A stretch of 64,000 nucleotides of DNA from assembly GCF_016401385.1 (NCBI RefSeq), contig NZ_JAEACF010000001.1, positions 310,001 through 374,000 of the forward strand. The letters run 5' to 3'. How positions within the stretch are numbered: the first letter of the stretch is position 1; each line of letters begins with the position of its first letter. This document shows, piece by piece, positions 1 through 64,000 of the stretch. The position numbers were made by a program, and so were the translations under genes. Origin of the DNA: Fictibacillus halophilus (GTDB taxonomy: Bacteria > Bacillota > Bacilli > Bacillales > Fictibacillaceae). The notes beneath the pieces were generated by a model, which was not told the origin of the DNA, searched no databases, and saw only the letters and a list, made by a program, of their open reading frames with translations.

Positions 1-129
1 CGTGTTATCCGGTCAGAAGAAGATAGGGGTACGCTCGTTTTAGTGGATGACCGTTTTTTAACGAGAAAGTATGTAGAGATGCTGCCAGAAGAGTGGCGGG
101 ATTTTGTGGTGTTGAATCGGTTGTTTTAG
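1..129 (+). CDS. C-terminal end of a DinG/XPD-type DNA helicase (partial)
   Basis: Only the last 42 codons lie in the window; the frame is open from base 1 and stops at TAG 127-129. The tail contains RSEEDRGTLVLVDDRF, which matches the C-terminal helicase motif VI region of superfamily 2 DinG/YoaA-like proteins (R-x2-D-x-G, then a conserved D-x-R-[FY]), followed by the usual short tail ending in a W-x-hydrophobic stretch. These enzymes unwind DNA in repair. DinG versus another member of the group cannot be settled from this fragment. Confidence 0.75.
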   Translation, partial: RVIRSEEDRGTLVLVDDRFLTRKYVEMLPEEWRDFVVLNRLF

Positions 130-166
130 TTTAGATATGTGAATTTGTTTGTGTTTTGCGTGAGGG

Positions 167-180
167 TTGTCGAAAAGCCT
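167..180 (+). repeat. Copy 1 of the 14-bp intergenic motif TTGTCGAAAAGCCT
   Basis: This 14-mer is repeated exactly at 8908-8921 (minus strand) and 38419-38432 (plus strand), always between genes. Here it is followed by ATAAAC, as in the minus-strand copy at 8.9 kb, but there is no clear array beside it. I see nothing else in the 130-240 spacer. Confidence 0.7.
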
Positions 181-244
181 ATAAACGTTCATGAACTATA
201 ACCTAACTCTCACACCAAATTCGCCTTCACTTAACCATTAAAAA

Positions 245-276
245 ACACTTGGAGTCAAAGCTCCAAGTGTTTTTTT
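245..276. terminator. Bidirectional terminator
   Basis: A perfect 10-bp stem (ACACTTGGAG at 245-254, CTCCAAGTGT at 261-270) has a 6-nt loop, an A-run before it and a T-run after it. It serves the helicase gene and the convergent methyltransferase gene, whose stop codon lies in the T-run. Confidence 0.9.
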
Positions 277-1006
277 AACGTCTAAACAACCCTGCATTTA
301 AAAATGGTAAACCGAATGTATCTGCTTGCTGCGTCATTTCCTTCATCTTCCGTAATTCAACCTCTTTAAAGTCAGAAAAAACTTCTCGCATCCGCTCAAA
401 CGTATAACCTAATCCGCCTTGCATCGAGCGATCCTTGTACACGTCCATGTCAGGTATATCTAATCCCATACCCACTGCATCAAAGCATGTAATTGCGAAG
501 TGCCCGCCTTCTTTTAAACAGTTGTTTAAAAGGTTCAAATAACTAACACGACGATGTGGAGGCACGTGATGGAAGCAACCAGAATCATAGATAAGATCAT
601 ACTCCTTGTGTGGTAGGTTAATCTCAAAGATACTTCCTTGTATAAATTTCACTTCAACGCCTTTTTCAATAGCGCGTTCACGAGCCCAATCTAGTCCCTC
701 GCTCGAAAGATCTACAGCATCCACTTCGAACCCGAGCTGAGCTAAGAAGATTGCATTTCGACCAGGGCCGCATCCAAGTTCTAACACTCGGCCAGGCTTT
801 ATTAAGCCACGTTCCACATAGTTCACAAGGTTTTCATCTGGTGCGTCCACGAAAAAAGGAACCTTCTTATTTCTGTCTTCATAAAAAGAGTTCCAGAACG
901 CTCCCTCATCCCGTAAAAGAGAATCTAGCATGTTATAAACATGTTCATTTTTCGTAATTAAATTTGTCAAATGACCATCCGCCTTTCTCATTAAAAGTGA
1001 GTCCAT
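275..1006 (-). CDS. Class I SAM-dependent methyltransferase
   Basis: Predicted soluble methyltransferase of 243 residues. Motif I is VLELGCGPGRNAIFLA (about residues 74-89), the glycine-rich SAM loop, followed by the acidic residue after strand 2 in VDAVDLSS. FHHVPPHRR near residue 145 fits the motif IV/post-IV region. The fold is the TehB/UbiE-like type and the substrate cannot be told. The ATG at 1006 has no good ribosome binding site; TTG at 970 (Leu13) lies 8 nt after AAAGGCGG and is a credible alternative start. The gene is a single unit converging on the helicase gene, with the GNAT gene divergent on the other side. Confidence 0.85.
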   Translation of the reverse strand: MDSLLMRKADGHLTNLITKNEHVYNMLDSLLRDEGAFWNSFYEDRNKKVPFFVDAPDENLVNYVERGLIKPGRVLELGCGPGRNAIFLAQLGFEVDAVDLSSEGLDWARERAIEKGVEVKFIQGSIFEINLPHKEYDLIYDSGCFHHVPPHRRVSYLNLLNNCLKEGGHFAITCFDAVGMGLDIPDMDVYKDRSMQGGLGYTFERMREVFSDFKEVELRKMKEMTQQADTFGLPFLNAGLFRR

Positions 1007-1086
1007 GATTGACTGAGTTGTCTACCTCTATTTTACCAAAAATAGGGTATAATGGGGTGGTTCACATAAAAAAAGAGGGGTGAAAA

Positions 1087-1608
1087 ATGGATAAAATAGC
1101 GATTACAGAAGGGGTAACTTTCATGAAAGCAGGTTTAGCTGAAGTGAAAGGGATAGCAAGAGTCTGCAGAGAAGGATGGCGTGCAACTTATGGTTATTTA
1201 GAAGATGAAGTGTATGTGAACAGAGTCATTGAAGAGTATTATAACGAGAGAAGAATTGAAACCGAAGTGACCGAGTTCAGCAAAGGCTGGCATGGATACT
1301 TTGTAGCAAAAGAAGATGGAGAAGTAGTAGGTGCGATCGGCGGTGGAACGATTAGTGAAGAGATAGGTGAAATCTTTGTATTCTACATGGATCCGAACAA
1401 GAGAAACCGAGGAATTGGATCAAAGCTATTACACTATTACACTGATTATCAAAAGGATTTAGGTATTAAGGAACAATGGCTATCCGCGCAAAAAGATAAT
1501 GAAAAAGCTATTCCTTTCTACGAAGCAAAAGGATTTGTAGCACAATCAGAAAAGATCAGTGAATCAAGTGACAATTACATATCAATCCGATATAAGCGGA
1601 ACATTTAA
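1087..1608 (+). CDS. GNAT-family N-acetyltransferase
   Basis: A 173-residue acyl-CoA-dependent acetyltransferase. Motif A is visible as MDPNKRNRGIGSKLL (about residues 98-112), the R/Q-x-x-G-x-G/A pyrophosphate loop, preceded by a strand IFVFYMDP. NEKAIPFYEAKGF near residue 138 is the conserved motif B. The acceptor substrate is unknown. AGAGGGG precedes the ATG by about 5 nt, and TATAAT at 1048-1053 with an upstream TAGGG looks like an extended -10 box, though a -35 is not obvious. It is a monocistronic unit closed by the hairpin at 1607. Confidence 0.88.
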   Translation: MDKIAITEGVTFMKAGLAEVKGIARVCREGWRATYGYLEDEVYVNRVIEEYYNERRIETEVTEFSKGWHGYFVAKEDGEVVGAIGGGTISEEIGEIFVFYMDPNKRNRGIGSKLLHYYTDYQKDLGIKEQWLSAQKDNEKAIPFYEAKGFVAQSEKISESSDNYISIRYKRNI

Positions 1609-1631
1609 GCCCCTCATAAGAGGAGCTTTTT
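1607..1631. terminator. Rho-independent terminator between convergent genes
   Basis: AAGCCCCTC (1607-1615) pairs with GAGGAGCTT (1620-1628) with one G-U pair and a 4-nt loop, followed by a T-run. It ends the acetyltransferase transcript and abuts the stop of the convergent methyltransferase. Confidence 0.8.
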
Positions 1632-2258
1632 CTAATCTACAATTGTTTTCTTGCGCAAGAGCAGTGATTGAAAATCTAATCCACCACCAGCTTCTGGAAC
1701 GATGTGAAAGTCTATCACCTCAAAAAGAGGAGATACCACTTTTAATAAATTTTCATCTGTATAAAACGAAAAGAAACGCTTAGGTATGTATGAATCTTCT
1801 TCCCACACGCCTTCTGAATCTTTCCCACCGTAAACACCCATGTAAAACAATCCATCCTGAGTGAGGACGGTATGAATGTTTTTAAGCACTGCAGGAAGAC
1901 TGACCTTCGGGACATGAAGCAGCGTGTTCATGGCCCATACAGACTCAAAAGATTCTGACTCGAAATTCAACGTATAATAATCCATGATTTTAGCTTTTAA
2001 CCCTTTGGCTCGGCATGTTTCGACCATGTTAGGAGAGAGGTCTATGCATGTTACATCGAGCTTATGGTCTAACAAATACTTACCGTGCTGACCAGAGCCT
2101 GCTCCGATATCAAGAAGTGAATGAAAGCCTTCTTTTCTAATAGCTGTAACAAATGAATCAAGTTCACTTACCTTCCAACTCTCGATCTCTACTTTATTCC
2201 GAGAATCAGCTTGCTCGTTATAGCTTGCTTTCAGACTTTCTTTTAATAAAAGATCCAT
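1632..2258 (-). CDS. Class I SAM-dependent methyltransferase
   Basis: A 208-residue methyltransferase. LLDIGAGSGQHGKYL (about residues 49-63) is motif I; IDLSPNMVE carries the acidic ribose-binding residue; VWAMNTLLHVPK matches the conserved region after motif III, which in Methyltransf_11/25 enzymes reads A-x2-x-L-L-H. The substrate is unknown. The frame stays open for 15 codons upstream, but ATG 2258 is preceded by GGGAGAG at a proper distance, so I chose it. It is not closely related to the methyltransferase at 275-1006 beyond the fold. Confidence 0.87.
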   Translation of the reverse strand: MDLLLKESLKASYNEQADSRNKVEIESWKVSELDSFVTAIRKEGFHSLLDIGAGSGQHGKYLLDHKLDVTCIDLSPNMVETCRAKGLKAKIMDYYTLNFESESFESVWAMNTLLHVPKVSLPAVLKNIHTVLTQDGLFYMGVYGGKDSEGVWEEDSYIPKRFFSFYTDENLLKVVSPLFEVIDFHIVPEAGGGLDFQSLLLRKKTIVD

Positions 2259-2314
2259 GGTGTTCTCTCCCTTGTCTTGATATGAGAATCGGTTTCTAAG
2301 CAAACAATGTATTT

Positions 2315-2343
2315 ATTATAGCGAAAAAATAGAGTAAGGTAAA
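2315..2343 (-). promoter_or_regulatory. Likely SigA promoter of the 1632-2258 methyltransferase
   Basis: On the minus strand TTTACC (2338-2343), 17 bp, then a perfect TATAAT (2315-2320). It lies 56 bp upstream of the chosen start. Confidence 0.6.
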
Positions 2344-2421
2344 TTTAGAAATGAATGAATATTCTGCAAGGAGGAGTCCTGATCTCTCTTGAAAAATAGT
2401 TTGTTAACAGTATGGGAATGC

Positions 2422-2448
2422 GGACTTTAATATCTGGACTTTAATATC
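2422..2448. repeat. 13-bp direct repeat upstream of the amidohydrolase gene
   Basis: GGACTTTAATATC occurs at 2422-2434 and again at 2436-2448, separated by a single T. It could be a regulator half-site pair or a local duplication. The rest of the 2344-2571 spacer shows no clear gene. Confidence 0.6.
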
Positions 2449-2571
2449 CTTGATGCACCCTTATAAAAATCGAATTTTTAATGTGTTTTATTTGCTGTTA
2501 TCTTGTGCTAGGACTTCCACTAGGACCTGGCGAATATATAAGAATGTAGATGATAAGAGGAGTGAACAGGA

Positions 2572-3768
2572 ATGGAACAATTATTCAGCCGTTTGGCAAA
2601 CTATCAAAATGAAATGGTGGCGATTCGCAGACATCTTCACCAAAATCCTGAACTGTCATTTGAAGAAGTCGAAACACCAGCCTTTATTGCTTCGTATCAT
2701 GAGAAATTAGGGTTAGATGTACGAACGGGAGTCGGCGGTCGAGGCGTAGTCGCTACGTTAAAAGGTGGAAAACCAGGTAAGACAGTGGCACTTCGAGCAG
2801 ATTTTGATGCACTTCCAATTCAGGAAGAAAATGAATCTTCATACAAATCTAAAGTGCCTGGTGTTATGCATGCATGCGGGCATGACGGTCACACTGCATC
2901 GCTTCTAGTACTTGCAAAGGTTCTAACTGAGCTGAAGGATGAAGTGGAGGGTACGATCGTCTTTATTCATCAGCATGCTGAGGAACTAGCACCTGGTGGA
3001 GCGATTGCAATGATTGAGGATGGTTGCCTAGATGGAGTGGATGTGATCTATGGAACACATCTTTGGGCAACGATGCCAACAGGAACCATTGGTTATCGGA
3101 CAGGTCCAGTTATGGCTGCAGCCGACTCTTTTACCATAAAGGTTCAAGGGAAGGGTGGTCACGGTGCTCAGCCTCATAAAACAAAAGATAGCATTGTTAT
3201 TGGAGCACAGCTTGTTTCAAACCTTCAACAAATTGTCAGTCGTAGAGTAAATCCATTGGATGCAGCAGTTGTATCTGTTGGTGCGTTTGAAGCGAAGAAT
3301 GCATTCAACGTTATTGCAGATACAGCAAAATTAACAGGAACAGTTCGCACATTTAAGGAAGAAGTACGAATTGCCATCGAGCAAGAAATCGATCGAATCG
3401 CAAAAGGTACGTGTCTTGCATCCGATGCTTCCTATGAATATGTATTTAAACGAGGATATCCGGCGGTTGTAAACCATAAAGAGGACACGGAGTTTGTAGT
3501 GGATGTAGCGAGAAAAGTTCCAGGTGTTGTAGAACTTGAAGAAATTGAACCGCAAATGGGTGGAGAAGATTATGCATACTACTTAGAAAGAGTTCCAGGC
3601 ACGTTCTTTTTTACCGGTGCTCTTGATGAAGCCTGGGAAGAAGTATATCCACACCACCACCCGAAGTTCAAGATTAATGAAGATGCTTTATTAATTGCAG
3701 CAAACCTATTAGGAGCTGCTACACTTACGTATTTAAAACAAAACACTCTAAAAAAAGTTTTGAGTTAA
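2572..3768 (+). CDS. M20-family amidohydrolase (N-acyl amino acid / hippurate hydrolase type)
   Basis: A 398-residue dinuclear metal hydrolase of the M20D group (aminoacylase, hippurate hydrolase, auxin-conjugate hydrolase), which releases amino acids from N-acyl conjugates. Metal ligands are visible in order: MHACGHDGH (about residues 100-108), HAEE (about 135-138, general base Glu), THLW near 163, and the late HxH-type HHHPKF near 363. GGHGAQPH (about 196-203) belongs to the dimerisation domain. Length is typical. AGGAGTG lies upstream of ATG 2572. It is a single-gene unit with a strong terminator; the exact acyl substrate is open. Confidence 0.92.
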   Translation: MEQLFSRLANYQNEMVAIRRHLHQNPELSFEEVETPAFIASYHEKLGLDVRTGVGGRGVVATLKGGKPGKTVALRADFDALPIQEENESSYKSKVPGVMHACGHDGHTASLLVLAKVLTELKDEVEGTIVFIHQHAEELAPGGAIAMIEDGCLDGVDVIYGTHLWATMPTGTIGYRTGPVMAAADSFTIKVQGKGGHGAQPHKTKDSIVIGAQLVSNLQQIVSRRVNPLDAAVVSVGAFEAKNAFNVIADTAKLTGTVRTFKEEVRIAIEQEIDRIAKGTCLASDASYEYVFKRGYPAVVNHKEDTEFVVDVARKVPGVVELEEIEPQMGGEDYAYYLERVPGTFFFTGALDEAWEEVYPHHHPKFKINEDALLIAANLLGAATLTYLKQNTLKKVLS

Positions 3769-3783
3769 CAAGATATACTCATG

Positions 3784-3815
3784 AAAAAGCTCCCTTACGC
3801 GAGGGAGCTTTTTTT
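3784..3815. terminator. Bidirectional terminator
   Basis: AAAAAGCTCCCT (3784-3795) pairs perfectly with AGGGAGCTTTTT (3802-3813), with T-runs on both strands, so it can end both the amidohydrolase and the convergent small gene. Confidence 0.92.
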
Positions 3816-3826
3816 AATTTTTAGGA

Positions 3827-4138
3827 TTATTCCCAACAGCTGTCAGGAGCAGTTCCACCAGGAATTTCACCAGGAGTTTCACCAGTATTTCCACCGGCAT
3901 CATTTCCATTAGATTTCTTGGATTTCTTAGAAGACTTTTTAGACTTTACAGCAGGAGCTTTCTTAGACTTCTTACGTTTTAGACCATCACCCAAAAGAGA
4001 GCGTAAAGCTTCTACAGTACCAGCTTCAGCACCGTTTTCAGCAGTCACTTCAGCTTCAGTCTCTGTGCCGTTCGCACCTAGAGAATTAAATGCTTCTAAT
4101 AGTTCTTTTCTTTTTTTACCCAATCGTATCACCCCCAC
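3827..4138 (-). CDS. Hypothetical Lys/Ser-rich small protein
   Basis: A product of up to 103 residues that I do not recognise. The N-terminal third (KKRKELLEAFNSLG) could form a helix. The middle is a Glu/Ala-rich stretch, then a very basic Lys/Ser tract (about 54-74, with several KKSKK/KKS runs), and the end is Gly/Pro-rich with a single Cys near the terminus. The composition suggests disorder and possible nucleic-acid or surface binding, but no function can be claimed. GTG 4138 lacks a ribosome binding site; TTG 4123 sits behind GGGGGTGAT at good spacing and is the more likely start, giving about 98 residues. Confidence 0.6.
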   Translation of the reverse strand: MGVIRLGKKRKELLEAFNSLGANGTETEAEVTAENGAEAGTVEALRSLLGDGLKRKKSKKAPAVKSKKSSKKSKKSNGNDAGGNTGETPGEIPGGTAPDSCWE

Positions 4139-4252
4139 TATTACTATATGAAATGTAAGTAAGAGTGCTTGTACGAATCACCATTTTTAAGATGAAGAAG
4201 CGTCTAAATTCTTATACTTTATAAACTTCTAAACGTCACCTTAAAAAAAATA

Positions 4253-4282
4253 TTGCCAATATCATAGGTATCATTTTATAAT
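4253..4282 (+). promoter_or_regulatory. Likely SigA promoter of the yitY-yitZ unit
   Basis: TTGCCA (4253-4258), 18 bp, TATAAT (4277-4282), about 40 bp before the start codon. Confidence 0.6.
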
Positions 4283-4322
4283 AAATGTGTAAAATTACAC
4301 TTTAAATATTGGTGGTGATGTT

Positions 4323-5747
4323 ATGAAAGGAAAATATCTACTGATCGGGATTTCTTTATATGGGTTCGCTTTTTATACAAGTACCTCCATCCATTCACAC
4401 CAACAGGAAACAGTGGTAATAGAAGACGCGGGAAAGCTCTTGCCAACAAAGATGAAAGAGGTTAAGAGCTCGCAATCTACTGAGGAGCTGCAAAATTTGG
4501 TGAAAAAAGAAAAGACGATCTCAATCGCTGGCATGCAACATAGTCAGGGAGGCCATACCCTCTATCCACATGGAACGCTTCTCGACATGAAGAGATACAA
4601 CGAGATATTGAACTTCAACCCTAAAGAAAAAACAATAACGGTTCAAAGTGGCGTCACATGGGCAGATATTCAAAAGAAAATTAATCCGTACGGTCTATCG
4701 ATTCAAGTCATGCAGTCACAAAATATATTTACAGTTGGCGGTGCACTTAGTGTCAACGTTCATGGGCGGGATATCCGGTATGGTTCTCTAATCGATACAG
4801 TCGATTCCTTTCGATTGCTAAAGCCGGATGGAGAAATTATTTCTGTGAGTCGTGAAGAGAACAGTGAATACTTTTCATATGTAATAGGCGGCTACGGTCT
4901 TTTTGGAGTCATACTCGATGTGACATTGCAATTGGCTGAGGATGAACTGTATAAACATCGCATATCCACAATGGATTACAAATCATACGAAGAGCATTTT
5001 AAGGAAAAGGTTAAGAACGATGATAATGTGAAGATGCATCTTGCACGTTTGTCTGTTGCGCCTAAGACCTTTTTAAAAGAAATGTACGTGACGGACTATG
5101 TATTGGCAGACAATCAAAGGAAGCTAAGTAGATATTCAAAGTTATATGAAGAAGAAAAAGTCGCCCTTCCAAAGTTCATGTTAGGCATGTCACGTTATAG
5201 TAATTGGGGAAAAGATGTATTCTGGGAGACTCAAAAGAAACACTTTCAAAATAGCAATGGCAGATATCAATCGAGAAATAACGTAATGAGATCAGATAGT
5301 ACGTTTATGGAATATGAAAATGCCAATCGAACAGAAGTGCTGCAAGAATATTTTGTACCTGTTGATGAGTTTGCTTCTTATATTGACGATCTGAGAAAGG
5401 TGTTAGAAAAAGAGGATCTGAACCTGTTAAACATCACGATTCGGTACGTCGAGCATGATGAGGATGCTGTGTTGTCTTATGCGAAGGACGATATGTTTGC
5501 TCTTGTTTTATTGATCAATCAAGGCCGTTCAGATAAAGAGATAAAGAAAACAGAAAAAGTCATTCAGAAGATGATTGACGTAACGCTAGATCACGATGGA
5601 AGCTATTACTTACCTTATTACTCATATCCGACAGAGAAACAGCTGAAACGAGCATACCCGCGTATCGATGATTTCTTCAAGAAGAAACGGGAGCTAGATC
5701 CTAAAGAACGATTTAAAAATCTTTTTTATGAGGAGTACTCAAAATGA
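4323..5747 (+). CDS. yitY: FAD-binding oxidoreductase, YitY-like
   Basis: A 474-residue flavoprotein with an N-terminal hydrophobic segment (about residues 4-18) that is a signal or anchor, so the enzyme is probably extracytoplasmic. The FAD_binding_4 (PCMH) fold is seen as SIAGMQHSQGGHTL, a conserved flavin loop, and SVNVHGRDIRYGSLIDTV (about 143-160), with IGGYGLFGVI later. This is the family of D-arabinono-lactone oxidase-like dehydrogenases; the substrate is unknown. The start is supported by GGTGGTGAT. The stop overlaps the next start as ATGA, and the same two-gene order (yitY-yitZ) is known from B. subtilis, which supports the name. Confidence 0.85.
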   Translation: MKGKYLLIGISLYGFAFYTSTSIHSHQQETVVIEDAGKLLPTKMKEVKSSQSTEELQNLVKKEKTISIAGMQHSQGGHTLYPHGTLLDMKRYNEILNFNPKEKTITVQSGVTWADIQKKINPYGLSIQVMQSQNIFTVGGALSVNVHGRDIRYGSLIDTVDSFRLLKPDGEIISVSREENSEYFSYVIGGYGLFGVILDVTLQLAEDELYKHRISTMDYKSYEEHFKEKVKNDDNVKMHLARLSVAPKTFLKEMYVTDYVLADNQRKLSRYSKLYEEEKVALPKFMLGMSRYSNWGKDVFWETQKKHFQNSNGRYQSRNNVMRSDSTFMEYENANRTEVLQEYFVPVDEFASYIDDLRKVLEKEDLNLLNITIRYVEHDEDAVLSYAKDDMFALVLLINQGRSDKEIKKTEKVIQKMIDVTLDHDGSYYLPYYSYPTEKQLKRAYPRIDDFFKKKRELDPKERFKNLFYEEYSK

Positions 5748-6316
5748 ATTATCGTACATTTGTAACGGCACAAAGTCTTTTAATGACGGCAAGCTCGATG
5801 GTCTTTCCCTTCTACCTACTCCTCATTCGTAACATTGGTGACAGCTATTCGCAGTTCGGGTTAGCTTACGGATTGTTTGCATTGACCGGCGCGCTTGTTC
5901 ATCCTATCATTGGCAGACTCTCTGATCGACTAGGTGACCGCACCTTCATTCTGGTGCATACATGGGGTATGGCTGGAATCATGCTGATAATACCAATCAT
6001 TGAAACGGTTACTGCTCTTTATTTGGTCCAGATTGTTATGGGGATTTTAGGTGCTGTACAAAAAACATCGGAGAAAACAGTTCTTGCGAGGCAGTCTGAA
6101 GGCGTAGAGGCAGGTAAGAAAATAGGAAGCTATCACCTTTGGACAAGTGTATGGGGAGCGATCGCTGTTATGTTAACAGGATATCTGATCGATTTTTTGA
6201 CGATCGGAAGCTTGTTTTATATCGCATCATTTCTTTACATGATCTCTGGCGTTCTCATTTTAAAGTCAGCAGCCGTTCCATTTACGGTTCAACGAAAAAA
6301 GCCTGTACAGCTATAG
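5744..6316 (+). CDS. yitZ: Half-size major facilitator protein, YitZ-like
   Basis: A 190-residue integral membrane protein with about six predicted transmembrane segments, half of a normal 12-segment MFS transporter. GRLSDRLGDR (about residues 56-65) is the classical MFS loop 2-3 motif (G-x3-D-R-x-G-x-R). The tail ends in a short basic segment, so it looks like a complete half-transporter that may dimerise rather than a truncation; B. subtilis YitZ is similarly short. It is translationally coupled to the FAD oxidoreductase by a 4-bp overlap, hinting that the two share a substrate. Confidence 0.8.
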   Translation: MNYRTFVTAQSLLMTASSMVFPFYLLLIRNIGDSYSQFGLAYGLFALTGALVHPIIGRLSDRLGDRTFILVHTWGMAGIMLIIPIIETVTALYLVQIVMGILGAVQKTSEKTVLARQSEGVEAGKKIGSYHLWTSVWGAIAVMLTGYLIDFLTIGSLFYIASFLYMISGVLILKSAAVPFTVQRKKPVQL

Positions 6317-6330
6317 CTGACGGGCTTTAT
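6297..6330. terminator. Probable terminator hairpin after yitZ
   Basis: AAGCCTGT and ACGGGCTT flank an inner CAGCTATAGCTG palindrome, giving an imperfect long stem followed by only TTTAT. It also lies at the stop of the convergent small gene. The T-run is short, so this is a moderate call. Confidence 0.55.
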
Positions 6331-6497
6331 GTGTACATTTGATAAAGAATCCAAGTGATGACCAAGCACTGGAGTGCAAGAACAACAATTCTTTTGGCAG
6401 AATGCTTCACACCTTTATTTAGTATTCTAGTAAACAATGTTTCAAACGTAATTACTATCAAGAATGTGTAAATAAAGCCTAGAAGCAGTTCTTCCAT
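6327..6497 (-). CDS. Small membrane protein, 56 residues
   Basis: A short gene: ATG at 6497 is preceded by GTAGGTGA at good spacing and the frame stops at TAA 6327. The product begins MEELLLGFIYTFLIVITFE, a first membrane helix, then has a basic loop (RILNKGVKHSAKR) and a second hydrophobic stretch (IVVLALQCLVITWILYQ). That gives two transmembrane segments with a positively charged loop between them. I do not recognise a family. Ribosome binding site, hydrophobicity pattern and position between convergent genes support it as real. Confidence 0.6.
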   Translation of the reverse strand: MEELLLGFIYTFLIVITFETLFTRILNKGVKHSAKRIVVLALQCLVITWILYQMYT

Positions 6498-6558
6498 TTC
6501 TTCACCTACTTTAATGATTCTGCTATTTTCATTAGAACCTAATTAATCGTCAAATCTT

Positions 6559-6795
6559 TTAAGAGGGATCCTCGTCTTTTTTGCCTCTTCTCCAATACTT
6601 TTGAATGAAGTTTTTTACTATATCTTTTCCTGCTAATAGCGCACCGAGCCAGAAGAAAACTTCTCCACCGATAAATAATCCACTCACGATGGCTGTTTTA
6701 ACGGCTGCACTAAATGATAAGAAAGGTATGACCGGTATTAGAATCCACAGAACGAACGAAAGTATAATAAAAGTTATTCCGATTTTCTTTTTCAA
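6559..6795 (-). CDS. Small two-helix membrane protein (transporter suffix domain type)
   Basis: A 78-residue membrane protein with two hydrophobic segments (about residues 5-26 and 33-55) and a basic tail KYWRRGKKDED. The layout K-K-K-I-G-x-x-x-I-x-L-S, then FLSFSAAVKTAIVSGLFIGGE, and finally GKDIVKNF fits the short family annotated as transporter suffix domain-containing protein, which occurs free or fused to transporters. GGAGGAGATT before ATG 6795 is a strong ribosome binding site. Function is unknown. Confidence 0.75.
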   Translation of the reverse strand: MKKKIGITFIILSFVLWILIPVIPFLSFSAAVKTAIVSGLFIGGEVFFWLGALLAGKDIVKNFIQKYWRRGKKDEDPS

Positions 6796-7000
6796 TGCAA
6801 TCTCCTCCGTAGCTAGTTAGACGTAATACGAAAGAATCGAGATAAAGTTCCCATATCAATATTCTACCAACTCACTAGAAATTATTTCCACTATTTATTT
6901 AAATATTAACTGGATGTGATTACCAGTGATCCCATAGTTGAAAATGTTTCCAAGTTTGGATAATGTTAAGAGGAAACTGATGTAAAAGGGTGGGGTAATT

Positions 7001-7507
7001 TTGAATAAAGAACTTGTATATCAGAGCAGAGATAAAGAGGTTGAAGTCTTCGAGGATGAATTTGGAACTATCACGTTAAAAGAGATACCTTATGAAGCTG
7101 CCGTAATGGTCGCATTAGAAAACGATTCTCTGATATTGATCAGCCAATATCGACCGGCAGTAGATCAAGTTATTATTCAACTTCCAGGTGGTGGAATGAA
7201 CGAAAATGAAGATTCCATGGAAGCCGCAAAAAGAGAGTTGCTTGAGGAAACGGGTATCGTTTGTGGAGACTCAGTTTTCCTAGGAAGTATACAGCCTAGT
7301 GCTTGTTTGAGTAATACAGTTACGCATGTTTATTTTACAAAAGATATTTTGGATTACAAATCTCAAATGCTAGAGAAAAAGGAAGCGACCATTCAAGCTT
7401 TTCATATTCCAGTTGAACGAGCATTCCGAAATATTGAACAAGGGATTTGGAAAGATAGTGAACTTGCACACGGATTATTATTGGCTAGGCTGAAAGGGTT
7501 GATTTAG
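7001..7507 (+). CDS. Nudix hydrolase, ADP-ribose pyrophosphatase-like
   Basis: A 168-residue Nudix enzyme. The Nudix box is complete: GGGMNENEDSMEAAKRELLE then ETGI (about residues 63-86), with the REL-x-EE-x-G core that binds the catalytic divalent metal. ISQYRPAVDQVIIQLPGG upstream of the box is the substrate-side signature of ADP-ribose/NDP-sugar pyrophosphatases. It probably hydrolyses ADP-ribose or a related nucleotide in the cytoplasm. The start is TTG 7001 behind GGGTGGGG. The next gene begins on the base after the stop, so it forms an operon with the HIT protein, another nucleotide enzyme. Confidence 0.9.
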   Translation: MNKELVYQSRDKEVEVFEDEFGTITLKEIPYEAAVMVALENDSLILISQYRPAVDQVIIQLPGGGMNENEDSMEAAKRELLEETGIVCGDSVFLGSIQPSACLSNTVTHVYFTKDILDYKSQMLEKKEATIQAFHIPVERAFRNIEQGIWKDSELAHGLLLARLKGLI

Positions 7508-7909
7508 ATGAGTTGTTTAGGATGTGAATTAGCAAATAAAGTTTTACCTATACATACGGTTTATGAAGATGAGTGGGTGCAATGTTTTTTGGATATTGAT
7601 CCTTTTAACGAAGGACACACGTTAATTCTTCCGAAGAGACATGTGAAGGAATTAACAGAGCTGACGAAAGAAGAAACACATGCTGTGATGGAAGCGGCAA
7701 AATACATATCGAAGAAGTTAGAGAGCTGTTTTAACCCTGATGGGATTACGATCAACCAAAATGGGGGAAAGTTTAGTGATCTTACTCATTTTCACATGCA
7801 TGTGATTCCTAGATACGAAAATGATGGATTTACATGGAGCGAATCATCCATTATAGATAATGCTCATGAACGTTTAGCAGAAACAGCGGGTAGACTTCTA
7901 AGAGTTTAA
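7508..7909 (+). CDS. HIT-family nucleotide hydrolase
   Basis: A 133-residue histidine-triad protein. HFHMHVIPRY (about residues 95-104) is the HxHxHxx signature whose middle His forms the nucleotidyl intermediate. The N-terminal CxxC-like pair (SCLGCELA) may bind zinc. GHTLILPKRHVKELTEL is the standard HIT strand-helix. Likely roles are hydrolysis of AMP-linked compounds or dinucleotide polyphosphates. It starts directly after the Nudix stop, so the two are co-transcribed and translationally coupled. Confidence 0.93.
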   Translation: MSCLGCELANKVLPIHTVYEDEWVQCFLDIDPFNEGHTLILPKRHVKELTELTKEETHAVMEAAKYISKKLESCFNPDGITINQNGGKFSDLTHFHMHVIPRYENDGFTWSESSIIDNAHERLAETAGRLLRV

Positions 7910-7963
7910 TGTTTTTAACTTTTATTAAAATTGTGCCAAAATGTGAACAAGGAGGGATTCATT

Positions 7964-8809
7964 ATGCCAAGCAGTATTCATGATCGTGCAGTTCTACATA
8001 ATGGTGTTCAAATGCCATGGGTTGGGCTAGGAGTCTACAAAGCTAAAGATGGTGATGAAGTCATCCAGTCCATAAAGTGGGCGATTGATGCAGGATATCG
8101 AAGCATTGATACGGCAAGTTTATATGAAAATGAAGCTGGTGTCGGTCAAGCGATAAATGAATCAAACGTTCCAAGAGAAGAACTTTTTATCACAACAAAA
8201 GTTTGGAACACCGATCAAGGCTATGAAAAAACCTTATCAGCATTTGATGAAAGTTTAGAAAGACTAGGGCTAGATTACGTTGATCTATACCTTGTTCACT
8301 GGCCAGTTCCAGGAAAGTATATTGAAACATGGAAGGCTCTGGAGAAGATCTATAATGAGGGCCGAGCTAAAGCGATCGGTGTCAGCAACTTCAAACAGCA
8401 TCATCTTGAAGATTTGATGAGAGAAGCAGAGATTAAGCCAATGGTGAACCAAGTAGAGTACCATCCTCGTCTGACTCAGGAAAAATTGTTGGCATTTTGT
8501 AAAGAGCAAGGCATCCAACTAGAAGCATGGAGACCTCTATTAAAAGGAGAGATCTTCGATGAACCAACTTTAGTAGAGCTTGCAGATAAATACAATAAAT
8601 CAGTCGCTCAAATTATTTTACGCTGGGATCTTCAGAACGGTGTAGTCACAATTCCTAAATCTGTAACGCAGCATAGGATTGAAGAAAACATCGAACTTTT
8701 TGACTTTGAACTATCAAATGAAGATATGACGCGTATAGCTGCGCTAAACCAAAATAAACGTAACGGCGCAAATCCCGATGATCCGGAGTTCTATAAACAA
8801 TTTGAATAA
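7964..8809 (+). CDS. Aldo/keto reductase, YvgN/YtbE type
   Basis: A 281-residue NADPH-dependent reductase with a TIM-barrel fold. The catalytic tetrad is present: Asp and Tyr in IDTASLYENE, Lys in TTKVW and His in YLVHWP. Family signatures GYRSIDTA, GVSNF and IPKSVTQHRIEEN are all intact. It closely resembles the B. subtilis YvgN/YtbE methylglyoxal-type reductases, so a detoxifying aldehyde reductase is the best guess. The frame extends 11 codons upstream, but AAGGAGGG places the start at ATG 7964. One gene, closed by the hairpin at 8818. Confidence 0.92.
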   Translation: MPSSIHDRAVLHNGVQMPWVGLGVYKAKDGDEVIQSIKWAIDAGYRSIDTASLYENEAGVGQAINESNVPREELFITTKVWNTDQGYEKTLSAFDESLERLGLDYVDLYLVHWPVPGKYIETWKALEKIYNEGRAKAIGVSNFKQHHLEDLMREAEIKPMVNQVEYHPRLTQEKLLAFCKEQGIQLEAWRPLLKGEIFDEPTLVELADKYNKSVAQIILRWDLQNGVVTIPKSVTQHRIEENIELFDFELSNEDMTRIAALNQNKRNGANPDDPEFYKQFE

Positions 8810-8817
8810 AGTATGTG

Positions 8818-8850
8818 AAAGTCTTCCTGTTTTTCGGGAGGACTTTTTTT
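8818..8850 (+). terminator. Rho-independent terminator
   Basis: AAAGTCTTCC pairs with GGAGGACTTT with one G-U pair, followed by seven or more T. Confidence 0.85.
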
Positions 8851-8860
8851 GATGATTTGA

Positions 8861-8924
8861 GTTTATAGGCCGCCAAAAAAGTTTATGGGCCGTAAAAAGC
8901 AGTTTATAGGCTTTTCGACAAGCC
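8861..8924. repeat. Intergenic 20/21-bp spaced repeat array with core GTTTATRGGC
   Basis: The core GTTTATAGGC / GTTTATGGGC / GTTTATAGGC starts at 8861, 8881 and 8902, spaced 20 and 21 bp, with A/C-rich variable bases between. The last unit runs into AGGCTTTTCGACAA (8908-8921), the reverse complement of the 14-bp motif also found at 167 and 38419. Successive units are out of frame, so the array is not coding. Confidence 0.75.
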
Positions 8925-9019
8925 TCCTATATATTCGCTGCCTTTAGCAAATCAATGTGTTTTAAATCATCAGATTCGGGAAAAATGATAAACGTAATGG
9001 AATGAAAGGGAGTGTAACA

Positions 9020-9682
9020 ATGACAAAACGAGTATTGATCGTCGTAACGAACCATCAAAACATTGGTAATAACAAGACAGGGCTCTGGTTAGAGGAGTTT
9101 GCGGTTCCTTTCAACGAGTTTCGTGACAAAGGATATGATATTACTGTTAAAAGTATTAAAGGTGGAGATGTCCCGCTAGATCCGAACAGCTTAGAGGGTG
9201 TGGATAAAGAAACCTATAAAGAAGCACTTTCACATCTTGAAGGCACTGCAGAACTTAGTGCTGATGATGCGGTGAGTTATGATGCGATTTATCTACCGGG
9301 TGGTCATGGAACAGTCTTCGATTTCCCGAAGAGTGATGCATTAAAAGAAGTAGTAAGTCAGATGGCACAAACAAACAAAGTAATCGGAAGTGTCTGTCAT
9401 GGCCCTGCTGGACTTACAACGGCAACTCTTAAAGACGGTACACCAATAGTAAAAGGAAAGACAGTTACTGCATTTACCGATGAAGAGGAAGAAGAGATGC
9501 AGCTGACGAAAGAAGTTCCTTTCTTACTCGAAACAAAGCTTCGTGAACTAGGAGCAGAATTTCAACGAGCAGGAAAATGGGAAGATTTCGCCGTAACAGA
9601 CGGCACACTTGTTACAGGACAAAATCCACAATCAAGCAGAAGTGTAGCGCTCCGCATGATTGATGTGTTGGATAAACAATAG
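9020..9682 (+). CDS. DJ-1/PfpI family protein, Hsp31-like
   Basis: A 220-residue class I glutamine-amidotransferase-like protein of the DJ-1/PfpI superfamily. The nucleophile Cys is in GSVCHGPAGL with the adjacent His, and the conserved Glu is in TGLWLEEF. YLPGGHGTVFDFP and VTGQNPQSS match the Hsp31/glyoxalase III subgroup, whose members act on methylglyoxal or as stress chaperones. The role here is inferred from family. The start at ATG 9020 is supported by GGGAGTG; an in-frame ATG 18 bp earlier lacks a site. Monocistronic. Confidence 0.9.
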   Translation: MTKRVLIVVTNHQNIGNNKTGLWLEEFAVPFNEFRDKGYDITVKSIKGGDVPLDPNSLEGVDKETYKEALSHLEGTAELSADDAVSYDAIYLPGGHGTVFDFPKSDALKEVVSQMAQTNKVIGSVCHGPAGLTTATLKDGTPIVKGKTVTAFTDEEEEEMQLTKEVPFLLETKLRELGAEFQRAGKWEDFAVTDGTLVTGQNPQSSRSVALRMIDVLDKQ

Positions 9683-9696
9683 AAGAGGGATAGAAG

Positions 9697-9726
9697 CGAC
9701 CGGCTGAGGCTGGTCGTTTTTTTTTC
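9697..9726 (+). terminator. Rho-independent terminator
   Basis: CGACCGGC (9697-9704) pairs with GCTGGTCG (9709-9716), followed by a T-run of about ten. Confidence 0.85.
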
Positions 9727-9874
9727 TAAAAAAGTATCAATAATTATCCATTATCAAAGAATCCTCTTCAGAACTTAATTTATTCAGTAAAAAATAGAAG
9801 GACTTAAGACCTATGACTCATAACCAGCGCTAAAAAGAACTGGAAAGAAGTTAGGGACAATTTATCATTGACGA

Positions 9875-9889
9875 TGATAATCATTATCA
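9875..9889. promoter_or_regulatory. Fur box 1 (perfect 7-1-7)
   Basis: TGATAATCATTATCA is a perfect match to the Bacillus 7-1-7 Fur inverted repeat TGATAATNATTATCA. It overlaps a TTGACG (9868-9873) that may be the -35 element; a clean -10 at standard spacing is not visible. The rest of the 9727-9963 spacer shows no gene. Confidence 0.9.
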
Positions 9890-9915
9890 ATTAAGGTTAT
9901 ACATGTAATCAATAA

Positions 9916-9930
9916 TGAGAATCATTTTCA
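9916..9930. promoter_or_regulatory. Fur box 2
   Basis: TGAGAATCATTTTCA is a second 7-1-7 Fur-type repeat, 41 bp downstream of the first and 34 bp before the first siderophore gene. Tandem boxes suggest tight iron repression of the operon. Confidence 0.82.
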
Positions 9931-9963
9931 ATAATGTGTCGGATAATCTACTAGGAGGAATAA

Positions 9964-11313
9964 ATGATGAGCATGTTACAAATAGAAATGAACGAAAAAT
10001 ACTTAAAACAACAAGAAAAACGAGAATCAAATGCAAGATCTTATCCACGCCGCATTCCGATTGCCATTGAAGAAGCAGAAGGCATCTATGTGAAAGATGC
10101 TGATGGGAAAACATATATAGATTGTCTGGCAGGAGCAGGAACTCTTGCGCTTGGGCATAATCACCCGGTAGTCATAGACGCTATCGAGAAAGTGCTTCAT
10201 GACAAGCGCCCTTTACATACACTGGATTTAACGACGCCAGTAAAAGAGGAATTCGTAAGTGAAGTGTTTGATAGTTTACCAGAAGAATTCGCAAAACGTG
10301 CAAAGATTCAATTCTGTGGACCGACTGGAGGAGATGCAATTGAAGCAGCAATCAAGCTTGTAAAAACAGCAACTGGTAGAAGAAGCATCCTATCATTCCA
10401 AGGAGGCTATCACGGTGCTACGCACGGAACGATGGCGCTATCTGGTAACTTAGGGCCGAAACAGAGCGTGCAAGGATTGATGCCAGATGTACACTTTATG
10501 CCATATCCATATGAATACCGCTGTCCGTTCGGAATGGGTGGAGAAGACACGTGGAAAATCAGTGCTAACTATATCGAGAACCTTTTATATGATCCTGAAA
10601 GCGGAATCCTTCCTCCAGCGGCTATGATCTTAGAAGTTGTACAAGGAGAAGGTGGATCTATTCCGGCACCAGTTGAGTGGCTGCGTGAGATCCGCCGCAT
10701 CACGAAAGAGCGTAACATTCCATTGATTATTGATGAAGTGCAGACAGGAATAGGTCGTACAGGGAAGCTATTTGCTTTTCAGCATGCAGGAATCGTACCG
10801 GATGTAGTCGTTCTGTCCAAAGCGATCGGTGGAAGCTTGCCATTATCTGTCGTGATCTATGATCGTGAACTGGATAAATGGGGTCCTGGTGCGCATATCG
10901 GAACGTTTAGAGGAAACCAGATGGCGATGGCAGCTGGAACAGCAACGCTGCGTCATATTAAAGAAAACAACTTATCACAGCATGCTGCTGAACTTGGCGA
11001 GAAGCTTATGCTTGAACTTTCGATCCTACAAAATGAGATTCCTGAGATCGGTGATGTTCGAGGTCGAGGATTGATGGTAGGAGCAGAAATTGTGAACCCG
11101 CGCATTCCAACTGGATTAAAAGGAACATATGCCGCAAACCCTGAACTCGCTAGCCGTATTCAACGAGAATGCTTTAACAGAGGATTAATCTTAGAAGTAG
11201 GCGGAAGGCATGGGAGTGTAGTCCGATTCTTGCCACCACTTATCATAACAGAGGAACAACTGGACGAAGTAATCGCAATATTTACAGATGCGGTAAGAGC
11301 CGCACTAAAATAG
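9964..11313 (+). CDS. rhbA: Diaminobutyrate--2-oxoglutarate aminotransferase (siderophore precursor)
   Basis: A 449-residue class III PLP aminotransferase that makes L-2,4-diaminobutyrate from aspartate semialdehyde. PLP ligands are visible: the QFCGPTGGDAIEAAIKL phosphate loop, FQGGYHGATHG, the Asp in LIIDEVQTGIGRTG, and the Schiff-base Lys in VVLSKAIGG. Length is typical. It is the first gene of the Fur-controlled operon, with AGGAGG upstream of ATG 9964. Its pairing with a diaminobutyrate decarboxylase shows that the operon makes 1,3-diaminopropane, the amine arm of schizokinen/rhizobactin-type siderophores. Confidence 0.93.
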   Translation: MMSMLQIEMNEKYLKQQEKRESNARSYPRRIPIAIEEAEGIYVKDADGKTYIDCLAGAGTLALGHNHPVVIDAIEKVLHDKRPLHTLDLTTPVKEEFVSEVFDSLPEEFAKRAKIQFCGPTGGDAIEAAIKLVKTATGRRSILSFQGGYHGATHGTMALSGNLGPKQSVQGLMPDVHFMPYPYEYRCPFGMGGEDTWKISANYIENLLYDPESGILPPAAMILEVVQGEGGSIPAPVEWLREIRRITKERNIPLIIDEVQTGIGRTGKLFAFQHAGIVPDVVVLSKAIGGSLPLSVVIYDRELDKWGPGAHIGTFRGNQMAMAAGTATLRHIKENNLSQHAAELGEKLMLELSILQNEIPEIGDVRGRGLMVGAEIVNPRIPTGLKGTYAANPELASRIQRECFNRGLILEVGGRHGSVVRFLPPLIITEEQLDEVIAIFTDAVRAALK

Positions 11314-11322
11314 AGGTGCTAG

Positions 11323-12816
11323 ATGAACACAACTGATTTTGATCGCTTTTTCCTTAATGATAGTGAAGCAGGTATACAGAGCTTTCAGCATATCATCGTT
11401 GAAACAAAACAGCTGTTAAGCAAGTTTTATAAAGGGAATTCAGATGCTTTTAACGGCGTGCTACCTGCAGAGATTGAGAAAGAGATAAACGAACTAACAC
11501 TCACTTCGAGTGATGGAGAAAAACCAGTAACCGTATTAAACGATGTTTTGGAGAAGATCGTGAGAAACAGCATTCATGTTTCTCATCCGACAAGTATGGG
11601 ACACCTTCATTGTCCACCGCTTATCCCCGCCATTGCTGCTGAAATGATCATAGGAACACTCAATCAATCAATGGATTCGTGGGATCAAAGCTCAACGGCA
11701 ACTTACTTAGAAGAGCGGCTGATCAAATGGGTAAGTAACAAGCTTGCTCTTCCTTCATCAGCAGACGGAACATTCACGAGTGGTGGGACTCAATCGAACT
11801 ATATGGGATTGTTACTCGCTCGAGATTTCTTTTGTAATAAACGATGGGGATGGAATGTTAAAGCTCAAGGATTGCCACCAGAGTCGCATAAGCTTCGTAT
11901 TCTATGTTCCGAAGATGCTCACTTTACCGTGAAGAAGTCAGCTTTTCAATTAGGGTTAGGTGAACAGGCCGTCGTAACGATTGAAACGGATGAATGTAAA
12001 AAGTTAAACACAGCTAAATTAATGGAAGAGATCGAGCGCTTGAAAAGTGGCGGACTTATCCCTATGTGTGTAGTAGCAACAGCCGGAACAACGGATTTCG
12101 GCAGTATTGACCCAATTCAAGAGGTTGCTGCTATTGCTCAAAACCATGGATTGTGGCTTCATGTTGATGCAGCTTACGGGGGTGCGTTACTTCTAAGTAA
12201 AAAGCATTTTCATAAGTTAGCAGGAATTGAGCAAGCGGATTCCATTACGATAGATTTTCATAAGCAGTTTTATCAACCGATCAGCTGTGGTGCGTTCTTC
12301 GTAAAAGATAGAGCAAATTTCAAATATATCGCACATCATGCAGACTATTTAAATCCCGAGAACGATGAAGAAGATGGCCTCGTTCACCTAGTAAGCAAAT
12401 CGGTTCAAACAACAAGGCGTTTTGATGCGTTGAAGCTTTTCATGTCATTACGCATCGTCGGCGAAAAGAACTTCGCCAATATGATTGATTATACGCTTCA
12501 TCTTGCAAAACAGGCAGCAGGTGTGATGGATCAGCACCCACAGATTGAAGTGTGCAACATAAAGCCTGAGATTAATGCGATTGTATTCCGTTTTAATGAC
12601 GCAGCGTCAGATTCATTAAATGAACTGAATACGTATATCTATAAAAAAATTCTTTATACAGGAACAGCTCTGGTCGCGAAAACAAAAGTGAAGGATGAAG
12701 TCTTTTTAAAGTTTACGTTACTGAATCCACGAACAACAATCGTGGATATTGAAGATATTCTTCATAGCATTTCTCAATTTGCAGCTGAGTACGAAAACAG
12801 GGGGATCACCCAATGA
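11323..12816 (+). CDS. rhbB: L-2,4-diaminobutyrate decarboxylase
   Basis: A 497-residue group II PLP decarboxylase that converts 2,4-diaminobutyrate to 1,3-diaminopropane. HVDAAYGGALLLS contains the PLP-contacting Asp, and the Schiff-base Lys lies in DFHKQFYQP (H-K in place of the H-K/N-K of glutamate and aromatic decarboxylases). TSGGTQSNYMGLLLAR is the substrate and phosphate loop. It starts 9 bp after the aminotransferase and ends overlapping the next gene by 4 bp. The call over glutamate or tyrosine decarboxylase rests on the neighbour that makes diaminobutyrate. Confidence 0.92.
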   Translation: MNTTDFDRFFLNDSEAGIQSFQHIIVETKQLLSKFYKGNSDAFNGVLPAEIEKEINELTLTSSDGEKPVTVLNDVLEKIVRNSIHVSHPTSMGHLHCPPLIPAIAAEMIIGTLNQSMDSWDQSSTATYLEERLIKWVSNKLALPSSADGTFTSGGTQSNYMGLLLARDFFCNKRWGWNVKAQGLPPESHKLRILCSEDAHFTVKKSAFQLGLGEQAVVTIETDECKKLNTAKLMEEIERLKSGGLIPMCVVATAGTTDFGSIDPIQEVAAIAQNHGLWLHVDAAYGGALLLSKKHFHKLAGIEQADSITIDFHKQFYQPISCGAFFVKDRANFKYIAHHADYLNPENDEEDGLVHLVSKSVQTTRRFDALKLFMSLRIVGEKNFANMIDYTLHLAKQAAGVMDQHPQIEVCNIKPEINAIVFRFNDAASDSLNELNTYIYKKILYTGTALVAKTKVKDEVFLKFTLLNPRTTIVDIEDILHSISQFAAEYENRGITQ

Positions 12817-14600
12817 CAAATCATAAACAACGAGCAGAAAATGCAAGCATACAGAGTTTTTTAAACTGCTATCTTCGAGAAACACAAGCATTTGTTAACG
12901 TTGAAGATACGGTTGATCATTTAGGATGGAGTGGGGAGACTCCGAACAGATGGGTGAAGATTGAACTCAAGAAACAAGGTTCAGCCATCTTTGCGGCAAT
13001 CAAGCATTGGTCTTTAACAGGCAGACATCTGTTCCACTTTCCTATTCTTTATCAGAACAGTGAAAACATGATAGCACTTGATTACATTTCGCTTGTCTCC
13101 ATTCTTTCTAAAGAATTATTGCTGAAACAAGATCGTGAGGATGCAGAAGATGAATTGATGCTGCGGACGATACTTAGCAAGAAGAACATCCAACGGTACT
13201 TAGAAGCACGTGAAGATGACTCCGTAAATCTAGAAAGCAGTGAATTTACATTCATTGAAGCAGAGCAGTCGCTTTTGTTTGGTCATCTGCTTCACCCGAC
13301 TCCAAAAAGCAAGCAAGGAATGAGTGATGAAGAGGAATCTCTCTATTCCCCAGAACTTAAAGGAACATTCCAGCTACATTTCTTTAAGGCGGATAGATCC
13401 ATTGTAGATCAGGATACAGCAGATGAGGTGATAGCTGAAGAGATTACTAGAATGCTTCTTCAACGAGATGAGAAGTTCGTCAAACAAAACGAGCTTGATG
13501 AAGAGTCGATCTTCCTACCTGCACATCCATTACAAGTTCCAGTGTTACTGAATGATCTCAATGTTCAAACATTAATCAAAGATGGCAAGTTGAGCTACAT
13601 CGGTCCATTCGGTGAGCTGTTCTCAGCAACATCTTCTATGCGTTCTGTATACAGTCCAAAATTCAAATATATGTTCAAATTCTCTGTACCTGTGAAGATT
13701 ACGAATTCACTGCGCGTTAATCTGGAAAAAGAACTGCACAGAGGAGTAGAAGTTTCGCGACTTATGCAATCAAAAATCGGACAAGAGATGAAGGAGATCT
13801 ATCCAGCATTTCAGATCATAAAAGATCCGGCATTCTTAAATATCCCAACTGATAAAGAAATATCTGGCTTTGAAGTGGTGATCAGAGAGAATCCTTTTTA
13901 CGATAATGATAAAAATGCGAGTTTAATAGCAGGACTTTGTCAGGACCACGGTTTTGGAGGGAACTCTAGAATTGCCTCAATCATTCATGACATCGCTCAA
14001 AGGGAGAACAGAACGACAGAAGATGTCAGCAAAGATTGGTTCGAACAATATTTATCAATCGCTCTAGATCCAATGCTGTGGCTGTATGAAAGATACGGTG
14101 TTGCGCTCGAGGCACATCAGCAGAACTCGATCGTTCAATTGGAGAATGGCTATCCGAAGCGTTTTTATTACCGTGATAATCAAGGTTACTATTACAGCGA
14201 ATCAAAAGCCGATTTGCTCGTTGAACAGCTTCCAAGCCTTAACCGTAAGAGTGTAACGATCTGCAGCGACGAGGTCGCGATCGAGCGCTTCCGTTATTAT
14301 TTTTTCATGAACCATCTTTTTGGTTTGATTAATGGCTTTGGAGCAGCAAATCTTGTCGAAGAAGAAGAACTTATGAACATGCTGCGTCATCGCTTGATGC
14401 ACCATGATACGTTAACTGACGGAAAATCAAGCCTGATTAGAAGCTTACTAGATGCAAAAGAACTTCCTTGTAAAGCGAACTTGCTTACTCGTTTTCATGA
14501 TATGGATGAGCTTGTAGGTTCACTGGAAACACAGTCTGTCTACACGAAGATTCCAAACCCATTACAAAAGGTGTTGAAATCAGATGCAGCCAGAATTTAG
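12813..14600 (+). CDS. rhbC: IucA/IucC-family NIS siderophore synthetase (first of two)
   Basis: A 595-residue ATP-dependent synthetase of the NRPS-independent siderophore family, which condenses citrate with a hydroxamate amine by adenylation. Signature parts are LPAHPLQV (about 231-238), SATSSMRSVYSPKFKYMFKF with the conserved S-x-R-T/S ATP-site element and following K, and EAHQQNS in the FhuF-like C-terminal part. ATG 12813 overlaps the decarboxylase stop as ATGA. Together with the second synthetase at 17657 it would add the two arms to citrate; which acts first cannot be told. Confidence 0.93.
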   Translation: MTNHKQRAENASIQSFLNCYLRETQAFVNVEDTVDHLGWSGETPNRWVKIELKKQGSAIFAAIKHWSLTGRHLFHFPILYQNSENMIALDYISLVSILSKELLLKQDREDAEDELMLRTILSKKNIQRYLEAREDDSVNLESSEFTFIEAEQSLLFGHLLHPTPKSKQGMSDEEESLYSPELKGTFQLHFFKADRSIVDQDTADEVIAEEITRMLLQRDEKFVKQNELDEESIFLPAHPLQVPVLLNDLNVQTLIKDGKLSYIGPFGELFSATSSMRSVYSPKFKYMFKFSVPVKITNSLRVNLEKELHRGVEVSRLMQSKIGQEMKEIYPAFQIIKDPAFLNIPTDKEISGFEVVIRENPFYDNDKNASLIAGLCQDHGFGGNSRIASIIHDIAQRENRTTEDVSKDWFEQYLSIALDPMLWLYERYGVALEAHQQNSIVQLENGYPKRFYYRDNQGYYYSESKADLLVEQLPSLNRKSVTICSDEVAIERFRYYFFMNHLFGLINGFGAANLVEEEELMNMLRHRLMHHDTLTDGKSSLIRSLLDAKELPCKANLLTRFHDMDELVGSLETQSVYTKIPNPLQKVLKSDAARI

Positions 14601-15168
14601 TTTCTATGATCTCACCATCCAAAAGACGTTATCGTTTGTAAAAGTAGATTTGGAGCGAGATGTATCACTTCTCCATAAGTGGCAGCAGCAACCGTATGTG
14701 ATTCCATACTGGAAACTGGATGTCTCGTTTGAAGAATACAGAAAGCATTTAGAAACTTTTTTGGCAGATCAGCATCAAACACTTTACCTAGGCTTAATAG
14801 ACGGAGTTCCGATGAGCTATTGGGAAGCATACTGGGTCAAGGGTGATGTGGTGGAAAATTGCTATGAGCCACATCCTGAAGATCAGGGAATCCATCTTTT
14901 GATCGGTGTAGAAGCCTTTATTGGAAAGGGTTACGCACTTCCTTTATTACGTGCGATCGTGCATTTTCAATTTTTATCAAAAGGGACTGAGAAGGTAATC
15001 GCTGAACCTGATATTCGGAATGAAAAGATGATACATGTATTTGAAAAGTGCGGTTTTGAAAAAGTAAAAGCAATCGAGCTGCCGGATAAAACGGGAATGC
15101 TTATGTATTGTCATAGAGAAACTTTTGAGAGGAGATGGAAAGATGTCTTTCAAACCGTCACAACATAA
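14584..15168 (+). CDS. rhbD: Hydroxylamine N-acyltransferase, RhbD/IucB-like
   Basis: A 194-residue GNAT-fold acyltransferase of the siderophore type (IucB/RhbD/AlcB). LLHKWQQQPYVIPYW (about residues 28-42) matches the family signature H-x-W-x5-V-x2-[FY]W. GKGYALPLLRAI is the acyl-CoA loop, and DIRNEKMIHVFEKCGF is typical of this subgroup. It is expected to acylate N-hydroxy-1,3-diaminopropane, with acetyl-CoA if the product is schizokinen. The start overlaps the upstream synthetase by 17 bp and the stop overlaps the hydroxylase by 26 bp, so translation is tightly coupled. Confidence 0.9.
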   Translation: MQPEFSFYDLTIQKTLSFVKVDLERDVSLLHKWQQQPYVIPYWKLDVSFEEYRKHLETFLADQHQTLYLGLIDGVPMSYWEAYWVKGDVVENCYEPHPEDQGIHLLIGVEAFIGKGYALPLLRAIVHFQFLSKGTEKVIAEPDIRNEKMIHVFEKCGFEKVKAIELPDKTGMLMYCHRETFERRWKDVFQTVTT

Positions 15169-16492
15169 AGAGATATATGACATCATCGGTGTCGGCATCG
15201 GTCCATTCAATCTTGGACTTGCGGCGATGCTTGATGAAACGGAAGGCAAAAAAGCGCTCTTTTTTGAAAAGAAAACAGAGTTCAATTGGCATAGTGGCAT
15301 GCTGATCGATGGTACTACATTACAAGTACCATTCTTTGCGGATTTAGTAAGCATGGCAAATGTGAGAAGCAAATACACGTTTCTAAACTATTTACAGAAA
15401 CATAATAGATTGTACCACTTTTATTTCTTAGAGAACTTTCATATCCCGAGAAAAGAATACAACCACTATTGCCGTTGGACAGCCAGTCAGCTTGATTCTT
15501 GCCGCTTTGGTATGGGAGTTGAGCACATTCAACCGGTCGAAGATACGGATAGTTCTGTGTACGAAGTGATTGTCAGATCTGAAGAAACAGGAAAAACAGA
15601 GACGTATTATACGAGACATCTTGCTGTCGGCATCGGGACGATTCCTTCTGTACCTTCTCATATAGAGAAGAAGCTTGGTGCAAAGGTCATCCACTCTTCA
15701 CAATACTTAGATCGAAAAGAAGAGATTCTTAACGGAAACTCAGTGACAGTCGTCGGTTCTGGTCAGAGTGCAGCAGAAGTGTTTTATGATCTAGCACAGC
15801 ATCAGGATAATGATGCGTATTCGTTAAATTGGTTTACGCGATCAAAAGGCTTTTTCCCGATGGAATATTCGAAGCTTGGTCTTGAGTATTTTTCGCCGGA
15901 TTATACAAATTTCTTTTACCAGCTGCCTCCATCTAAAAAGGACGAACTGTTGAGAAAGCAAGATCTTCTCTACAAAGGAATCAGCATGAACACGATCTCA
16001 GATATTTATGATCTTCTTTATGAAAAATCAGTTGGACAACATAAGCCTGATATTCATCTACAGGCGATGACCGAACTTGTTCATCTTGAAAAGTGTGAGG
16101 ATACTCACTTGCTTACACTACGTCAGAACGTTACAGGAGAAGTGTTTGAATTGAAATCTGATGTCATCATTTTAGGGACAGGCTATGCTCCATCATTCCC
16201 GCATTTCTTAATGAAGATGCAGGACCAGATTCAGTGGGATTTCAAAAACCGCTATCAAATTACTAGCGATTATCGGTTGGAGACAAAAGGCCTTCCGAAT
16301 AACCATATTTTTATTCAAAACGGCGAGCTTCATACTCACGGTGTAGGTGCTCCAGACCTTGGCCTTGGCGCACATAGAAACGCAGTTATTATCAATACAT
16401 TGTTTGAGAAGGAAATATATCCTGTTACTACAAAAAATGTGTTTCAGAACTTTGGAACGGAACCTTCATGGAAACCCGCAACCGTTCGTTAA
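15143..16492 (+). CDS. rhbE: Siderophore amine N-monooxygenase (lysine/ornithine hydroxylase family)
   Basis: A 449-residue flavin-dependent N-hydroxylase of the IucD/PvdA/RhbE family. The FAD site is GVGIGPFNLGLAAM (near residue 16), the NADPH site is VVGSGQSAAEVFYDL (about 200-215), and the conserved late motif is ILGTGYAPS. DLVSMANVRSKYTFLNYL is a typical substrate-side segment. It should hydroxylate the terminal amine of 1,3-diaminopropane. GAGAGGAGATGG places the start at ATG 15143 rather than at an in-frame start 18 bp earlier. The 3-prime end overlaps the exporter gene by 25 bp. Confidence 0.93.
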   Translation: MSFKPSQHKEIYDIIGVGIGPFNLGLAAMLDETEGKKALFFEKKTEFNWHSGMLIDGTTLQVPFFADLVSMANVRSKYTFLNYLQKHNRLYHFYFLENFHIPRKEYNHYCRWTASQLDSCRFGMGVEHIQPVEDTDSSVYEVIVRSEETGKTETYYTRHLAVGIGTIPSVPSHIEKKLGAKVIHSSQYLDRKEEILNGNSVTVVGSGQSAAEVFYDLAQHQDNDAYSLNWFTRSKGFFPMEYSKLGLEYFSPDYTNFFYQLPPSKKDELLRKQDLLYKGISMNTISDIYDLLYEKSVGQHKPDIHLQAMTELVHLEKCEDTHLLTLRQNVTGEVFELKSDVIILGTGYAPSFPHFLMKMQDQIQWDFKNRYQITSDYRLETKGLPNNHIFIQNGELHTHGVGAPDLGLGAHRNAVIINTLFEKEIYPVTTKNVFQNFGTEPSWKPATVR

Positions 16493-17673
16493 ACCTTTTT
16501 TTATTGTGTTGTGTCTTTCTATTCGTATGCACAGAAATGTTGCTATCGCCTTTTTATCCTCAATTTTTTAAAAAGGTATATGGAATAAATGATCCGGACC
16601 TGACAGGGTTCTACATTATGACGTGCAGACTCGTCGTTGTGGTCTGTACTCCCATCTGGGGTTTGATTGCACACAAAAGAAATAACAGTTCTACAATGTT
16701 GATCATCGGACAATGGGGAACCGGAATTTCTTGCTTTTTGATGGGGATCTCACAAAGCTTTGAAATGTTTGTAGCAGCAAGTGTACTTCTGTTGATCTTT
16801 AAAAGCAGTTACTTTTTGCTATATACCCTTTTAATCACAGAGAATCGAAATTCGACAACAGGAGCTGCAGCCAGCTATCATGCGGTCTTGCAAGGGGCAA
16901 TCGTTACAGCGACTATTTCGTCTGGATGGGTTATAGGAATGGAAAATCCTTTACTGATTTTCTGGATTGTTGGAATCATTGAATGTTTAATGGCACTCTT
17001 TAGCCTATATTTCTTAAGAAACGTAAGCAAAAGCGCAGTAGTAGAACCAGAATTAGAACATACAAATCATGTAAGCTTGCTAACTCAATTCCTGTTTTTT
17101 GGCGGCATCGTATTAACACTTCATCTCGCAGTAAATATGATACGGCCATTTTTTACAACATACACGGAAGATGTATACAGCACGAATACGATGATGAGCA
17201 GTTCGTTGTATTTAATTCCTAGTCTGATGGCGATTGTCACATTGCCGCTTATCCGGAAATACAGTGAGCGATTAGGATGGTACGGCTATGTTGGAGCGAC
17301 AACAATGATCATTGTTGGTTTGATTCTTCAAGGAATCGAAACGAGTATCGCAGGACTGATCGCGTTCCGGTGTATGTTCGGTATGGGAGCGGCTTGGTGT
17401 CTCGCGAAATTAGACGTATTTGTTTTTAAGTGGAGTGAAAATATGCATGCCGACTATAGCAAGATCTCTTCGATTCAAAATGTTGGATTATTGCTGGCTC
17501 CTGTTGCAGCATCATCCATCGTTAACACACGTTCGATTTCGGATGTATTTATTTATGCCAGTTTGTTCGTCGTTCTCCACTTACTGATTTTCTTATGGGG
17601 AACGTACACGAGAGAAAGAAAGAGAGAAAAACTTCACTTACATAAGGAGGAAAAACATGCTTTATATAAATGA
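16468..17673 (+). CDS. Major facilitator transporter, probable siderophore exporter
   Basis: A 401-residue membrane protein with about 12 predicted transmembrane segments, full MFS length. The first segment begins LFLLCCVFLFVCTEM and the C-terminal end is basic (TRERKREKL). The usual loop 2-3 motif is degenerate (WGLIAHKRNNSS). It sits inside the siderophore operon, between hydroxylase and second synthetase, overlapping them by 25 and 17 bp. That position makes export of the finished siderophore the natural role; this is inference from context. Confidence 0.85.
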   Translation: METRNRSLNLFLLCCVFLFVCTEMLLSPFYPQFFKKVYGINDPDLTGFYIMTCRLVVVVCTPIWGLIAHKRNNSSTMLIIGQWGTGISCFLMGISQSFEMFVAASVLLLIFKSSYFLLYTLLITENRNSTTGAAASYHAVLQGAIVTATISSGWVIGMENPLLIFWIVGIIECLMALFSLYFLRNVSKSAVVEPELEHTNHVSLLTQFLFFGGIVLTLHLAVNMIRPFFTTYTEDVYSTNTMMSSSLYLIPSLMAIVTLPLIRKYSERLGWYGYVGATTMIIVGLILQGIETSIAGLIAFRCMFGMGAAWCLAKLDVFVFKWSENMHADYSKISSIQNVGLLLAPVAASSIVNTRSISDVFIYASLFVVLHLLIFLWGTYTRERKREKLHLHKEEKHALYK

Positions 17674-19462
17674 AACAGAATCCATGTTAAAAAAAGATAC
17701 GTGGGAAAAAGTGAACAAAAGTTTGTTAGCTAAGATGCTTGCAGAATATATGTATGAAGAGATGATTTTCCCAGAGCAAAAAGAAGAGGGTTATGTATTT
17801 ACAGTGACTGAAGAACGCAAATATCGTTTTACTGCCCAAAAACGTTACTTTGAAAGCTTCGATGTAGATCCAGAATCAATCGAGGTGCTTGAGAACGGTG
17901 AATGGAAACCTGCAACGGATGCGATTCGCTTTTTGATGGATATCCAGCTGATCATCGGCATGTCTTCAGAAACAGCGGGTCACCTTATCAAGGAATTAAA
18001 CCATACACTTATTGCCGATGCGAATCTTTTAAACAATCATAAAAGAACGTCTGACCAATTAGTTGATCTTGATTATGCCGAGCTAGAGGGCGAGATGTCA
18101 GGTCATCCATGGATCACGTATAACAAAGGTCGTATCGGTTTTGGATTTCATGACTATAACAAATACGCTCCTGAGAATCAGAATGAAACAAAGCTGTTCT
18201 GGATTGCCGTTCATCGCGATCGTGCTCAGTTTCAATCTGTACAGGAACTTCATTATGAAAAACTTATTATGAGAGAATTAGATGGTGTTCTTGTTCAGCG
18301 CTTTAATGAGATTTTACGGGAAAACGGAAAGTTACCGCTAGATTATTATTTTATGCCGGTACATGAATGGCAGTGGAATAACGTATTGGTTCAAAACTTT
18401 CCTGAGGATCTAGCGACAGGCATGATTGTTCCTTTAGAAGAAGGAACCGATCATTATTTGCCTCAACAATCTGTTCGAACGTTTGTAAATGTAACTAACC
18501 CGTTGAAGTCACACGTTAAGCTTCCGATGAGTATTTTAAATACGCTCGTGTATCGAGGACTTCCGTCAGAACGAACACTGATCGCACCGCGCGTTACAGA
18601 GCACATTAAAGGAATTTTTGAGGGTGACTCATTTTTACGTGATGAATGTGAAGTGGTGCTTCCGGGAGAGGTAGCGAGTATTAATGTAGATCATCCTCAC
18701 TATAGCAAGCTAAAAGGAGCACCTTATCAATACTTAGAGATGCTAGGAACAATCTGGCGTGAAAGCATCTACTCGTATCTAAAAGACGGTGAACAACCGA
18801 TCACGCTTGCTGCACTTCATCATGTGGATGGAAACGGAAAGCCTTATGTACAAAGTCTGATTGAAAAGTCTGGGTTAAGTGCTGACGATTGGATGAAGAA
18901 GTTCTTCAGTGTTGTGATGCCTCCGTTGCTGCATTTTCTCTATCAATATGGAACTGTATTTTCTCCACATGGTCAGAACACCATACTAATTTTAAAAGAC
19001 TATCAACCTGAGAGATTAGCAGTAAAAGATTACGTAGATGACGTGAACATCTCCGATCAGCCTTTCAAAGAATTAGAGGGTGTACCAGAAGAGCTGCGCG
19101 CTGTATTACGAAGTGAACCACCTGAAGGATTAACTCAATTTATTTTCACGGGACTATTTATCTGTCATCTGCGTTATCTATCAAACGTTATGGTGCGTAA
19201 CGATTTAATAGAAGAAAAAGCGTTCTGGTTACATTTGGTAGACAGTATTGAAGCCTACCAAGTGAGATTTTCACATCTAGAAGATCGTTTTAAGCTATTT
19301 GATTTCTTTAAGCCAGAGCTTACAAAGCTATGTTTGAACCGAAATAGAATGGTAGATTACGGTTATGGAGATGGAGATGACCGTCCACATGCCTCTGAGT
19401 TTGGAAAAGTACGAAATGCACTTTATGAAATACGCCAAAATAAAGAAGCAGCTGTTCAATAA
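17657..19462 (+). CDS. rhbF: IucA/IucC-family NIS siderophore synthetase (second)
   Basis: A 601-residue NIS synthetase, last gene of the operon. PVHEWQWNNVLVQNFP (about 233-248) replaces the LPAHPLQV element of the first synthetase, as in RhbF/IucC-type enzymes. QQSVRTFVNVTNPLKSHVKLPMSILNT contains the ATP-site S-x-R-T and the following Lys, and SPHGQN near 436 is the catalytic-side loop. AAGGAGG precedes ATG 17657, a strong site despite the 17-bp overlap with the exporter. It likely joins the second hydroxamate arm to the citrate half-molecule. Confidence 0.93.
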   Translation: MLYINETESMLKKDTWEKVNKSLLAKMLAEYMYEEMIFPEQKEEGYVFTVTEERKYRFTAQKRYFESFDVDPESIEVLENGEWKPATDAIRFLMDIQLIIGMSSETAGHLIKELNHTLIADANLLNNHKRTSDQLVDLDYAELEGEMSGHPWITYNKGRIGFGFHDYNKYAPENQNETKLFWIAVHRDRAQFQSVQELHYEKLIMRELDGVLVQRFNEILRENGKLPLDYYFMPVHEWQWNNVLVQNFPEDLATGMIVPLEEGTDHYLPQQSVRTFVNVTNPLKSHVKLPMSILNTLVYRGLPSERTLIAPRVTEHIKGIFEGDSFLRDECEVVLPGEVASINVDHPHYSKLKGAPYQYLEMLGTIWRESIYSYLKDGEQPITLAALHHVDGNGKPYVQSLIEKSGLSADDWMKKFFSVVMPPLLHFLYQYGTVFSPHGQNTILILKDYQPERLAVKDYVDDVNISDQPFKELEGVPEELRAVLRSEPPEGLTQFIFTGLFICHLRYLSNVMVRNDLIEEKAFWLHLVDSIEAYQVRFSHLEDRFKLFDFFKPELTKLCLNRNRMVDYGYGDGDDRPHASEFGKVRNALYEIRQNKEAAVQ

Positions 19463-19472
19463 CTATAAAATG

Positions 19473-19506
19473 AGGACTTCCTTTTAAACCAAGGGAGTCC
19501 TTTTTT
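19473..19506 (+). terminator. Terminator of the siderophore operon
   Basis: AGGACTTCCTT (19473-19483) pairs with AAGGGAGTCCT (19491-19501) with one G-U pair, then six T. Confidence 0.9.
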
Positions 19507-19517
19507 GTGTGCTTTTA

Positions 19518-19627
19518 GGTGGTGAGTTTCAATTTATCGGTGGAAAGAGACTTTGTTCAGGTGGTTATTACCATGTTACCGGTGGTCGCGTCGCTACTTC
19601 AGGTGGAAAGACAGCATTTACCGGTGA
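19518..19627. repeat. Intergenic exact 21-bp-period array with core GGTGG
   Basis: GGTGG begins at 19518, 19539, 19560, 19581 and 19602, and GGTGA at 19623: six units at exactly 21 bp. Bases before the core alternate between TTCA and TTAC/TTATC; the other roughly 10 bp per unit vary. Because 21 is seven codons, the plus strand reads [FY]-R-W every seven residues between stops at 19523 and 19625, but there is no start codon or ribosome binding site. The remaining spacer to 19743 shows nothing else. Confidence 0.8.
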
Positions 19628-19743
19628 ACGTGTAACAAAAATAAGAACACGTACCGTAAAAGGCATGCATTTAATCTGAAACTTCTGTTTTTTCACTTTC
19701 GTATGTAATATTATGGTAATAAGGTGTGAGGAGGGGGATGAAT

Positions 19744-20142
19744 ATGGAGGATTTTGGAGAACCAGGATTTGGCGGCAGCGGAGATTTAATGTTTGATATT
19801 ATGCCCATTTTTATTGGTGCTGTATTTGTGATCGTTATAAGTATTTTTGTTATCGTAATCGTTAAAGGAATTAGTCAGTGGAATAGCAACAACAAGCAAT
19901 CCGTATTATCTGTCGCGGCAGAAGTCGTTACGAAAAGAAGTGAAGTAAGCGGTGGTTCTAATGAAACGTCTGCTTCAACATGGTACTATGCGACCTTTCA
20001 AGTGGAGAGTGGGGACAGAATGGAATTCCACGTTAAGGCACAAGAATATGGCATGTTAGTTGAAGAGGATAAAGGAACACTCACTTTTCAAGGCACACGT
20101 TATTTAGGTTTTGAACGGAATAGACAATCCCAATCTGTTTAA
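19744..20142 (+). CDS. DUF2500 family membrane protein
   Basis: A 132-residue protein with one transmembrane helix near the N-terminus (PIFIGAVFVIVISIFVIVIV) and a soluble C-terminal domain carrying ESGDRMEFHVKAQEYGML and GTLTFQGTRYLGFER. These are the conserved parts of DUF2500, a family of unknown function with an outward-facing small beta domain. GAGGAGGGGG is best spaced for ATG 19744; earlier in-frame starts at 19726 and 19738 are worse. It may be co-transcribed with the acetyltransferase 17 bp downstream. Confidence 0.85.
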   Translation: MEDFGEPGFGGSGDLMFDIMPIFIGAVFVIVISIFVIVIVKGISQWNSNNKQSVLSVAAEVVTKRSEVSGGSNETSASTWYYATFQVESGDRMEFHVKAQEYGMLVEEDKGTLTFQGTRYLGFERNRQSQSV

Positions 20143-20159
20143 GTTGAGGGTGTAACGAT

Positions 20160-20963
20160 ATGAGAGAATTAAATCAAAGTGATCATGAAAAAGTAATGAG
20201 ACTTCTGGGCAAAAAGCCAGCAGAGAACCTGTTTACATTGTGGGGTATAGAATCATATGGGTACGAAGACAAGATTCAAACACTATGGGGTCAGTTCGGT
20301 ACCGATGGTGAGCTAATCGCTGTGCTGTGTAAATTTAAGAACAAATATACACCGTATTGGGAAACAGACTGTAATCTACAGCAGTTTGCAGACATCATCA
20401 ATAGAGATATAAATGAAAAAGAAGTTAATGGAATAAAGAGTTTAACGAACCAAATAGAACCACTGATTACAGCCGGTTTTTCGAAACGCGAGATTTATTA
20501 TTATGCAAAATGTGATCCTATACAAAATCTTCACCACTCTGATTTAGTCAGATGTTTAAGCGAAGAAGAAGTTCCTCAGCTTATCTCTTTTTATCAGGAA
20601 ATTCCTGAATTTAAGAGGGAGTATAATCCGGAGTCCTTTATTGATCAGATGAAGAATGGATGGTCTAGGATATTCGTTATCGAAGAAGATGACAAGTTGA
20701 TCTCATCAGCATCTACAGTTTGCGAGACAACAGTCGCAGCTATGGCTTCAGGGGTTTGCACTCTATCCGAAAAAAAGGGAAAAGGATTGGCAAGCATCTG
20801 TGTAGAACACCTGATGAATAACCTTTTTCAACAAAATAAGACACTTACTTTATTCTATGACAACCCAGAAGCTGGCCGCATCTATAAGAGATTAGGATTT
20901 AAAGACATTGAAAAATGGACGATCAATTCATGTAAAGAAAGGAACAACCATAATGACAACTAG
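20160..20963 (+). CDS. GNAT-family acetyltransferase, two-domain type
   Basis: A 267-residue protein whose C-terminal half is GNAT-like: FVIEEDDKLISSAST, then GVCTLSEKKGKGLASICVEHLM (the coenzyme A loop is K-G-K-G-L-A) and FYDNPEAGRIYKRLGF. The N-terminal half (about residues 1-130) looks like a degenerate second GNAT domain, as in DUF4081/FR47-like proteins. The substrate is unknown. GAGGGTG supports ATG 20160. The following DUF2087 gene begins inside its 3-prime end (11-bp overlap), so they are coupled. Confidence 0.85.
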   Translation: MRELNQSDHEKVMRLLGKKPAENLFTLWGIESYGYEDKIQTLWGQFGTDGELIAVLCKFKNKYTPYWETDCNLQQFADIINRDINEKEVNGIKSLTNQIEPLITAGFSKREIYYYAKCDPIQNLHHSDLVRCLSEEEVPQLISFYQEIPEFKREYNPESFIDQMKNGWSRIFVIEEDDKLISSASTVCETTVAAMASGVCTLSEKKGKGLASICVEHLMNNLFQQNKTLTLFYDNPEAGRIYKRLGFKDIEKWTINSCKERNNHNDN

Positions 20964-21258
20964 CCTAGAAAGTTACCAAAAAAGTGTTTTAAACGCATTT
21001 CTAAACAAAGATGGACGTTTGAAGAACATTCCTTCACAAAAGAAGAAAAAGCTAGTGGTGCTAGAATATTTAGTTCGGCAGCTAAACGAGAATCAGTCCT
21101 ATACGGAACGAGAAATCAACGAATTTATTAAAACATATCATGAAGATTTTTGTACCATTCGCAGAGAATTCATTGTGAACGGATACATGGACCGTGATGC
21201 AGGAAATTACATAAAAAGAGATGAAGCGCTTTGGACAAAATGGCAAGAGCTCCAGTAA
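20953..21258 (+). CDS. DUF2087 domain protein
   Basis: A 101-residue protein made almost entirely of DUF2087: GRLKNIPSQKKKKLVVLEYL, then YTEREINEFI and CTIRREFIVNGYMDRD. The domain resembles a winged helix and is often fused to ArsR-type regulators, so a nucleic-acid-binding role is possible but unproven here. The frame is open 15 codons upstream, but ATG 20953 has AAAGGAA at suitable spacing and lets it overlap the acetyltransferase by 11 bp. Confidence 0.85.
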   Translation: MTTSLESYQKSVLNAFLNKDGRLKNIPSQKKKKLVVLEYLVRQLNENQSYTEREINEFIKTYHEDFCTIRREFIVNGYMDRDAGNYIKRDEALWTKWQELQ

Positions 21259-21280
21259 TACAGAGAAAGAAGTGATTGTA

Positions 21281-22291
21281 GTGGAGACAGGGATAACGAA
21301 TGAAAGTCTTTGGACTTCTTTAAAAGAGGAAGTAGAAACCCGTTTTGGTTTTGAAGTGGAGAAATACACACCCATTAAACGAGGGTGGCTCAATCAAAAA
21401 TGGAAGATTGAAACAAATCAAGGTGTTTATCTGATAAAACAATACAATCGAGAGCGAATAAAATTGTATGATCTCCAAACGATTCAATCTGCTCTTCAAA
21501 CTCAAAATAGATTGTTTTCAAAAGGTTTAGCCTGTCCTGAACTCTTGTCGTATAAAGGTGATCTTTTACAAAAGTCAGCAGAAGGTGAACTTTTTACGGT
21601 TATGCGCTTTATGGAAGGACGCTTAATTGCCCCTGGTCATGTTTCGAATGAACAGATTCAATCTCTTGGTGAAGAAGTTGGAAAGCTTCATAACTTATTA
21701 AATGATGGAACGTTATCAGCAAAATCAGAAACGTTATTTAAGCTTCCTTCTATAGAAGAACGTGTGGAGTATTGGCAAACTGAATTAAATAAGTGTGACG
21801 AACAAGGATTAGACCAAATCCGCTCTTTGATGGATTTTCAAAAGACTGCAACCTTAACGTTTAATATAGAGCAGTTTGAAAATCTCACTCCTGGCTGGTG
21901 TCATCGGGATCTTTGGGTAGATAATTTGCTGTTTTCGGAGAATCATATAACGGCGATTCTGGATTTTGATCGGATGAACTATGACTATTTAGAAATGGAT
22001 ATCGGGAGACTGATCATCTCAACGTGTCTGCAAAATAATACGCTAAATCGTAAAGCTGTCCAGGCATTTCTTACAGGATACAATAATACAAATGAATTAT
22101 CAGTTGAAAGATTAGTGATGTCTTTAAGATTGGTTTGGTATATGGAAAGTACGTGGTGGATCGATGTTATTCCTCATGAAGGAGAGCCACCCAAAAGATT
22201 TCAACAAGAAATGGTCTGGTTAGCTGGTCATCTAGAGCAATTAGAAAACATGATGAACTGGAAAAAAGAAGAAGTAACATTTATGTTTTAA
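21281..22291 (+). CDS. APH-family phosphotransferase (aminoglycoside/choline/homoserine kinase fold)
   Basis: A protein of about 336 residues with a protein-kinase-like fold. The catalytic loop is WCHRDLWVDNLLF and the metal-binding DFD motif follows in ILDFDRMNYD; the N-terminal lobe has the Lys in YLIKQYNRER. This is the APH/CotS/homoserine-kinase group that phosphorylates small hydroxylated or amino compounds; the substrate is unknown. The most plausible start is GTG 21281; the frame also continues 20 codons upstream into the DUF2087 gene (ATG 21221), but that would overlap it. The ribosome binding site is weak either way. Confidence 0.82.
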   Translation: METGITNESLWTSLKEEVETRFGFEVEKYTPIKRGWLNQKWKIETNQGVYLIKQYNRERIKLYDLQTIQSALQTQNRLFSKGLACPELLSYKGDLLQKSAEGELFTVMRFMEGRLIAPGHVSNEQIQSLGEEVGKLHNLLNDGTLSAKSETLFKLPSIEERVEYWQTELNKCDEQGLDQIRSLMDFQKTATLTFNIEQFENLTPGWCHRDLWVDNLLFSENHITAILDFDRMNYDYLEMDIGRLIISTCLQNNTLNRKAVQAFLTGYNNTNELSVERLVMSLRLVWYMESTWWIDVIPHEGEPPKRFQQEMVWLAGHLEQLENMMNWKKEEVTFMF

Positions 22292-22341
22292 CAAAGTGGC
22301 TTAAGGGAAATTCCTCACTAACAGATTAGAGGAGTGGTTAA

Positions 22342-23067
22342 GTGGAGACGAAACAATTAAGTTTGCTGAAAAAAGAAGATATGACGAATCCTGAAAAAGT
22401 GCCAGCATGGGTTATTGAAGAGTATAAAACTTTTCATGAGACGGTGACAAATAAGACCTTTCCTTGTTATTTTGGAATGGCCGCTGAGAATAAGGGGGAG
22501 CTTCGTTATGCGTATGTGACGCATGATGATTGGTCGAACCTGCCTGAAGCGATTCGAGAATTTAACAAACTTTTTGACGCACCTAAATTAATTCGTCACG
22601 GACTATTTGTGTTTGTCGAGCCGGAGAAAGAAGAGAAAGACATTCCTTATTATCGCGATTATTTTTGGAAGATGCTTCAGTCATTGCACGAAACAGACAA
22701 TCAGCCTTGGCCAGAACATATACCGAAAGATCCTGACCATCACTTATTTGCTTTTTCGTTTGATAATGAGCCATATTTCGTATTCGGGAACGCACCCGCA
22801 TACAAACAAAGAAAAACAAGAGATCTTGGCAACAGCTTAGTTCTTGGATTTCAGCCTCGCCGAATTTTTGATGGCTTAGAGGGAACATCACCAGGTGGAG
22901 CGATGTCTCGTGAAAAAGTTCGAGAGCGGGTCGAGAAGTGGGATAACCTCCCGAAGCATCCGAACATCAGTCATTATGGGGACCCGGAGCACCGTGAATG
23001 GAAACAATACTTTATTGGAGACGACGTAGAACCGATAACAGGGAAATGTCCGTTTCATCATAAATAA
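22342..23067 (+). CDS. YqcI/YcgG family protein (PF08892 type)
   Basis: A 241-residue YqcI/YcgG protein. Family hallmarks are FPCYFGMAAENKGELRYAYV near the start, DDHHLFAFSFDNEPYFV-like text (DHHLFAFSFDNEPYFVFGNA) in the middle, and a Cys-Pro-Phe-His end (TGKCPFHHK). A few characterised relatives (as I recall, DcsA and AglA) are heme-dependent N-hydroxylases of arginine-type guanidines; whether this one hydroxylates anything is inference. GTG 22342 behind AGAGGAGTGG is the start. It is a separate unit closed by a terminator. Confidence 0.85.
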   Translation: METKQLSLLKKEDMTNPEKVPAWVIEEYKTFHETVTNKTFPCYFGMAAENKGELRYAYVTHDDWSNLPEAIREFNKLFDAPKLIRHGLFVFVEPEKEEKDIPYYRDYFWKMLQSLHETDNQPWPEHIPKDPDHHLFAFSFDNEPYFVFGNAPAYKQRKTRDLGNSLVLGFQPRRIFDGLEGTSPGGAMSREKVRERVEKWDNLPKHPNISHYGDPEHREWKQYFIGDDVEPITGKCPFHHK

Positions 23068-23074
23068 AACGTAG

Positions 23075-23102
23075 AAAAGGACTCTTAATTGAGTCCTTTT
23101 TT
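23075..23102. terminator. Bidirectional terminator
   Basis: AAAAGGACTC (23075-23084) pairs perfectly with GAGTCCTTTT (23091-23100). It lies at the stop of the convergent acetyltransferase. Confidence 0.9.
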
Positions 23103-23633
23103 ATCTAGCCATTCGTGCTTCAGCATACTGAATAGCAAAGAGTCACGCCATCCATCTTTAAGTAGGATGGTTTCACGCATTTTACCCTCTAACTTCATGT
23201 CTAGTTTCTTCAAAACCTTTTCTGATGCTTGATTTCTAGGGTCGCATGTTGCAAAAATGCGATGAAGCTGAAGATTTTCAAAACCAAACTTAAGCAATAG
23301 TCGTCCAGTTTCTGTTGCAAATCCTTTACCCCAATAATCGGGATGAATTACATAACCGATCTCACCCACACGATTTGTTAAAGAGGTGATCTGTATTTCT
23401 CCACCTCCGATCAACATGTTTGATTGTTTTTCAACGACCGCAAAGGCATAACGTATTCGAGGTTTCTTCTTTGCATCGTTAATCACTTCATTTACGTACG
23501 CTATAGAGTCATCTTCTTGATTCGGTCCCCAAGGCTGGTATTGAGAAACTATCTCTTTTGAGGCATATTGGTGAATCGCTTTCCAATCTTCAGCAACCAT
23601 CTCTCGAAATAGAATTCTTGTTGTTTTTAACAT
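23085..23633 (-). CDS. GNAT-family acetyltransferase, RimJ/RimL type
   Basis: A 182-residue RimJ/RimL-like acetyltransferase (Acetyltransf_3). TTRILFREMVAEDWKAI is the usual N-terminus, VGEIGYVIHPDYWGKGFATE contains the acetyl-CoA loop, and RIFATCDPRNQASEKVLKKL is the conserved motif B. Such enzymes acetylate protein N-termini or antibiotics; the target is unknown. The frame continues 47 codons upstream into the neighbouring gene, but ATG 23633 matches the family's N-terminus. The ribosome binding site (GGTGTGGTGGG) is close to the ATG. Confidence 0.87.
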   Translation of the reverse strand: MLKTTRILFREMVAEDWKAIHQYASKEIVSQYQPWGPNQEDDSIAYVNEVINDAKKKPRIRYAFAVVEKQSNMLIGGGEIQITSLTNRVGEIGYVIHPDYWGKGFATETGRLLLKFGFENLQLHRIFATCDPRNQASEKVLKKLDMKLEGKMRETILLKDGWRDSLLFSMLKHEWLDKKGLN

Positions 23634-23652
23634 CCCACCACACCGTTCTGAA

Positions 23653-24558
23653 TTAGACTTTTCTATATATTTTACATGTAAAGTTAGCCCATGCTTTTTT
23701 AAGTTCGCTAATTTGAATAACTTGCCATGGGTTAAACATCGTTTGGCCATGTTTGTTAAATGCATGCTCTTCACTTAAAAGATAAGCAGCATGCACAGCT
23801 TGATTTTGATGATTAAACCATATTAATACATCCCTGGATTGGACAGAAGAAGTCTCATTAAGATGATAGTGATTTTCCTCTAACAGATTTAAGAAGGGTC
23901 CAATCTGCATCCAGCACTTGATATCATCGGTAGAAGAGCGGACCGCTGAAGCGACAGCCGCAAGACAGTTAGGACCGTTTTCTTCTGGAAACGTGTCCAT
24001 GTACGGGTATAATTCTGGGTAGTGGGTTTGATAGTTCTCACGTATTTCTTGATTCAAGGCATGTTCGCCAATCCACTCATCTGCATAGTTCATTAAGATG
24101 GCGTGTTGAGCATCTTTCGACAATTGATCCCAGTTGCACTTTTGAAGAATCACAAGATTTTGAAACGAAGCACCTCGTTTTAATATCTTTAGATGATCAT
24201 CAACTTCTAACGAATTTAAATTCTTCATCAAATCTTTTAATTCATCCTCTGTAAAAACAAGCCCTCTGTTAAGTGCTTTTTGTTCCGCAATTATATGATC
24301 CCTTTCCAACGTAGGTAGAGCATGGAACTCCTCATTGGACATCACGCTTATATATTCAGCTTTTTGATCAATACTCCATGTAAGAAAAGAGGTTCTAATG
24401 TCCAGTGTAAACACAGTTTGATTCATTTTCGTTATTTTATGAGAAGGAAAATTGTCTGGTTTACTTTTAAAATAGAATAGATCACGATCTGGTACGAAAA
24501 TTTCGCTCCATTTTTCCAATGTTTCCTGAGGTATAGCATATTTCTTTATACTTTTCAT
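23653..24558 (-). CDS. Unknown protein with a possible NlpC/P60-like cysteine peptidase C-terminus
   Basis: A 301-residue protein I do not recognise by name. Residues 1-190 are mostly helical and soluble with no signal peptide. The last 110 residues contain NCLAAVASAV (Cys198), RDVLIWFNHQNQAVHAAYLL (His256) and FNKHGQ (His270 or Asn268), in the order and spacing of the Cys-His-polar triad of NlpC/P60 or CHAP-like peptidases and amidases. That reading is inference. AGGAGTAGAT supports ATG 24558. The downstream acetyltransferase follows after 19 bp, so they are probably co-transcribed. Confidence 0.75.
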   Translation of the reverse strand: MKSIKKYAIPQETLEKWSEIFVPDRDLFYFKSKPDNFPSHKITKMNQTVFTLDIRTSFLTWSIDQKAEYISVMSNEEFHALPTLERDHIIAEQKALNRGLVFTEDELKDLMKNLNSLEVDDHLKILKRGASFQNLVILQKCNWDQLSKDAQHAILMNYADEWIGEHALNQEIRENYQTHYPELYPYMDTFPEENGPNCLAAVASAVRSSTDDIKCWMQIGPFLNLLEENHYHLNETSSVQSRDVLIWFNHQNQAVHAAYLLSEEHAFNKHGQTMFNPWQVIQISELKKAWANFTCKIYRKV

Positions 24559-24677
24559 ATCTACTCCTAATAAACGATAGCTGCATAAAATATGATAATC
24601 TTATAGTATCAATAAATGACATATGTTAGTAGGCTCAGAGAGCAAGTTAAGTTAGATGAAAATAGGAGAGTTAAAAT

Positions 24678-25520
24678 TTGAAGTTAAAAGATATGGCTAG
24701 TAAAATGGCAGCTATTTATAAAGAAAACAAAAAAGTGCAGGCTGTATTATTGGCTGGCTCTGTTTCAAGAGGCTGGGAAGACGAACACTCGGATATAGAA
24801 CTGAATATTTTCTGGTCGGAACCTCCAACTGATGAAGACAGAATGATACCTATTGATAGAATCGGTGGATCAATCATTGAATTGCATCCTTTTGAAGAAG
24901 AAGAATGGGCAGAGAGCTATTTAACACCTCAAAATGTAAAGTTTGAGATCAGCAGTTTCTTAACATCTACAGCAAAAAAGTGGATAAAAGAAGTGGTGGA
25001 GAAGTTCGAAGTGGATTACGGCAAACAGTGCATGGCTTCATCCGTGTTTTATGGGGCGAGTTTGTACGGAGATCGAGTGATTAATGAACTGAAAAAGGAA
25101 GTTAAAGTCTATCCAGATCAATTAGCACAAAACATGATAGAAGAAAATCTAGCTTTATGGAGCAGGTGGAACAACCGCTATGCTCTGTTGGATAGGAATG
25201 AGTGGATCATGTTGTATGATCTGATGGTTGGTGTACAGAAGAAACTTCTCGGAACACTATTCGGTTTAAATAAATTGTATATTCATCATCCGTCATTTAA
25301 GTGGATGCACAAATACAGTGAGATTTTTACAATAAAGCCCGAGAATTTGGATGAACGACTATCCCGTATTTTAATTCAAAATGTTCATGAGACTTTAAAA
25401 GAGTTAGAGCTGTTGATTCAAGAAGTTTTTAATCTTGTAGAGAAGCATTACCCGGACCTTCCATTTTTAGCAGCTTACAAAGAAAAGATGAGCTTTGTTC
25501 GGCCGGAAAATAAAGGCTGA
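24678..25520 (+). CDS. Nucleotidyltransferase-fold protein
   Basis: A 280-residue protein with an N-terminal MNT/kanamycin-nucleotidyltransferase-like domain: LLAGSVSRGWEDEHSDIEL (about residues 24-42) is the G-S-x-x-R-G-x(5)-S-D-[IL]-[ED] signature whose acidic residues bind metal. The C-terminal 150 residues are helical (LMVGVQKKLLGTLFGLNKLY), as in DUF4037-like or antibiotic adenylyltransferases. The substrate is unknown. The start is TTG 24678 with AGGAGAG six bases before. It is divergent from the gene pair at 23085-24558. Confidence 0.85.
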   Translation: MKLKDMASKMAAIYKENKKVQAVLLAGSVSRGWEDEHSDIELNIFWSEPPTDEDRMIPIDRIGGSIIELHPFEEEEWAESYLTPQNVKFEISSFLTSTAKKWIKEVVEKFEVDYGKQCMASSVFYGASLYGDRVINELKKEVKVYPDQLAQNMIEENLALWSRWNNRYALLDRNEWIMLYDLMVGVQKKLLGTLFGLNKLYIHHPSFKWMHKYSEIFTIKPENLDERLSRILIQNVHETLKELELLIQEVFNLVEKHYPDLPFLAAYKEKMSFVRPENKG

Positions 25521-25612
25521 TTCCAAGTATAAAAAAGAGGTTATGCATACACAATAGAAATAGCCATCCGGGTGGATTTTTCTGCTCGGGTGGTTTTTTC
25601 GCTTCTAGAGAA

Positions 25613-25797
25613 GTTGATTGGAGTGCAAGGTGCGAGACTCCTCGAAAATTTAACTTCAAATTTTCTTCGTGCGATGTGTCGCTGCCGAAGCCTTCCTTGC
25701 GGGACAGGCGGGCAGGTGAGACACTTAAAAGTGAAACGTAAAACTGTGGCTCACCGCCTGCCCCTCGGAAAGCGAGCAACCTGGAACGGAAATCAAC
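25613..25797. repeat. GC-rich structured intergenic repeat element of Bacillaceae type
   Basis: This 185-bp element is bounded by GTTGATT (25613) and AATCAAC (25791), with an inner stem GGGCAGG...TGAG (25710-25720) against CTCACCGCCTGCCC (25750-25763). Phrases such as GTGCGAGACTCCT and GGAAAGCGAG are familiar from dispersed intergenic repeats of many Bacillaceae. It fills most of the 25521-25856 gap and has no coding frame that resembles a protein. A small stem (CCATCCGGGTGG) with T-runs at 25563-25600 may terminate the upstream gene. Confidence 0.65.
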
Positions 25798-25856
25798 TAC
25801 CATCAAAAGCTACAATGAATACGAAAACAGCCTTTCTAAAAAATAAAGTTTAACTG

Positions 25857-25885
25857 TTGACAAAATGAGGTAAATAGAATATAAA
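25857..25885 (+). promoter_or_regulatory. SigA promoter of the NAD regulator gene
   Basis: TTGACA (25857-25862), exactly 17 bp, TATAAA (25880-25885): a near-consensus promoter immediately upstream of the operator at 25888. Confidence 0.85.
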
Positions 25886-25887
25886 TA

Positions 25888-25913
25888 AATTAACAATAAA
25901 CAATTTGTTAATT
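25888..25913. promoter_or_regulatory. Operator 1 of the NrtR-type regulator
   Basis: The half-site TTAACAA (25890-25896) is directly followed by TAAACAA-T-TTGTTAA (25897-25911), one mismatch from the perfect palindrome at 26731-26745. It begins 3 bp after the -10 box, so a bound repressor would cover the transcription start. The shared sequence at the two promoters of this module is what identifies it as an operator. Confidence 0.75.
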
Positions 25914-25930
25914 AAAAAGGAGGGGCACCA

Positions 25931-26707
25931 TTGTCTAATAAGCAAGCTTTGAAACAATACGACATCAAAAAATATCGTACACCAGATGGTTACACTTCCG
26001 ATATTTGCGTTTTTACAATATCTTCAGAAAAAAATGAGGCCTATAAACCTCCGACGATGGACCTCAAGATTATGCTGATTAAAAGAGCTGGGGTTGATTC
26101 AGAAGGAAATATGAACATTGAGGCAAACAAGTGGGCGATTCCCGGAGGTTTTGTGCAAGACGATGAAACCGGCTTTCAAGCAGCTAAACGAGAGCTAGAA
26201 GAAGAGACAAATATCTCTGGAATTCATATTAAACATTTCGGTGTTTACGACAAACCAGGTCGAGATCCTAGAGGATGGATCATCTCGAACGCACATTATG
26301 CGATTGTTCCTGATACGTATCTATCGCTAAGAAAAGCACAAGATGATGCGGCTGATATTGAACTGTTCTCAATAAATGATGTACTGGATCTGGATCTAGC
26401 GTTTGATCATAAACAAATCATTGAAGATGCGATCCAAGTAATCACAAACGATCTACTGCAAACGACTGTAGCTAAGAACTTTCTACCTGAGTACTTTACT
26501 TATTCTGAACTTCAGGCTGTTTTAAAAACAGTAACAAATGATCCGGCGATACTAAGTGATCAATCATTTTCAAGAAAGATTAAATCTCTTCCTTTTATTC
26601 AAGAAGTACAAGGAAAAACAACAACAAGAACTTCAAAGAGAGCAACAAAACTATATACATTCATTGAGATGGATGTTATAAAGCCGATCTATACAGCACG
26701 TTACTAA
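25931..26707 (+). CDS. nrtR: NrtR-type Nudix-HTH transcriptional regulator of NAD metabolism
   Basis: A 258-residue two-domain protein. Residues about 20-150 form a Nudix domain with the box GGFVQDDETGFQAAKRELEE then ETNI; the catalytic REL-x-EE is kept but the usual last Gly is Asn. Residues about 165-258 form a winged-helix end (FTYSELQAVLKTV, SFSRKIKSLPFI). This is the architecture of NrtR, a repressor of NAD genes released by ADP-ribose or related nucleotides. TTG 25931 follows AAGGAGG. Its neighbours (pncA, pncB, nadD, nadE) and the shared operators support the role; it probably represses itself. Confidence 0.85.
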   Translation: MSNKQALKQYDIKKYRTPDGYTSDICVFTISSEKNEAYKPPTMDLKIMLIKRAGVDSEGNMNIEANKWAIPGGFVQDDETGFQAAKRELEEETNISGIHIKHFGVYDKPGRDPRGWIISNAHYAIVPDTYLSLRKAQDDAADIELFSINDVLDLDLAFDHKQIIEDAIQVITNDLLQTTVAKNFLPEYFTYSELQAVLKTVTNDPAILSDQSFSRKIKSLPFIQEVQGKTTTRTSKRATKLYTFIEMDVIKPIYTARY

Positions 26708-26725
26708 CCATATTTTTTTATGTTT

Positions 26726-26745
26726 TATAATTAACAAATTGTTAA
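26726..26745 (+). promoter_or_regulatory. -10 box and operator 2 upstream of pncA
   Basis: TATAAT (26726-26731) overlaps by one base the perfect 7-1-7 palindrome TTAACAA-A-TTGTTAA (26731-26745). A good -35 is not visible; TTACTA at 26701 would need 19-bp spacing. The position implies direct repression of pncA-pncB-nadD-nadE by the NrtR-type protein. Confidence 0.75.
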
Positions 26746-26781
26746 TAGTTAGACAAAAAACAATATTAGGAGGCAGTTACG

Positions 26782-27330
26782 ATGAAAAAAGCTTTGATTA
26801 ATATTGACTACACATTTGATTTTGTGGCAGATGAAGGTGCTCTAACTTGTGGGAAACCAGGTCAGGACATAGAAAGTGAGATCACCTCTGTCACGGAAGA
26901 CTTTATAAAGAACGGTGATTTTGTTGTTTTTGCCATTGATCAGCATCATACCGATGATCAATTTCATCCGGAGAACGAGCTTTTTCCTCCACACAACATC
27001 GAAGGTACACCAGGTCGAGAGCTATATGGCAATTTACAAAAAGTATATGAAACACATAAAACGAAATCAAATGTTTATTGGATGGATAAGACCCGATATA
27101 GTGCCTTTGCGGGAACAGATTTACTAATGAAGCTTCGCGAACGTGGAATTACAGAGGTTCACATCGTAGGAGTGTGCACAGACATCTGCTGTCTTCATAC
27201 AGCTGTCGATGCTTACAATGCCGGACTTAAGATCGTTGTTCATGAAAAAGCAGTAGCGAGCTTCAACCAAGCAGGACATGAGTGGGCATTAGGACATTTT
27301 AAGAGCTGTTTGAACGCAAAAGTTATCTAA
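26782..27330 (+). CDS. pncA: Nicotinamidase
   Basis: A 182-residue isochorismatase-fold amidase that hydrolyses nicotinamide to nicotinate, the first step of NAD salvage. The catalytic triad is visible as Asp9 (IDYTFDF), Lys103 (MDKTRYSAF) and Cys136 (GVCTDICCLHTA). Metal ligands are likely Asp53, His55 and His71 (AIDQHH...FPPHNIEGT). AGGAGG precedes ATG 26782. It is the first structural gene after operator 2, and pncB starts 22 bp after its stop. Confidence 0.94.
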   Translation: MKKALINIDYTFDFVADEGALTCGKPGQDIESEITSVTEDFIKNGDFVVFAIDQHHTDDQFHPENELFPPHNIEGTPGRELYGNLQKVYETHKTKSNVYWMDKTRYSAFAGTDLLMKLRERGITEVHIVGVCTDICCLHTAVDAYNAGLKIVVHEKAVASFNQAGHEWALGHFKSCLNAKVI

Positions 27331-27352
27331 ATCATTCTTGGAGGTAATGGAA

Positions 27353-28840
27353 ATGAACAATAAATATGCTGATGATAGTTTAGCGCTGCACACTGATCTT
27401 TACCAGATTAATATGGCCGAAACATACTGGGAAGACAATATTCATAATAAAAAGGCTGTTTTCGAAGTCTTCTTTCGTAAACTTCCTTTCGGGAACGGAT
27501 ATGCTGTATTTGCTGGATTAGAGAGAATCATAGATTATCTGAAGAATTTCAAGTTTACAACAAGCGATATCGATTACCTTCGGGAGGAACTAGGGTACGA
27601 AGAAGATTATTTGGAGTATCTGCAGCAAATAAAATTTACGGGAACTGTTCGCTCTATGGTTGAGGGAGAATTGGTCTTTGCAAACGAACCTATCATACGA
27701 ATAGAAGCACCATTAGCAGAAGCGCAGCTTATTGAAACGGCTATCTTAAATATCGTGAACTACCAGACACTTATCGCTACAAAAGCATCCCGCATTAAAC
27801 AAGTGGTTGGGGAAGAACGAGTGATGGAATTTGGAACACGTAGGGCACAAGAGATGGATGCAGCGATATGGGGAACAAGAGCTGCGTTTATAGGTGGTTT
27901 TGAAGCCACATCAAATGTAAGAGCAGGAAAACGATTCGGCATACCAGTCGCAGGTACTCACGCACATGCTCTTGTTCAGACGTACCGCGATGAATATACG
28001 GCATTTCATAAATATGCCCGACGTCATAAAGACTGTGTGTTTTTAGTAGATACGTATGATACATTGCGATCTGGAGTGCCTACAGCGATTAAGGTTGCTA
28101 AAGAGTTAGGAAACAAAATTAATTTTCAGGGAATTCGTTTAGATAGTGGAGATCTCGCTTACCTTTCAAAAGAAGCGAGAAAGATGCTTGACGAGGCAGG
28201 ATTCACAGATACTAAGATTATTGCTTCGAATGATCTAGATGAGAATACGATCATCAATCTAAAAGCGCAAGGTGCAAAGATCGATTCGTGGGGAATCGGT
28301 ACAAAATTGATCACAGCTTATGACCAGCCAGCTTTAGGAGCAGTCTACAAACTCGTCTCTATTGAGGACGAACAAGGAGACATGGTAGACACGATAAAAA
28401 TTAGTGGGAATCCTGAAAAAGTGACAACTCCTGGTTTGAAAAAAGTTTATCGAATCATCAATACACAGAATAACAAATCTGAAGGTGATTATATTGCACT
28501 TGACAATGAAACGCCCGAAGAAGAGCCTCGACTTAAAATGTTTCATCCCGTTCATACGTTTATCAGTAAATTTGTAACGAACTTTAAAGCGAAAGAGCTT
28601 CATCAGGATATTTTTGTAGAAGGTAACGTAGTCTATGAAACTCCCACTCTTAAAGAGATACAGCTCTTTGCAAAAGAAAATCTAGAAGTATTATGGGACG
28701 AATACAAACGGACGATGCATCCCGAAGAATATCCAGTTGACCTCAGTCAAGAATGCTGGGATAACAAGATGAAGAACATTCAAGACGTGCAAACAAAAGT
28801 TATGTTATTAATCGGAGAAGGAGAATCTCACAATGGGTAA
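27353..28840 (+). CDS. pncB: Nicotinate phosphoribosyltransferase
   Basis: A 495-residue enzyme that joins nicotinate to phosphoribosyl pyrophosphate, giving nicotinate mononucleotide. Recognisable parts are LHTDLYQINMAETYW at the N-terminus, EFGTRRAQEMDAAIWGTRAA (active-site region), GTHAHALVQTY, and IRLDSGDLAYLSKEAR with the phosphoribose-binding residues. Length fits the Gram-positive type. Of three closely placed starts, ATG 27353 is 7 nt from GGAGGT and was chosen. It overlaps nadD by 8 bp. Confidence 0.94.
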   Translation: MNNKYADDSLALHTDLYQINMAETYWEDNIHNKKAVFEVFFRKLPFGNGYAVFAGLERIIDYLKNFKFTTSDIDYLREELGYEEDYLEYLQQIKFTGTVRSMVEGELVFANEPIIRIEAPLAEAQLIETAILNIVNYQTLIATKASRIKQVVGEERVMEFGTRRAQEMDAAIWGTRAAFIGGFEATSNVRAGKRFGIPVAGTHAHALVQTYRDEYTAFHKYARRHKDCVFLVDTYDTLRSGVPTAIKVAKELGNKINFQGIRLDSGDLAYLSKEARKMLDEAGFTDTKIIASNDLDENTIINLKAQGAKIDSWGIGTKLITAYDQPALGAVYKLVSIEDEQGDMVDTIKISGNPEKVTTPGLKKVYRIINTQNNKSEGDYIALDNETPEEEPRLKMFHPVHTFISKFVTNFKAKELHQDIFVEGNVVYETPTLKEIQLFAKENLEVLWDEYKRTMHPEEYPVDLSQECWDNKMKNIQDVQTKVMLLIGEGESHNG

Positions 28841-29447
28841 GATTGGAATCTATGGATCATCTTTTGACCCTATAACGAATGTCCATCTATGGACAGCAAG
28901 TACCGTTGCACATCGCTGTAAGCTAGATAAAGTGATTTTCCTGCCATGCTCAAGTAAACGAAAAGATAAAACGATGAAAACCTCAGATACTCATCGCTGG
29001 GAGATGCTTCAGCTAGAAATCTCAAATAATCATACATTTATAGCTGATGATCATGAAATGCTTCAAGAAGCTTGGGAAGTGTATACGTATTACACAATGG
29101 AACATTTTAAAGAAAAATATCCTGATGATGAAGTTTACTTCATTATGGGAGCAGATCTTTTGGTTGATATTGCAGATGGTAAATGGAAGTATGATGAAGA
29201 GTTAATTGCGAGCAATAAATTTATTGTGATGGCAAGGGACGATATCAATATGGTCAAAACGATTTCTCGCTCGCCCATCCTAAGAAACCACGATGATGGC
29301 ACAAAATTTCATCTGATTGATAAAGGACTGTCTATGGAAATCAGCAGCACTTATATCCGTGATGAATTTTCTAAGGGTGGCGAGCCAAGGTATCTTTTAC
29401 CTGATGCTTGTTATGAATATATAAAAAAACATGAACTGTATAAATGA
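28833..29447 (+). CDS. nadD: Nicotinate-nucleotide adenylyltransferase (NadD-type)
   Basis: A 204-residue nucleotidyltransferase. GIYGSSFDPITNVHLWTA is the N-terminal phosphate-binding loop; the usual H-x-G-H appears as T-N-V-H, the [HT]-x-x-H form. MEISSTYIRDEF near residue 168 is the I-S-S-T-x-[IL]-R motif. It adenylates nicotinate mononucleotide, linking pncB to nadE. Because a housekeeping nadD normally lies elsewhere in Bacillaceae, this may be a second, regulated copy. It is coupled to pncB by an 8-bp overlap. Confidence 0.9.
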   Translation: MGKIGIYGSSFDPITNVHLWTASTVAHRCKLDKVIFLPCSSKRKDKTMKTSDTHRWEMLQLEISNNHTFIADDHEMLQEAWEVYTYYTMEHFKEKYPDDEVYFIMGADLLVDIADGKWKYDEELIASNKFIVMARDDINMVKTISRSPILRNHDDGTKFHLIDKGLSMEISSTYIRDEFSKGGEPRYLLPDACYEYIKKHELYK

Positions 29448-29462
29448 CAGGAGGGATTATCG

Positions 29463-30281
29463 ATGTCTTTGCAGCAAAGAATCATGAATGATCTTCATAC
29501 AAAATCAAATATTGTAGCTTCGACTGAAATAGAAAGCAGGGTAAACTTTTTAAAACAATACCTCATTCAATCAAAGGCAAAAGGTTTCGTGCTTGGTATC
29601 AGTGGTGGTCAAGACTCTACATTAGCAGGCCGGCTGGCGCAGATCGCAGTAGAAGAGTTGAGAGAATCAGGTCATATCGTAAAGTTTGTTGCCGTGCGCC
29701 TGCCATATGGAACACAAAGAGATGAAGAGGATGCTGAGCTCGCACTGTCTTTTATTAATCCCGATGATCGAATTTCTTTTGATGTTAAAAAAACGGTAGA
29801 TGTCTTTGCAGAAAGCTATAAAACGAATGCTTCACAGCCGCTTTCTGACTTTAATAAAGGTAATGTTAAAGCAAGAGTAAGGATGATTACCCAGTATGCA
29901 ATTGCTGGTCAGGGGAATTTATTAGTAATCGGGACAGATCACGCCGCTGAAGCGATAACAGGATTCTTTACGAAGTACGGTGATGGAGGAGCAGACATAC
30001 TTCCACTGGCGGGTTTAACAAAGCGTCAAGGTAAAATGTTGTTAAAAGAATTAGGGGCACCAGAAAGACTGTATGTCAAACAACCAACGGCTGACCTTTT
30101 AGATGAAAAACCACAGCAAGCAGATGAAACCGAATTAGGAATAACGTACGATGAACTAGATGATTATCTAGAAGGTAAAGCCGTTTCTGATGACGCAGCA
30201 AAGAAAATTGAAGAGCGGTATCTTCAAACAGAACATAAAAGACAGCTTCCCGCTTCTCTTCATGATGAGTGGTGGCAATAA
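29463..30281 (+). CDS. nadE: NAD synthetase, ammonia-dependent type
   Basis: A 272-residue NadE that amidates deamido-NAD to NAD using ATP. The PP-loop is [17 protein letters not shown] (about residues 44-60), followed by [13 protein letters not shown] and [18 protein letters not shown], both family hallmarks. There is no N-terminal glutaminase domain, so ammonia is the nitrogen source, as in B. subtilis NadE. GGAGGG supports ATG 29463, 15 bp after nadD. Last gene of the salvage operon, followed by a strong terminator. Confidence 0.95.
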
Positions 30282-30283
30282 TG

Positions 30284-30340
30284 ACAACAGCTGATTCAAA
30301 AAGGTACTTACGAAGTACCTTGGGGTCAGCTGTTGTTTTG
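30284..30340 (+). terminator. Terminator of the NAD salvage operon
   Basis: ACAACAGCTGA (30284-30294) pairs perfectly with TCAGCTGTTGT (30326-30336), and an inner hairpin GGTACTT/AAGTACC sits in the loop. A short T-run follows. Confidence 0.85.
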
Positions 30341-30492
30341 CATTTTATTTAAATATTTTAAAAAGAAGTTAACTTTCAGCTATTTTTGGAAAAAATATAA
30401 ATAAACTAGTGAAAGATGCAAAAAACGTTTACGGGACTATTGATTTAGGGAAGAGCCTTATAAATACCTTATGAGCGCATGGAGGATTATAG

Positions 30493-31359
30493 ATGGCTAC
30501 CGTAATAAAAGGAGAATACAAACACGTGAACTGTGATAGTGAATACGGCACATTAAAGAAAGTAATTGTGTGTGAACCGAGATATATGAAGATCGATGAA
30601 ATTATTAATGAAACGCAGCGTCATTTTGCAAAAGATAACATCAACATGAAACGAGCAATGAAACAGCATCAGCATTTTGTGGAGACGATGAAAGCAAACG
30701 GTGTAGACGTTTATAAACTGCCTGCGATGGAAAAGTTTCCTGAACAAGTTTTCACTCGTGATATAGGATTTACGATCGGTGAAACGGTTTTCGTATCACG
30801 TATGGGAAGCAATATTCGAGATGGAGAAGAGAAGGTCTTGCGAAACTGGTTATTAGAACACCAGATTAATCTTTCTTTGATTGATGGAGACCGGATTGAG
30901 GGCGGAGATGTAATCGTCCATGGCGATACCGTTTATATCGGTGTGAGTGGAAGAACGTCTGAGGAAACCATTCAAGAACTTCAATCACAGCTGCCTCATT
31001 TGAATGTCGTGGCTGTACCATTTGATCCCATCTTTTTGCATCTGGATTGTGTATTTAACATTTTGTCTGAGAAAGATGCCTTGATCTATAGACATGCTTT
31101 TGGAGAAAAAGACTATCAAATGCTTGCTTCAAAATTTAATGTGATTGAAGTAGAGAAAGAGGAACAATTTACGATGGGTACGAACGTATTATCTATCGGA
31201 AACAAGAAGGTTTTGAGCCTTCCTGTTAATAAGAACGTTAATACAGCACTTCGTGAAAGAGGGTATGAAGTTTTAGAAGTGGATATTTCTGAAATCATAA
31301 AATCAGGTGGTTCTTTCCGATGCTGTTCGATGCCGTTATATCGGGAAGAGATGCATTAA
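30493..31359 (+). CDS. Dimethylarginine dimethylaminohydrolase / amidinotransferase-like hydrolase
   Basis: A 288-residue protein of the guanidino-group modifying superfamily (arginine deiminase, DDAH, amidinotransferase). Catalytic residues are seen as Glu-Asp in IEGGDVIV, His in FLHLDCVFNI, and the nucleophile Cys near the end in GGSFRCCSMPL. FTRDIGFTIG is another family motif. It resembles B. subtilis YkgA; the physiological guanidine substrate is unknown. ATGGAGG lies upstream of ATG 30493. Monocistronic between two terminators. Confidence 0.88.
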   Translation: MATVIKGEYKHVNCDSEYGTLKKVIVCEPRYMKIDEIINETQRHFAKDNINMKRAMKQHQHFVETMKANGVDVYKLPAMEKFPEQVFTRDIGFTIGETVFVSRMGSNIRDGEEKVLRNWLLEHQINLSLIDGDRIEGGDVIVHGDTVYIGVSGRTSEETIQELQSQLPHLNVVAVPFDPIFLHLDCVFNILSEKDALIYRHAFGEKDYQMLASKFNVIEVEKEEQFTMGTNVLSIGNKKVLSLPVNKNVNTALRERGYEVLEVDISEIIKSGGSFRCCSMPLYREEMH

Positions 31360-31369
31360 ATAGTGTTTA

Positions 31370-31402
31370 AATAGTCTTTGCCAGCGGCAAAAGGCTATTT
31401 TT
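31370..31402 (+). terminator. Rho-independent terminator
   Basis: AATAGTCTTTGCC (31370-31382) pairs with GGCAAAAGGCTATT with one bulge, followed by TTTTATT. Confidence 0.75.
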
Positions 31403-31516
31403 ATTGGCTGAAGATCAACCTTTGTAGGTGCTAAGCTTTAAACTGTCTGTTTTAGACGTATTTTTAATGCTGCAGGGTAAAGAGTACTATTCTTTGACCT
31501 AGGAGGCAATTTAAAG

Positions 31517-31645
31517 AGAGCTATTACTTTTCTTGATACGTTTGACCCCACCGAAATGATTACGCACAAAGTACCTTTAGAAAAAGCGGATAAGAAGTTT
31601 AACAAACACGAAGATGAATGTATAAAGGTTGTCCTAAAGCCTTAG
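31517..31645 (+). pseudogene. Decayed C-terminal end of a zinc-type alcohol dehydrogenase
   Basis: Forty-two codons in one frame read ...FLDTFDPTEMITHKVPLEKAD, then KKFNKHEDECIKVVLKP and TAG. The pattern D-P-T-E-x-I-T-H-x-x-P-L-E-K-A and the ending C-I-K-V-V-L-K-P are those of the last 40 residues of MDR-family alcohol/formaldehyde dehydrogenases. Four or so residues (normally A-Y-E-I-F) are missing between KAD and NKHED, and nothing dehydrogenase-like lies upstream. It is a remnant, probably left by a deletion, filling the gap after the DDAH-like gene. Confidence 0.7.
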
Positions 31646-31661
31646 TTGCATGAAACTAAAT

Positions 31662-31690
31662 AAGGAACTTGGATGGCCAAGTTCCTTTCT
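31662..31690. terminator. Terminator, shared
   Basis: AAGGAACTTGG (31662-31672) pairs perfectly with CCAAGTTCCTT (31677-31687). The stop of the minus-strand histidine kinase lies at its edge, so it mainly serves that gene. Confidence 0.85.
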
Positions 31691-32840
31691 ATATTTCTAT
31701 TTGTGAGTTTTCTTCTGCCAGTGTGGTATCAGTACCTTGAAGGGGAAGAACGATAGTGAAGGTCGTTATGTTATCATCGGATGAACAACTGATGGACCCG
31801 TTATGTTTTTCAATAATTTTTTTACATACAAATAGTCCAATACCTGTACCTAATTCTTTTGTTGTAAAGAACGGCTCAAAAATCGTACTGATTGTTTCGG
31901 GTGGAATAGCTGGGCCGTTATTAGAAATAGTAATATGTACGTTATCGTTATTTTCGATCTTACTAAAAATCATGATTCGTCGATTCTGTCTCATTTGGCG
32001 CAACGCATCGATCGAGTTCATGATGAGATTAAGCAGAACTTGTTTCAACTCGTCCTTGTGTGCCCGCAGCGTAATCGTAGGATCAATGCGGGGAATTACT
32101 GTCACATCTGCATCCACTAAACTCGGGTACATAAAATCTAGAATATCTGTGAACAAATCTTCTAAAGCAAAATCCTCCGCTTCTCGTTCTTGTACTCCTT
32201 TTCTTGAGGCGTGAAGAAATTGAGAGATACGAAAGTTTAATTGTGTTAATTCATGACTGATGATATCAATGTATTTCATGTTTGGATCTTCTTGCTGCAT
32301 GAGCTTTACAAATCCCATTACAGCTGTCAATGGATTTCTGAACTCATGTACAAAACTCGATGACATTTGTCCTAAAATGGTTAAACGTTCTTTGTGACTT
32401 TGGTCAATGAATACTGTTTTTTCCTCAATCTCAATATCCTTTAGCTGAGTATACTTCTTAACCGCATGATATAAAAACTCATCAAAAAGGGAATTGATCG
32501 TTTCAATTACAGGTTGTAACTGTTCAATGGATATGCCAGAGCCCGTCACGAAACGGACAATCTCACTTCTTCCAAGGTTTACATTGTATACAAATTCACC
32601 TATATTGATCTTAGCTTCCAACCGCTGTACAGCTACTTCATGTGCGAGGCGCATAATTTCTTCGGGAGATAGTTTACGTCGTAAGGACTGTTTAACTAGC
32701 TCAACCATATGCAGGGCATTATCTATAACTTTTTCTTTATGTACATCATGATTCGATATCACGATTCTCTGGTGCCAATCATGTAAGTAAGTAGGCAAGT
32801 TATCATCCATATATGTGATTAGACTTTCTGTTATGTCCAC
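31689..32840 (-). CDS. Cytoplasmic sensor histidine kinase (orphan, sporulation-kinase-like)
   Basis: A 383-residue kinase. Residues about 1-110 are a helical sensor part resembling the RsbRD N-terminal domain (YMDDNLPTYLHDWHQRIVIS). The phosphoacceptor His165 is in SSSFVHEFRNPLTAVMGF, and the ATPase domain has LNLIMNSIDAL, NNGPAIPPE and GTGIGLFVCKKII. GTG 32840 sits six bases after AGAGGTG and removes an upstream hydrophobic stretch that the longer frame (from 33029) would add, so the protein is cytoplasmic. No response regulator is adjacent, as for kinases that feed the Spo0F phosphorelay. Confidence 0.88.
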   Translation of the reverse strand: MDITESLITYMDDNLPTYLHDWHQRIVISNHDVHKEKVIDNALHMVELVKQSLRRKLSPEEIMRLAHEVAVQRLEAKINIGEFVYNVNLGRSEIVRFVTGSGISIEQLQPVIETINSLFDEFLYHAVKKYTQLKDIEIEEKTVFIDQSHKERLTILGQMSSSFVHEFRNPLTAVMGFVKLMQQEDPNMKYIDIISHELTQLNFRISQFLHASRKGVQEREAEDFALEDLFTDILDFMYPSLVDADVTVIPRIDPTITLRAHKDELKQVLLNLIMNSIDALRQMRQNRRIMIFSKIENNDNVHITISNNGPAIPPETISTIFEPFFTTKELGTGIGLFVCKKIIEKHNGSISCSSDDNITTFTIVLPLQGTDTTLAEENSQIEI

Positions 32841-33261
32841 CGCTCGCACCTCTTTCAACATTAAAATCATGGAAAGAATAAAAAATGAATCAGCCAACGT
32901 TTGATATATAAAAGTATTTATACTACATATAGTAATGGAAATATAGACGAAATGCCATATGCAGTTTACAAATTTTTCATTAAATTGTGAAAATGATGTA
33001 GGTATTTCGACAGAGAGCAACGAAATCATTCATAATCTTCTGTTATTTACTTTTCGGTACGCATGAAATACTATCCTTTAAATTTTAAATACTATTTGAA
33101 ATAATTATTGTGATTTTATCTACATCATGGAATGGTGATGAACTCTATCCAGCCTTTCCATCTGCTTCGTCTCATCAATAACTACTCATGAGATAATTGG
33201 TATAGTACAATCTTGACATCACATACCCTTAAACGACATGCAATCGTGAGGAGGGAATTTC
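32841..33261. other. 421-bp divergent intergenic region
   Basis: No gene is seen. It separates the minus-strand kinase from the plus-strand catalase. An extended -10 candidate, TGG-TATAGT (33198-33206), lies 55 bp before the catalase start without a convincing -35. AT-rich stretches at 32900-32945 may hold the kinase promoter but match no consensus well. Confidence 0.5.
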
Positions 33262-34158
33262 ATGTTTAAACGCTTTAACCGGCTGGCGATCGAACTGCCA
33301 ACACCTACGAATCCTGATGCGAATGCCGCTGCTGCAGTTCAAGAATTGCTAGGCGGTCGTTTTGGTGAGATGTCGACACTTAATAACTATATGTATCAAT
33401 CTTTTAACTTTAGAAAAAGAGGAAAATTAAAACCTTTTTTTGATCTCGTCTCGAGTATTACGGCAGAAGAATTTGGGCATGTCGAGCTTGTTTCACATAC
33501 GATTAATATGATGATCTATGGTACGACACATCCTGGAGATGTCAACGACGCACCGATGGCAGCAGCTACCGATAAGAGGAACACACAGCATTTTATTGGA
33601 ACAGCACAAACATCGTTCCCGTTTGATTCAATGGGAAAAGCTTGGAACGGAGATTATGTATTCAGCAGTGGGAATCTACTTCTTGATCTCCTTCACAACT
33701 TCTTCTTAGAGTGTGGAGCCAGAACCCATAAGATGAGAGTTTATGAGATGACGAGTAACCCTGTTGCCAGAGAGATGATTGGTTATCTTCTTGTACGCGG
33801 TGGTGTGCACGTTTTGGCATATGCAAAAGCGATTGAGATGGTAACAGGAGTTGATATTAAGAAGATGCTTCCAGTTCCTGATCTAGAGAACTCAGCATTT
33901 GAAACAACACGAAAATTTGAAGCAGAAGGAGTACACCGAAAGTTATATACGTTCAGTGATACCGATTATCGAGATATCGCTTTAATCTGGGCTGGTCAGC
34001 ATCCGTTAGGAGGGCCGCTTGAGACTGTAATCGGTGCTCCAGCAGGTGCTCCAATGCCTGAATTACGCTCCATATCAGAAGAGTTCGCGCCAGGTATCTC
34101 TCATGAAGATTTTATGCAGATTGCTGAAAGACTGAAGAAAAATGCAGGAATAAGTTGA
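33262..34158 (+). CDS. Manganese catalase
   Basis: A 298-residue non-heme catalase with a ferritin-like four-helix bundle and dimanganese centre, which dismutates hydrogen peroxide. Likely ligands are Glu in GRFGEMSTLNNYM, Glu and His in ITAEEFGHVELV, Glu in FFLECGARTHK and His in GGVHVLAYAKA. The N-terminus FKRFNRLAIELPTP is typical, and the protein resembles B. subtilis YdbD. GAGGAGGGAATTTC gives a strong start. It is a single gene closed by a terminator; oxidative-stress or spore expression would fit the family. Confidence 0.94.
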   Translation: MFKRFNRLAIELPTPTNPDANAAAAVQELLGGRFGEMSTLNNYMYQSFNFRKRGKLKPFFDLVSSITAEEFGHVELVSHTINMMIYGTTHPGDVNDAPMAAATDKRNTQHFIGTAQTSFPFDSMGKAWNGDYVFSSGNLLLDLLHNFFLECGARTHKMRVYEMTSNPVAREMIGYLLVRGGVHVLAYAKAIEMVTGVDIKKMLPVPDLENSAFETTRKFEAEGVHRKLYTFSDTDYRDIALIWAGQHPLGGPLETVIGAPAGAPMPELRSISEEFAPGISHEDFMQIAERLKKNAGIS

Positions 34159-34161
34159 TCG

Positions 34162-34189
34162 ACCGGCGTACCTTGCGTCGGTTTTTTTT
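34162..34189 (+). terminator. Rho-independent terminator
   Basis: ACCGGCG (34162-34168) pairs with CGTCGGT (34176-34182) with one G-U pair, then eight T. Confidence 0.88.
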
Positions 34190-34245
34190 ATGGTATGATT
34201 TATTATGTTTATAGAATTTGTGAGAAATGAAGGGAAGTCCGGCAG

Positions 34246-35067
34246 ATGACGTACAGACAAATTAAGTGGTTGATCCTGCTCATTCCAACGATTTCCGTTG
34301 GTTTATGGGAATACGTTAGACATACGGTTCTATTGCCTTATATATCCATGAACACGGGAAACTGGCTGTCTGCCATCATCGTATTTCTTGTTACGCTTTA
34401 TTTTTTGAATATCTTGTTTGGAAGATTAGAGCGCATGCAGCAAGAGCTTCAGAGAGAACGTTCTGAGAAGGCGGTCTTAGAAGAACGGGAGAAAATTGCG
34501 AAAGAGCTGCATGATGGTATCGCTCAGTCTTTATTTTTTCTCTCTGTTCAAGTGAATAAGCTAGAAAGTGAGTTTAGTAGAGATGATAAATCGTATCATA
34601 AACTAAAAAAAACCTTGCAGCACATTCACGATGATACGCGAAGTGCCATTCAAAATCTTCGAAACGTACCAGCTCAAGCTGATATTTCGTGGACACGATC
34701 ATTAAATGCATTCTTCAATGAAATGGAGAGTCAGCATGACTTCAAGATACATCGCGAGTGGAGTTTGAATGACGATGATCTAACTTCAAAGGAAAAAATC
34801 GAGTTGTTTGCTTGTGTACGTGAAGCAATCATCAATGTTATCAAACACGCTGATACGAACGAAATATGGTTGAATACGACAACTACTCCAAAAGGATGGA
34901 TATGTACCGTTGAGGATCAAGGATCAGGATTTGATTCTCAAAAGCCTACAGATGGATTCGGACTAAAAATTTTACAAGACAGAGCGTATTCTATGGACTG
35001 GAAATTAAAAATCGCCAGCACGGAAGGGAAAACGACGGTTACGGTAGAGAAGGAGGAAAATGCATGA
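34246..35067 (+). CDS. NarL-type sensor histidine kinase
   Basis: A 273-residue membrane kinase of the HisKA_3 class. Two transmembrane helices (about residues 7-25 and 41-58) flank a very short outside loop, so the signal is probably sensed in the membrane. A coiled coil (about 59-85) leads to His89 in IAKELHDGIAQSLFF, the phosphoacceptor. The ATPase part has VREAIINVIKHA, VEDQGSGFD and GFGLKILQDRA. AAGGGAAG precedes ATG 34246. It overlaps its response regulator by 4 bp (ATGA), and PepSY and SCO genes follow. Confidence 0.92.
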   Translation: MTYRQIKWLILLIPTISVGLWEYVRHTVLLPYISMNTGNWLSAIIVFLVTLYFLNILFGRLERMQQELQRERSEKAVLEEREKIAKELHDGIAQSLFFLSVQVNKLESEFSRDDKSYHKLKKTLQHIHDDTRSAIQNLRNVPAQADISWTRSLNAFFNEMESQHDFKIHREWSLNDDDLTSKEKIELFACVREAIINVIKHADTNEIWLNTTTTPKGWICTVEDQGSGFDSQKPTDGFGLKILQDRAYSMDWKLKIASTEGKTTVTVEKEENA

Positions 35068-35696
35068 CGCAGCCTATTCGTTTATTGATTGTCGATGATC
35101 ATCATCTTGCTCGAGAAGGTGTCAAAGAGATTCTTGAGTGTCAGACCGAGTTTGAGATAGTAGGTGAAGCATCTAATGGTTTACAAGCAGTAGAGAAGAC
35201 TAAAGCTCTTATGCCAGATCTTGTTCTTATGGATATATCGATGCCGAAGATGAATGGTTTTGAGGCAACTAAAGAAATTAAGAAGCAGTTTCCAAACGTA
35301 AAAGTAGTGATTATGACGGTTTCTTATGACATTACGGACTGGTTTGAAGCTTTAAAGCGTGGTGCACAAGGATACCTTCTCAAAAATTTGAACACAGAAG
35401 ATATGCTGAACGGTTTGAAAGCATATGCTATGGATGAAATTCCGATGTCGAAAGAGATGGCTTTTCGAATATGGAAAGAATTCAAGAAGGATGGACAAGC
35501 TGAGCAAACACTTTCTGCCAGGGAACAGGATGTATTACAACTGGTAGCAAAGGGGCATTCGAATAAGGAAATCTCGAAAGTACTCAATATTTCTGAGAAT
35601 ACTGTCAAAACCCATATGAAGAATATTTTAGGAAAACTGCATCTAGAAAATCGTGTCCAATTAGCAAGCTATGCTTACGATAACGGTATCGTTTAA
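35064..35696 (+). CDS. NarL/LuxR-family response regulator
   Basis: A 210-residue regulator. The receiver domain (1-120) shows the acidic pocket IVDDHH, phosphoacceptor Asp57 in LVLMDISMPKMNG, and Lys in GYLLKNL. The C-terminal LuxR-type HTH has LSAREQDVLQLVAKGHSNKE, then ISENTVKTHMKNILGKL. The ribosome binding site GGAGG lies within the kinase end. A 24-bp inverted repeat 36 bp downstream of the stop, just before the PepSY gene, is a candidate binding site for this protein. Confidence 0.93.
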   Translation: MTQPIRLLIVDDHHLAREGVKEILECQTEFEIVGEASNGLQAVEKTKALMPDLVLMDISMPKMNGFEATKEIKKQFPNVKVVIMTVSYDITDWFEALKRGAQGYLLKNLNTEDMLNGLKAYAMDEIPMSKEMAFRIWKEFKKDGQAEQTLSAREQDVLQLVAKGHSNKEISKVLNISENTVKTHMKNILGKLHLENRVQLASYAYDNGIV

Positions 35697-35732
35697 TTTA
35701 AAGCGTCATACAATGGACACATTTTTATTTTC

Positions 35733-35756
35733 GTAATCACCCTTTAGAGTGATTAC
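35733..35756. promoter_or_regulatory. Inverted repeat GTAATCAC-N8-GTGATTAC, candidate operator
   Basis: GTAATCAC (35733-35740) and GTGATTAC (35749-35756) are perfect 8-bp arms around CCTTTAGA. There is no T-run, so it does not look like a terminator. It lies 60 bp before the PepSY gene start, downstream of the response regulator gene. Confidence 0.6.
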
Positions 35757-35815
35757 CATTTCATGCTTGTTGTTTATACTTTTCCATATTGAGTACGAAT
35801 AAGGAGAATATAAAT

Positions 35816-37189
35816 ATGCAAGCAACAGCTTACAAGCTACCAGAAAGCAATGAAAATCCATCAAAGACATCTAACAGTCTCTACCAGACGTTTTGGAGAT
35901 GGCATTTTTATGGTGGGATTATCTTTGCACCTTTTTTAATCTTACTTGCTATTAGTGGCGCGTTATATTTATTTCAAGCTGAAATTGAGACGATGATCTA
36001 CAAAGACAAGATCATTGTTCAAAAAGGCGATCAATCACTTCCGCTCTCACAGCAGATTGACACAGTTCTAGCGGAGTACCCTGGAGCAGAGATTGGTTCA
36101 ATCAGATTGCCGAAAGAAGATACTCGAGCTACTTTAGTAAAAGTTATAGAAAATGATGTGGTTACACAGGTTTATGTAAACCCATACACAGCGTCTATAA
36201 CAGGAACGATGCTTGACGAAGATCATTTCAAAAATGTTGTCGCTAAGCTACACAGTGAATGGATTGTTGGAGGAACGTTCATCAATAGGTTCGTTGAACT
36301 GGCTGCATGTTGGACGATCATCATATTGATTACAGGCTTATACATATGGTGGCCAAGAAACAAGAAGACTTTCATGGGAACGATCTTTCCTCGTTTAAAA
36401 AAGAGAGGCCGCATGTTCTGGAGAGACCTTCACGCAGTAACAGCATTCTGGCTATCGCTGATGATTTTGATCCTAATCGTGACAGGGCTGCCATGGTCAG
36501 GTGTGATGGGAGAACAGATAAATAAGCTCGCGACGAATGCAAATGCAGGCTATCCAACTTATGCATTCATGGCGCCAACAGCAGAGAAGACAACAGGTGA
36601 GATCGCAGAAGACATTCCGTGGGCAACTGAGAACAACCCTGCACCAGCATCAAAAAAAGATGATGGATCCCTCTCTGTTGATCAAGTGATGTACTTAGCT
36701 CAAGAGAACAAGATTCAAAAGCCTTACACGATTTCATTGCCCAGAGGAGAAGATGGCGTATTTACGATTGCTTCTTCACGAGATAAACCGGAAAATGAAG
36801 CGACGGTTTATTTTAACCAGTATAACGGAGAAATCGTAGAGGATATAAGGTTTAGTGACTATGGATGGATGGCTAAGGCCATATCGATTGGAATCGCACT
36901 GCATGAAGGTCATTATTTTGGTCTTGCTAACCAGATTTTAGGAGCGATAGCTGCTCTTGGTTTAGTGGCGATCGTCATCTTCTCACTCATCATGTGGAAA
37001 AAGCGTAAACCTTCTGGAAAATTAGGAGTGCCAAAGAAATCGGACAAGAAGCTAAAGCCGTGGATTATCGTCCTCATGATCATTACAGGTATTGTTATGC
37101 CTCTTGCAGGTATATCTTTTGTCTTCGTATTCTTACTAGATCGTTTTGTTATACCACGAGTAAAACCGCTTCAGGCATGGCTGTCATAA
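35816..37189 (+). CDS. PepSY-associated transmembrane protein
   Basis: A 457-residue membrane protein of the PepSY_TM family. Membrane segments are visible at about residues 27-47 (GGIIFAPFLILLAISGALYLF), 160-180 (AACWTIIILITGLYIWWPR), 203-225 (AFWLSLMILILIVTGLPWSG), about 380-400 (AIAALGLVAIVIFSLIMW) and near the C-terminus. Large outside loops hold the PepSY domains. The family is linked to iron or copper reduction and uptake. AAGGAG places the start at ATG 35816; an in-frame TTG 27 bp earlier has no site. The SCO gene follows after 22 bp. Confidence 0.88.
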   Translation: MQATAYKLPESNENPSKTSNSLYQTFWRWHFYGGIIFAPFLILLAISGALYLFQAEIETMIYKDKIIVQKGDQSLPLSQQIDTVLAEYPGAEIGSIRLPKEDTRATLVKVIENDVVTQVYVNPYTASITGTMLDEDHFKNVVAKLHSEWIVGGTFINRFVELAACWTIIILITGLYIWWPRNKKTFMGTIFPRLKKRGRMFWRDLHAVTAFWLSLMILILIVTGLPWSGVMGEQINKLATNANAGYPTYAFMAPTAEKTTGEIAEDIPWATENNPAPASKKDDGSLSVDQVMYLAQENKIQKPYTISLPRGEDGVFTIASSRDKPENEATVYFNQYNGEIVEDIRFSDYGWMAKAISIGIALHEGHYFGLANQILGAIAALGLVAIVIFSLIMWKKRKPSGKLGVPKKSDKKLKPWIIVLMIITGIVMPLAGISFVFVFLLDRFVIPRVKPLQAWLS

Positions 37190-37211
37190 TATTATTAGAG
37201 GTGAACTTATC

Positions 37212-37853
37212 ATGAAAAGAATGATGTTAATTTTCGGACTTGTGCTGACGATAGCAATCTTATCAGCATGCGGTTCAGGTGGATCCAAGGACGAACACGA
37301 GAATCATAAGAACCACGAACAACATAATACCGAAAGCAAGGAGACGTCTCAGTCATTAGACTGGGACGTTCAGTCGTTTTCTTTCAAAGACCAAAACGAA
37401 GCTGAATTTGGGTTGGAAGACTTAAAGGGTAAAGTGTGGATGGCGAATTTTATCTTCACGAACTGTACGACAGTTTGTCCGCCGATGACTGCTCATATGG
37501 CTAAACTTCAAGATATGGCAAAAGAAGAGAGTGTAGATGTGGAATTTGTTTCTTTCTCTATCGATCCAAAAAGAGATAATGCTGAGGCATTGAAGAAGTT
37601 TGGTGAAAACTATGACGCGGACTTCTCCAACTGGCACTTCCTGGGTGGTTATGAACAAAAACAAATTGAACAATTAGCAAAAGATTCATTCAAAACACCT
37701 GTAGTGGCTGATCCTAACTCAGATCAATTCATCCATGCGACTGCATTTTTTTTAGTTAATAAAGAAGGAAAAGTAGTCTCTAGATATGATGGAGTAGAGA
37801 ATACGCCGTACGAAGAAATCATTGCAGATATGAAAAATAGACTAAAAAAGTAA
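37212..37853 (+). CDS. SCO1/SenC-family lipoprotein (copper delivery to cytochrome oxidase)
   Basis: A 213-residue lipoprotein: a signal peptide ends at the lipobox LSAC with Cys20 as the lipid-modified residue. A His-rich linker (about 28-38) may bind metal. The thioredoxin-like domain has FTNCTTVCPPM (Cys85 and Cys89, the CxxxC copper site) and the conserved His in FIHATAFFLV. SCO proteins deliver copper to the CuA site of cytochrome oxidase or act as thiol reductases. It is transcribed with the PepSY gene next to a two-component pair, so the four genes may answer copper or respiratory state. Confidence 0.93.
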   Translation: MKRMMLIFGLVLTIAILSACGSGGSKDEHENHKNHEQHNTESKETSQSLDWDVQSFSFKDQNEAEFGLEDLKGKVWMANFIFTNCTTVCPPMTAHMAKLQDMAKEESVDVEFVSFSIDPKRDNAEALKKFGENYDADFSNWHFLGGYEQKQIEQLAKDSFKTPVVADPNSDQFIHATAFFLVNKEGKVVSRYDGVENTPYEEIIADMKNRLKK

Positions 37854-37921
37854 AGAAGCATTATTTTATAGTGAAAATAGAGCAAACACCCGAGTGGAAA
37901 AATGAAAGGGAATTCAAAGAG

Positions 37922-37954
37922 AAATAGTTGGGGGTCTGACCCCAACTATTTTTT
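37922..37954 (+). terminator. Rho-independent terminator with GGGG-TCTGA-CCCC head
   Basis: AAATAGTTGGGG (37922-37933) pairs perfectly with CCCCAACTATTT (37940-37951) around GTCTGA, then TTTT. Confidence 0.9.
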
Positions 37955-37980
37955 GCATTTGTTCACACAATAGTTATGGT

Positions 37981-38010
37981 TTGGAAGTCTAACTTCTACA
38001 TACTTATGAT
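37981..38010 (+). promoter_or_regulatory. Likely SigA promoter of the DUF3817 gene
   Basis: TTGGAA (37981-37986), 18 bp, TATGAT (38005-38010), about 50 bp before the start codon. Confidence 0.55.
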
Positions 38011-38060
38011 AAAACTATAGATAGAATCGTCATTATGTGATAATGGAGGTAAATTCATTT

Positions 38061-38342
38061 ATGAATCCGATAAAAACGTTAAAAACAGTGGGATATCTTG
38101 AAGGTGCTTCGTTCCTAATCCTTCTTTTCATCGCCATGCCACTGAAGTATTTCTTAGATCAGCCGATGGCCGTATCAATCGTTGGTGCTCTTCATGGTCT
38201 GTTGTTCGTTCTTTACATTTTAGTCATTCTGTATGTGTACAACGTGAAGAAGTGGCCGATCATGCGCGCATTCTTGGCGCTGTTATCCTCTGTCTTGCCA
38301 TTCGGACCGTTCATTTTCGACCGCAAGTTTTTAAAAGATTAA
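38061..38342 (+). CDS. DUF3817 small membrane protein
   Basis: A 93-residue integral membrane protein with three helices. GYLEGASFLILLFIAMPLKY, VGALHGLLFVLYILVILYVY and LLSSVLPFGPFIFDRKFL are the conserved blocks of DUF3817 (YdzA-type), including the G-x-x-E, HG and PFGPF-x-x-D motifs. Function is unknown. GGAGGT lies about 10 nt before ATG 38061; the longer frame from 38037 does not match the family start. Monocistronic. Confidence 0.88.
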   Translation: MNPIKTLKTVGYLEGASFLILLFIAMPLKYFLDQPMAVSIVGALHGLLFVLYILVILYVYNVKKWPIMRAFLALLSSVLPFGPFIFDRKFLKD

Positions 38343-38349
38343 TACTGCT

Positions 38350-38385
38350 AAAAGAGAGACTGCTTTTCGTAGGCTCTCTTTTTTT
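38350..38385 (+). terminator. Rho-independent terminator
   Basis: AAAAGAGAG pairs with CTCTCTTTT with a mismatch-containing upper stem (ACTG...TAGG), followed by a T-run. Confidence 0.8.
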
Positions 38386-38418
38386 GTTACTTAAAAGGTA
38401 GAGAGGGTGTATCATGAT

Positions 38419-38539
38419 TTGTCGAAAAGCCTTTATTTTTCAATTTAAACTTAATTGCTATCGATTTAGACTTAATTAATTTATTTTAGACTTAATTACT
38501 AGCAAATTAGACTTAATCACTCTCGATCTCGACTTAATT
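38419..38539. repeat. Intergenic 20/21-bp spaced repeat array with core TTTAGACTTAATT
   Basis: The exact 14-mer TTGTCGAAAAGCCT (38419-38432) leads into five cores whose ACTTAAT begins at 38449, 38470, 38490, 38511 and 38532, spaced 21, 20, 21 and 21 bp. The core is roughly ATTTAGACTTAATT and the 7-9 bases between cores differ. The odd 20-bp step breaks any reading frame. The rest of the 38540-38759 spacer shows no gene. Confidence 0.8.
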
Positions 38540-38759
38540 ACACCCCCTAGTCAAATCACAATCGGGAGTTTGCTTGCCGCATGAACAAATCAAATGAAAT
38601 TGTCCTCCTCAGACGCAACCCAAACGTCACTAAAACGAAATCCCTACAATTCTCAAAATACATCTCCCTTCATGTTAAGAATTTGTTTAAGTTGTTTTAA
38701 TTTTCTAATTTTCGGCTATTTATACTTTAATATGGTTTTAAACAAGGAGGGACAAGCTT

Positions 38760-39389
38760 TTGATTAAAGCACTTCTGCTTAATGCGTCACTTAAAAGTGG
38801 TGAAGAAGTCTCCAATACAGAAAGTTTGATGAACGAAGCGGTGCATATTTTCAATAAGAACAACATAGATACTGAGATGGTAAGGCTTGCTGATTACAGA
38901 ATCGCATACGGTGTTTCGGAAGATGAAGGGGAGGGTGACGAGTGGCCACAGATTTTTGAAAAAGTAAAAGCGGCTGATATCCTCATCATCGGAACACCGC
39001 TCTGGCTAGGTGAAAAGAGCAGCCTTGCTACACAAGCGATCGAGAGGCTATATGGCGCGAGTGGTATGACGAACGAAAAAGGCCAATATATATTTTATAA
39101 CAAGGTGGCAGGGGTAGTTGTGACAGGTAATGAAGATGGAGCGAAACACGCGAGTGCTTCCATTCTGTACGGCTTGTCTCACATTGGATTTACACTACCA
39201 CCGAATGTGGATACATATTGGGTTGGTGAAGCAGGTCCAGGACCTTCCTATATTGAAGCGGAAGGAAACAAAAATGATTTCACGATGCAGCACAATAAAA
39301 TAATGACGTACAATCTGATTCACTTTGCAAAGCTTTTAAAAGAACATCCTATTCCAACAGAAGGCAATGTGGTAGAAAGCAATAGCTAA
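38760..39389 (+). CDS. NADPH-dependent FMN reductase-like flavoprotein
   Basis: A 209-residue flavodoxin-fold protein. LLLNASLKSGEEVSNTESLM is the N-terminal FMN phosphate loop, ADILIIGTPLWLGEKSSL is the central flavin-contacting segment (G-T-P-x-W-x-x), and VVVTGNEDGAKHASASILYGL is the third loop. It probably reduces FMN or a quinone with NAD(P)H. TTG 38760 follows AAGGAGG. It starts a three-gene run with egtB (16 bp later) and egtD, so a redox role in that pathway is possible but not shown. Confidence 0.85.
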   Translation: MIKALLLNASLKSGEEVSNTESLMNEAVHIFNKNNIDTEMVRLADYRIAYGVSEDEGEGDEWPQIFEKVKAADILIIGTPLWLGEKSSLATQAIERLYGASGMTNEKGQYIFYNKVAGVVVTGNEDGAKHASASILYGLSHIGFTLPPNVDTYWVGEAGPGPSYIEAEGNKNDFTMQHNKIMTYNLIHFAKLLKEHPIPTEGNVVESNS

Positions 39390-39405
39390 TAAAGGGAGGA
39401 TACTT

Positions 39406-40689
39406 ATGGCAATCGATCAGTTAGCGGTAGCACGGTTAAGTGAGCAGTTTAGTGCAATCAGATCATTATCTGAAAAACTAGCATCAAAGCTTCAACATGA
39501 AGATACGATTATTCAGGCTATGCCAGATGTAAGTCCGCCAAAGTGGCATCTGGCACACACGACATGGTTTTTTGAACGATTTATCCTAAAAGAAAAGAAT
39601 CCTTCATACGTTCCGTTTAATCCAAATTTTGATTATCTTTTTAATTCCTACTATGAAACCATTGGTTCTTATCATCCCAGACATTCTAGAGGCGTACTTT
39701 CAAGGCCGTCTATGGAAGAAGTGTATGCGTATCGAAACTATGTAAACGAAGGGATAGTGAGTCTGCTTAAAGACTATGGAGATCAGCTTCCAGAAGGGGT
39801 TGAAGATTTAATTGAGATCGGTCTTCAACACGAACAGCAACACCAAGAACTTCTTTTAACGGATGTAAAATATAACTTCAGCTGCAACCCTATGCTGCCT
39901 TCGTACACAGAACCTTCTACAACAAGTAATCACACAACAACTGATCATCAATCGCAAGTCAATGAAATTAAGTTTGAAGGAGGACTCGTTGAAATTGGTT
40001 TTGAAGGAGCAGGGTTCTCATTTGATAATGAACGGCCTCGTCATAAGGTTTGGTTGAATGCTTATCAGATATCTTCCCATCCCGTTACGAACGGAGAATA
40101 TCTTTCTTTTATTGAAGCGGGAGGATATGAGCAGCCTGAGCATTGGTTGTCGGATGGCTGGGCAACAGTCAAAAAAGAAAATTGGAAACATCCCCTTTAT
40201 TGGCGTAAGGCTGAGGATGGATGGTACACGTTCACGTTAACAGGTGAAAAGAAATTAAATCTTGATGAACCTGTCTGTCATGTAAGTTTTTATGAGGCGG
40301 ATGCTTATGCTAGGTGGAGCGGAAAAAGGCTGCCAACAGAAGCAGAGTGGGAACATGCGATGAGTTCCATCCCAATAGAAGGAAATTTTGTTGAAGAAGA
40401 ATCATATCATCCGATTGCGGGTGAGTCTTATACAAAATCACCGATAAAGAAAGCCTTTGGAGATGTATGGGAATGGACCAGTAGCCCCTACACTTCGTAT
40501 CCAGAGAGTAAACCGCTCGAAGGTGCGCTCGGAGAATATAATGCGAAGTTCATGTGCAATCAAATGGTTTTACGTGGAGGATCATGTGTAACCTCAAAAT
40601 TGCATATTCGACCTACTTATCGCAACTTTTTTCAAGCTGATAAAAGATGGCAGTTCAGCGGCATTCGCTTAGCGGGGGACCTCACATGA
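39406..40689 (+). CDS. egtB: EgtB-type iron(II) sulfoxide synthase
   Basis: A 427-residue enzyme with an N-terminal DinB_2 domain and a C-terminal formylglycine-generating-enzyme (FGE-sulfatase) domain, the EgtB architecture. The three iron-binding His are readable: His51 in HLAHTTWFFE, and His142 and His146 in HEQQHQELL. The FGE part has HPVTNGEYLSFIEAGGY, GKRLPTEAEWEHA, GDVWEWTSSPY and VLRGGSC. EgtB joins a thiol (cysteine or gamma-glutamylcysteine) to hercynine with oxygen. GGGAGG supports ATG 39406. Coupled to egtD by a 4-bp overlap. Confidence 0.92.
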   Translation: MAIDQLAVARLSEQFSAIRSLSEKLASKLQHEDTIIQAMPDVSPPKWHLAHTTWFFERFILKEKNPSYVPFNPNFDYLFNSYYETIGSYHPRHSRGVLSRPSMEEVYAYRNYVNEGIVSLLKDYGDQLPEGVEDLIEIGLQHEQQHQELLLTDVKYNFSCNPMLPSYTEPSTTSNHTTTDHQSQVNEIKFEGGLVEIGFEGAGFSFDNERPRHKVWLNAYQISSHPVTNGEYLSFIEAGGYEQPEHWLSDGWATVKKENWKHPLYWRKAEDGWYTFTLTGEKKLNLDEPVCHVSFYEADAYARWSGKRLPTEAEWEHAMSSIPIEGNFVEEESYHPIAGESYTKSPIKKAFGDVWEWTSSPYTSYPESKPLEGALGEYNAKFMCNQMVLRGGSCVTSKLHIRPTYRNFFQADKRWQFSGIRLAGDLT

Positions 40690-41651
40690 AAACAGTTAGA
40701 TCGAACGTTCATTATCACATCGGAAACGAACCTGAAACAGATATGTATAGTGAGGTACTCCTAGGATTGCAACAAGAGAAGAAGTTCATTTCTCCAAAGT
40801 ATTTTTATGATAAAAAAGGTTCTGAGCTGTTTGAAGCCATTACGATGCTTACAGAATACTATCCGACCCGAACAGAACTCTTTATCCTAAACAAATATAA
40901 AGGGGAAATGGCTGACGCAATCGGAAGGGATACGGCACTCGTAGAGTTTGGAAGTGGCAGCAGTGAAAAAGTGAGGACACTTTTAGAGGCGATGCCTAAG
41001 CTCAAAGAATATGTGCCGATTGATATCTCAAAAGATTTTCTTTATCAATCAGCACGAGCGCTGTCTATAGAATATCCTCATCTGGATGTTCATGCAGTTT
41101 CTGCGGATTACACGGATAAGTTTGAGGTGCCAGAGCTCACATCTAAACGCAAAGCTGTATTTTTTCCGGGATCTACTATTGGGAACTTTGAGCCCAAAGA
41201 AAGAATGAATTTTTTAAAGATGACAGCGGATTTTCTTAAACCTGATGGCGGTTTGTTGATTGGAGTAGATATGAAAAAAGATCATGCTGTATTGAATGCA
41301 GCTTATAACGATAGTAAAGGGATCACAAGTCAATTCAATAAAAACTTATTAAACCGATTAAACAGAGAACTCTTGGCAAACTTTGACCTTGAAAAATTTC
41401 AACATCATGCTTTTTATCATGCTGAAAAGGGCAGAATTGAAATGCACCTAGTTAGCATGGTAGATCAGACGATAACCATAGGTAATGAGAACGTCTTATT
41501 CACCGAGGGAGAGACTATTCACACTGAGAATTCTTATAAGTTCACAATTGATGAGTTTCAAAATATGGCAAGGGATTGTGGGTTCACACCCAAAAAAGTA
41601 TGGTGTGATGATAAGAACTGGTTCAGTATGCATTACTTGGTTGTAGAATAG
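40686..41651 (+). CDS. egtD: EgtD-type L-histidine N-alpha-methyltransferase
   Basis: A 321-residue DUF2260-type methyltransferase that trimethylates histidine to hercynine. ISPKYFYDKKGSELFE and TEYYPTRTE are the family N-terminal signature, LVEFGSGSSEKVR is the SAM loop, and FPGSTIGNF is the conserved Asn/Phe segment. ATG 40686 overlaps the egtB stop as ATGA and follows GGGGGA; the frame extends 13 codons upstream without better support. No egtA, egtC or C-S lyase gene lies nearby, so the last steps must be encoded elsewhere. Confidence 0.92.
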   Translation: MKTVRSNVHYHIGNEPETDMYSEVLLGLQQEKKFISPKYFYDKKGSELFEAITMLTEYYPTRTELFILNKYKGEMADAIGRDTALVEFGSGSSEKVRTLLEAMPKLKEYVPIDISKDFLYQSARALSIEYPHLDVHAVSADYTDKFEVPELTSKRKAVFFPGSTIGNFEPKERMNFLKMTADFLKPDGGLLIGVDMKKDHAVLNAAYNDSKGITSQFNKNLLNRLNRELLANFDLEKFQHHAFYHAEKGRIEMHLVSMVDQTITIGNENVLFTEGETIHTENSYKFTIDEFQNMARDCGFTPKKVWCDDKNWFSMHYLVVE

Positions 41652-41663
41652 ACTAAAAACTGC

Positions 41664-41691
41664 AGGACTCCTTTATTGAGGAGTTCTTTTT
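41664..41691 (+). terminator. Terminator of the egt operon
   Basis: AGGACTCCT (41664-41672) pairs with AGGAGTTCT (41679-41687) with one G-U pair, then TTTT. Confidence 0.85.
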
Positions 41692-41822
41692 CGTCCACAA
41701 AGTATAGATTTAAATACTCAGTTAGTTAGCGTGCATTCGTGTTTAGTTCGAAGCTTTTTATTGGGCATTTTTTTACCAAAGGGAGATAATAAGAAAAAAA
41801 TGTTATGGAAGAGGGTTGGATC

Positions 41823-42794
41823 ATGAAACTAAAAGGAATTCACCATGTTTCCGCGCTAACTGCAAAAGCACCTGAGAACTTTAAATTCTATACAGAGGTA
41901 ATGGGATTAAGACTGATCAAGAAAACTGTAAATCAGGATGACACAAGCGTCTATCATTTGTTTTATGGCGATGAGAAAGGAAATCCAGGAACAGAGCTTA
42001 CGTTTTTTGAAATTCCGATGGCTGGAAGAAACCATGATGGGAACAACAGCATCTCTGCTATTTCACTTCGTGTAAAAAATGATGATGCTCTACACTTTTG
42101 GAAAGAGCGTTTAAAAGAACATGGAATTGAATCAGAACATATTAAGGTGCGCGCAGGTCGTAACACTTTGGCATTTAGAGATCCTGAAGGTCAGAGGATG
42201 ATCTTAGTTTCTGATGAAAACAACAGGGGTGTTGCAGGAGGACAGCCGTGGAGTAAAAGTACAACACCAGAAGAATATGCAGTAGTTGGGCTAGGTCCTG
42301 TAAGGTTAACTGTTCCTGCAGCTGAACCAACTGTTGGAGTGCTAACAGAACTATTAGGTTTTAAACAAACTGTAAGCTACGAACCTGAAGTGGAAGGTCA
42401 ACCTGAAATCATTGTTTTAGAAACAGGTGAAGGGGGTAGCGGTGCTGAAATTCACGTAGAAGAACGAAATGACCTCCCTCAAGAACGACTTGGTCGAGGT
42501 GGAGTGCACCATGTAGCCTTTCGAGTAGATAATGAAGAAGAGCTTCATGAATGGATTGAAAAAGTAAAAACATCTCGGTTTCCGAATTCTGGATTTGTAG
42601 ATCGTTTCTATTTTAAATCTCTATATTTCCGTGAACCAAATCGCATCCTTTTTGAACTTGCAACAGATGGTCCCGGATTTGATACAGATGAAGAGTTAGA
42701 ACATCTAGGAGAATCACTTGCACTACCTCCTTTTTTAGAACCACATCGTGAAGAAATTGAGGGAAAATTAAAACCACTTAACACAAAACAATAG
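41823..42794 (+). CDS. VOC-family ring-cleaving dioxygenase, MhqO/MhqA-like
   Basis: A 323-residue protein with two vicinal-oxygen-chelate modules (about residues 1-140 and 150-290). LKGIHHVSALTAKAPENFKF is the first metal-His strand, GVHHVAFRVDN the second His, and RILFELATDGPGF the Glu ligand. It resembles B. subtilis MhqA/MhqO/YkcA, thiol-stress enzymes that open hydroquinone rings. AAGAGGG supports ATG 41823. Single gene, terminator at 42806. No MarR-type MhqR regulator is adjacent. Confidence 0.9.
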   Translation: MKLKGIHHVSALTAKAPENFKFYTEVMGLRLIKKTVNQDDTSVYHLFYGDEKGNPGTELTFFEIPMAGRNHDGNNSISAISLRVKNDDALHFWKERLKEHGIESEHIKVRAGRNTLAFRDPEGQRMILVSDENNRGVAGGQPWSKSTTPEEYAVVGLGPVRLTVPAAEPTVGVLTELLGFKQTVSYEPEVEGQPEIIVLETGEGGSGAEIHVEERNDLPQERLGRGGVHHVAFRVDNEEELHEWIEKVKTSRFPNSGFVDRFYFKSLYFREPNRILFELATDGPGFDTDEELEHLGESLALPPFLEPHREEIEGKLKPLNTKQ

Positions 42795-42805
42795 ACCTTC
42801 CATGG

Positions 42806-42837
42806 CCTGAATCTTAACGGATTCAGGTTTATTTTTG
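42806..42837 (+). terminator. Rho-independent terminator
   Basis: CCTGAATC (42806-42813) pairs with GATTCAGG (42820-42827) around TTAACG, then TTTATTTTTG. Confidence 0.8.
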
Positions 42838-42935
42838 TTATAGAAATTTTTTGGGCGAGAACGCATCATAAAAAAAGTATTTTGGGAAAAATTAAAAAGC
42901 GTTACAACAATTAAGATATAAGGAGATGTCACAAG

Positions 42936-43736
42936 ATGTATTGGCAAAAAAATGCAAAGAATATTTCAAAATATGTGAGTGCCTTTGTTCTGGCATTAGC
43001 TCTACTATTAGGTACTTCAAACGCAGCTTCTGCAGTTGGGAAGAATGCAAAAGGTCCAGATGTATACGCGATTCAATCCATGCTTAAGTCCTTAGGCAGT
43101 TATTCTGGAAAAATAAATGGTTACTATAACGCATCTACAGTGAAGGGTGTAAAGTATTTTCAAAAGAGTCATGGACTACCTGTGACAGGATCAGTTGACG
43201 CTCGTACGTATCAATCAATTCTTTACGCTTACTCTTCTTTAAAATTACCTAAAGTTCGTCAAGGCGGCGGAGCAGGTCAAGGTGGCGGAGCAGGCCAAGG
43301 CGGCGGAGCAGGTCAAGGCGGCGGAGCAGGTCAAGGCGGCGGAGCAGGTCAAGGTGGCGGAGCAGGCCAAGGCGGCGGAGCAGGTCAAGGCGGCGGAGCA
43401 GGTCAAGGCGGCGGAGCAGGTCAAGGCGGCGGAGCAGGTCAAGGCGGCGGAGCAGGCCAAGGCGGCGGAGCAGGTCAAGGCGGCGGAGCAGGCCAAGGTG
43501 GCGGAGCAGGCCAAATTGAACAAGGTGAAGGTCAGCAACAGGAACAGCAACAAGGTGAGCAAGAAAAGGGCCAAGAGCAGCAAGTTCCAAAGCAGATGGA
43601 AGAAAAAGGTGAGACTCCTCAAGCACCTGAAGCACCTAAACAAGATATGCAACAAAAAGATTCAAAACCAAGTCCAAGTGTTCAACCTGGGAAAAGCGGT
43701 CCATCACCAGGAATGAAAGATAATGGAAAAGACTGA
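42936..43736 (+). CDS. Secreted peptidoglycan-binding protein with Gly-rich hexapeptide repeats
   Basis: A 266-residue exported protein. The signal peptide (residues 1 to about 33) ends AASA. A PG_binding_1 domain follows (about 37-95; GPDVYAIQSMLKSLGSYSG, GYYNASTVKGVKYFQKSHGL and TGSVDARTYQSIL). Residues about 110-193 are 14 exact copies of GGGAGQ, then a Gln/Glu-rich stretch and a Pro/Lys/Ser-rich tail. The domain would anchor it to the wall and the repeat would be a flexible, collagen- or silk-like spacer. No catalytic domain is seen. Strong site TAAGGAGATG before ATG 42936. Confidence 0.85.
   Translation: MYWQKNAKNISKYVSAFVLALALLLGTSNAASAVGKNAKGPDVYAIQSMLKSLGSYSGKINGYYNASTVKGVKYFQKSHGLPVTGSVDARTYQSILYAYSSLKLPKVRQGGGAGQGGGAGQGGGAGQGGGAGQGGGAGQGGGAGQGGGAGQGGGAGQGGGAGQGGGAGQGGGAGQGGGAGQGGGAGQGGGAGQIEQGEGQQQEQQQGEQEKGQEQQVPKQMEEKGETPQAPEAPKQDMQQKDSKPSPSVQPGKSGPSPGMKDNGKD
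43263..43514 (+). repeat. 14 tandem copies of an 18-bp repeat (GGGAGQ)
   Basis: Unit GGCGGCGGAGCAGGTCAA repeats 14 times without indels (252 bp). Variation is confined to GGC/GGT in the first Gly codon and GGT/GGC in the last, all synonymous. G+C is much higher than around it. The low divergence suggests recent expansion, so copy number probably varies among strains. Confidence 0.95.
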
Positions 43737-43772
43737 AAAACAAGTATGAAAAAAAGATTTTAAATGAAAATA

Positions 43773-43806
43773 ACAAAGAGGTCATATTCGTGATCTCTTT
43801 GTTTTT
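43773..43806 (+). terminator. Rho-independent terminator
   Basis: ACAAAGAGGTC (43773-43783) pairs with GATCTCTTTGT (43792-43802) with one G-U pair, then TTTT. Confidence 0.85.
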
Positions 43807-43843
43807 ATGAATAAGAGAAATAATTAATCGGAGTGATCGATCG

Positions 43844-44782
43844 ATGTTGCAAGTATGGTTAGCTGGACTTCTTCTATTATCAACAACTGTTGAACAAAAC
43901 GCTGAAAAGTTAATCGTGAATCAGGAAGGGCAAAAGCTTGCAGAAGTAAGCCGGAAACAGTTCGAAGGTTCAATTCCTGGATTTCCAATGATCGATGACA
44001 CAAAATATAATCAGTTCGTTGATTTGCTCGAAAAAAGATCATATAAAGCACCTGTTAACGCTAAATTAAATGATTATGGAGGTATTATACCCGGACAAGT
44101 TGGTTATAAATTAAATCGAAAAATATTTAAAGAAAAGTTTTACACGTATTTTTTTGAAAATGGATCTCAAAAAATAGATGTGCCTGAAATGAATATCTAC
44201 CCAAAAGTAGATACAGAAGTATTAGCTCATATTAAGAACCAGCAAATTGGGCAATATGTTACATACTTTAATTCAAATAATAAGAGTCGAACAACAAATA
44301 TTGAACTTGCCGCAAAAGCTCTTGATAGTCATGTTGTTTTTCCTAATGAGACATTTTCATTCAACCAAGTCGTAGGCAGAAGAACGACCGCAAAAGGTTA
44401 CATGCGTGCACCGATCATCGTGAGAGGTGAATTGTCTGAAGGAATTGGTGGAGGAATATGCCAAGTATCCTCAACGTTGTTTAATGCTGTAGATCGGGCA
44501 GGACTAAAAATCGTTCAACGCTATTCGCACAGCAAACGTGTACCTTACGTACCATCAGGCAGAGATGCTACCGTCAGTTGGTATGGACCAGATTTTCAAT
44601 TTCAAAACAAATACAATCAGCCTATACTAATTCGTGCAAAACGTTATGGAGGGAGTTTAGTCATCAAACTTTATTCCTCTGAAATACTTGATCAAAGAAC
44701 TCGAAAAGTACCGAACGCACCAACTCATATACCTGAAGAAATACAAACGGAACAGAATGTGCATCTTTCTAACCCTAACTAA
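43844..44782 (+). CDS. VanW-family protein (YoaR-like)
   Basis: A 312-residue protein with a hydrophobic N-terminus (VWLAGLLLLSTTV) that is a signal or anchor. The VanW domain occupies about residues 140-290: TTNIELAAKALDSHVVFPNE, FSFNQVVGRRT, and GGGICQVSSTLFNAVDRAGL, the invariant G-G-G-x-C-Q-V-S-[ST]-T-L. VanW proteins are wall-associated and of unresolved function. CGGAGTG supports ATG 43844. The neighbouring upstream gene is also a secreted wall-binding protein, though a terminator separates them. Confidence 0.88.
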   Translation: MLQVWLAGLLLLSTTVEQNAEKLIVNQEGQKLAEVSRKQFEGSIPGFPMIDDTKYNQFVDLLEKRSYKAPVNAKLNDYGGIIPGQVGYKLNRKIFKEKFYTYFFENGSQKIDVPEMNIYPKVDTEVLAHIKNQQIGQYVTYFNSNNKSRTTNIELAAKALDSHVVFPNETFSFNQVVGRRTTAKGYMRAPIIVRGELSEGIGGGICQVSSTLFNAVDRAGLKIVQRYSHSKRVPYVPSGRDATVSWYGPDFQFQNKYNQPILIRAKRYGGSLVIKLYSSEILDQRTRKVPNAPTHIPEEIQTEQNVHLSNPN

Positions 44783-44838
44783 TTATTTAAAGTACAATAA
44801 TGTTGTAATCTATGTTTTTGAATGGGGGCTTGGATTGT

Positions 44839-45702
44839 TTGCAGACATTAGAAAAACTAACAGAGCGTTTTTGGTATCAAACACCTGTTTCAGAGACAGA
44901 TCGTCCTATTTTAGGAGCTGTTGTAGGAAACGAAATGACTTTGATGATTGATGGAGGCAACTCAGAGAATCACGCAGCGTATTTTTTAGATGAGTTAAGT
45001 AAAAAGGGTATTCGAGAACCAGATCTAGTGGTTATCACACACTGGCATTGGGATCATATTTTTGGATTGCCAGCATTAAACATTCCTTCAATTTCTTCAG
45101 CAGAAACAAAAATAAAAATGCAGGAACTCCTTCCTTTCTCTTGGAGTGATGAAGCTCTAGATGAGAGAGTCAAACAAGGTATTGAAATCGAATTTTGTGC
45201 AGAAGCGATAAAAAAAGAATTTCCAGATCACCGCAACATTAACATAAAGCTACCAACGATTACGTTTCATGAAAAGTTGGAGATCGATCTAGGTGGAGTA
45301 ACGTGTATTCTTGAACATGTTGGAGGAGACCATACAACAGATTCGATCATTGTTTACATAAAGGAAGAAAAGGTTTTATTTTTATCGGATTGTCTCTACG
45401 CAAATATGTACGCACCTAAAAATAACTATACGGTGGATCGATCCCTGAATCTGTTAGATCAACTTCAATCCTTTGACGCAGATTTTTATATTTTTTCTCA
45501 TTGGAAGGCTGCGACAAAACAAGAGTTTCAAACTGAAACATCCATGTTAAGAAGATTCGCGAACCTTACAAAAGAATTTGAAGGTAATCAACAAGCTATT
45601 GAAGAAGAATATAAAGTCCAAGTCAAACGGGAGCTAACTGAGGATGAACGTGAGACCTTACAGTTTTTTGTTAACGGTTTCAGCCTCAACATACATAAAT
45701 AG
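44839..45702 (+). CDS. Metallo-beta-lactamase-fold hydrolase
   Basis: A protein of about 287 residues. The dinuclear-metal motif THWHWDHIFGL (H-x-H-x-D-H) and VGGDHTTDSIIVYI, together with FLSDCLY and the late His in FSHWKA, are all present. Substrate unknown. TTG 44839 is the likely start, about 10 nt after GGGGG; ATG 44812, nine codons earlier in frame, has no ribosome binding site. It heads a closely spaced run of six genes (44.8-48.6 kb) with 11-28 bp gaps. Confidence 0.85.
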   Translation: MQTLEKLTERFWYQTPVSETDRPILGAVVGNEMTLMIDGGNSENHAAYFLDELSKKGIREPDLVVITHWHWDHIFGLPALNIPSISSAETKIKMQELLPFSWSDEALDERVKQGIEIEFCAEAIKKEFPDHRNINIKLPTITFHEKLEIDLGGVTCILEHVGGDHTTDSIIVYIKEEKVLFLSDCLYANMYAPKNNYTVDRSLNLLDQLQSFDADFYIFSHWKAATKQEFQTETSMLRRFANLTKEFEGNQQAIEEEYKVQVKRELTEDERETLQFFVNGFSLNIHK

Positions 45703-45716
45703 AATGGGAGAATATG

Positions 45717-46487
45717 ATGTTACAAGAATTTAAAGTAGCTATTAAACAATTGGGGGGAATAGAAAGGCAGATTCGAGTGTGTTTGCCTTTTGATTATAAG
45801 GACAGCCATGAGCATTACCCTGTACTGTATATGCATGATGGTCAAAATCTGTTTAATGATGAAGACGCTAGCTACGGTGTTTCATGGGGATTAGGTGATT
45901 ATCTAAAGACGAGTAAAACGCCTCTTATTATTGTAGGTATTGACTGTAATCATGAAGGCTTCGAGCGTTTTAATGAATACGCACCTTGGGAAAATCCGAC
46001 AGTGGGACCTGACCTTCTGAAATTTGAAGGGGTTTATGGAGGAAAAGGAGCAGCATACATTGAGTTCATTCTACACACGTTAAAGCCGTTGATTGATGAA
46101 ACATACAGAACGAAGCCTGATGAAACTTTAATGGCAGGCAGCTCGATGGGTGGTCTGATCTCCACGTATGCAGCTTGTCGCTACCCTCATATATTCAGCA
46201 GAGTAGCAAGTCTATCTTCAGCTTTTTGGTTCAATCAAACAGAGATTGAGAGTTTGATTAAAGAAAGTGATCTGAGCGGACTTAAAAGATTTTATATGGA
46301 TATCGGTACTGATGAGGACACATCAAAAGTGGATGCTGCTCATTACATCCGTTCCTCTGAAGAGGTTTATGAAGTCTTTAAGAGTAAGAGCCTCGACGTT
46401 AAATTTGAAATAATCAAAGGCGGAAAACATCATGAGACAGCTTGGCGTGAAAGGATGCCTGAAATCATTGATTATCTGATGAAGTAA
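45717..46487 (+). CDS. Putative esterase, alpha/beta hydrolase of the esterase D type
   Basis: A 256-residue hydrolase (PF00756-like). VLYMHDGQNLF is the oxyanion-side strand, AGSSMGGLIS contains the nucleophile Ser, GTDEDTSK near 200 is the acid, and GGKHHETAW contains the catalytic His. It resembles B. subtilis YbbA and the siderophore-ester hydrolases (Fes/IroE/BesA group), but a hydroxamate siderophore as made here has no ester to cut. ATG 45717 is 6 nt from GGGAG; an ATG 3 bp earlier is also possible. Confidence 0.87.
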   Translation: MLQEFKVAIKQLGGIERQIRVCLPFDYKDSHEHYPVLYMHDGQNLFNDEDASYGVSWGLGDYLKTSKTPLIIVGIDCNHEGFERFNEYAPWENPTVGPDLLKFEGVYGGKGAAYIEFILHTLKPLIDETYRTKPDETLMAGSSMGGLISTYAACRYPHIFSRVASLSSAFWFNQTEIESLIKESDLSGLKRFYMDIGTDEDTSKVDAAHYIRSSEEVYEVFKSKSLDVKFEIIKGGKHHETAWRERMPEIIDYLMK

Positions 46488-46501
46488 AGGGGAGATAAAG
46501 A

Positions 46502-46960
46502 TTGATTACATTTGAAAGAATGGACAACAAGCAGTATAAAGATTATTTAAAGTTTATGTTGCCTGATTATATTTGTGATACAGCTGAACATTATAACCTA
46601 GATACTGAGCTTGCTACTGAAAAAGCAGAGAAACAAATGGAACAACTGCTCCCAGATGAGGAAAAAACAGAAGGACAGCATTTGTTTCAAATTAAAAGCG
46701 AAAATGAACTAGCAGGTTACCTTTGGTTTCATGTTTCAAAAGAAGAGAAGAAAGCTTTTCTTTATCATATTTACGTGCTGGATGCATTCCGTAAGCGAGG
46801 GATTGCTCAAGCCGCTCTTCGCTTTTTTGAGAATGAATCAAAAGATGAAGGAGCTGACTATGTTGGTCTTCATGTATTTGGTTCGAACGAAAACGCAATT
46901 GCTCTATATACAAAGCTAGGCTATAAACAAGCATCCATATCGATGAACAAAGTTTTGTAA
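46502..46960 (+). CDS. GNAT-family acetyltransferase
   Basis: A 152-residue enzyme. FLYHIYVLDAFRKRGIAQAA (about residues 82-101) contains the R-x-x-G-x-A acetyl-CoA loop, and GLHVFGSNENAIALYTKLGY is the classical motif B. Target unknown. The start is TTG 46502 after GGGGAGA; 14 bp separate it from the esterase gene, so it is in the same operon. Confidence 0.88.
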   Translation: MITFERMDNKQYKDYLKFMLPDYICDTAEHYNLDTELATEKAEKQMEQLLPDEEKTEGQHLFQIKSENELAGYLWFHVSKEEKKAFLYHIYVLDAFRKRGIAQAALRFFENESKDEGADYVGLHVFGSNENAIALYTKLGYKQASISMNKVL

Positions 46961-46988
46961 ACGTTTAAAACAAGGGAGAGAGATAAAC

Positions 46989-47741
46989 ATGAGAAAAATT
47001 GGATTGCAACTATACTCCATACAAAAAGAGGCTGAAAAGAATTTACTAGGTACATTGGAAAAAGTAAAAAGCATTGGATATGACAGTGTACAATTTGCTG
47101 GATTGTTTGGAATATCTGCTAAAGAAGTAAAAAAGGTATTGAATGAAAATGCTTTAACGGTTGCTGGAGCTCATATTCCACTTCAGCAATTTTCTGGAGA
47201 TGCATTTAAAAAGCAAATGGAAGATCAACTTATCTTAGAGAATGATTTAATGATCATGCCATACTTAACGGAACATGAAAGAAGATCGATCGACGATTAC
47301 AAGCGTGTAGCAGACGTGTTGAACGAAGCCGGATTAAGAAGCAAAGAGTATGGAATCCGCGTTGCTTATCATAATCATGATTTCGAATTTTACGAGCTTG
47401 ATGGTAAGATGCCGTTCGATTTGCTCTTTCAAGAAACAGACGCTGATCTAGTGAAGATGGAACTCGATACGTATTGGGCAAAATATGCTGGGTTTGAGCC
47501 TGAAGAGCTTCTTAATAAGTATCGCTTCCGTTGTGTATCCCTTCACCTCAAAGATATGGTAGAGAAAAATGGTCAAAAACAGAGTACGATCGCTGGAACG
47601 GGAATTCTTGATATCGGTAGTTTCTTAAAATTAGCAGATGAACAGAAAGTAGATTATTGCGTGGTCGAGCAAGAACATTTTGAAGGAGATCTTCTTGCAG
47701 AAGTAGAAAAAGGTGTGCAGAACGTTAAAGCACTTTTATAG
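46989..47741 (+). CDS. Sugar phosphate isomerase/epimerase-like TIM barrel
   Basis: A 250-residue AP-endonuclease-2-like TIM-barrel protein. GLQLYSIQKEAEKN, SIGYDSVQFAGL, VAYHNHDFEFYELDG, KMELDTYWAKYAG and CVSLHLKDM place the expected metal-binding His/Glu/Asp residues (HNH, E-x-D, H-x-K-D), and VVEQEHFEG near the end supplies the last Glu. Family members act on inositol, tagatose or other sugars. GGGAGAGAG precedes ATG 46989. Substrate unknown. Confidence 0.88.
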   Translation: MRKIGLQLYSIQKEAEKNLLGTLEKVKSIGYDSVQFAGLFGISAKEVKKVLNENALTVAGAHIPLQQFSGDAFKKQMEDQLILENDLMIMPYLTEHERRSIDDYKRVADVLNEAGLRSKEYGIRVAYHNHDFEFYELDGKMPFDLLFQETDADLVKMELDTYWAKYAGFEPEELLNKYRFRCVSLHLKDMVEKNGQKQSTIAGTGILDIGSFLKLADEQKVDYCVVEQEHFEGDLLAEVEKGVQNVKALL

Positions 47742-47755
47742 AGGAGAAAACAGCT

Positions 47756-48163
47756 GTGGAGGATGTAGCATTTGCTTCTTATATAGAAAAGAAGCATTTT
47801 GAGCCGATTCAAGAACTAAACAAACAAGAAGGTTGGACACAATTAGTTGAAAGGTACAAAGAAACAAAACAAGCATGGAGTAGATCTACTATAGCCTATG
47901 TCATGTTAAAGAACGAAGAGGTAATAGGTTATGTACGAGGGCTAACAGATGAACACGTAACGCTCTATATATGCGAGATGCTGATCTCAAAGCCTTATCG
48001 AGGACTAGGATTAGGTGGAAAGCTGTTGAACATCATTCAAGCGAAGTATCCAACAGCACGTATGGAGATGGTTGCATCACGTATATCGCACACTTTTTAT
48101 GAAGGGCAAAATTTTAGACCTTTTTACGGATATCGAAGAACGTATGAAGAATGTAAATCTTAG
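47756..48163 (+). CDS. GNAT-family acetyltransferase
   Basis: A 135-residue GNAT protein. VIGYVRGLTDEHVTLYICEM and SKPYRGLGLGGKLLNII hold the acetyl-CoA loop (R-G-L-G-L-G-G), and EGQNFRPFYGYRR replaces the usual motif B ending. The start is GTG 47756 with GAGGAG about 9 nt upstream, 14 bp after the isomerase gene. Substrate unknown. Confidence 0.85.
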   Translation: MEDVAFASYIEKKHFEPIQELNKQEGWTQLVERYKETKQAWSRSTIAYVMLKNEEVIGYVRGLTDEHVTLYICEMLISKPYRGLGLGGKLLNIIQAKYPTARMEMVASRISHTFYEGQNFRPFYGYRRTYEECKS

Positions 48164-48175
48164 GAGGCGTCTTAA

Positions 48176-48568
48176 ATGAGTGAGAAAGTAACGAGTATCT
48201 CTGCTGTTCAAAGCCACATCAACAATGTATTCGTGCATGTAACTGATCTAAAAAAATCTGTAGAATGGTATGGTGATCTATTGGGGATAACGATAGATTT
48301 AAGTGAAGTGCAATCACCTGTACATAACATTCCAGTAACAGGACAAACAGGATTATCACTAGATGATCATACGTTTGACCCTTCTTTCCACCGATCACCT
48401 GGTTCTGGTCCTATGTTTAATCTATTTGCACCAGATATTGATGCAGCTTACAAAGAGCTACAAGGAAAAAACATGAAAGTCATTCGAGAGATTGAGTGGC
48501 ACGGTGAAGTAGCTTGGTTTAACGTGGAAGATCCAGATGGAAACGTGATAATGATTTGTAATTGCTAG
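48176..48568 (+). CDS. VOC-family (glyoxalase-like) protein
   Basis: A 130-residue single VOC module. HINNVFVHVTDLKKSVEWY is the first strand-helix with the metal His position, and AWFNVEDPDGNVIMIC is the last strand, where the common Glu ligand is not in its usual place. It could be a glyoxalase, resistance or binding protein. AGGAGG precedes ATG 48176. It is the last gene of the six-gene run, closed by a very strong terminator. Confidence 0.85.
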   Translation: MSEKVTSISAVQSHINNVFVHVTDLKKSVEWYGDLLGITIDLSEVQSPVHNIPVTGQTGLSLDDHTFDPSFHRSPGSGPMFNLFAPDIDAAYKELQGKNMKVIREIEWHGEVAWFNVEDPDGNVIMICNC

Positions 48569-48587
48569 CAACGAGATTTAAAACAAG

Positions 48588-48635
48588 CTGACCCATACTC
48601 GTACTTCATATGTACGAGTATGGGTCAGTTTTTTT
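48588..48635 (+). terminator. Strong terminator with a 17-bp perfect stem
   Basis: CTGACCCATACTCGTAC (48588-48604) pairs perfectly with GTACGAGTATGGGTCAG (48612-48628) around TTCATAT, then seven T. Confidence 0.95.
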
Positions 48636-48726
48636 GTGCAAAAACGAATAGCAGAATATTCTATCTATCAAGTATTTTCCTATTTGTGGTAAAGTGGATA
48701 ATAGAACGTTTTCGGGAGGAATCGAA

Positions 48727-50403
48727 ATGAGCGAGCAGAAAATAAATGAACTAAAAGAAGAGTTTGAGAATCTTGTAAGCGTAACCATAACTTCCATAGA
48801 TGATCTCATGAATTTTTTAAATCAGCAAAAAAGTGTTTACGAAAAAGTAGAAGAAGAGATGCTTAGACATTATATTGCATTCCAATGCCAAAGTAATAAC
48901 GACGAAATTAAGCAACAGTTTGAATTTAATCAGCAGCACATAAAGCCGATGTTGAAAAAGTACCAATCGATACTGGATGAGAAAGTACTAGAATCACCTT
49001 ATATGGCAGAACTGCAAGACGATGTTTTTGGAGAATATAAAAAGAAGCTGAGAACGCAATTTGCTCTTTTTCAAGAAGCCAACTTAGAAATAGAAAAACA
49101 AGAAGATGCTCTCACGAATCAATACTTTGAGGTCACTGGCAGTCTCTCTTCAAATTGGGAGGGAAAAGAAGTAACGATTAGTGAACTTTTTGTTCATATC
49201 AGAGATTCTAAGCGTGACATAAGAGAAAAAGCGATGAAAGCATTGTACGAGCCCATCTTGAAAGAAGAAGAGAAACTACAAAGTATTCTTGACGAGTTGA
49301 TTCAATTACGAGTGAAAAAAGCAGCGAACGCGGGTTTAGATGGTTTTAACGATTATATGTTCAAAAAATATTATAGATTTGACTATACGCCAGAGGATTG
49401 TAAGGAACTCGCTGAATCCATAAGAGAACATGTTCTTCCGATCACCATACAACTTCAAAAAGAGCATAAAGCTGAAATCGGAGTTGATGTTTATAAGCCA
49501 TGGGATGTTCAAGCGGAAGCAATCGGTCGAAAACCTTTACGACCGGTAAGTTCTGATGTGGAGCTGATCAATAAATCAGCGAAAGTTTTAAGCGAACTGG
49601 ATGTTACATTTGGTTCACTTGTCCATGAAATGAATGAGAAGAAACTTTTTGATTTAACGAGCAGAAAAGGAAAAGCACAGGGGGGATTCTGTGAATCACT
49701 ACCTGAAACTGGGCTTCCGTTTATCTTTATGAATATGTCTAACACGGATAGTGACCTAGTTGTTTTTATGCATGAGATGGGGCATGCGATTCACGATTTA
49801 TTGAAGAGTGATCAAGAATTATATGCTTATAAACAAATTCCAATGGAGTCCGCCGAGCTAGCTAGTATGAGTATGGAGCTTTTCACGATGGACCGTTGGA
49901 ATGAGTTCTACAAGACAGAAGAAGAACTAAATCGAGCGAAGAAAGATCAGCTAAAAGGGGCTTTGATGAGTCTTCCATATATTATGGTCATTGATCAATT
50001 TCAGCACTGGTTGTACCAACATCCTAATCATACGTGGGAAGAACGGACGAAGAAGTTTGGAGAATTGAAAGATCGCTATGATGCTTCAATCGTAGATTGG
50101 AAAGGGTATGAAGAATGGAAAGTAAAAGGGTGGTTCTATACCCTTCATATATATGAAGTTCCTTTTTATTTTGTTGAGTATGCGATTTCGCAACTTGGTG
50201 CTATTCAATTGTACAAAAATTATAAAGAAGATCCAGAGGGAACAATCAACAAATATAAAGAAGCACTGAAACTTGGAAGCTCTAAGTCACTTCCAGAAGT
50301 TTATAAAACAGCAGGTATCGAATTGGATTTTTCATCTAATAAAATTGCTGAACTTATGGAGTTTGTTGCAAAAGAATTAGATCTACTATCCGTCAGTAAA
50401 TAA
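48727..50403 (+). CDS. M3-family oligoendopeptidase
   Basis: A 558-residue zinc peptidase. The catalytic motif is MHEMGHAIHDL (H-E-x-G-H) with the third ligand Glu in PMESAELASMSMELF, 24-30 residues later. QGGFCESLPETGLPFIFMNM and YEVPFYFVEYAISQLGA are typical of PepF/M3 bacterial oligopeptidases. It lacks a signal peptide, so it works on peptides in the cytoplasm. GGGAGGA supports ATG 48727, 11 codons inside the longest frame. Monocistronic. Confidence 0.92.
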   Translation: MSEQKINELKEEFENLVSVTITSIDDLMNFLNQQKSVYEKVEEEMLRHYIAFQCQSNNDEIKQQFEFNQQHIKPMLKKYQSILDEKVLESPYMAELQDDVFGEYKKKLRTQFALFQEANLEIEKQEDALTNQYFEVTGSLSSNWEGKEVTISELFVHIRDSKRDIREKAMKALYEPILKEEEKLQSILDELIQLRVKKAANAGLDGFNDYMFKKYYRFDYTPEDCKELAESIREHVLPITIQLQKEHKAEIGVDVYKPWDVQAEAIGRKPLRPVSSDVELINKSAKVLSELDVTFGSLVHEMNEKKLFDLTSRKGKAQGGFCESLPETGLPFIFMNMSNTDSDLVVFMHEMGHAIHDLLKSDQELYAYKQIPMESAELASMSMELFTMDRWNEFYKTEEELNRAKKDQLKGALMSLPYIMVIDQFQHWLYQHPNHTWEERTKKFGELKDRYDASIVDWKGYEEWKVKGWFYTLHIYEVPFYFVEYAISQLGAIQLYKNYKEDPEGTINKYKEALKLGSSKSLPEVYKTAGIELDFSSNKIAELMEFVAKELDLLSVSK

Positions 50404-50773
50404 TAAAACAAATAATTAAAGAATTTAAATAATTTAAAGGGATTAAGCTCTATTAGTAGAAATATTAGGATAAGGCGCACTTTATATAAATATTGTGGAT
50501 TATAAAATTAACCAATAAAGAGGTGTCCATAAATTCTTGTCATAACCGGTTGGTGAGAGAGTAGCTAATTGAACTGCTGACATACCAATTCCGATATTGA
50601 GCCGGACTCTATTCCCAGTGAACAAAGGAGATTGTATGCTGGATTCTCAATAACGAGAGTAAAATATGCATGTTTTAACATACGATTTAGGATTCATTTT
50701 CCTAAGTAGGGGAAAATAAAGTTAAATGGCATATTGTTAATGGCAATTAATCGGAATACGAGGGGTGAGAGGT
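50404..50773. other. 370-bp intergenic region
   Basis: AT-rich at both ends, more mixed in the middle (50520-50650). No convincing plus-strand gene, riboswitch or terminator was recognised. A minus-strand open segment (50500-50646) is listed separately. TAATTAAAG- and TTTAAATAATTTAAA-like stretches near 50410-50440 give a weak palindrome only. Confidence 0.5.
50500..50646 (-). pseudogene. Possible decayed gene fragment, minus strand
   Basis: A 48-codon stop-bounded segment on the minus strand reads protein-like: ...FTGNRVRLNIGIGMSAVQLA, then TLSPTGYDKNLWTPLYWLIL and TAA. It has no start codon with a ribosome binding site (an internal ATG lies at GMSAV). The hydrophobic, Trp-rich end looks like a membrane C-terminus. 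I do not recognise the family; it may be a remnant or chance. Confidence 0.3.
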
Positions 50774-50959
50774 ATGAGAAAACCCGATGACGAGAAATTA
50801 TGGGACACAGGCACATCAGATTTCGAAGAAGGAGATAGAATCACCTTTCACAATACCGAGCAAGGTGTTGAGAAAACTTACACTGTGAAACGTGTAAAAG
50901 AGAATGGTGATATTGAACTTGTTTATTCTGTAAGAAAGCCGAGACCACCGATACAATAG
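50774..50959 (+). CDS. Small hypothetical protein, 61 residues
   Basis: Reads MRKPDDEKLWDTGTSDFEEG, then DRITFHNTEQGVEKTYTVKR and a basic Pro-rich end. It is predicted soluble and beta-rich, perhaps an SH3-like or small barrel domain, with an acidic start and basic end. GAGGGGTGAGAGG before ATG 50774 and the clean terminator downstream support it as a gene. No family recognised. Confidence 0.65.
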   Translation: MRKPDDEKLWDTGTSDFEEGDRITFHNTEQGVEKTYTVKRVKENGDIELVYSVRKPRPPIQ

Positions 50960-50979
50960 CATGCGATATAAATAGTAGG

Positions 50980-51010
50980 AACAGCTCACATGTTTAGTGA
51001 GCTGTTTTTC
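50980..51010 (+). terminator. Rho-independent terminator
   Basis: AACAGCTCAC (50980-50989) pairs perfectly with GTGAGCTGTT (50997-51006) around ATGTTTA, then TTT. Confidence 0.88.
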
Positions 51011-51147
51011 GTTTCTATTTTTGAATGAAAAATGTAATAGGTATGAATAAATGGTTAATAGTAATAGGAATGATAAATTATGGGTGTTTATGAATAGGTT
51101 ATTAAGGTAAAAGATGAGTGAACAGCATATTGGAGAGGAAGTTATAT

Positions 51148-51900
51148 ATGACTCAAAAGCCATTAATTGGATTAACAAGTACGATCATGTCAATCAATAC
51201 GATTGAAACTCATAATGAAAACGTTGATACGATCGTTGTTTATAATAAATTTGCAGAAACCGTTAGAGATGCAGGAGGAATACCTATTGTCATTCCAATG
51301 GGTAAGCCTGAAGAAGCTGAATATTATGCAGAATTGTGTGATGGATTAATCTTTACAGGTGGAGAAGACATTAGCTCCATCACTTATAATGAAGAACCTC
51401 ACCCAAAGGTGAAAAAGGTGAACAAACACCGTGATGACTTTGAGATTGAATTAGTGAAAAAAGCACGTGAGAACGAAAAAGCCATTCTAGCTATGTGTCG
51501 AGGCTATCATTTATTAAATGTTAGTTATGGAGGTACAATCATACAGGATGTGGAGAGTGAGTTTTCAGATAGTATTAATCACTTCCAATCTTCTGCAACA
51601 CGAACAGAACCTTCTCACACCGTTCGCATTGAAGAAGATAGTAAACTTTATAAGATTGTTGGGGAAAAGGAAGTTGCCGTAAACAGCTTTCATCACCAAG
51701 CAATAGGAAAAGTAGGTAAAGGACTCCGAGTAGCAGCACGAGCATCTGACGGTGTAATCGAGGCATTAGAATTAGAAGATCAGAATAAAACATTCTTGCT
51801 TGGAACACAGTGGCATCCAGAAGAATTGAGACATGAAAATGAGAATATGATGGCGATTATTACAACATTTATTAAAGAAGCGAAGAAAAATAAGGAATAG
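51148..51900 (+). CDS. Class I glutamine amidotransferase, gamma-glutamyl-GABA hydrolase type
   Basis: A 250-residue PuuD-like hydrolase (peptidase C26). The triad is Cys in LAMCRGYHLLNV, and His and Glu in LGTQWHPEEL; SFHHQAIGKVGKGL is the family's substrate loop. LIFTGGEDISSITYNEEPH matches the P-x-[ILM]-Y-x-E-[EKP] region. It cleaves gamma-glutamyl amides such as those in polyamine breakdown. GAGAGGAAG precedes ATG 51148; the frame continues 10 codons upstream. Monocistronic. Confidence 0.92.
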   Translation: MTQKPLIGLTSTIMSINTIETHNENVDTIVVYNKFAETVRDAGGIPIVIPMGKPEEAEYYAELCDGLIFTGGEDISSITYNEEPHPKVKKVNKHRDDFEIELVKKARENEKAILAMCRGYHLLNVSYGGTIIQDVESEFSDSINHFQSSATRTEPSHTVRIEEDSKLYKIVGEKEVAVNSFHHQAIGKVGKGLRVAARASDGVIEALELEDQNKTFLLGTQWHPEELRHENENMMAIITTFIKEAKKNKE

Positions 51901-51905
51901 AGATT

Positions 51906-51932
51906 GAAACCTCCACAACAGGAGGTTTCTTT
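51906..51932 (+). terminator. Rho-independent terminator
   Basis: GAAACCTCC (51906-51914) pairs perfectly with GGAGGTTTC (51921-51929), followed by TTTG. Confidence 0.8.
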
Positions 51933-52021
51933 GTTTGTTTGGAGAGGGAATGTTTAGAAAAGGAAACTTTTTTTAAGGTAACCCCGTAGTATATAATAGA
52001 AATTATTGAGGAGGCTGTCTC

Positions 52022-52354
52022 ATGAATTTATCGAGACTTTTAAAAATAATAACAGGCGGTATTGAGGCTTTCCTTGGCATTCCTTTTTTAGGAGGAGCCA
52101 TCATTCTTGCTTCAGCTTGGGGACCACTTCAATTCATGTTTGTTTTTCATTTAATCACACTCATTATTTGTATCGTTCAAAAAGAAAGATTTACAGGAAG
52201 TGTATTAGGTCTGATTACTTCTATAGTCGGCTATTTGCCTGTTATTGGAATGATCATGCATATCGTGACAGCACTAGTATTATTCTTTGATGCTGCAAGA
52301 GGGAGCAAAAAAAGGAAGAACGAGCATGTTATCGATGTAAGAAAAGGTTATTAA
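52022..52354 (+). CDS. Small membrane protein, 110 residues
   Basis: Three or four hydrophobic segments: IITGGIEAFLGIPFLGGAII, FMFVFHLITLIICIV, VLGLITSIVGYLPVIGMIMH and IVTALVLFFDAARG. The C-terminus is basic and soluble (KKRKNEHVIDVRKGY). GAGGAGG precedes ATG 52022. It resembles small uncharacterised Bacillus membrane proteins; no function is claimed. Single gene with its own terminator. Confidence 0.8.
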   Translation: MNLSRLLKIITGGIEAFLGIPFLGGAIILASAWGPLQFMFVFHLITLIICIVQKERFTGSVLGLITSIVGYLPVIGMIMHIVTALVLFFDAARGSKKRKNEHVIDVRKGY

Positions 52355-52374
52355 TAAGCTTTAATGTCGTACTG

Positions 52375-52411
52375 AAAAGCTTTCAGCCAAAACAGTGGTT
52401 GAAAGCTTTTT
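52375..52411 (+). terminator. Rho-independent terminator
   Basis: AAAAGCTTTCA (52375-52385) pairs perfectly with TGAAAGCTTTT (52400-52410), followed by TG; the T-run is short. Confidence 0.75.
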
Positions 52412-52480
52412 GTAAGAGAAAACGGGTTACGTTTGATGGAAGAATGTAATTTTTAGACAATATTATGAGGGGATGAAAGA

Positions 52481-52741
52481 TTGGAAATTATACTCTTTCC
52501 GATAACACAGATTGCTATCGCTTATTATTTGTATGTTCAAGCTCCGCTATATAATAAAGATCGGTGGCTCTGGTCCATACTAGGCTTTGTTTTTGGTCTC
52601 TTCACGTTAAGTATTTTTCTTATTTCAACAAAACGAAAAGCATTAGGTTGGACGATATTAATAGCAATGATTCTTTCTTTTATAGCGGGAATTCTATTTT
52701 TAAGTTTATTAGTATGGGCTGTCTTTTTCTCAAAAGGATAA
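52481..52741 (+). CDS. Small membrane protein, 86 residues
   Basis: Three hydrophobic segments: ILFPITQIAIAYYLYVQAP, LWSILGFVFGLFTLSIFLIS and LGWTILIAMILSFIAGILFL. A basic loop (TKRKA) lies between the second and third. TTG 52481 follows GAGGGGAT at good spacing. The layout resembles short bacterial membrane proteins of unknown function. The cyclotransferase gene begins 26 bp after its stop, so the two are likely co-transcribed. Confidence 0.75.
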   Translation: MEIILFPITQIAIAYYLYVQAPLYNKDRWLWSILGFVFGLFTLSIFLISTKRKALGWTILIAMILSFIAGILFLSLLVWAVFFSKG

Positions 52742-52767
52742 CACTGTATGTCGAAGAAGGTGAGTTT

Positions 52768-53154
52768 ATGAAAAAACATCTTGTGTTTGTTTATGGCACG
52801 CTTCGAAAAGGTGGAAGTAATGCTCATTTTTTGCAGAATGCAAAATGCATAGAACATGGATGTTACACAGAGGGACAGCTGTATGATACAGGTTTAGGTT
52901 ACCCAGCATTAGTTCCAGAGAAAGATAAATGGGTAACAGGTGAGTTATATGAAGTATCAACATGCGAACTTGAACAATTAGACGAACTTGAAGATTTTGT
53001 GGAAAACAGAGCAGATAATTTATATGATCGTGTCCGTATTAAGGTTAACACTACAAATGTTATAGAAGAAGCTTTCGTGTATGTGATGAGAATCAAAAAA
53101 AGTCACTACGTATCGATCGTTGAGAATGATTGGCTGAAATATCTCAATAAATAA
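52768..53154 (+). CDS. Gamma-glutamylcyclotransferase-like protein
   Basis: A 128-residue GGCT-fold (AIG2-like) protein. VFVYGTLRKGGSNAHFL is the Y-G-T/S-L-[RM] substrate loop, and LDELEDFVENRADNLYDR carries the conserved catalytic Glu region. Such enzymes release 5-oxoproline from gamma-glutamylamines. AAGGTGAG supports ATG 52768; the same frame is open 204 bp further upstream but there it runs through the previous gene in another frame, so that extension is not coding. Confidence 0.88.
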   Translation: MKKHLVFVYGTLRKGGSNAHFLQNAKCIEHGCYTEGQLYDTGLGYPALVPEKDKWVTGELYEVSTCELEQLDELEDFVENRADNLYDRVRIKVNTTNVIEEAFVYVMRIKKSHYVSIVENDWLKYLNK

Positions 53155-53163
53155 TTAAACAAA

Positions 53164-53196
53164 AAAGAGGTCACCATCAACTGGTAGACCTCTTTC
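53164..53196. terminator. Terminator hairpin between convergent genes
   Basis: AAAGAGGTC (53164-53172) pairs with GACCTCTTT (53187-53195), with an inner ACCA/TGGT continuation. The A-run before it and TTTC after suit both directions. Confidence 0.75.
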
Positions 53197-53219
53197 ATTA
53201 TAGTAAGGAAATATCTTCT

Positions 53220-53447
53220 CTATTTAGCGATTAAGTTGTTAATACAATGAACAGCTGAGTCGACGTTATCAAACCGTTGAAGGGAGTTTGTTTCAATCTG
53301 GATCACTTCGAACGATTGATCGTTCTTTAAATACTTAACAGAAAAAACAGCCGAGTTGTTCTCACTAAAGGTGTGTGTAATATCTGATTCGATATACTGT
53401 TTGTTCTGCAAATTCAAGAGTATGTTTTTCACTTCTTGTTGGTTCAT
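53220..53447 (-). CDS. Small hypothetical protein, 75 residues
   Basis: Reads MNQQEVKNILLNLQNKQYIE at the start; later VFSVKYLKNDQSFEVIQIE suggests a beta-hairpin, and a C-terminal helix (VDSAVHCINNLI) follows. It is soluble and small, with no family recognised. AAAGGGGA lies about 10 nt before ATG 53447. It shares the minus strand with the OsmC gene but is 134 bp downstream of it, so it may be a separate unit. Confidence 0.7.
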   Translation of the reverse strand: MNQQEVKNILLNLQNKQYIESDITHTFSENNSAVFSVKYLKNDQSFEVIQIETNSLQRFDNVDSAVHCINNLIAK

Positions 53448-53581
53448 GATACATCGTCCCCTTTCTATTATGGGGGAACTTGTTAGGAACCCAAATAATA
53501 AAATTATTTTCCTTCCTTAACATTTATGCTAACATAAGTAATTTTTTAAGTACAGATAACGAAAGACCTGTTCGTATAATT

Positions 53582-54028
53582 TTATCCTTTTTTTATCGTC
53601 AAAATCGCATCTATTTCGACATTACCTTTCAATGCTCGTGAAATCATACACGAATGCTCAGCTTTAATGGCGAGTTTTTGAAGCAGTGTCGAAATATCTT
53701 TTGACGGGTCATGTTTGATCGTGACGACCGGTCGATGAATGATTTTCTGATATGTAATCACTCCATTTGTAACATCAACATATCCTTCAGATTCCATCGT
53801 TAAATCTATCTTCTCTATCTTACTTCGTTCCATCATGGCAGCGAGTGTGATGATATAACAAGTTGCTGCTGCTCCTAACAACATCTCATCGGGATTCGTA
53901 CCAATTCCAGGTCCATCCATCTCAGGGGGAATGGATACCTGTGTTTTTAAATTCTGTGTTTCTATCGTTCCAGTAGCATTTCTTCCACCTGGCCAATGGG
54001 CATTTAGATGAAAAACATGTTGTGCCAT
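53582..54028 (-). CDS. OsmC/Ohr-family protein
   Basis: A 148-residue peroxiredoxin-like protein. The two reactive cysteines are Cys57 (GAAATCYIITLAAMMER) and Cys127 (AEHSCMISRALKG), the Ohr/OsmC arrangement in which organic hydroperoxides are reduced. The N-terminus (HLNAHWPGGRNATGTIE) and the PPEMDGPGIGTNPDEML loop match the SACOL1771 subfamily rather than OhrA. GAGGTGAT precedes ATG 54028. No OhrR regulator is next to it. Confidence 0.92.
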   Translation of the reverse strand: MAQHVFHLNAHWPGGRNATGTIETQNLKTQVSIPPEMDGPGIGTNPDEMLLGAAATCYIITLAAMMERSKIEKIDLTMESEGYVDVTNGVITYQKIIHRPVVTIKHDPSKDISTLLQKLAIKAEHSCMISRALKGNVEIDAILTIKKG

Positions 54029-54196
54029 TTTAAATCACCTCAACTTCTTACTCCTTTAAGTGTAAAGCAAGTGAGCCTTTACGTCACATATCCTGTTTAA
54101 AGTGTACAAAATGTTTTTTTGTTTTTTTTAGTGATCCAAATCAAATTTGTTTTCGTTAGCTATTTGAAAACACTTACAGAAGGAGGTGATAACCAG

Positions 54197-55234
54197 GTGA
54201 AACGATTTGTACAATTGGTTGTATTCGCAGCCGGCATGAGTATTCCCGCGATCGTATCGGCTGATAGCGGAGGGATTCTTTCTCCAGTAACAGACCTAAC
54301 AAAGGAAACAACTGAGATTGTTGAAAGTGTTCCAGACAAAGTGAACATTTCTGCGAAAGATCATTCAGTTTCCGATGAGGTTGTGAGACCTACTCTTAAC
54401 ACAGTTACAAATATTGTTAAAGACACAACTCGTGCTGTCGACAGGGTGGATCAAACGGTTAACAAAGTTACGGAGACCGTAAAGCCAGTAGATGAAGCGA
54501 TCAAAATGGTAACGAATACAGTCGATACGGTAAAAGAAACAGTACCGACAGAAAAGCTAAAAAGTTCTAAACCTATCGTGGATGTTAACCTTTCTGAAAA
54601 ACCATCGATAAAAGTCGATGTGTTAGATCAGGAGGTGAACGTTACGGTCCCTGTTACACCGGAAAAACCTCAAGTAGAGGTGAAGCTTCCAGTCGTTTCA
54701 GAGATTGTTACTACTAAGCCGGAAGTTGAGGAAGTGGTCAAAGCAAAACCAGAACCAGTTCCTAGCTCAACACCAGTCACTGAACCTGTTGTGGAGAACA
54801 AACCGGTTATTGGTGAAAAAATTAATGAAACAAAGGATGCAAGAATTCAAAAACCAGAAGTTGTTATGAAAAAAGAAATTCTTGAAAAAGAAACAGAGAA
54901 TCCCGTTAGTACGGGTACGAGTGGAGAGGTACTTAAAAAGAGAAGAGATCTCAAAGAATCTGAGAAGCCTATCAGGAAAAAAATGAGTTCGGATTATCCG
55001 GTAACTCAAATGCTAACACCATCATCTCAAGGTGGACAAACTCCTTCAAGTGCTAACAATGGACCGATGACCTCTTCAAGTTCAAGCACAATGACTTTCT
55101 TGGCTATTTTAGATGGAGGGCAAAATAATACTCAGCTTGAAACAGGAATTCGACTTGATGGAGGAGTTCGTCACTATTATGATCAATGGCTAAATGCTCC
55201 ACCTGGGCAACCACCTCAATCTTTCTTCTTCTAA
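54197..55234 (+). CDS. Secreted repetitive protein with Pro/Glu/Lys-rich middle (unknown)
   Basis: A 345-residue exported protein. GTG 54197 sits 8 nt after a perfect AAGGAGGTGAT, and a signal peptide follows (KRFVQLVVFAAGMSIPAIVS then ADS). Residues about 25-120 are amphipathic segments with a repeating [NT]-x-V-x-x-[TI]-V-K-[DE]-T pattern, likely a helix bundle or coiled coil. About 130-270 is rich in Pro, Glu, Lys and Val (PVTPEKPQVEVKLPV). The end is a distinct block (FLAILDGGQNNTQLETGIRL ... QWLNAPPGQPPQSFFF). No enzyme domain is seen. The next gene, also secreted and repetitive, starts 51 bp later. Confidence 0.8.
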   Translation: MKRFVQLVVFAAGMSIPAIVSADSGGILSPVTDLTKETTEIVESVPDKVNISAKDHSVSDEVVRPTLNTVTNIVKDTTRAVDRVDQTVNKVTETVKPVDEAIKMVTNTVDTVKETVPTEKLKSSKPIVDVNLSEKPSIKVDVLDQEVNVTVPVTPEKPQVEVKLPVVSEIVTTKPEVEEVVKAKPEPVPSSTPVTEPVVENKPVIGEKINETKDARIQKPEVVMKKEILEKETENPVSTGTSGEVLKKRRDLKESEKPIRKKMSSDYPVTQMLTPSSQGGQTPSSANNGPMTSSSSSTMTFLAILDGGQNNTQLETGIRLDGGVRHYYDQWLNAPPGQPPQSFFF

Positions 55235-55285
55235 TTCATTTTTGGTAAAACAAAAAAATTAAGAAGAAGAAGGAGAGAAAATAAA

Positions 55286-56677
55286 ATGAAAAAATCAAAC
55301 TTTATTAGAACATTTGCGATTACTGGTGCTGCTGCGGCAGGTTTATTCTTTGGAGGAAGTGAAACATTTGCAGATGAAGGTTCATCAAGTCTTAAAATTG
55401 GAACAGGATTGATTAGCAATATTCAGCTTTCAGATAAAGATGAAGAGTCTAATCTAAACCTTGATCTAGGTACTGTAACAGGTATCGAACTAGAGAATTC
55501 AGATGATGAGTCTAACCACAATAGCGTAAAAACAAACGTTGGTGCAAATGTAAATGCAGAAACTTCCAGTGATGAAGATGAAAAATCTCAAGGGGGTACG
55601 GCTGTAAATGCAGGAGTTGAAGCGGAATCGAAAACTGAAGATCAAAGCGACGATTCAAAAGCAAATGTGGCTGTCGGAACGGATGCTACAGTTAAGAGTT
55701 CTTCTTCTGATGATGAAGGCAAAGCGTCTGTAAACGCAGATACAAAGGTTGGAGCTGAAGTTCGTTCTAATGAAGAAGACAACAAAGATTCTAGTTCTCT
55801 AAATGCTGGAGCAGATGTTCAAGCAGCTGTTGAAGCACAAGATGAAAAAGAATCAAATACAGAGGTTGCTACGAATGCAGGTTTAGCTGCAGGGGTAGAA
55901 GCTACTGATGAAGATGAAAAGTCAAGTGCGAAAGTAGATCTAGGCACAGATGTGAAGGCGAACGTAACTTCTGAAGATGAAGAAGATAACTCTTCTTTGA
56001 TGGCTGATGCTGGTCTATGGGCAGGAGTAGAAGCAACTGAGGAAGACGAGAGGTCAAGTGCGAAAGTAGATCTAGGCACAGATGTGAAAGCGAACGTAAC
56101 TTCCGAAGATGAAGAAGATAACTCTTCTTTGATGGCTGATGCTGGTCTATGGGCAGGAGTAGAAGCAACTGAAGAAGACGAAGAGTCAAGTGCGAAAGTA
56201 GATCTAGGCACAGATGTAGTGGCGAACGTAACTTCTGAAGACGAAGAAGATAATTCTTCTTTAATGGCTGATGCAGGTCTATGGGCAGGAGTAGAAGCAA
56301 CTCAAGAAGACGAGAAATCAAGTGCGAATGTAAATCTAGGAACAGACGTGATGGCGAACGTTATGTCTGAAGACGAAGAAGATCGTTCTTCTTTAAGCAC
56401 AATGCTTAACACGGATGCAGCACTTTCTCTACATTCTGAAGATGAGCTTGAAAATACTTCTCTTAAGTTAAATACTTCTATCATGGCTGATCTAATGAGC
56501 TCATTTGATGAAAATCAAGATCGCTCTTTACTACATTCATCATTAGATACTGGTCTTGAACTAGATCTTGAAGGCGATGATGAAGATCGTGGGTTTAATT
56601 TAAATCTTTGGACGGGCTTAATGCTTGGTGCAATGTATGAAGGACAAGATAGTGAAGATTCTATCATAGAGCTTTAA
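55286..56677 (+). CDS. Secreted acidic protein built of about 19 repeats of roughly 22 residues
   Basis: A 463-residue exported protein: the signal peptide (1 to about 29) ends ETFA. The rest is a chain of about 19 units, each S-S-x-[LV]-x-[VLA]-x-x-G-x-x-[VAL]-x-[VA]-x-[VL], then a turn of four to seven Asp/Glu/Ser such as SEDEEDN. Units alternate (SSAKVDLGTDVKANVTSEDE and SSLMADAGLWAGVEATEEDE). The pattern suggests stacked beta-strands (a solenoid or amyloid-like array) with acidic, possibly calcium-binding turns. GAAGGAGAGAA supports ATG 55286. Function unknown; a matrix, coat or surface structure is inference. Confidence 0.85.
   Translation: MKKSNFIRTFAITGAAAAGLFFGGSETFADEGSSSLKIGTGLISNIQLSDKDEESNLNLDLGTVTGIELENSDDESNHNSVKTNVGANVNAETSSDEDEKSQGGTAVNAGVEAESKTEDQSDDSKANVAVGTDATVKSSSSDDEGKASVNADTKVGAEVRSNEEDNKDSSSLNAGADVQAAVEAQDEKESNTEVATNAGLAAGVEATDEDEKSSAKVDLGTDVKANVTSEDEEDNSSLMADAGLWAGVEATEEDERSSAKVDLGTDVKANVTSEDEEDNSSLMADAGLWAGVEATEEDEESSAKVDLGTDVVANVTSEDEEDNSSLMADAGLWAGVEATQEDEKSSANVNLGTDVMANVMSEDEEDRSSLSTMLNTDAALSLHSEDELENTSLKLNTSIMADLMSSFDENQDRSLLHSSLDTGLELDLEGDDEDRGFNLNLWTGLMLGAMYEGQDSEDSIIEL
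55907..56340 (+). repeat. 132-bp near-identical tandem repeat inside the acidic repeat gene
   Basis: The two-unit block (44 residues, 132 bp) recurs about three and a third times with few changes, for example the stretch encoding KVDLGTDVKANVTSEDEEDN at 55929, 56061 and 56193. The more diverged units on either side point to expansion from the centre. The repeat also leaves long open frames on the other strand, which are not genes. Confidence 0.9.
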
Positions 56678-56687
56678 TAGAAAAGAT

Positions 56688-56719
56688 AAAAAGAGATGGC
56701 AGACGTGCTGTCTCTTTTT
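56688..56719 (+). terminator. Rho-independent terminator
   Basis: AAAAAGAGA (56688-56696) pairs with TCTCTTTTT (56711-56719) with an upper GGCAG/CTG part. Confidence 0.85.
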
Positions 56720-56847
56720 CTATTGAATGAAAAAATGTGGATAACTTTTTTAAAATGTAAATGAACTATTTTTATAGGTTAATATGTAGAAAACACCCTA
56801 AGTAAATGGAGAGAATTAGCGAAGGAAATAAATTGTTGGGGGACAGT

Positions 56848-56886
56848 CCCTCATGTATACTTAAGTTTATTAAGTATACATGAGGG
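56848..56886. promoter_or_regulatory. Long perfect inverted repeat upstream of the MFS exporter gene
   Basis: CCCTCATGTATACTTAA (56848-56864) and TTAAGTATACATGAGGG (56870-56886) are perfect 17-bp arms around GTTTA, ending 22 bp before the start codon. The left arm overlaps GGGAC-A-GTCCC (56840-56850). There is no T-run. It could be an operator for a repressor of the exporter or a transcript hairpin that controls translation. Confidence 0.7.
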
Positions 56887-56908
56887 TGTTAGGTTAGGAG
56901 ATGGCGCT

Positions 56909-58429
56909 ATGGTGCATAAAGAAACAAATTTAAAGTTAGTAGTGGCTGGATTATTGCTGGGTATTCTAATGGCCGCGATGGACAATACCATTGTTGCTAC
57001 GGCGATGGGGACAATTGTAGCGGACCTTGGTGGTTTTGATAAATTCGTTTGGGTTACGGGTTCTTATATGGTCGCAGTAATGGCAGGGATGCCTATTTAC
57101 GGTAAGCTGTCTGACATGTATGGTAGAAAACGATTCTTCATTTTTGGCCTTATCGTTTTCCTTATCGGCTCTGCTCTTTGCGGTCTTGCTCAAAATATGG
57201 AACAGCTGATAGCGTTTAGAGCGCTTCAAGGTATAGGCGGTGGAGCATTGATGCCTATTGCCTTTACGATTGTTTTTGATATTTTCCCTCCAGAAAAGAG
57301 AGGGAAGATGACAGGGTTGCTCGGAGCTGTATTCGGTACTTCAAGTGTTCTCGGACCTTTACTTGGAGCATTCATTACAGATGCGATCAGCTGGCATTGG
57401 GTGTTTTATATTAACGTCCCAATTGGTGCAGCTTCCTTCTACTTGATCTTCCGTTATTATAAAGAAACACTCGAACACCGTGAACAAAAGATTGACTGGT
57501 GGGGTGCCATCACACTTGTGATCGCCGTAGTTAGTTTGATGTTTGCCCTTGAACTTGGTGGAAAGACATATGCGTGGGATTCAACTCAAATCGTAGCTTT
57601 GTTTACAATATTCACCGTCTTTTTCATTGTGTTCTTTGCAGTCGAACAAAAAGCATCTGAACCGATTATTTCATTTTGGATGTTTAAGAAGAGGCTTTTT
57701 GCTACTTCTCAAATTCTAGGTTTTCTCTACGGCGGAACATTCATTATTTTAGCCGTATTTATTCCCATCTTCGTTCAAGCGGTTTATGGAGGCTCTGCAA
57801 CTAGTGCAGGATTAATTCTTACACCCATGATGTTAGGATCTGTTGCTGGAAGTATGATTGGTGGTATCTTTCAAACCAAAACAAGCTTCCGTAATCTCAT
57901 GATTGTATCCGTGATTTCTTATTTCACAGGCATGTATATGTTAAGTGGTATGACACCAGATACTTCTAGAATGATGCTTACAATTTTTATGGTGACTGTG
58001 GGATTTGGTATGGGCTTCTCGTTCTCCTTATTACCTGCAGCGACTATCAACAAGATGGAGTTTCGTTATAGAGGTTCAGCCAACTCTACGAATGCCTTTT
58101 TACGATCATTAGGTATGACTCTAGGTGTAACCATTTTTGGAGCACTTCAAAATCGAATTTTTTATGAGAAAGTAAGTGAGAATTTAAAAGGCTTTGCAGG
58201 TCAAGGTGCTGGAGCATTTAAAGATATTGATCCACAAAAAGTATTTCAGGCAGGGGAGCGATCTAAAATACCTCCTGAAGTTTTAGATGGAATAACAGCC
58301 TCTATGTCTGCCTCGATTACGACCGTTTTCACATATGCTTTGATTCCAATCGCGATTTCAGCTGTTGTTATATTGTTTATGGGTAATGAACGGGTAGAGA
58401 CCTCAAAACAAAATATAAAATCAAAATAA
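56909..58429 (+). CDS. EmrB/QacA-type drug:proton antiporter (DHA2 MFS)
   Basis: A 506-residue, roughly 14-segment exporter. The DHA2 signatures are present: LDNTIVATA-like text as MDNTIVATAMGTIV near the start (motif D1), GKLSDMYGRKRFF (motif A), RALQGIGGGALMP (motif B) and GLLGAVFGTSSVLGPLLGA (motif C, the antiporter motif). It likely exports toxic lipophilic or cationic compounds. AGGAG is 8 nt before ATG 56909. The palindrome just upstream suggests regulation; no TetR or MarR gene is adjacent. Confidence 0.93.
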   Translation: MVHKETNLKLVVAGLLLGILMAAMDNTIVATAMGTIVADLGGFDKFVWVTGSYMVAVMAGMPIYGKLSDMYGRKRFFIFGLIVFLIGSALCGLAQNMEQLIAFRALQGIGGGALMPIAFTIVFDIFPPEKRGKMTGLLGAVFGTSSVLGPLLGAFITDAISWHWVFYINVPIGAASFYLIFRYYKETLEHREQKIDWWGAITLVIAVVSLMFALELGGKTYAWDSTQIVALFTIFTVFFIVFFAVEQKASEPIISFWMFKKRLFATSQILGFLYGGTFIILAVFIPIFVQAVYGGSATSAGLILTPMMLGSVAGSMIGGIFQTKTSFRNLMIVSVISYFTGMYMLSGMTPDTSRMMLTIFMVTVGFGMGFSFSLLPAATINKMEFRYRGSANSTNAFLRSLGMTLGVTIFGALQNRIFYEKVSENLKGFAGQGAGAFKDIDPQKVFQAGERSKIPPEVLDGITASMSASITTVFTYALIPIAISAVVILFMGNERVETSKQNIKSK

Positions 58430-58467
58430 AAAAGAGTTTGGGAAGTGATTATCCCAAACTCTTTTTT
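58428..58467. terminator. Bidirectional terminator
   Basis: AAAAGAGTTTGGG and CCCAAACTCTTTT form a perfect stem around AAGTGATTAT, with A- and T-runs on both sides, between convergent genes. Confidence 0.92.
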
Positions 58468-59116
58468 ACGCTGCACGAGTTACTTTCTTTTCTTTTTTCG
58501 GAGCAACGGTATATGACAAAGATACGACTATATCAATGGCAAGTATGAGGGCCCAAATACGTGTGACATTATTAGCCACATCGTTTTTGTAGAACAAATC
58601 TGTTTTTGTTGTGTCATACCAATCTTTGAAAAGAGAGTCAATTTGTATAGTTGATACGGCATCTGAAAGGCCAAATAATAGCCAAAAAACACCTTGGGCT
58701 GTGATGAATAAAAAAATGTGCTTATACAGATTTTGTCTTTCTTGCTTCGCGTGTTGCATCCCATACAGTGGTTTTGAATTAGGCAGATTAGGTTCAGGCA
58801 ATCCACGCCATTTTGCAACCTTTCGCTGAATATAACGATCCAACTTCTGAAAATCGCTTTTTCCATACAAAAAAGCATAAGCAATGACAACCAGAATTAT
58901 AATCTGATAGGCAGAGAATTTTCCTGTTCTTAAATAATCAAAATATCCCATCGCAGCAATCCAAAGGTCATTTAAGAGAAAAAGGATGAAGAATGCAATG
59001 CTTAATTTCTTTAGATTGAACCAATATCGTACCACTAAAAAAGATAAGGTAGAAACCCAAAAAACGGTCTCAGCTAGTATGAGAAATACCCATTTATGAT
59101 TCAGTACAAAATCCAT
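58466..59116 (-). CDS. Integral membrane protein of unknown function
   Basis: A 216-residue protein with about five membrane segments: WVFLILAETVFWVSTLSFLV, LSIAFFILFLLNDLWIAAMG, AYQIIILVVIAYAFLYG, then after a charged loop (RYIQRKVAKWRG) IFLFITAQGVFWLLFGLS and IWALILAIDIVVSLSYTV. The tail is basic. AAAGGATGA precedes ATG 59116. I do not recognise a named family, and nothing nearby hints at its role. Confidence 0.82.
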   Translation of the reverse strand: MDFVLNHKWVFLILAETVFWVSTLSFLVVRYWFNLKKLSIAFFILFLLNDLWIAAMGYFDYLRTGKFSAYQIIILVVIAYAFLYGKSDFQKLDRYIQRKVAKWRGLPEPNLPNSKPLYGMQHAKQERQNLYKHIFLFITAQGVFWLLFGLSDAVSTIQIDSLFKDWYDTTKTDLFYKNDVANNVTRIWALILAIDIVVSLSYTVAPKKEKKVTRAA

Positions 59117-59273
59117 TTGATGTTCATCCTTTCTTTGTTGCATTTTTAAGCCAGTGTTTTTCCATATTTAGAATACCACTTAAAAATGGGTAAGTCTCCC
59201 ATATTTAGTATCATTTTTCTTAAGTATTATGTGATAATTAACAAGAAGAGATTATGAAAAACGGAGTGATATT

Positions 59274-59591
59274 ATGTATTCAGATACAGCTTCTGAATTG
59301 CGCAGCATTCGTAGGACATTAATTGTTTTAGGAATTTTGTTATTGTTTGTAATCGGATCAATAAATAAAGGTGGGAGCGAAGATAGCGAAGAGAATGAAG
59401 ACTATTCTACTATCACAACTAACTTAGAAAATAATTTAGTTCCGTTAGGTAACGGGTATTTTGGGCTATATTCCGACTTTGAAGAGACTGATTCGGAGCA
59501 TGGAATGAGGATTTATTATTATGATGAAAAAGAGAACAAACTTGTATTGAAAAAAGAGGAAGACTTAGATACTGTTGAAATTTCAGAATAG
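59274..59591 (+). CDS. Membrane-anchored small hypothetical protein
   Basis: A 105-residue protein with one transmembrane helix (about residues 15-29, LIVLGILLLFVIGSI) and an acidic soluble part (SEDSEENEDYS) that ends in a beta-rich segment (MRIYYYDEKENKLVLKKEED). CGGAGTGATATT supports ATG 59274. The topology suggests the C-terminal part faces outward, but the preceding basic residues (RSIRRT) are the only indication. No family recognised. Confidence 0.75.
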   Translation: MYSDTASELRSIRRTLIVLGILLLFVIGSINKGGSEDSEENEDYSTITTNLENNLVPLGNGYFGLYSDFEETDSEHGMRIYYYDEKENKLVLKKEEDLDTVEISE

Positions 59592-59734
59592 AAAACTAAA
59601 TGTAAAATACAAGTAAGTTGTTTTATTAAGTAAGTTCTTCGATTATATGATATACTTTTTCTTAATTATAAAAATTTATAACACTTAGGAGGTGACAACT
59701 TATATTCCAGTAACTTGGGGTATAAGGAGTCTTT

Positions 59735-61096
59735 TTGGACAGTTTGACCTTATTGAAATTACTTGCAGTAGCCGTACTTATTCTACTAACCGCTTTTTTC
59801 GTAGCAGCAGAATTTGCGATTGTTAAGATTCGTAAATCAAGAATTGACCAATTAGCTGAAGAAGGTAACAAACGAGCGATTGCAGCACAAAAGGTTATTT
59901 CTAACCTTGATGGATCACTCTCAGCCTGTCAGTTAGGTATTACTATCACTGCTTTAGGATTAGGTTGGTTAGGTGAGCCTACGGTAGAAGCAATTCTCGG
60001 TCCAGTATTTGAAAAAATGGATTTAAGCCCGGCGATTGTTCATACATTATCATTTGCAATTGCATTTGCATCCATTACTTTTTTACACGTTGTTCTTGGT
60101 GAGCTTGCACCAAAAACAGTAGCTATTCAAAAGGCTGAAACAATCAGCTTATTGTTATCACCTGCGTTGATTGGATTCTACAGAGTCATGTATCCATTCA
60201 TTTGGTTCTTGAACGGAAGTGCGCAGCTATTAGTAAGAATGTTTGGTTTGAAACCAGCTTCAGAACATGATATGGCACATACTGAAGAAGAACTTCGCTT
60301 GATCCTAAGTGAGAGCTATAAAAGTGGTGAAATCAACAAATCTGAGTTCAGTTATGTAGAAAAGGTATTCGAATTTGACGACAGAACTGCAAAAGAGATC
60401 ATGGTCCCTCGTACTGAAATGGTATGTCTTTATGAAGACAATACTGTTGCAGAAAATATTAATATAATTGCAGAAGAAAAATATACACGTTACCCTGTTG
60501 TAGGGGAAGATAAAGATAATGTTCTCGGTATGGTGAATGCGAAAGAAGTATTTTTTGATTTAATCAAAGGAAAAGAATATCCTCTTGAACATTACATTAG
60601 ACCAACATTGAGCGTATTTGAAAATACACCGATCAAAGAAACACTATTAAAGCTTCAGAAAAAAGGCTTTCATATGGCAGTTTTAGTTGATGAGTATGGT
60701 GGAACAGCTGGTATTGTAACCATTGAAGATATTTTAGAAGAGCTTGTTGGTGAAATACGTGATGAATTTGATGAAGATGAATCACCAATGATTCATGCAG
60801 TAAGTCCAAATGTTAAGCACTTTGACGGTAAAGTATTGATCGCAGAAGTAAACGACATTTATGGACTTGAAATTGATGATAGTGAACTTGATACTATTGG
60901 AGGCTGGGTACTTTCACAGAACTCAGAAATACAAGAAAATCAGGTCATATCGTATGATGAATATGATTTCAAGGTGATCGAAATTGATGGTCATCAAGTT
61001 AAAAAAATCGAAATTACTAAAAGGCTCAATCAGGATGAAGTAAACACTTCTTCCTCTCAAGAATTAGAACACAACTTAGTTGAAAAAGAAGCTTAA
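59735..61096 (+). CDS. CNNM/CorC-type membrane protein (DUF21-CBS-CorC_HlyC), probable Mg transport
   Basis: A 453-residue protein with the hemolysin-C-like layout. DUF21 has four membrane helices (about residues 1-190; LILLTAFFVAAEFAIVKIRK, CQLGITITALGLGWLGEP and HVVLGELAPKTVAI). A CBS pair follows (about 210-335; EIMVPRTEMVCL, YTRYPVVGEDKDNVLGMVN and AVLVDEYGGTAGIVTIEDIL). The CorC_HlyC domain (about 350-430) holds the D-x-I-G-G motif. B. subtilis relatives include the Mg exporter MpfA. TTG 59735 follows AAGGAG; a second strong AGGAGGTGA at 59688 has no usable start after it. Confidence 0.92.
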   Translation: MDSLTLLKLLAVAVLILLTAFFVAAEFAIVKIRKSRIDQLAEEGNKRAIAAQKVISNLDGSLSACQLGITITALGLGWLGEPTVEAILGPVFEKMDLSPAIVHTLSFAIAFASITFLHVVLGELAPKTVAIQKAETISLLLSPALIGFYRVMYPFIWFLNGSAQLLVRMFGLKPASEHDMAHTEEELRLILSESYKSGEINKSEFSYVEKVFEFDDRTAKEIMVPRTEMVCLYEDNTVAENINIIAEEKYTRYPVVGEDKDNVLGMVNAKEVFFDLIKGKEYPLEHYIRPTLSVFENTPIKETLLKLQKKGFHMAVLVDEYGGTAGIVTIEDILEELVGEIRDEFDEDESPMIHAVSPNVKHFDGKVLIAEVNDIYGLEIDDSELDTIGGWVLSQNSEIQENQVISYDEYDFKVIEIDGHQVKKIEITKRLNQDEVNTSSSQELEHNLVEKEA

Positions 61097-61101
61097 GTTT
61101 C

Positions 61102-61133
61102 AAGAGACCATCCCTAAAAAGATGGTCTCTTTT
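61102..61133 (+). terminator. Rho-independent terminator
   Basis: AAGAGACCATC (61102-61112) pairs perfectly with GATGGTCTCTT (61121-61131), followed by TT. Confidence 0.88.
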
Positions 61134-61165
61134 CTTGTTTACTTTTTATAAAGGGTGAGATTCAT

Positions 61166-61378
61166 TTGAAATCTATTACTATTCAATTAGAATATGATGA
61201 AACAACAATACAAACGTGTTTGATACAATATTGGAAGAACAATTTTCTAGAACAGATTTTAAATTAATTTCCGTATCCCATTTTTAAAAAAACGACTAAC
61301 GTGATTAATGGTAAAGACTCTAAAGGAGCAGGTGGACAAACTTCTCCTTATTATGAAAAACCACCAAACAGAAATTAA
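61166..61378 (+). pseudogene. Small gene broken by two frameshifts
   Basis: TTG 61166 follows AAGGGTGAG and reads KSITIQLEYDETTIQ. The sense then continues one frame over as VFDTILEEQFSRTDFKLISV and HF, and a third frame takes over after the T5A7 run at about 61283-61294 as LKKTTNVINGKDSKGAGGQT, then SPYYEKPPNRN and TAA 61378. Joined, they make a plausible product of about 70 residues. Either a decayed gene, a sequencing error at a homopolymer, or programmed shifting. The rest of the 61134-61542 spacer shows no gene. Confidence 0.5.
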
Positions 61379-61542
61379 GACGGCATAACCCGCCTTTTTC
61401 TTTTATACATCTAATTTCCCAGGAAATCGACTTAAATTGACAGAATATATTGACAAATTTATAGTGATTATTTACTATTTAAATAACTAAACTTTTAACA
61501 CCAAAGTAAAGGGGATGGAAGAATATAAGGAGGTTGAGGGAG

Positions 61543-61815
61543 ATGGTAAGCACACCGCAGTACCGCTTTATTCGTTTGATAACAGGTAGTGAGATAGTAG
61601 ATGTAGATATCTTTCTCTTCACTGACAAAACAACTGTAGTGGTTAGTATGCTTTATTACAAACATGAACATATTATCATGTCCTCTCAGACAGCTCCAGA
61701 TCGAAAAACTGCTTTAAAACATGCTTTTCATGCTTTTTATCAAACCAAATTCATCTATGACCAAAAACAACTATCGGTTTTAAATAAGACAATTAAAAAA
61801 TCTATCTATGAATAG
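61543..61815 (+). CDS. Small hypothetical protein, 90 residues
   Basis: Reads VSTPQYRFIRLITGSEIVDV at the start, then beta-rich text (DIFLFTDKTTVVVSMLYYKH) and a C-terminal helix (RKTALKHAFHAFYQTKF). It is soluble and looks like a small alpha/beta domain, with no family recognised. GGAGGTTGAGGG precedes ATG 61543; TTG 61534 is a less likely start. The histidine kinase gene begins 107 bp later. Confidence 0.7.
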   Translation: MVSTPQYRFIRLITGSEIVDVDIFLFTDKTTVVVSMLYYKHEHIIMSSQTAPDRKTALKHAFHAFYQTKFIYDQKQLSVLNKTIKKSIYE

Positions 61816-61922
61816 TATGAATATTTTTGAAAAAATATCTTTATTTGCAAAAGGACATATGTTTATAATTTAGGTAATCATGAACGAAACGTTTTGATTA
61901 ACGTTTTTAATGGAGGTTGGGT

Positions 61923-63743
61923 ATGGAAACTTCAGATGGTCAATTATTAGGAGACAGCCTTTTCATTAATCAAATGAAAACATATGCCAATCAATTTGAA
62001 CATTCTGAAACACCTTTTCTTATCCAGAAAGATCGAATCTGGGTTTATGTAAACCCTGCAGCGAGAAAGATTTTAGAGGCTGAAGAAGATATAATCGGTC
62101 AGCCGATATGGAACAACCTCCCTAATGAATTGCATTCCTTAGTGGAGGAAAGAATTCAAACATGCGACAGTGGTATTGCCCCTAAACCTAGTGAACAAAC
62201 ATGGATTACCCAAAAGGGTAATCGTATTCAATTAGAAGTAATCGGATTCCCTCTTTTGTTCTCAACACACGCCACACAAATTATTATTCGTAATTTAACT
62301 CAGCAGCACCTTGAAAAGAAAGAGACTCTTGATCATTTAAAGCTTATAACTGAAAATATGATAGATATTATAGGGATTGTTAGTCATGAAGGAATCTTTA
62401 CCTATTTAACACCATCCTATTTTTGGGTAACTGGTTATACTCAAAGTGAAGCTATAGGTACCACTCCATTTAACCTTGTGCATCCTGAAGATAGAGATAG
62501 AGTGATACAAGAATTTTCCCGAATGATTTTAGAACATGTACCTCTTACGATTGAATACAGATACTTGAAGAAAGATGGCGTTTATATTTGGTTGGAGTCG
62601 AAAGGGACGCCTATCAGTCATAAAGACAACCTTTCTGCAATAGTTGCGTCTCGAGACATTACTAAAAGAAAAGAAGCAGAAGCTGCTTTACGAAAGAATG
62701 AGTTTAAGCATCGTATTATTCTTGATCACAGCAATGATTTAATCTGTTCAGTTGATCCTGATGGAAACTATTTATACGCTTCACTTTCTTATAAGAACAT
62801 TTTAGGAATCGAACCAAACTCACTAATCGGTACTAACGCTTTGAACTGTGTCCATTTGGAAGATCATGATACCGTAGAGAAATATATAAAATTAGTTGCA
62901 TCACTAGAAAACCCACTTCCTCTTATTTATCGAAAGATGCATGCTTCAGGTCATTCTGTCTTATTAGAAGGTAAGGGAATGCCCATGGTGTCTGATGAAG
63001 GGGACATCGAGGGAATCGTATTTATCTCTAGAGACATCACAGAAAAGAAAAAAGCAGATGAATATATACGAAATAGTGAAAAACTTGCAGTGTTAGGAGA
63101 GCTAGCAGCAGGTGTTGCCCATGAAATTAGAAATCCACTCACTTCCATAAAAGGTTTATTTTCTTTAATGAAAAACAGTGAAATCGATCAAAACAAGATT
63201 CATTTATACAATGACGTAATCTGTGATGAACTTCATAGGATTGAATCCATAGTGAATGAGTTTATGGCATTAGCGAAACCAGACGCTACTCAATATATGA
63301 AGAACGTCAACATTATTCAACTTTTGCAAGACACTGTTATGTTATTAACGTCTGAAGCTAATTTGTATAATGTAGAGATTCGTCTATTGTTTAAAGAGAA
63401 AGACCTTTTTGTCTCTTGTGAAAAGAACCAGATTAAACAAGTATTTATTAATGTAATAAAAAATGCGATTGAAGCTATGAATGATGGAGGAATCCTTACG
63501 ATAGCTATTGAAGAAACAGCTGACCAAAAAGTAAAACTTATCTTCGTTGACAATGGAATTGGAATAGAAGAAGAGAGATTAAAGAGCATTGGCGTTCCTT
63601 TCTTCACCAATAAAGAAAAGGGAATTGGGCTCGGTCTGACGGTTAGCAATAAAATTATTACAGAGCACAAAGGACATTTGAAAGTAGAAAGCTACCCTGG
63701 TAAAGGCACAACCGTATCCATTACATTACGAAAAACGGAATAA
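61923..63743 (+). CDS. Triple-PAS sensor histidine kinase (orphan, sporulation-kinase-like)
   Basis: A 606-residue cytoplasmic kinase with no membrane segments. Three PAS domains are visible at about residues 20-125 (IWVYVNPAARKILEAEEDII), 135-250 (TPSYFWVTGYTQSEAIG, ending ITKRKEAE) and 265-380 (YASLSYKNILGI, ending ITEKKKAD). HisKA follows with GELAAGVAHEIRNPLTSIKG, then the ATPase domain (VIKNAIEAM, DNGIGIEEE, GIGLGLTVSNKII). The layout resembles the KinA/KinE family that feeds Spo0F. GGAGG places the start at ATG 61923. No response regulator is adjacent. Confidence 0.92.
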   Translation: METSDGQLLGDSLFINQMKTYANQFEHSETPFLIQKDRIWVYVNPAARKILEAEEDIIGQPIWNNLPNELHSLVEERIQTCDSGIAPKPSEQTWITQKGNRIQLEVIGFPLLFSTHATQIIIRNLTQQHLEKKETLDHLKLITENMIDIIGIVSHEGIFTYLTPSYFWVTGYTQSEAIGTTPFNLVHPEDRDRVIQEFSRMILEHVPLTIEYRYLKKDGVYIWLESKGTPISHKDNLSAIVASRDITKRKEAEAALRKNEFKHRIILDHSNDLICSVDPDGNYLYASLSYKNILGIEPNSLIGTNALNCVHLEDHDTVEKYIKLVASLENPLPLIYRKMHASGHSVLLEGKGMPMVSDEGDIEGIVFISRDITEKKKADEYIRNSEKLAVLGELAAGVAHEIRNPLTSIKGLFSLMKNSEIDQNKIHLYNDVICDELHRIESIVNEFMALAKPDATQYMKNVNIIQLLQDTVMLLTSEANLYNVEIRLLFKEKDLFVSCEKNQIKQVFINVIKNAIEAMNDGGILTIAIEETADQKVKLIFVDNGIGIEEERLKSIGVPFFTNKEKGIGLGLTVSNKIITEHKGHLKVESYPGKGTTVSITLRKTE

Positions 63744-63759
63744 ATTAATTTTGTGAATG

Positions 63760-63796
63760 AAAAAGACTGAACTCCAAATCAGAGTTCAGTCTTTTT
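63760..63796. terminator. Bidirectional terminator
   Basis: AAAAAGACTGAACTC (63760-63774) pairs perfectly with GAGTTCAGTCTTTTT (63782-63796). It separates the kinase from a convergent small gene. Confidence 0.95.
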
Positions 63797-63950
63797 AAAT
63801 CCCGTCAAACAGCCTGAAAACACTTCTTCCAAGAAGTCGAATCAGCCATATGATAAGTTCTGGAATAACTAATATAAAATCAATAATAAGGTCTAGCCAA
63901 GTGTATGTTTCATTGTTGTACTTCTTTTTCTTTCTGCGCCTAAGTGCCAT
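63795..63950 (-). CDS. Small basic one-helix membrane protein, 51 residues
   Basis: ATG 63950 follows GGGTGAT at good spacing and the frame stops at TAA 63795, in the terminator. The product starts MALRRRKKKKYNNETYTWLD, then a hydrophobic stretch (LIIDFILVIPELIIWLIRLL) and an amphipathic end (GRSVFRLFDGI). Strongly basic N-terminus plus a single helix suggests a small inner-membrane protein. No family recognised; the rest of the window up to 64000 is its upstream region. Confidence 0.65.
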   Translation of the reverse strand: MALRRRKKKKYNNETYTWLDLIIDFILVIPELIIWLIRLLGRSVFRLFDGI

Positions 63951-64000
63951 TAGCGATCACCCATTCCTTTTAATCATGATAAATACTTTTCACTTATACG

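Follow-up and report, generated by a model that had tools for sequence, protein, structure and literature searches.

Three intergenic arrays in a 64,000-nucleotide window of the Fictibacillus halophilus genome are members of a genome-wide class of direct repeats with a fixed period of 20 or 21 bp (Table 1). The arrays probably serve as platforms, phased with the helix, on which sequence-specific DNA-binding proteins dock, judging from their geometry and conservation. Extrapolation from 14 arrays counted in 464 kb of F. halophilus gives roughly 100 intergenic array sites per genome.

Table 1. Arrays and associated modules in the analyzed window of F. halophilus
Feature	Position	Strand	Remarks
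Lone head module B, single TATAAA unit	167..186	+	head copy itself at 167-179
Array 1, three units	8861..8911	-	core GTTTATRGGC on + (GCCYATAAAC on -), starting at 8861, 8881, and 8902; steps of 20 and 21 bp
Array 1 head module B (TTGTCGAAAAGCC)	8909..8921	-	contains TGTCGAA; overlaps the first unit
Array 2, six units (five GGTGG, one GGTGA)	19518..19626	+	GGTGG at 19518, 19539, 19560, 19581, and 19602, GGTGA at 19623; step of 21 bp; periodicity weak alone, supported by recurrence
Inverted repeat AACGTGT-N12-AACACGTACCGTA (end module A)	19627..19658	+	immediately 3' of the final array 2 core
Array 3 head module B (TTGTCGAAAAGCC)	38419..38431	+	
Array 3, five units	38444..38539	+	core TTTARACTTAATT, starting at 38444, 38465, 38485, 38506, and 38527; steps of 21, 20, 21, and 21 bp; TRF score 106

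The period was assessed by counting pairs of identical 7-mers by distance in 263 intergenic regions (63,361 bp) from the 464 kb of F. halophilus and in shuffled sequences. We found 67 pairs at 20 bp, 193 at 21, 159 at 42, 89 at 63, and 95 at 84; the shuffle means at the 20/21 bp lags and their multiples are 4.1-7.0 (7 at 21 bp), and the lags of 19 and 22 bp (9 and 10 pairs, respectively) are at the background level. The first-pass annotation, which proposed a shared period for the three loci, staked it on an excess at 20-22 bp in other intergenic regions of the genome; the excess is present in this sample, and the 20/21 bp peaks appear also in five congeners (G002, G003, G004, G271, and G308). 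A smaller excess was found in F. halophilus at 75 bp (21 pairs vs 4.6), with other distances near background; lags raised in a single genome are 18 and 36 bp in G004 and 26 bp in G271.

Typically, an array consists of three to seven units in the same direction, with a median length of 102 bp for the arrays detected by TRF. Each unit of 20 or 21 bp combines a non-palindromic, usually GC-richer core of about 6-9 bp with an AT-rich spacer. About 20 distinct core words were identified among the arrays of F. halophilus and its congeners, whole core families are built on 20-bp units, and some arrays have near-identical units. In 84 TRF arrays, a 6-mer recurs next at lag 21 in 63, 20 in 28, 19 in 4, and 22 in 3; these and all other 84-array counts retain eight cases that were judged otherwise (coding repeats, terminators, Fur-like boxes, and AT-rich DNA), and for the 76 arrays judged real, the respective numbers are 63, 27, 3, and 2. 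The autocorrelation of G+C content has its peaks at 21 and 42 bp; at 10-11 bp, it is close to zero and less negative than at 6 or 15 bp.

Within the window, the periodicity of array 3 was reached by none of 2000 shuffles at lags 20/21 and by none of 400 at any lag pair. The 5-mer pairs of array 1 at lags 20/21 were matched by 3 of 2000 dinucleotide shuffles of its intergenic region, and the steps between its three GTTTATRGGC cores are real as first described; 7 of 400 shuffles reach the same 5-mer pair count for any pair of lags between 12 and 41. Array 2 is weak by itself (21 of 2000 and 87 of 400 shuffles, respectively) but is confirmed by additional GGTG arrays with the same end module elsewhere in F. 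halophilus and its relatives. The first-pass annotation was right about the steps of arrays 2 and 3; the last of its six GGTGG copies is GGTGA, however, and the start that it gave for array 3, 38449, falls within the first core. It assigned to each locus a core of its own: the three cores do differ, but core families recur across loci, and modules A and B each adjoin arrays with differing cores. At the site orthologous to array 1, about six units are present in G002, G003, G005, G008, G307, and G308, compared to three in F. halophilus, and 11 of the 18 Fictibacillus genomes carry no array at this site, with no obvious consequence.

Both modules were overlooked in the first-pass annotation. Module A, the recurrent element that closes array 2, is present in 5-53 copies in 17 of the 18 Fictibacillus genomes, and the reversed pattern used as a control yielded none in any of the 18. 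Among 25 module A matches in the sampled DNA (at most one mismatch), 12 have a TRF array within 80 bp, and phased cores precede 23, as judged by reading the sequences. Folding of the segment 19612-19665, which contains this module, is better than that of shuffles on both strands (z = -3.3 and -3.8). We also considered whether the orientation of module A on G004 reflects replication polarity and rejected this because genes are co-oriented as well.

Module B is a 13-bp head common to arrays 1 and 3, and its polarity relative to the arrays is fixed: periodic DNA follows 16 of the 29 intergenic copies of the module B word TTGTCGAA and precedes none of the 29. The same word outside the intergenic mask is followed by periodic DNA in 0 of 24 cases, and 12 permuted words together in 5 of 73. 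The lone head module B is probably a contracted array because the corresponding site in G003 contains the head and about six units. Module B contains TGTCGAA, described in two reports as the core of the Spo0A (0A) box (PMC3485338, PMC5295017), and might possibly be a Spo0A target.

Many arrays are kept at orthologous sites between species. At 12 orthologous sites with the same core, cores differ at 0.087 per site (7902 base comparisons), spacers at 0.200 (10,996), and flanks at 0.190 (33,656), these being comparisons that share ancestry, so that the base counts are not independent. Cores are more conserved than flanks at all 12 sites and than spacers at 11; the exception is the F3 family site at 67920, where the two are undifferentiated (0.031 vs 0.022). 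The core patterns were written from the same arrays, which entails some ascertainment, and the reference genome was excluded from the scored pairs wherever at least three genomes were available. Small indels are about sevenfold rarer in arrays than in flanks (1.7 vs 11.3 per kb), and the other array indels are whole units (eight cases). With one genome pair per site, there were two 1-bp indels in 1265 bp of arrays vs 29 in 2226 bp of flanks (Fisher p = 2e-4; p = 0.003 without flank gaps of at least 10 bp). Thus, the letters of the spacers drift at the flank rate, whereas their length is held. At site S4, arrays differ by whole units, with five in F. halophilus, six in G008, and seven in G308, and at site VII, an array is present in G271, with 46-50 bp of array-free intergenic DNA in four congeners. 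Furthermore, one core family can stand in for another at orthologous sites: across Fictibacillus species, the array 2 site contains GGTG, TGTGGAT, TTTGAGCG, or CTATGAGCG words, and each of the four precedes the shared end module in one or more genomes.

Outside Fictibacillus, we found one clear array in 200 kb of G016 and three in 100 kb of G176, none in 200 kb of G018 or in 100 kb each of G021 and G023, and no clear array in 100 kb of G025. Genomes G263 and G299, with similarity to family F7, represent two of the three genera with a match among 116.

Fixed spacing, free spacer letters, and conserved cores indirectly support phased protein docking with an iteron-like geometry. A protein reading one core would sit on one face of the helix at every second turn, and neighboring bound proteins could touch and bind cooperatively, as on plasmid iterons. 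The constant module at the end of many arrays (B, TTTGTCGAA; or A, AACGTGT..AACACGTACCGTA) could act as a site for nucleation or for a partner. Most arrays adjoin the 3' end of a gene, often in convergent gaps, and their role could be a chromosomal one, in organizing or insulating gene ends, and not the control of single genes. Several observations weigh against docking: about 20 cores call for many readers or one promiscuous reader, slippage could partly explain the change in unit number and the 20/21 preference, and the absence of an array at a given site, as at that of array 1, has no obvious consequence. No reader protein emerged among the candidates: Rep_3 initiators (PF01051) were detected in one of the 18 Fictibacillus genomes and TnsB-type transposases (Mu-transpos_C) in four, neither being found in F. 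halophilus.

Slippage, combined with recombination and spread of the unit, is also the basis of an alternative that we consider unlikely, namely, that the arrays are selfish or neutral minisatellites with a merely inherited period. Changes of unit number in whole steps, the near-identical units of some arrays, and the comings and goings of arrays, as at site VII, are all compatible with this scenario, and the similar STAR elements have no known function. However, it does not readily account for some 20 core words all set on 20-21 bp, for spacers that retain their length (and for the retained cores) while their letters drift, or for the fixed polarity of module B.

The STAR elements of Staphylococcus are the closest match found in the literature searched; the accessible text describes a 14-bp consensus, T(G/A/T)TGTTG(G/T)GGCCC(C/A), spacers of at least 40 bp, and loci that vary between species (PMC3532100). 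Both are direct repeats scattered between the genes of a Bacillales genome, with a short GC-rich core, locus-specific spacers, and changes in unit number. Unlike STAR, the Fictibacillus arrays often share sites between species and have a core-to-core step of 20 or 21 bp, and by reading, none of the listed array cores contains the STAR consensus; two-turn phasing, core exchange at one site, and shared end modules are not described in that text. The TAACTGA repeats of Beggiatoaceae and others (PMC4679880) are likewise direct repeats that abound between genes and have no known reader but consist of a single heptamer, located mostly just upstream of start codons, as opposed to about 20 array cores. 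The literature searched, at the title and abstract level, yielded no description of phased arrays of this form in Fictibacillus or Bacillaceae.

An improbable reading is that the arrays are DNA-topology sites which, without a dedicated reader, attract gyrase or another wrapping protein, analogous to BIMEs in enterobacteria. The genomic positions fit: 34 of the 84 TRF arrays lie between convergent genes, which account for 16% of intergenic bp, and only six between divergent genes, with the caveat that genes were called by ORF length and related genomes were pooled. The 76 arrays judged real include 40 co-directional, 33 convergent, and 3 divergent cases; in F. halophilus alone, 6 of 16 arrays are convergent (p = 0.03), or 5 of 13 (p = 0.04) without those judged false. 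The typical length of about 100 bp and the seemingly replaceable core identity are also in keeping with topology sites. Nevertheless, cores are conserved over spacers, and therefore the sequence is read; moreover, wrapping should favor 10.5 bp, where the G+C autocorrelation is close to zero. Like BIME/REP elements, the arrays are extragenic and common close to gene ends and in convergent gaps. REPs are palindromic, alternate in orientation, and are tied to RAYT; by reading, array cores are direct and non-palindromic. Y1_Tnp is present in all 18 genomes, but RAYT was rejected as the spreader of the arrays, given that GGGGTCAGWCCCC palindromes, not arrays, flank the RAYT-like gene of F. halophilus (L347).

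The arrays share with the iterons of Rep_3 (WH1-WH2) plasmids tandem, direct, non-palindromic units of 20-22 bp in helical phase. They could be chromosomal copies of such iterons, either decoys titrating plasmid initiators or leftovers of lost plasmids, although we give this little credence. Two contigs of a viral collection, L349 and L350, contain five to six units of 21-22 bp whose core, GGTGGACAGAT, is close to those of families F3 and F4. In both contigs, the units precede by some 115 bp a gene for an initiator in which Rep3_N and Rep3_C score above the cut-off, and the word GGACAGAT is shared with F3. However, the agreement extends little beyond one 8-mer, and a permuted 8-mer also matched contigs (7 of 7 inside ORFs). 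On the opposite strand, an ORF of 108 codons overlaps the L350 array. Overall, core triplets of F3, F4, and F6 matched three, two, and two viral contigs; L354 is a 20-bp array in a large viral contig with no ORF covering it, L353 is irregular, and the matches in L348, L351, and L352 are inside ORFs. Neither an F5 pair nor modules A and B had an exact match among the viral contigs, the F3 array had no match in phages, and arrays of F1, F3, F5, and F7 had none in 72,556 plasmid records (BLAST with the low-complexity filter on). In contrast to iterons, the arrays are chromosomal and occur in many copies, no adjacent initiator gene was found, 17 of the 18 genomes lack a Rep_3 match, and many arrays persist across species at orthologous sites.

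Transposases of the Tn7/Mu type bind direct repeats of 20-22 bp, and remnant transposon ends would resemble the arrays in their direct, non-palindromic, two-turn units and TGT-containing end module; this origin is very unlikely already because a matching DDE transposase is missing in 14 of the 18 genomes, including F. halophilus, no second end was noticed at the sites read, and the arrays are many-unit and persist at orthologous sites. An RNA element or a decayed gene is hardly credible, notwithstanding the folding of module A and the single frame open throughout array 2: arrays 1 and 3 combine 20-bp steps with stops in most frames, which bears out the earlier dismissal of gene fragments, entire families have 20-bp units, RNA folds of arrays 1 and 3 do not surpass those of shuffles (z = -0.6 and -0.8; array 2 does so slightly, z = -1.7), and Rfam gave no match at the gathering threshold anywhere in the window. 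CRISPR repeats are about 23-47 bp long, with unique spacers of about 30 bp and cas genes nearby; as recognized from the start, units of 20-21 bp are too short.

Returning to protein docking, we tentatively suggest an extended scheme with a replaceable recognition word and a lasting site, period, and end module: a co-evolving family of two-turn readers, possibly iteron-like, would mark gene ends, and the TGTCGAA head could link the arrays to sporulation via Spo0A. If so, a spore-forming genus would keep phased docking arrays whose code changes while the geometry stays, providing a natural experiment in the co-evolution of DNA-binding specificity and binding sites and, possibly, an unrecognized layer of chromosome organization in Bacillaceae.

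The three intergenic arrays that the first-pass annotation described in the window exist as described, with small corrections for the second and third: array 2, credited with six GGTGG copies, has five, the sixth being GGTGA, and the first core of array 3 lies at 38444, not 38449. Periodicity at lags 20 and 21 is beyond chance in array 3 (matched by 0 of 2000 dinucleotide shuffles) and unlikely by chance in array 1 (reached in 3 of 2000); array 2 is weak taken alone (21 of 2000 at these lags; 87 of 400 with the lag left free). Terminator-like stems of the preceding genes come before arrays 1 and 2; before array 3, the terminator scan gave no stem, and one with a T-run is seen there by eye. Rfam at the gathering threshold and ARAGORN gave no match anywhere in the window. 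These features and other repeats encountered are listed in the table.

Arrays and other repeats in the window and in related or viral-collection contigs
Sequence	Positions	Feature	Context
Window	2422-2448	GGACTTTAATATCT in two 14-bp copies, another kind of short repeat	Intergenic
Window	8822-8841	Terminator-like stem	Before array 1
Window	8861-8911	Array 1	Intergenic
Window	19472-19502	Terminator-like stem	Before array 2
Window	19518-19626	Array 2	Intergenic
Window	37931-37943	Palindrome GGGGTCTGACCCC	Same kind beside the RAYT-like gene of this genome (L347)
Window	38444-38539	Array 3	Intergenic
Window	43258-43514	Fourteen 18-bp tandem units (GTCAAGGCGGCGGAGCAG)	Within ORF 42936-43736, apparently encoding a Gly/Gln-rich repeat protein
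Window	55889-56394	132-bp unit, 3.8 copies	Within ORF 55286-56677
L349	1953-2076	Iterons, 21-22 bp, core GGTGGACAGAT	Before Rep_3 initiator gene
L350	4736-4843	Iterons, 21-22 bp, core GGTGGACAGAT	Before Rep_3 initiator gene
L354	9274-9529	20-bp array ACAAAAACATTGATCACATA, at least 10 units	244-kb viral contig
L104, L112		Very long array, ~20-bp units (GATAATCGAGCACAAATCCA)	G263, another family of the order
L105, L111, L114		Two opposite-orientation arrays joined head to head at a palindrome	Relatives

The autocorrelation of intergenic DNA proposed in that annotation upheld the observation and revealed a wider class than had been reported. The sample comprised the window and the adjoining 400 kb (464 kb in all), with 263 intergenic regions defined by ORF length (63,361 bp). 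Identical intergenic 7-mer pairs numbered 193 at 21 bp (shuffle mean 7.0) and 67 at 20 bp (5.5), with peaks at the multiples 42 bp (159 vs 4.8), 63 bp (89 vs 5.0), and 84 bp (95 vs 4.1); the neighboring lags of 19 bp (9 vs 6.0) and 22 bp (10 vs 6.6) stayed near the shuffles. Coding DNA of the sample showed the 3-bp codon period only. Outside the 20/21-bp series, a 75-bp lag was raised too (21 vs 4.6, in 10 regions). The 464 kb contain 14 arrays, which would scale to about 120 per genome, provided that the sample is representative.

The same lag peaks were found in the relatives G002 (400 kb), G308, G004, G271, and G003 (200 kb each), with extra lags raised in G004 (18/36) and G271 (26). Tandem Repeats Finder (TRF) identified 84 arrays in six genomes, of which 76 were judged to belong to the 20/21-bp class and 8 to be false members; hand-written patterns assigned 71 of the 84 to 21 core words, with some of the words intergrading. 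Among 47 records of TTGTCGAAAAGCCTATAAA, 46 are named Fictibacillus; the remaining one, from Enterococcus durans, has no array behind TTGTCGAAAAGCCTATAAA. Similar 20-21 bp arrays occur beyond the genus in G176, a member of the same family, and in G016, G263, and G299; samples of 100-200 kb from G018, G021, and G023 contained none. The distribution, known from sampling only, is patchy.

The distance from a 6-mer to its next occurrence is 21 bp in 63 of the 84 arrays, 20 in 28, 19 in 4, and 22 in 3; 47 arrays use the 21-bp step only, 12 the 20-bp step only, 16 both, and 9 neither. The core spans about 6 bp, with a G+C content of 0.55-0.66 that is biased upward by its choice as the G+C-richest window, and the remainder of the unit is AT-rich, with a weak G+C rise about 12 bp on. 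By reading, the cores are direct repeats and non-palindromic. The median array spans 102 bp (n = 66); in some F7 relatives, arrays are far longer and possibly oriented head to head. With genes called from ORF length alone, 34 arrays lie between convergent, 44 between co-directional, and 6 between divergent genes (33, 40, and 3 among the 76 without false members), against 16%, 64%, and 20% of intergenic DNA by length.

Certain words are enriched in the 168 array flanks over other intergenic DNA: TTTGTCGAA in 12 (expected 0.3), GAACGTGTA in 9 (0.13), and ACGTACCGT in 10 (0.43). Two end modules were delineated. Module B, TTGTCGAA, heads arrays of TATAAA, GACTTAATT, GGACAGTA, and CCCACG/ACGTGCG words and is polar, with periodic DNA on one side in 16 of 29 intergenic copies and on the other in none of the 29. 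Within it lies TGTCGAA, given as the Spo0A box in excerpts of two papers (PMC3485338, PMC5295017), and by this match the module is a candidate Spo0A site. Module A, ACACGTACCGTA, closes arrays of GGTG, GAGCG, GCGTG, GGGCG, and TGTGGAT words; of 18 Fictibacillus genomes, 17 contain it, in 5-53 copies each, and G306 has none, and its reversed pattern is absent from all 18. A 13-bp form, sought in 299 genomes of the order, has many copies in 8 Fictibacillus and a single copy in 12 further genomes, a smaller number than the 20 that contain its reversed control. Among 25 module A copies with at most one mismatch, 12 have a TRF array within 80 bp and 23, by reading, are preceded by phased cores; the other two lie in an ORF of the window's genome and in G004. 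On the single-contig chromosome of G004, 26 module A copies lie below 2.0 Mb, 21 of them on the plus strand, and 22 above, 17 of them on the minus strand. The pattern agrees with co-orientation with replication, provided that the contig begins at the origin; genes are co-oriented too.

At orthologous positions, one core is found in place of another. The site of array 2, joined in 14 of 18 genomes, carries GGTG followed by module A in 5, arrays of the TGTGGAT type in 3 (1 with module A), TTTGAGCG with module A in 1, two CTATGAGCG units with module A in 1, and no array in 3 (1 keeping a module A remnant); 1 genome was too short to judge. Of the 11 genomes joined at the site of array 3, 8 carry GACTTAATT units, headed by module B in 7 and by a diverged head in G001; G009 carries ATCACATAA, and 2 have no array, one keeping a head remnant. 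G271 supplies one more GACTTAATT array. At a fourth site (13 genomes), 5 genomes carry GGACAGAT and another 5 carry GGACAGTA headed by module B, while 1 has a single unit and 2 have none. The site of array 1 (18 genomes) has head B with TATAAA units in 7 and no head in 11, two of which carry an extra gene there. At three further sites, the words in G004 differ from those of other genomes, but at two of these the stretch compared takes in additional genes. A swap of a longer piece is possible at site I, where the surrounding intergenic DNA differs as well.

Twelve orthologous same-core sites (2-6 genomes each) were aligned. Per-site difference was 0.087 in cores, 0.200 in spacers, and 0.190 in flanks, with cores below spacers at 11 of 12 sites and spacers below flanks at 5 of 12. 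Arrays contained 12 small and 8 whole-unit indels per 7051 aligned bp, and flanks 128 small and 22 large per 11,304, some of the large flank gaps possibly being changes of whole units at the borders of arrays. When each site contributed a single genome pair, two 1-bp indels fell in 1265 bp of array, compared with 29 indels in 2226 bp of flank (p = 2e-4; p = 0.003 leaving out gaps of ≥10 bp). Thus, spacer letters drift at a flank-like rate, whereas the letters of the core and the length of the spacer are conserved, as low core difference and rare small indels indicate. A passive minisatellite would not hold these two while its spacer letters drift; an array read by a protein on one DNA face would be predicted to do so.

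The arrays do not belong among STAR elements, replicon iterons, CRISPR, REP/BIME, or transposon ends, and excerpts from the one open-access library searched gave no description of such arrays. As for a protein reading the cores, Rep_3 initiators were found in only 1 and Mu-transpos_C in 4 of 18 Fictibacillus genomes. A RAYT-like gene (Y1_Tnp) is present in all 18, with a single match in 16, and was rejected as the spreader of the arrays: its flanks in the window's genome carry GGGGTCAGWCCCC palindromes, without an array. Contigs L349 and L350 of the viral collection, probably plasmids, carry three GGACAGAT words spaced 20-21 bp as iterons about 115 bp upstream of an initiator gene; both initiators match Rep3_N and Rep3_C over the cut-off and share 47% identity. 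In L348, such words fall within ORFs, as do those of a permuted control (7 contigs) and GGACAGTA words (2 contigs). L349 and L350 show only what such an array is capable of in a plasmid. The chromosomal arrays resemble plasmid iterons in geometry and, judging from sequence, most likely represent phased docking arrays with a replaceable code.
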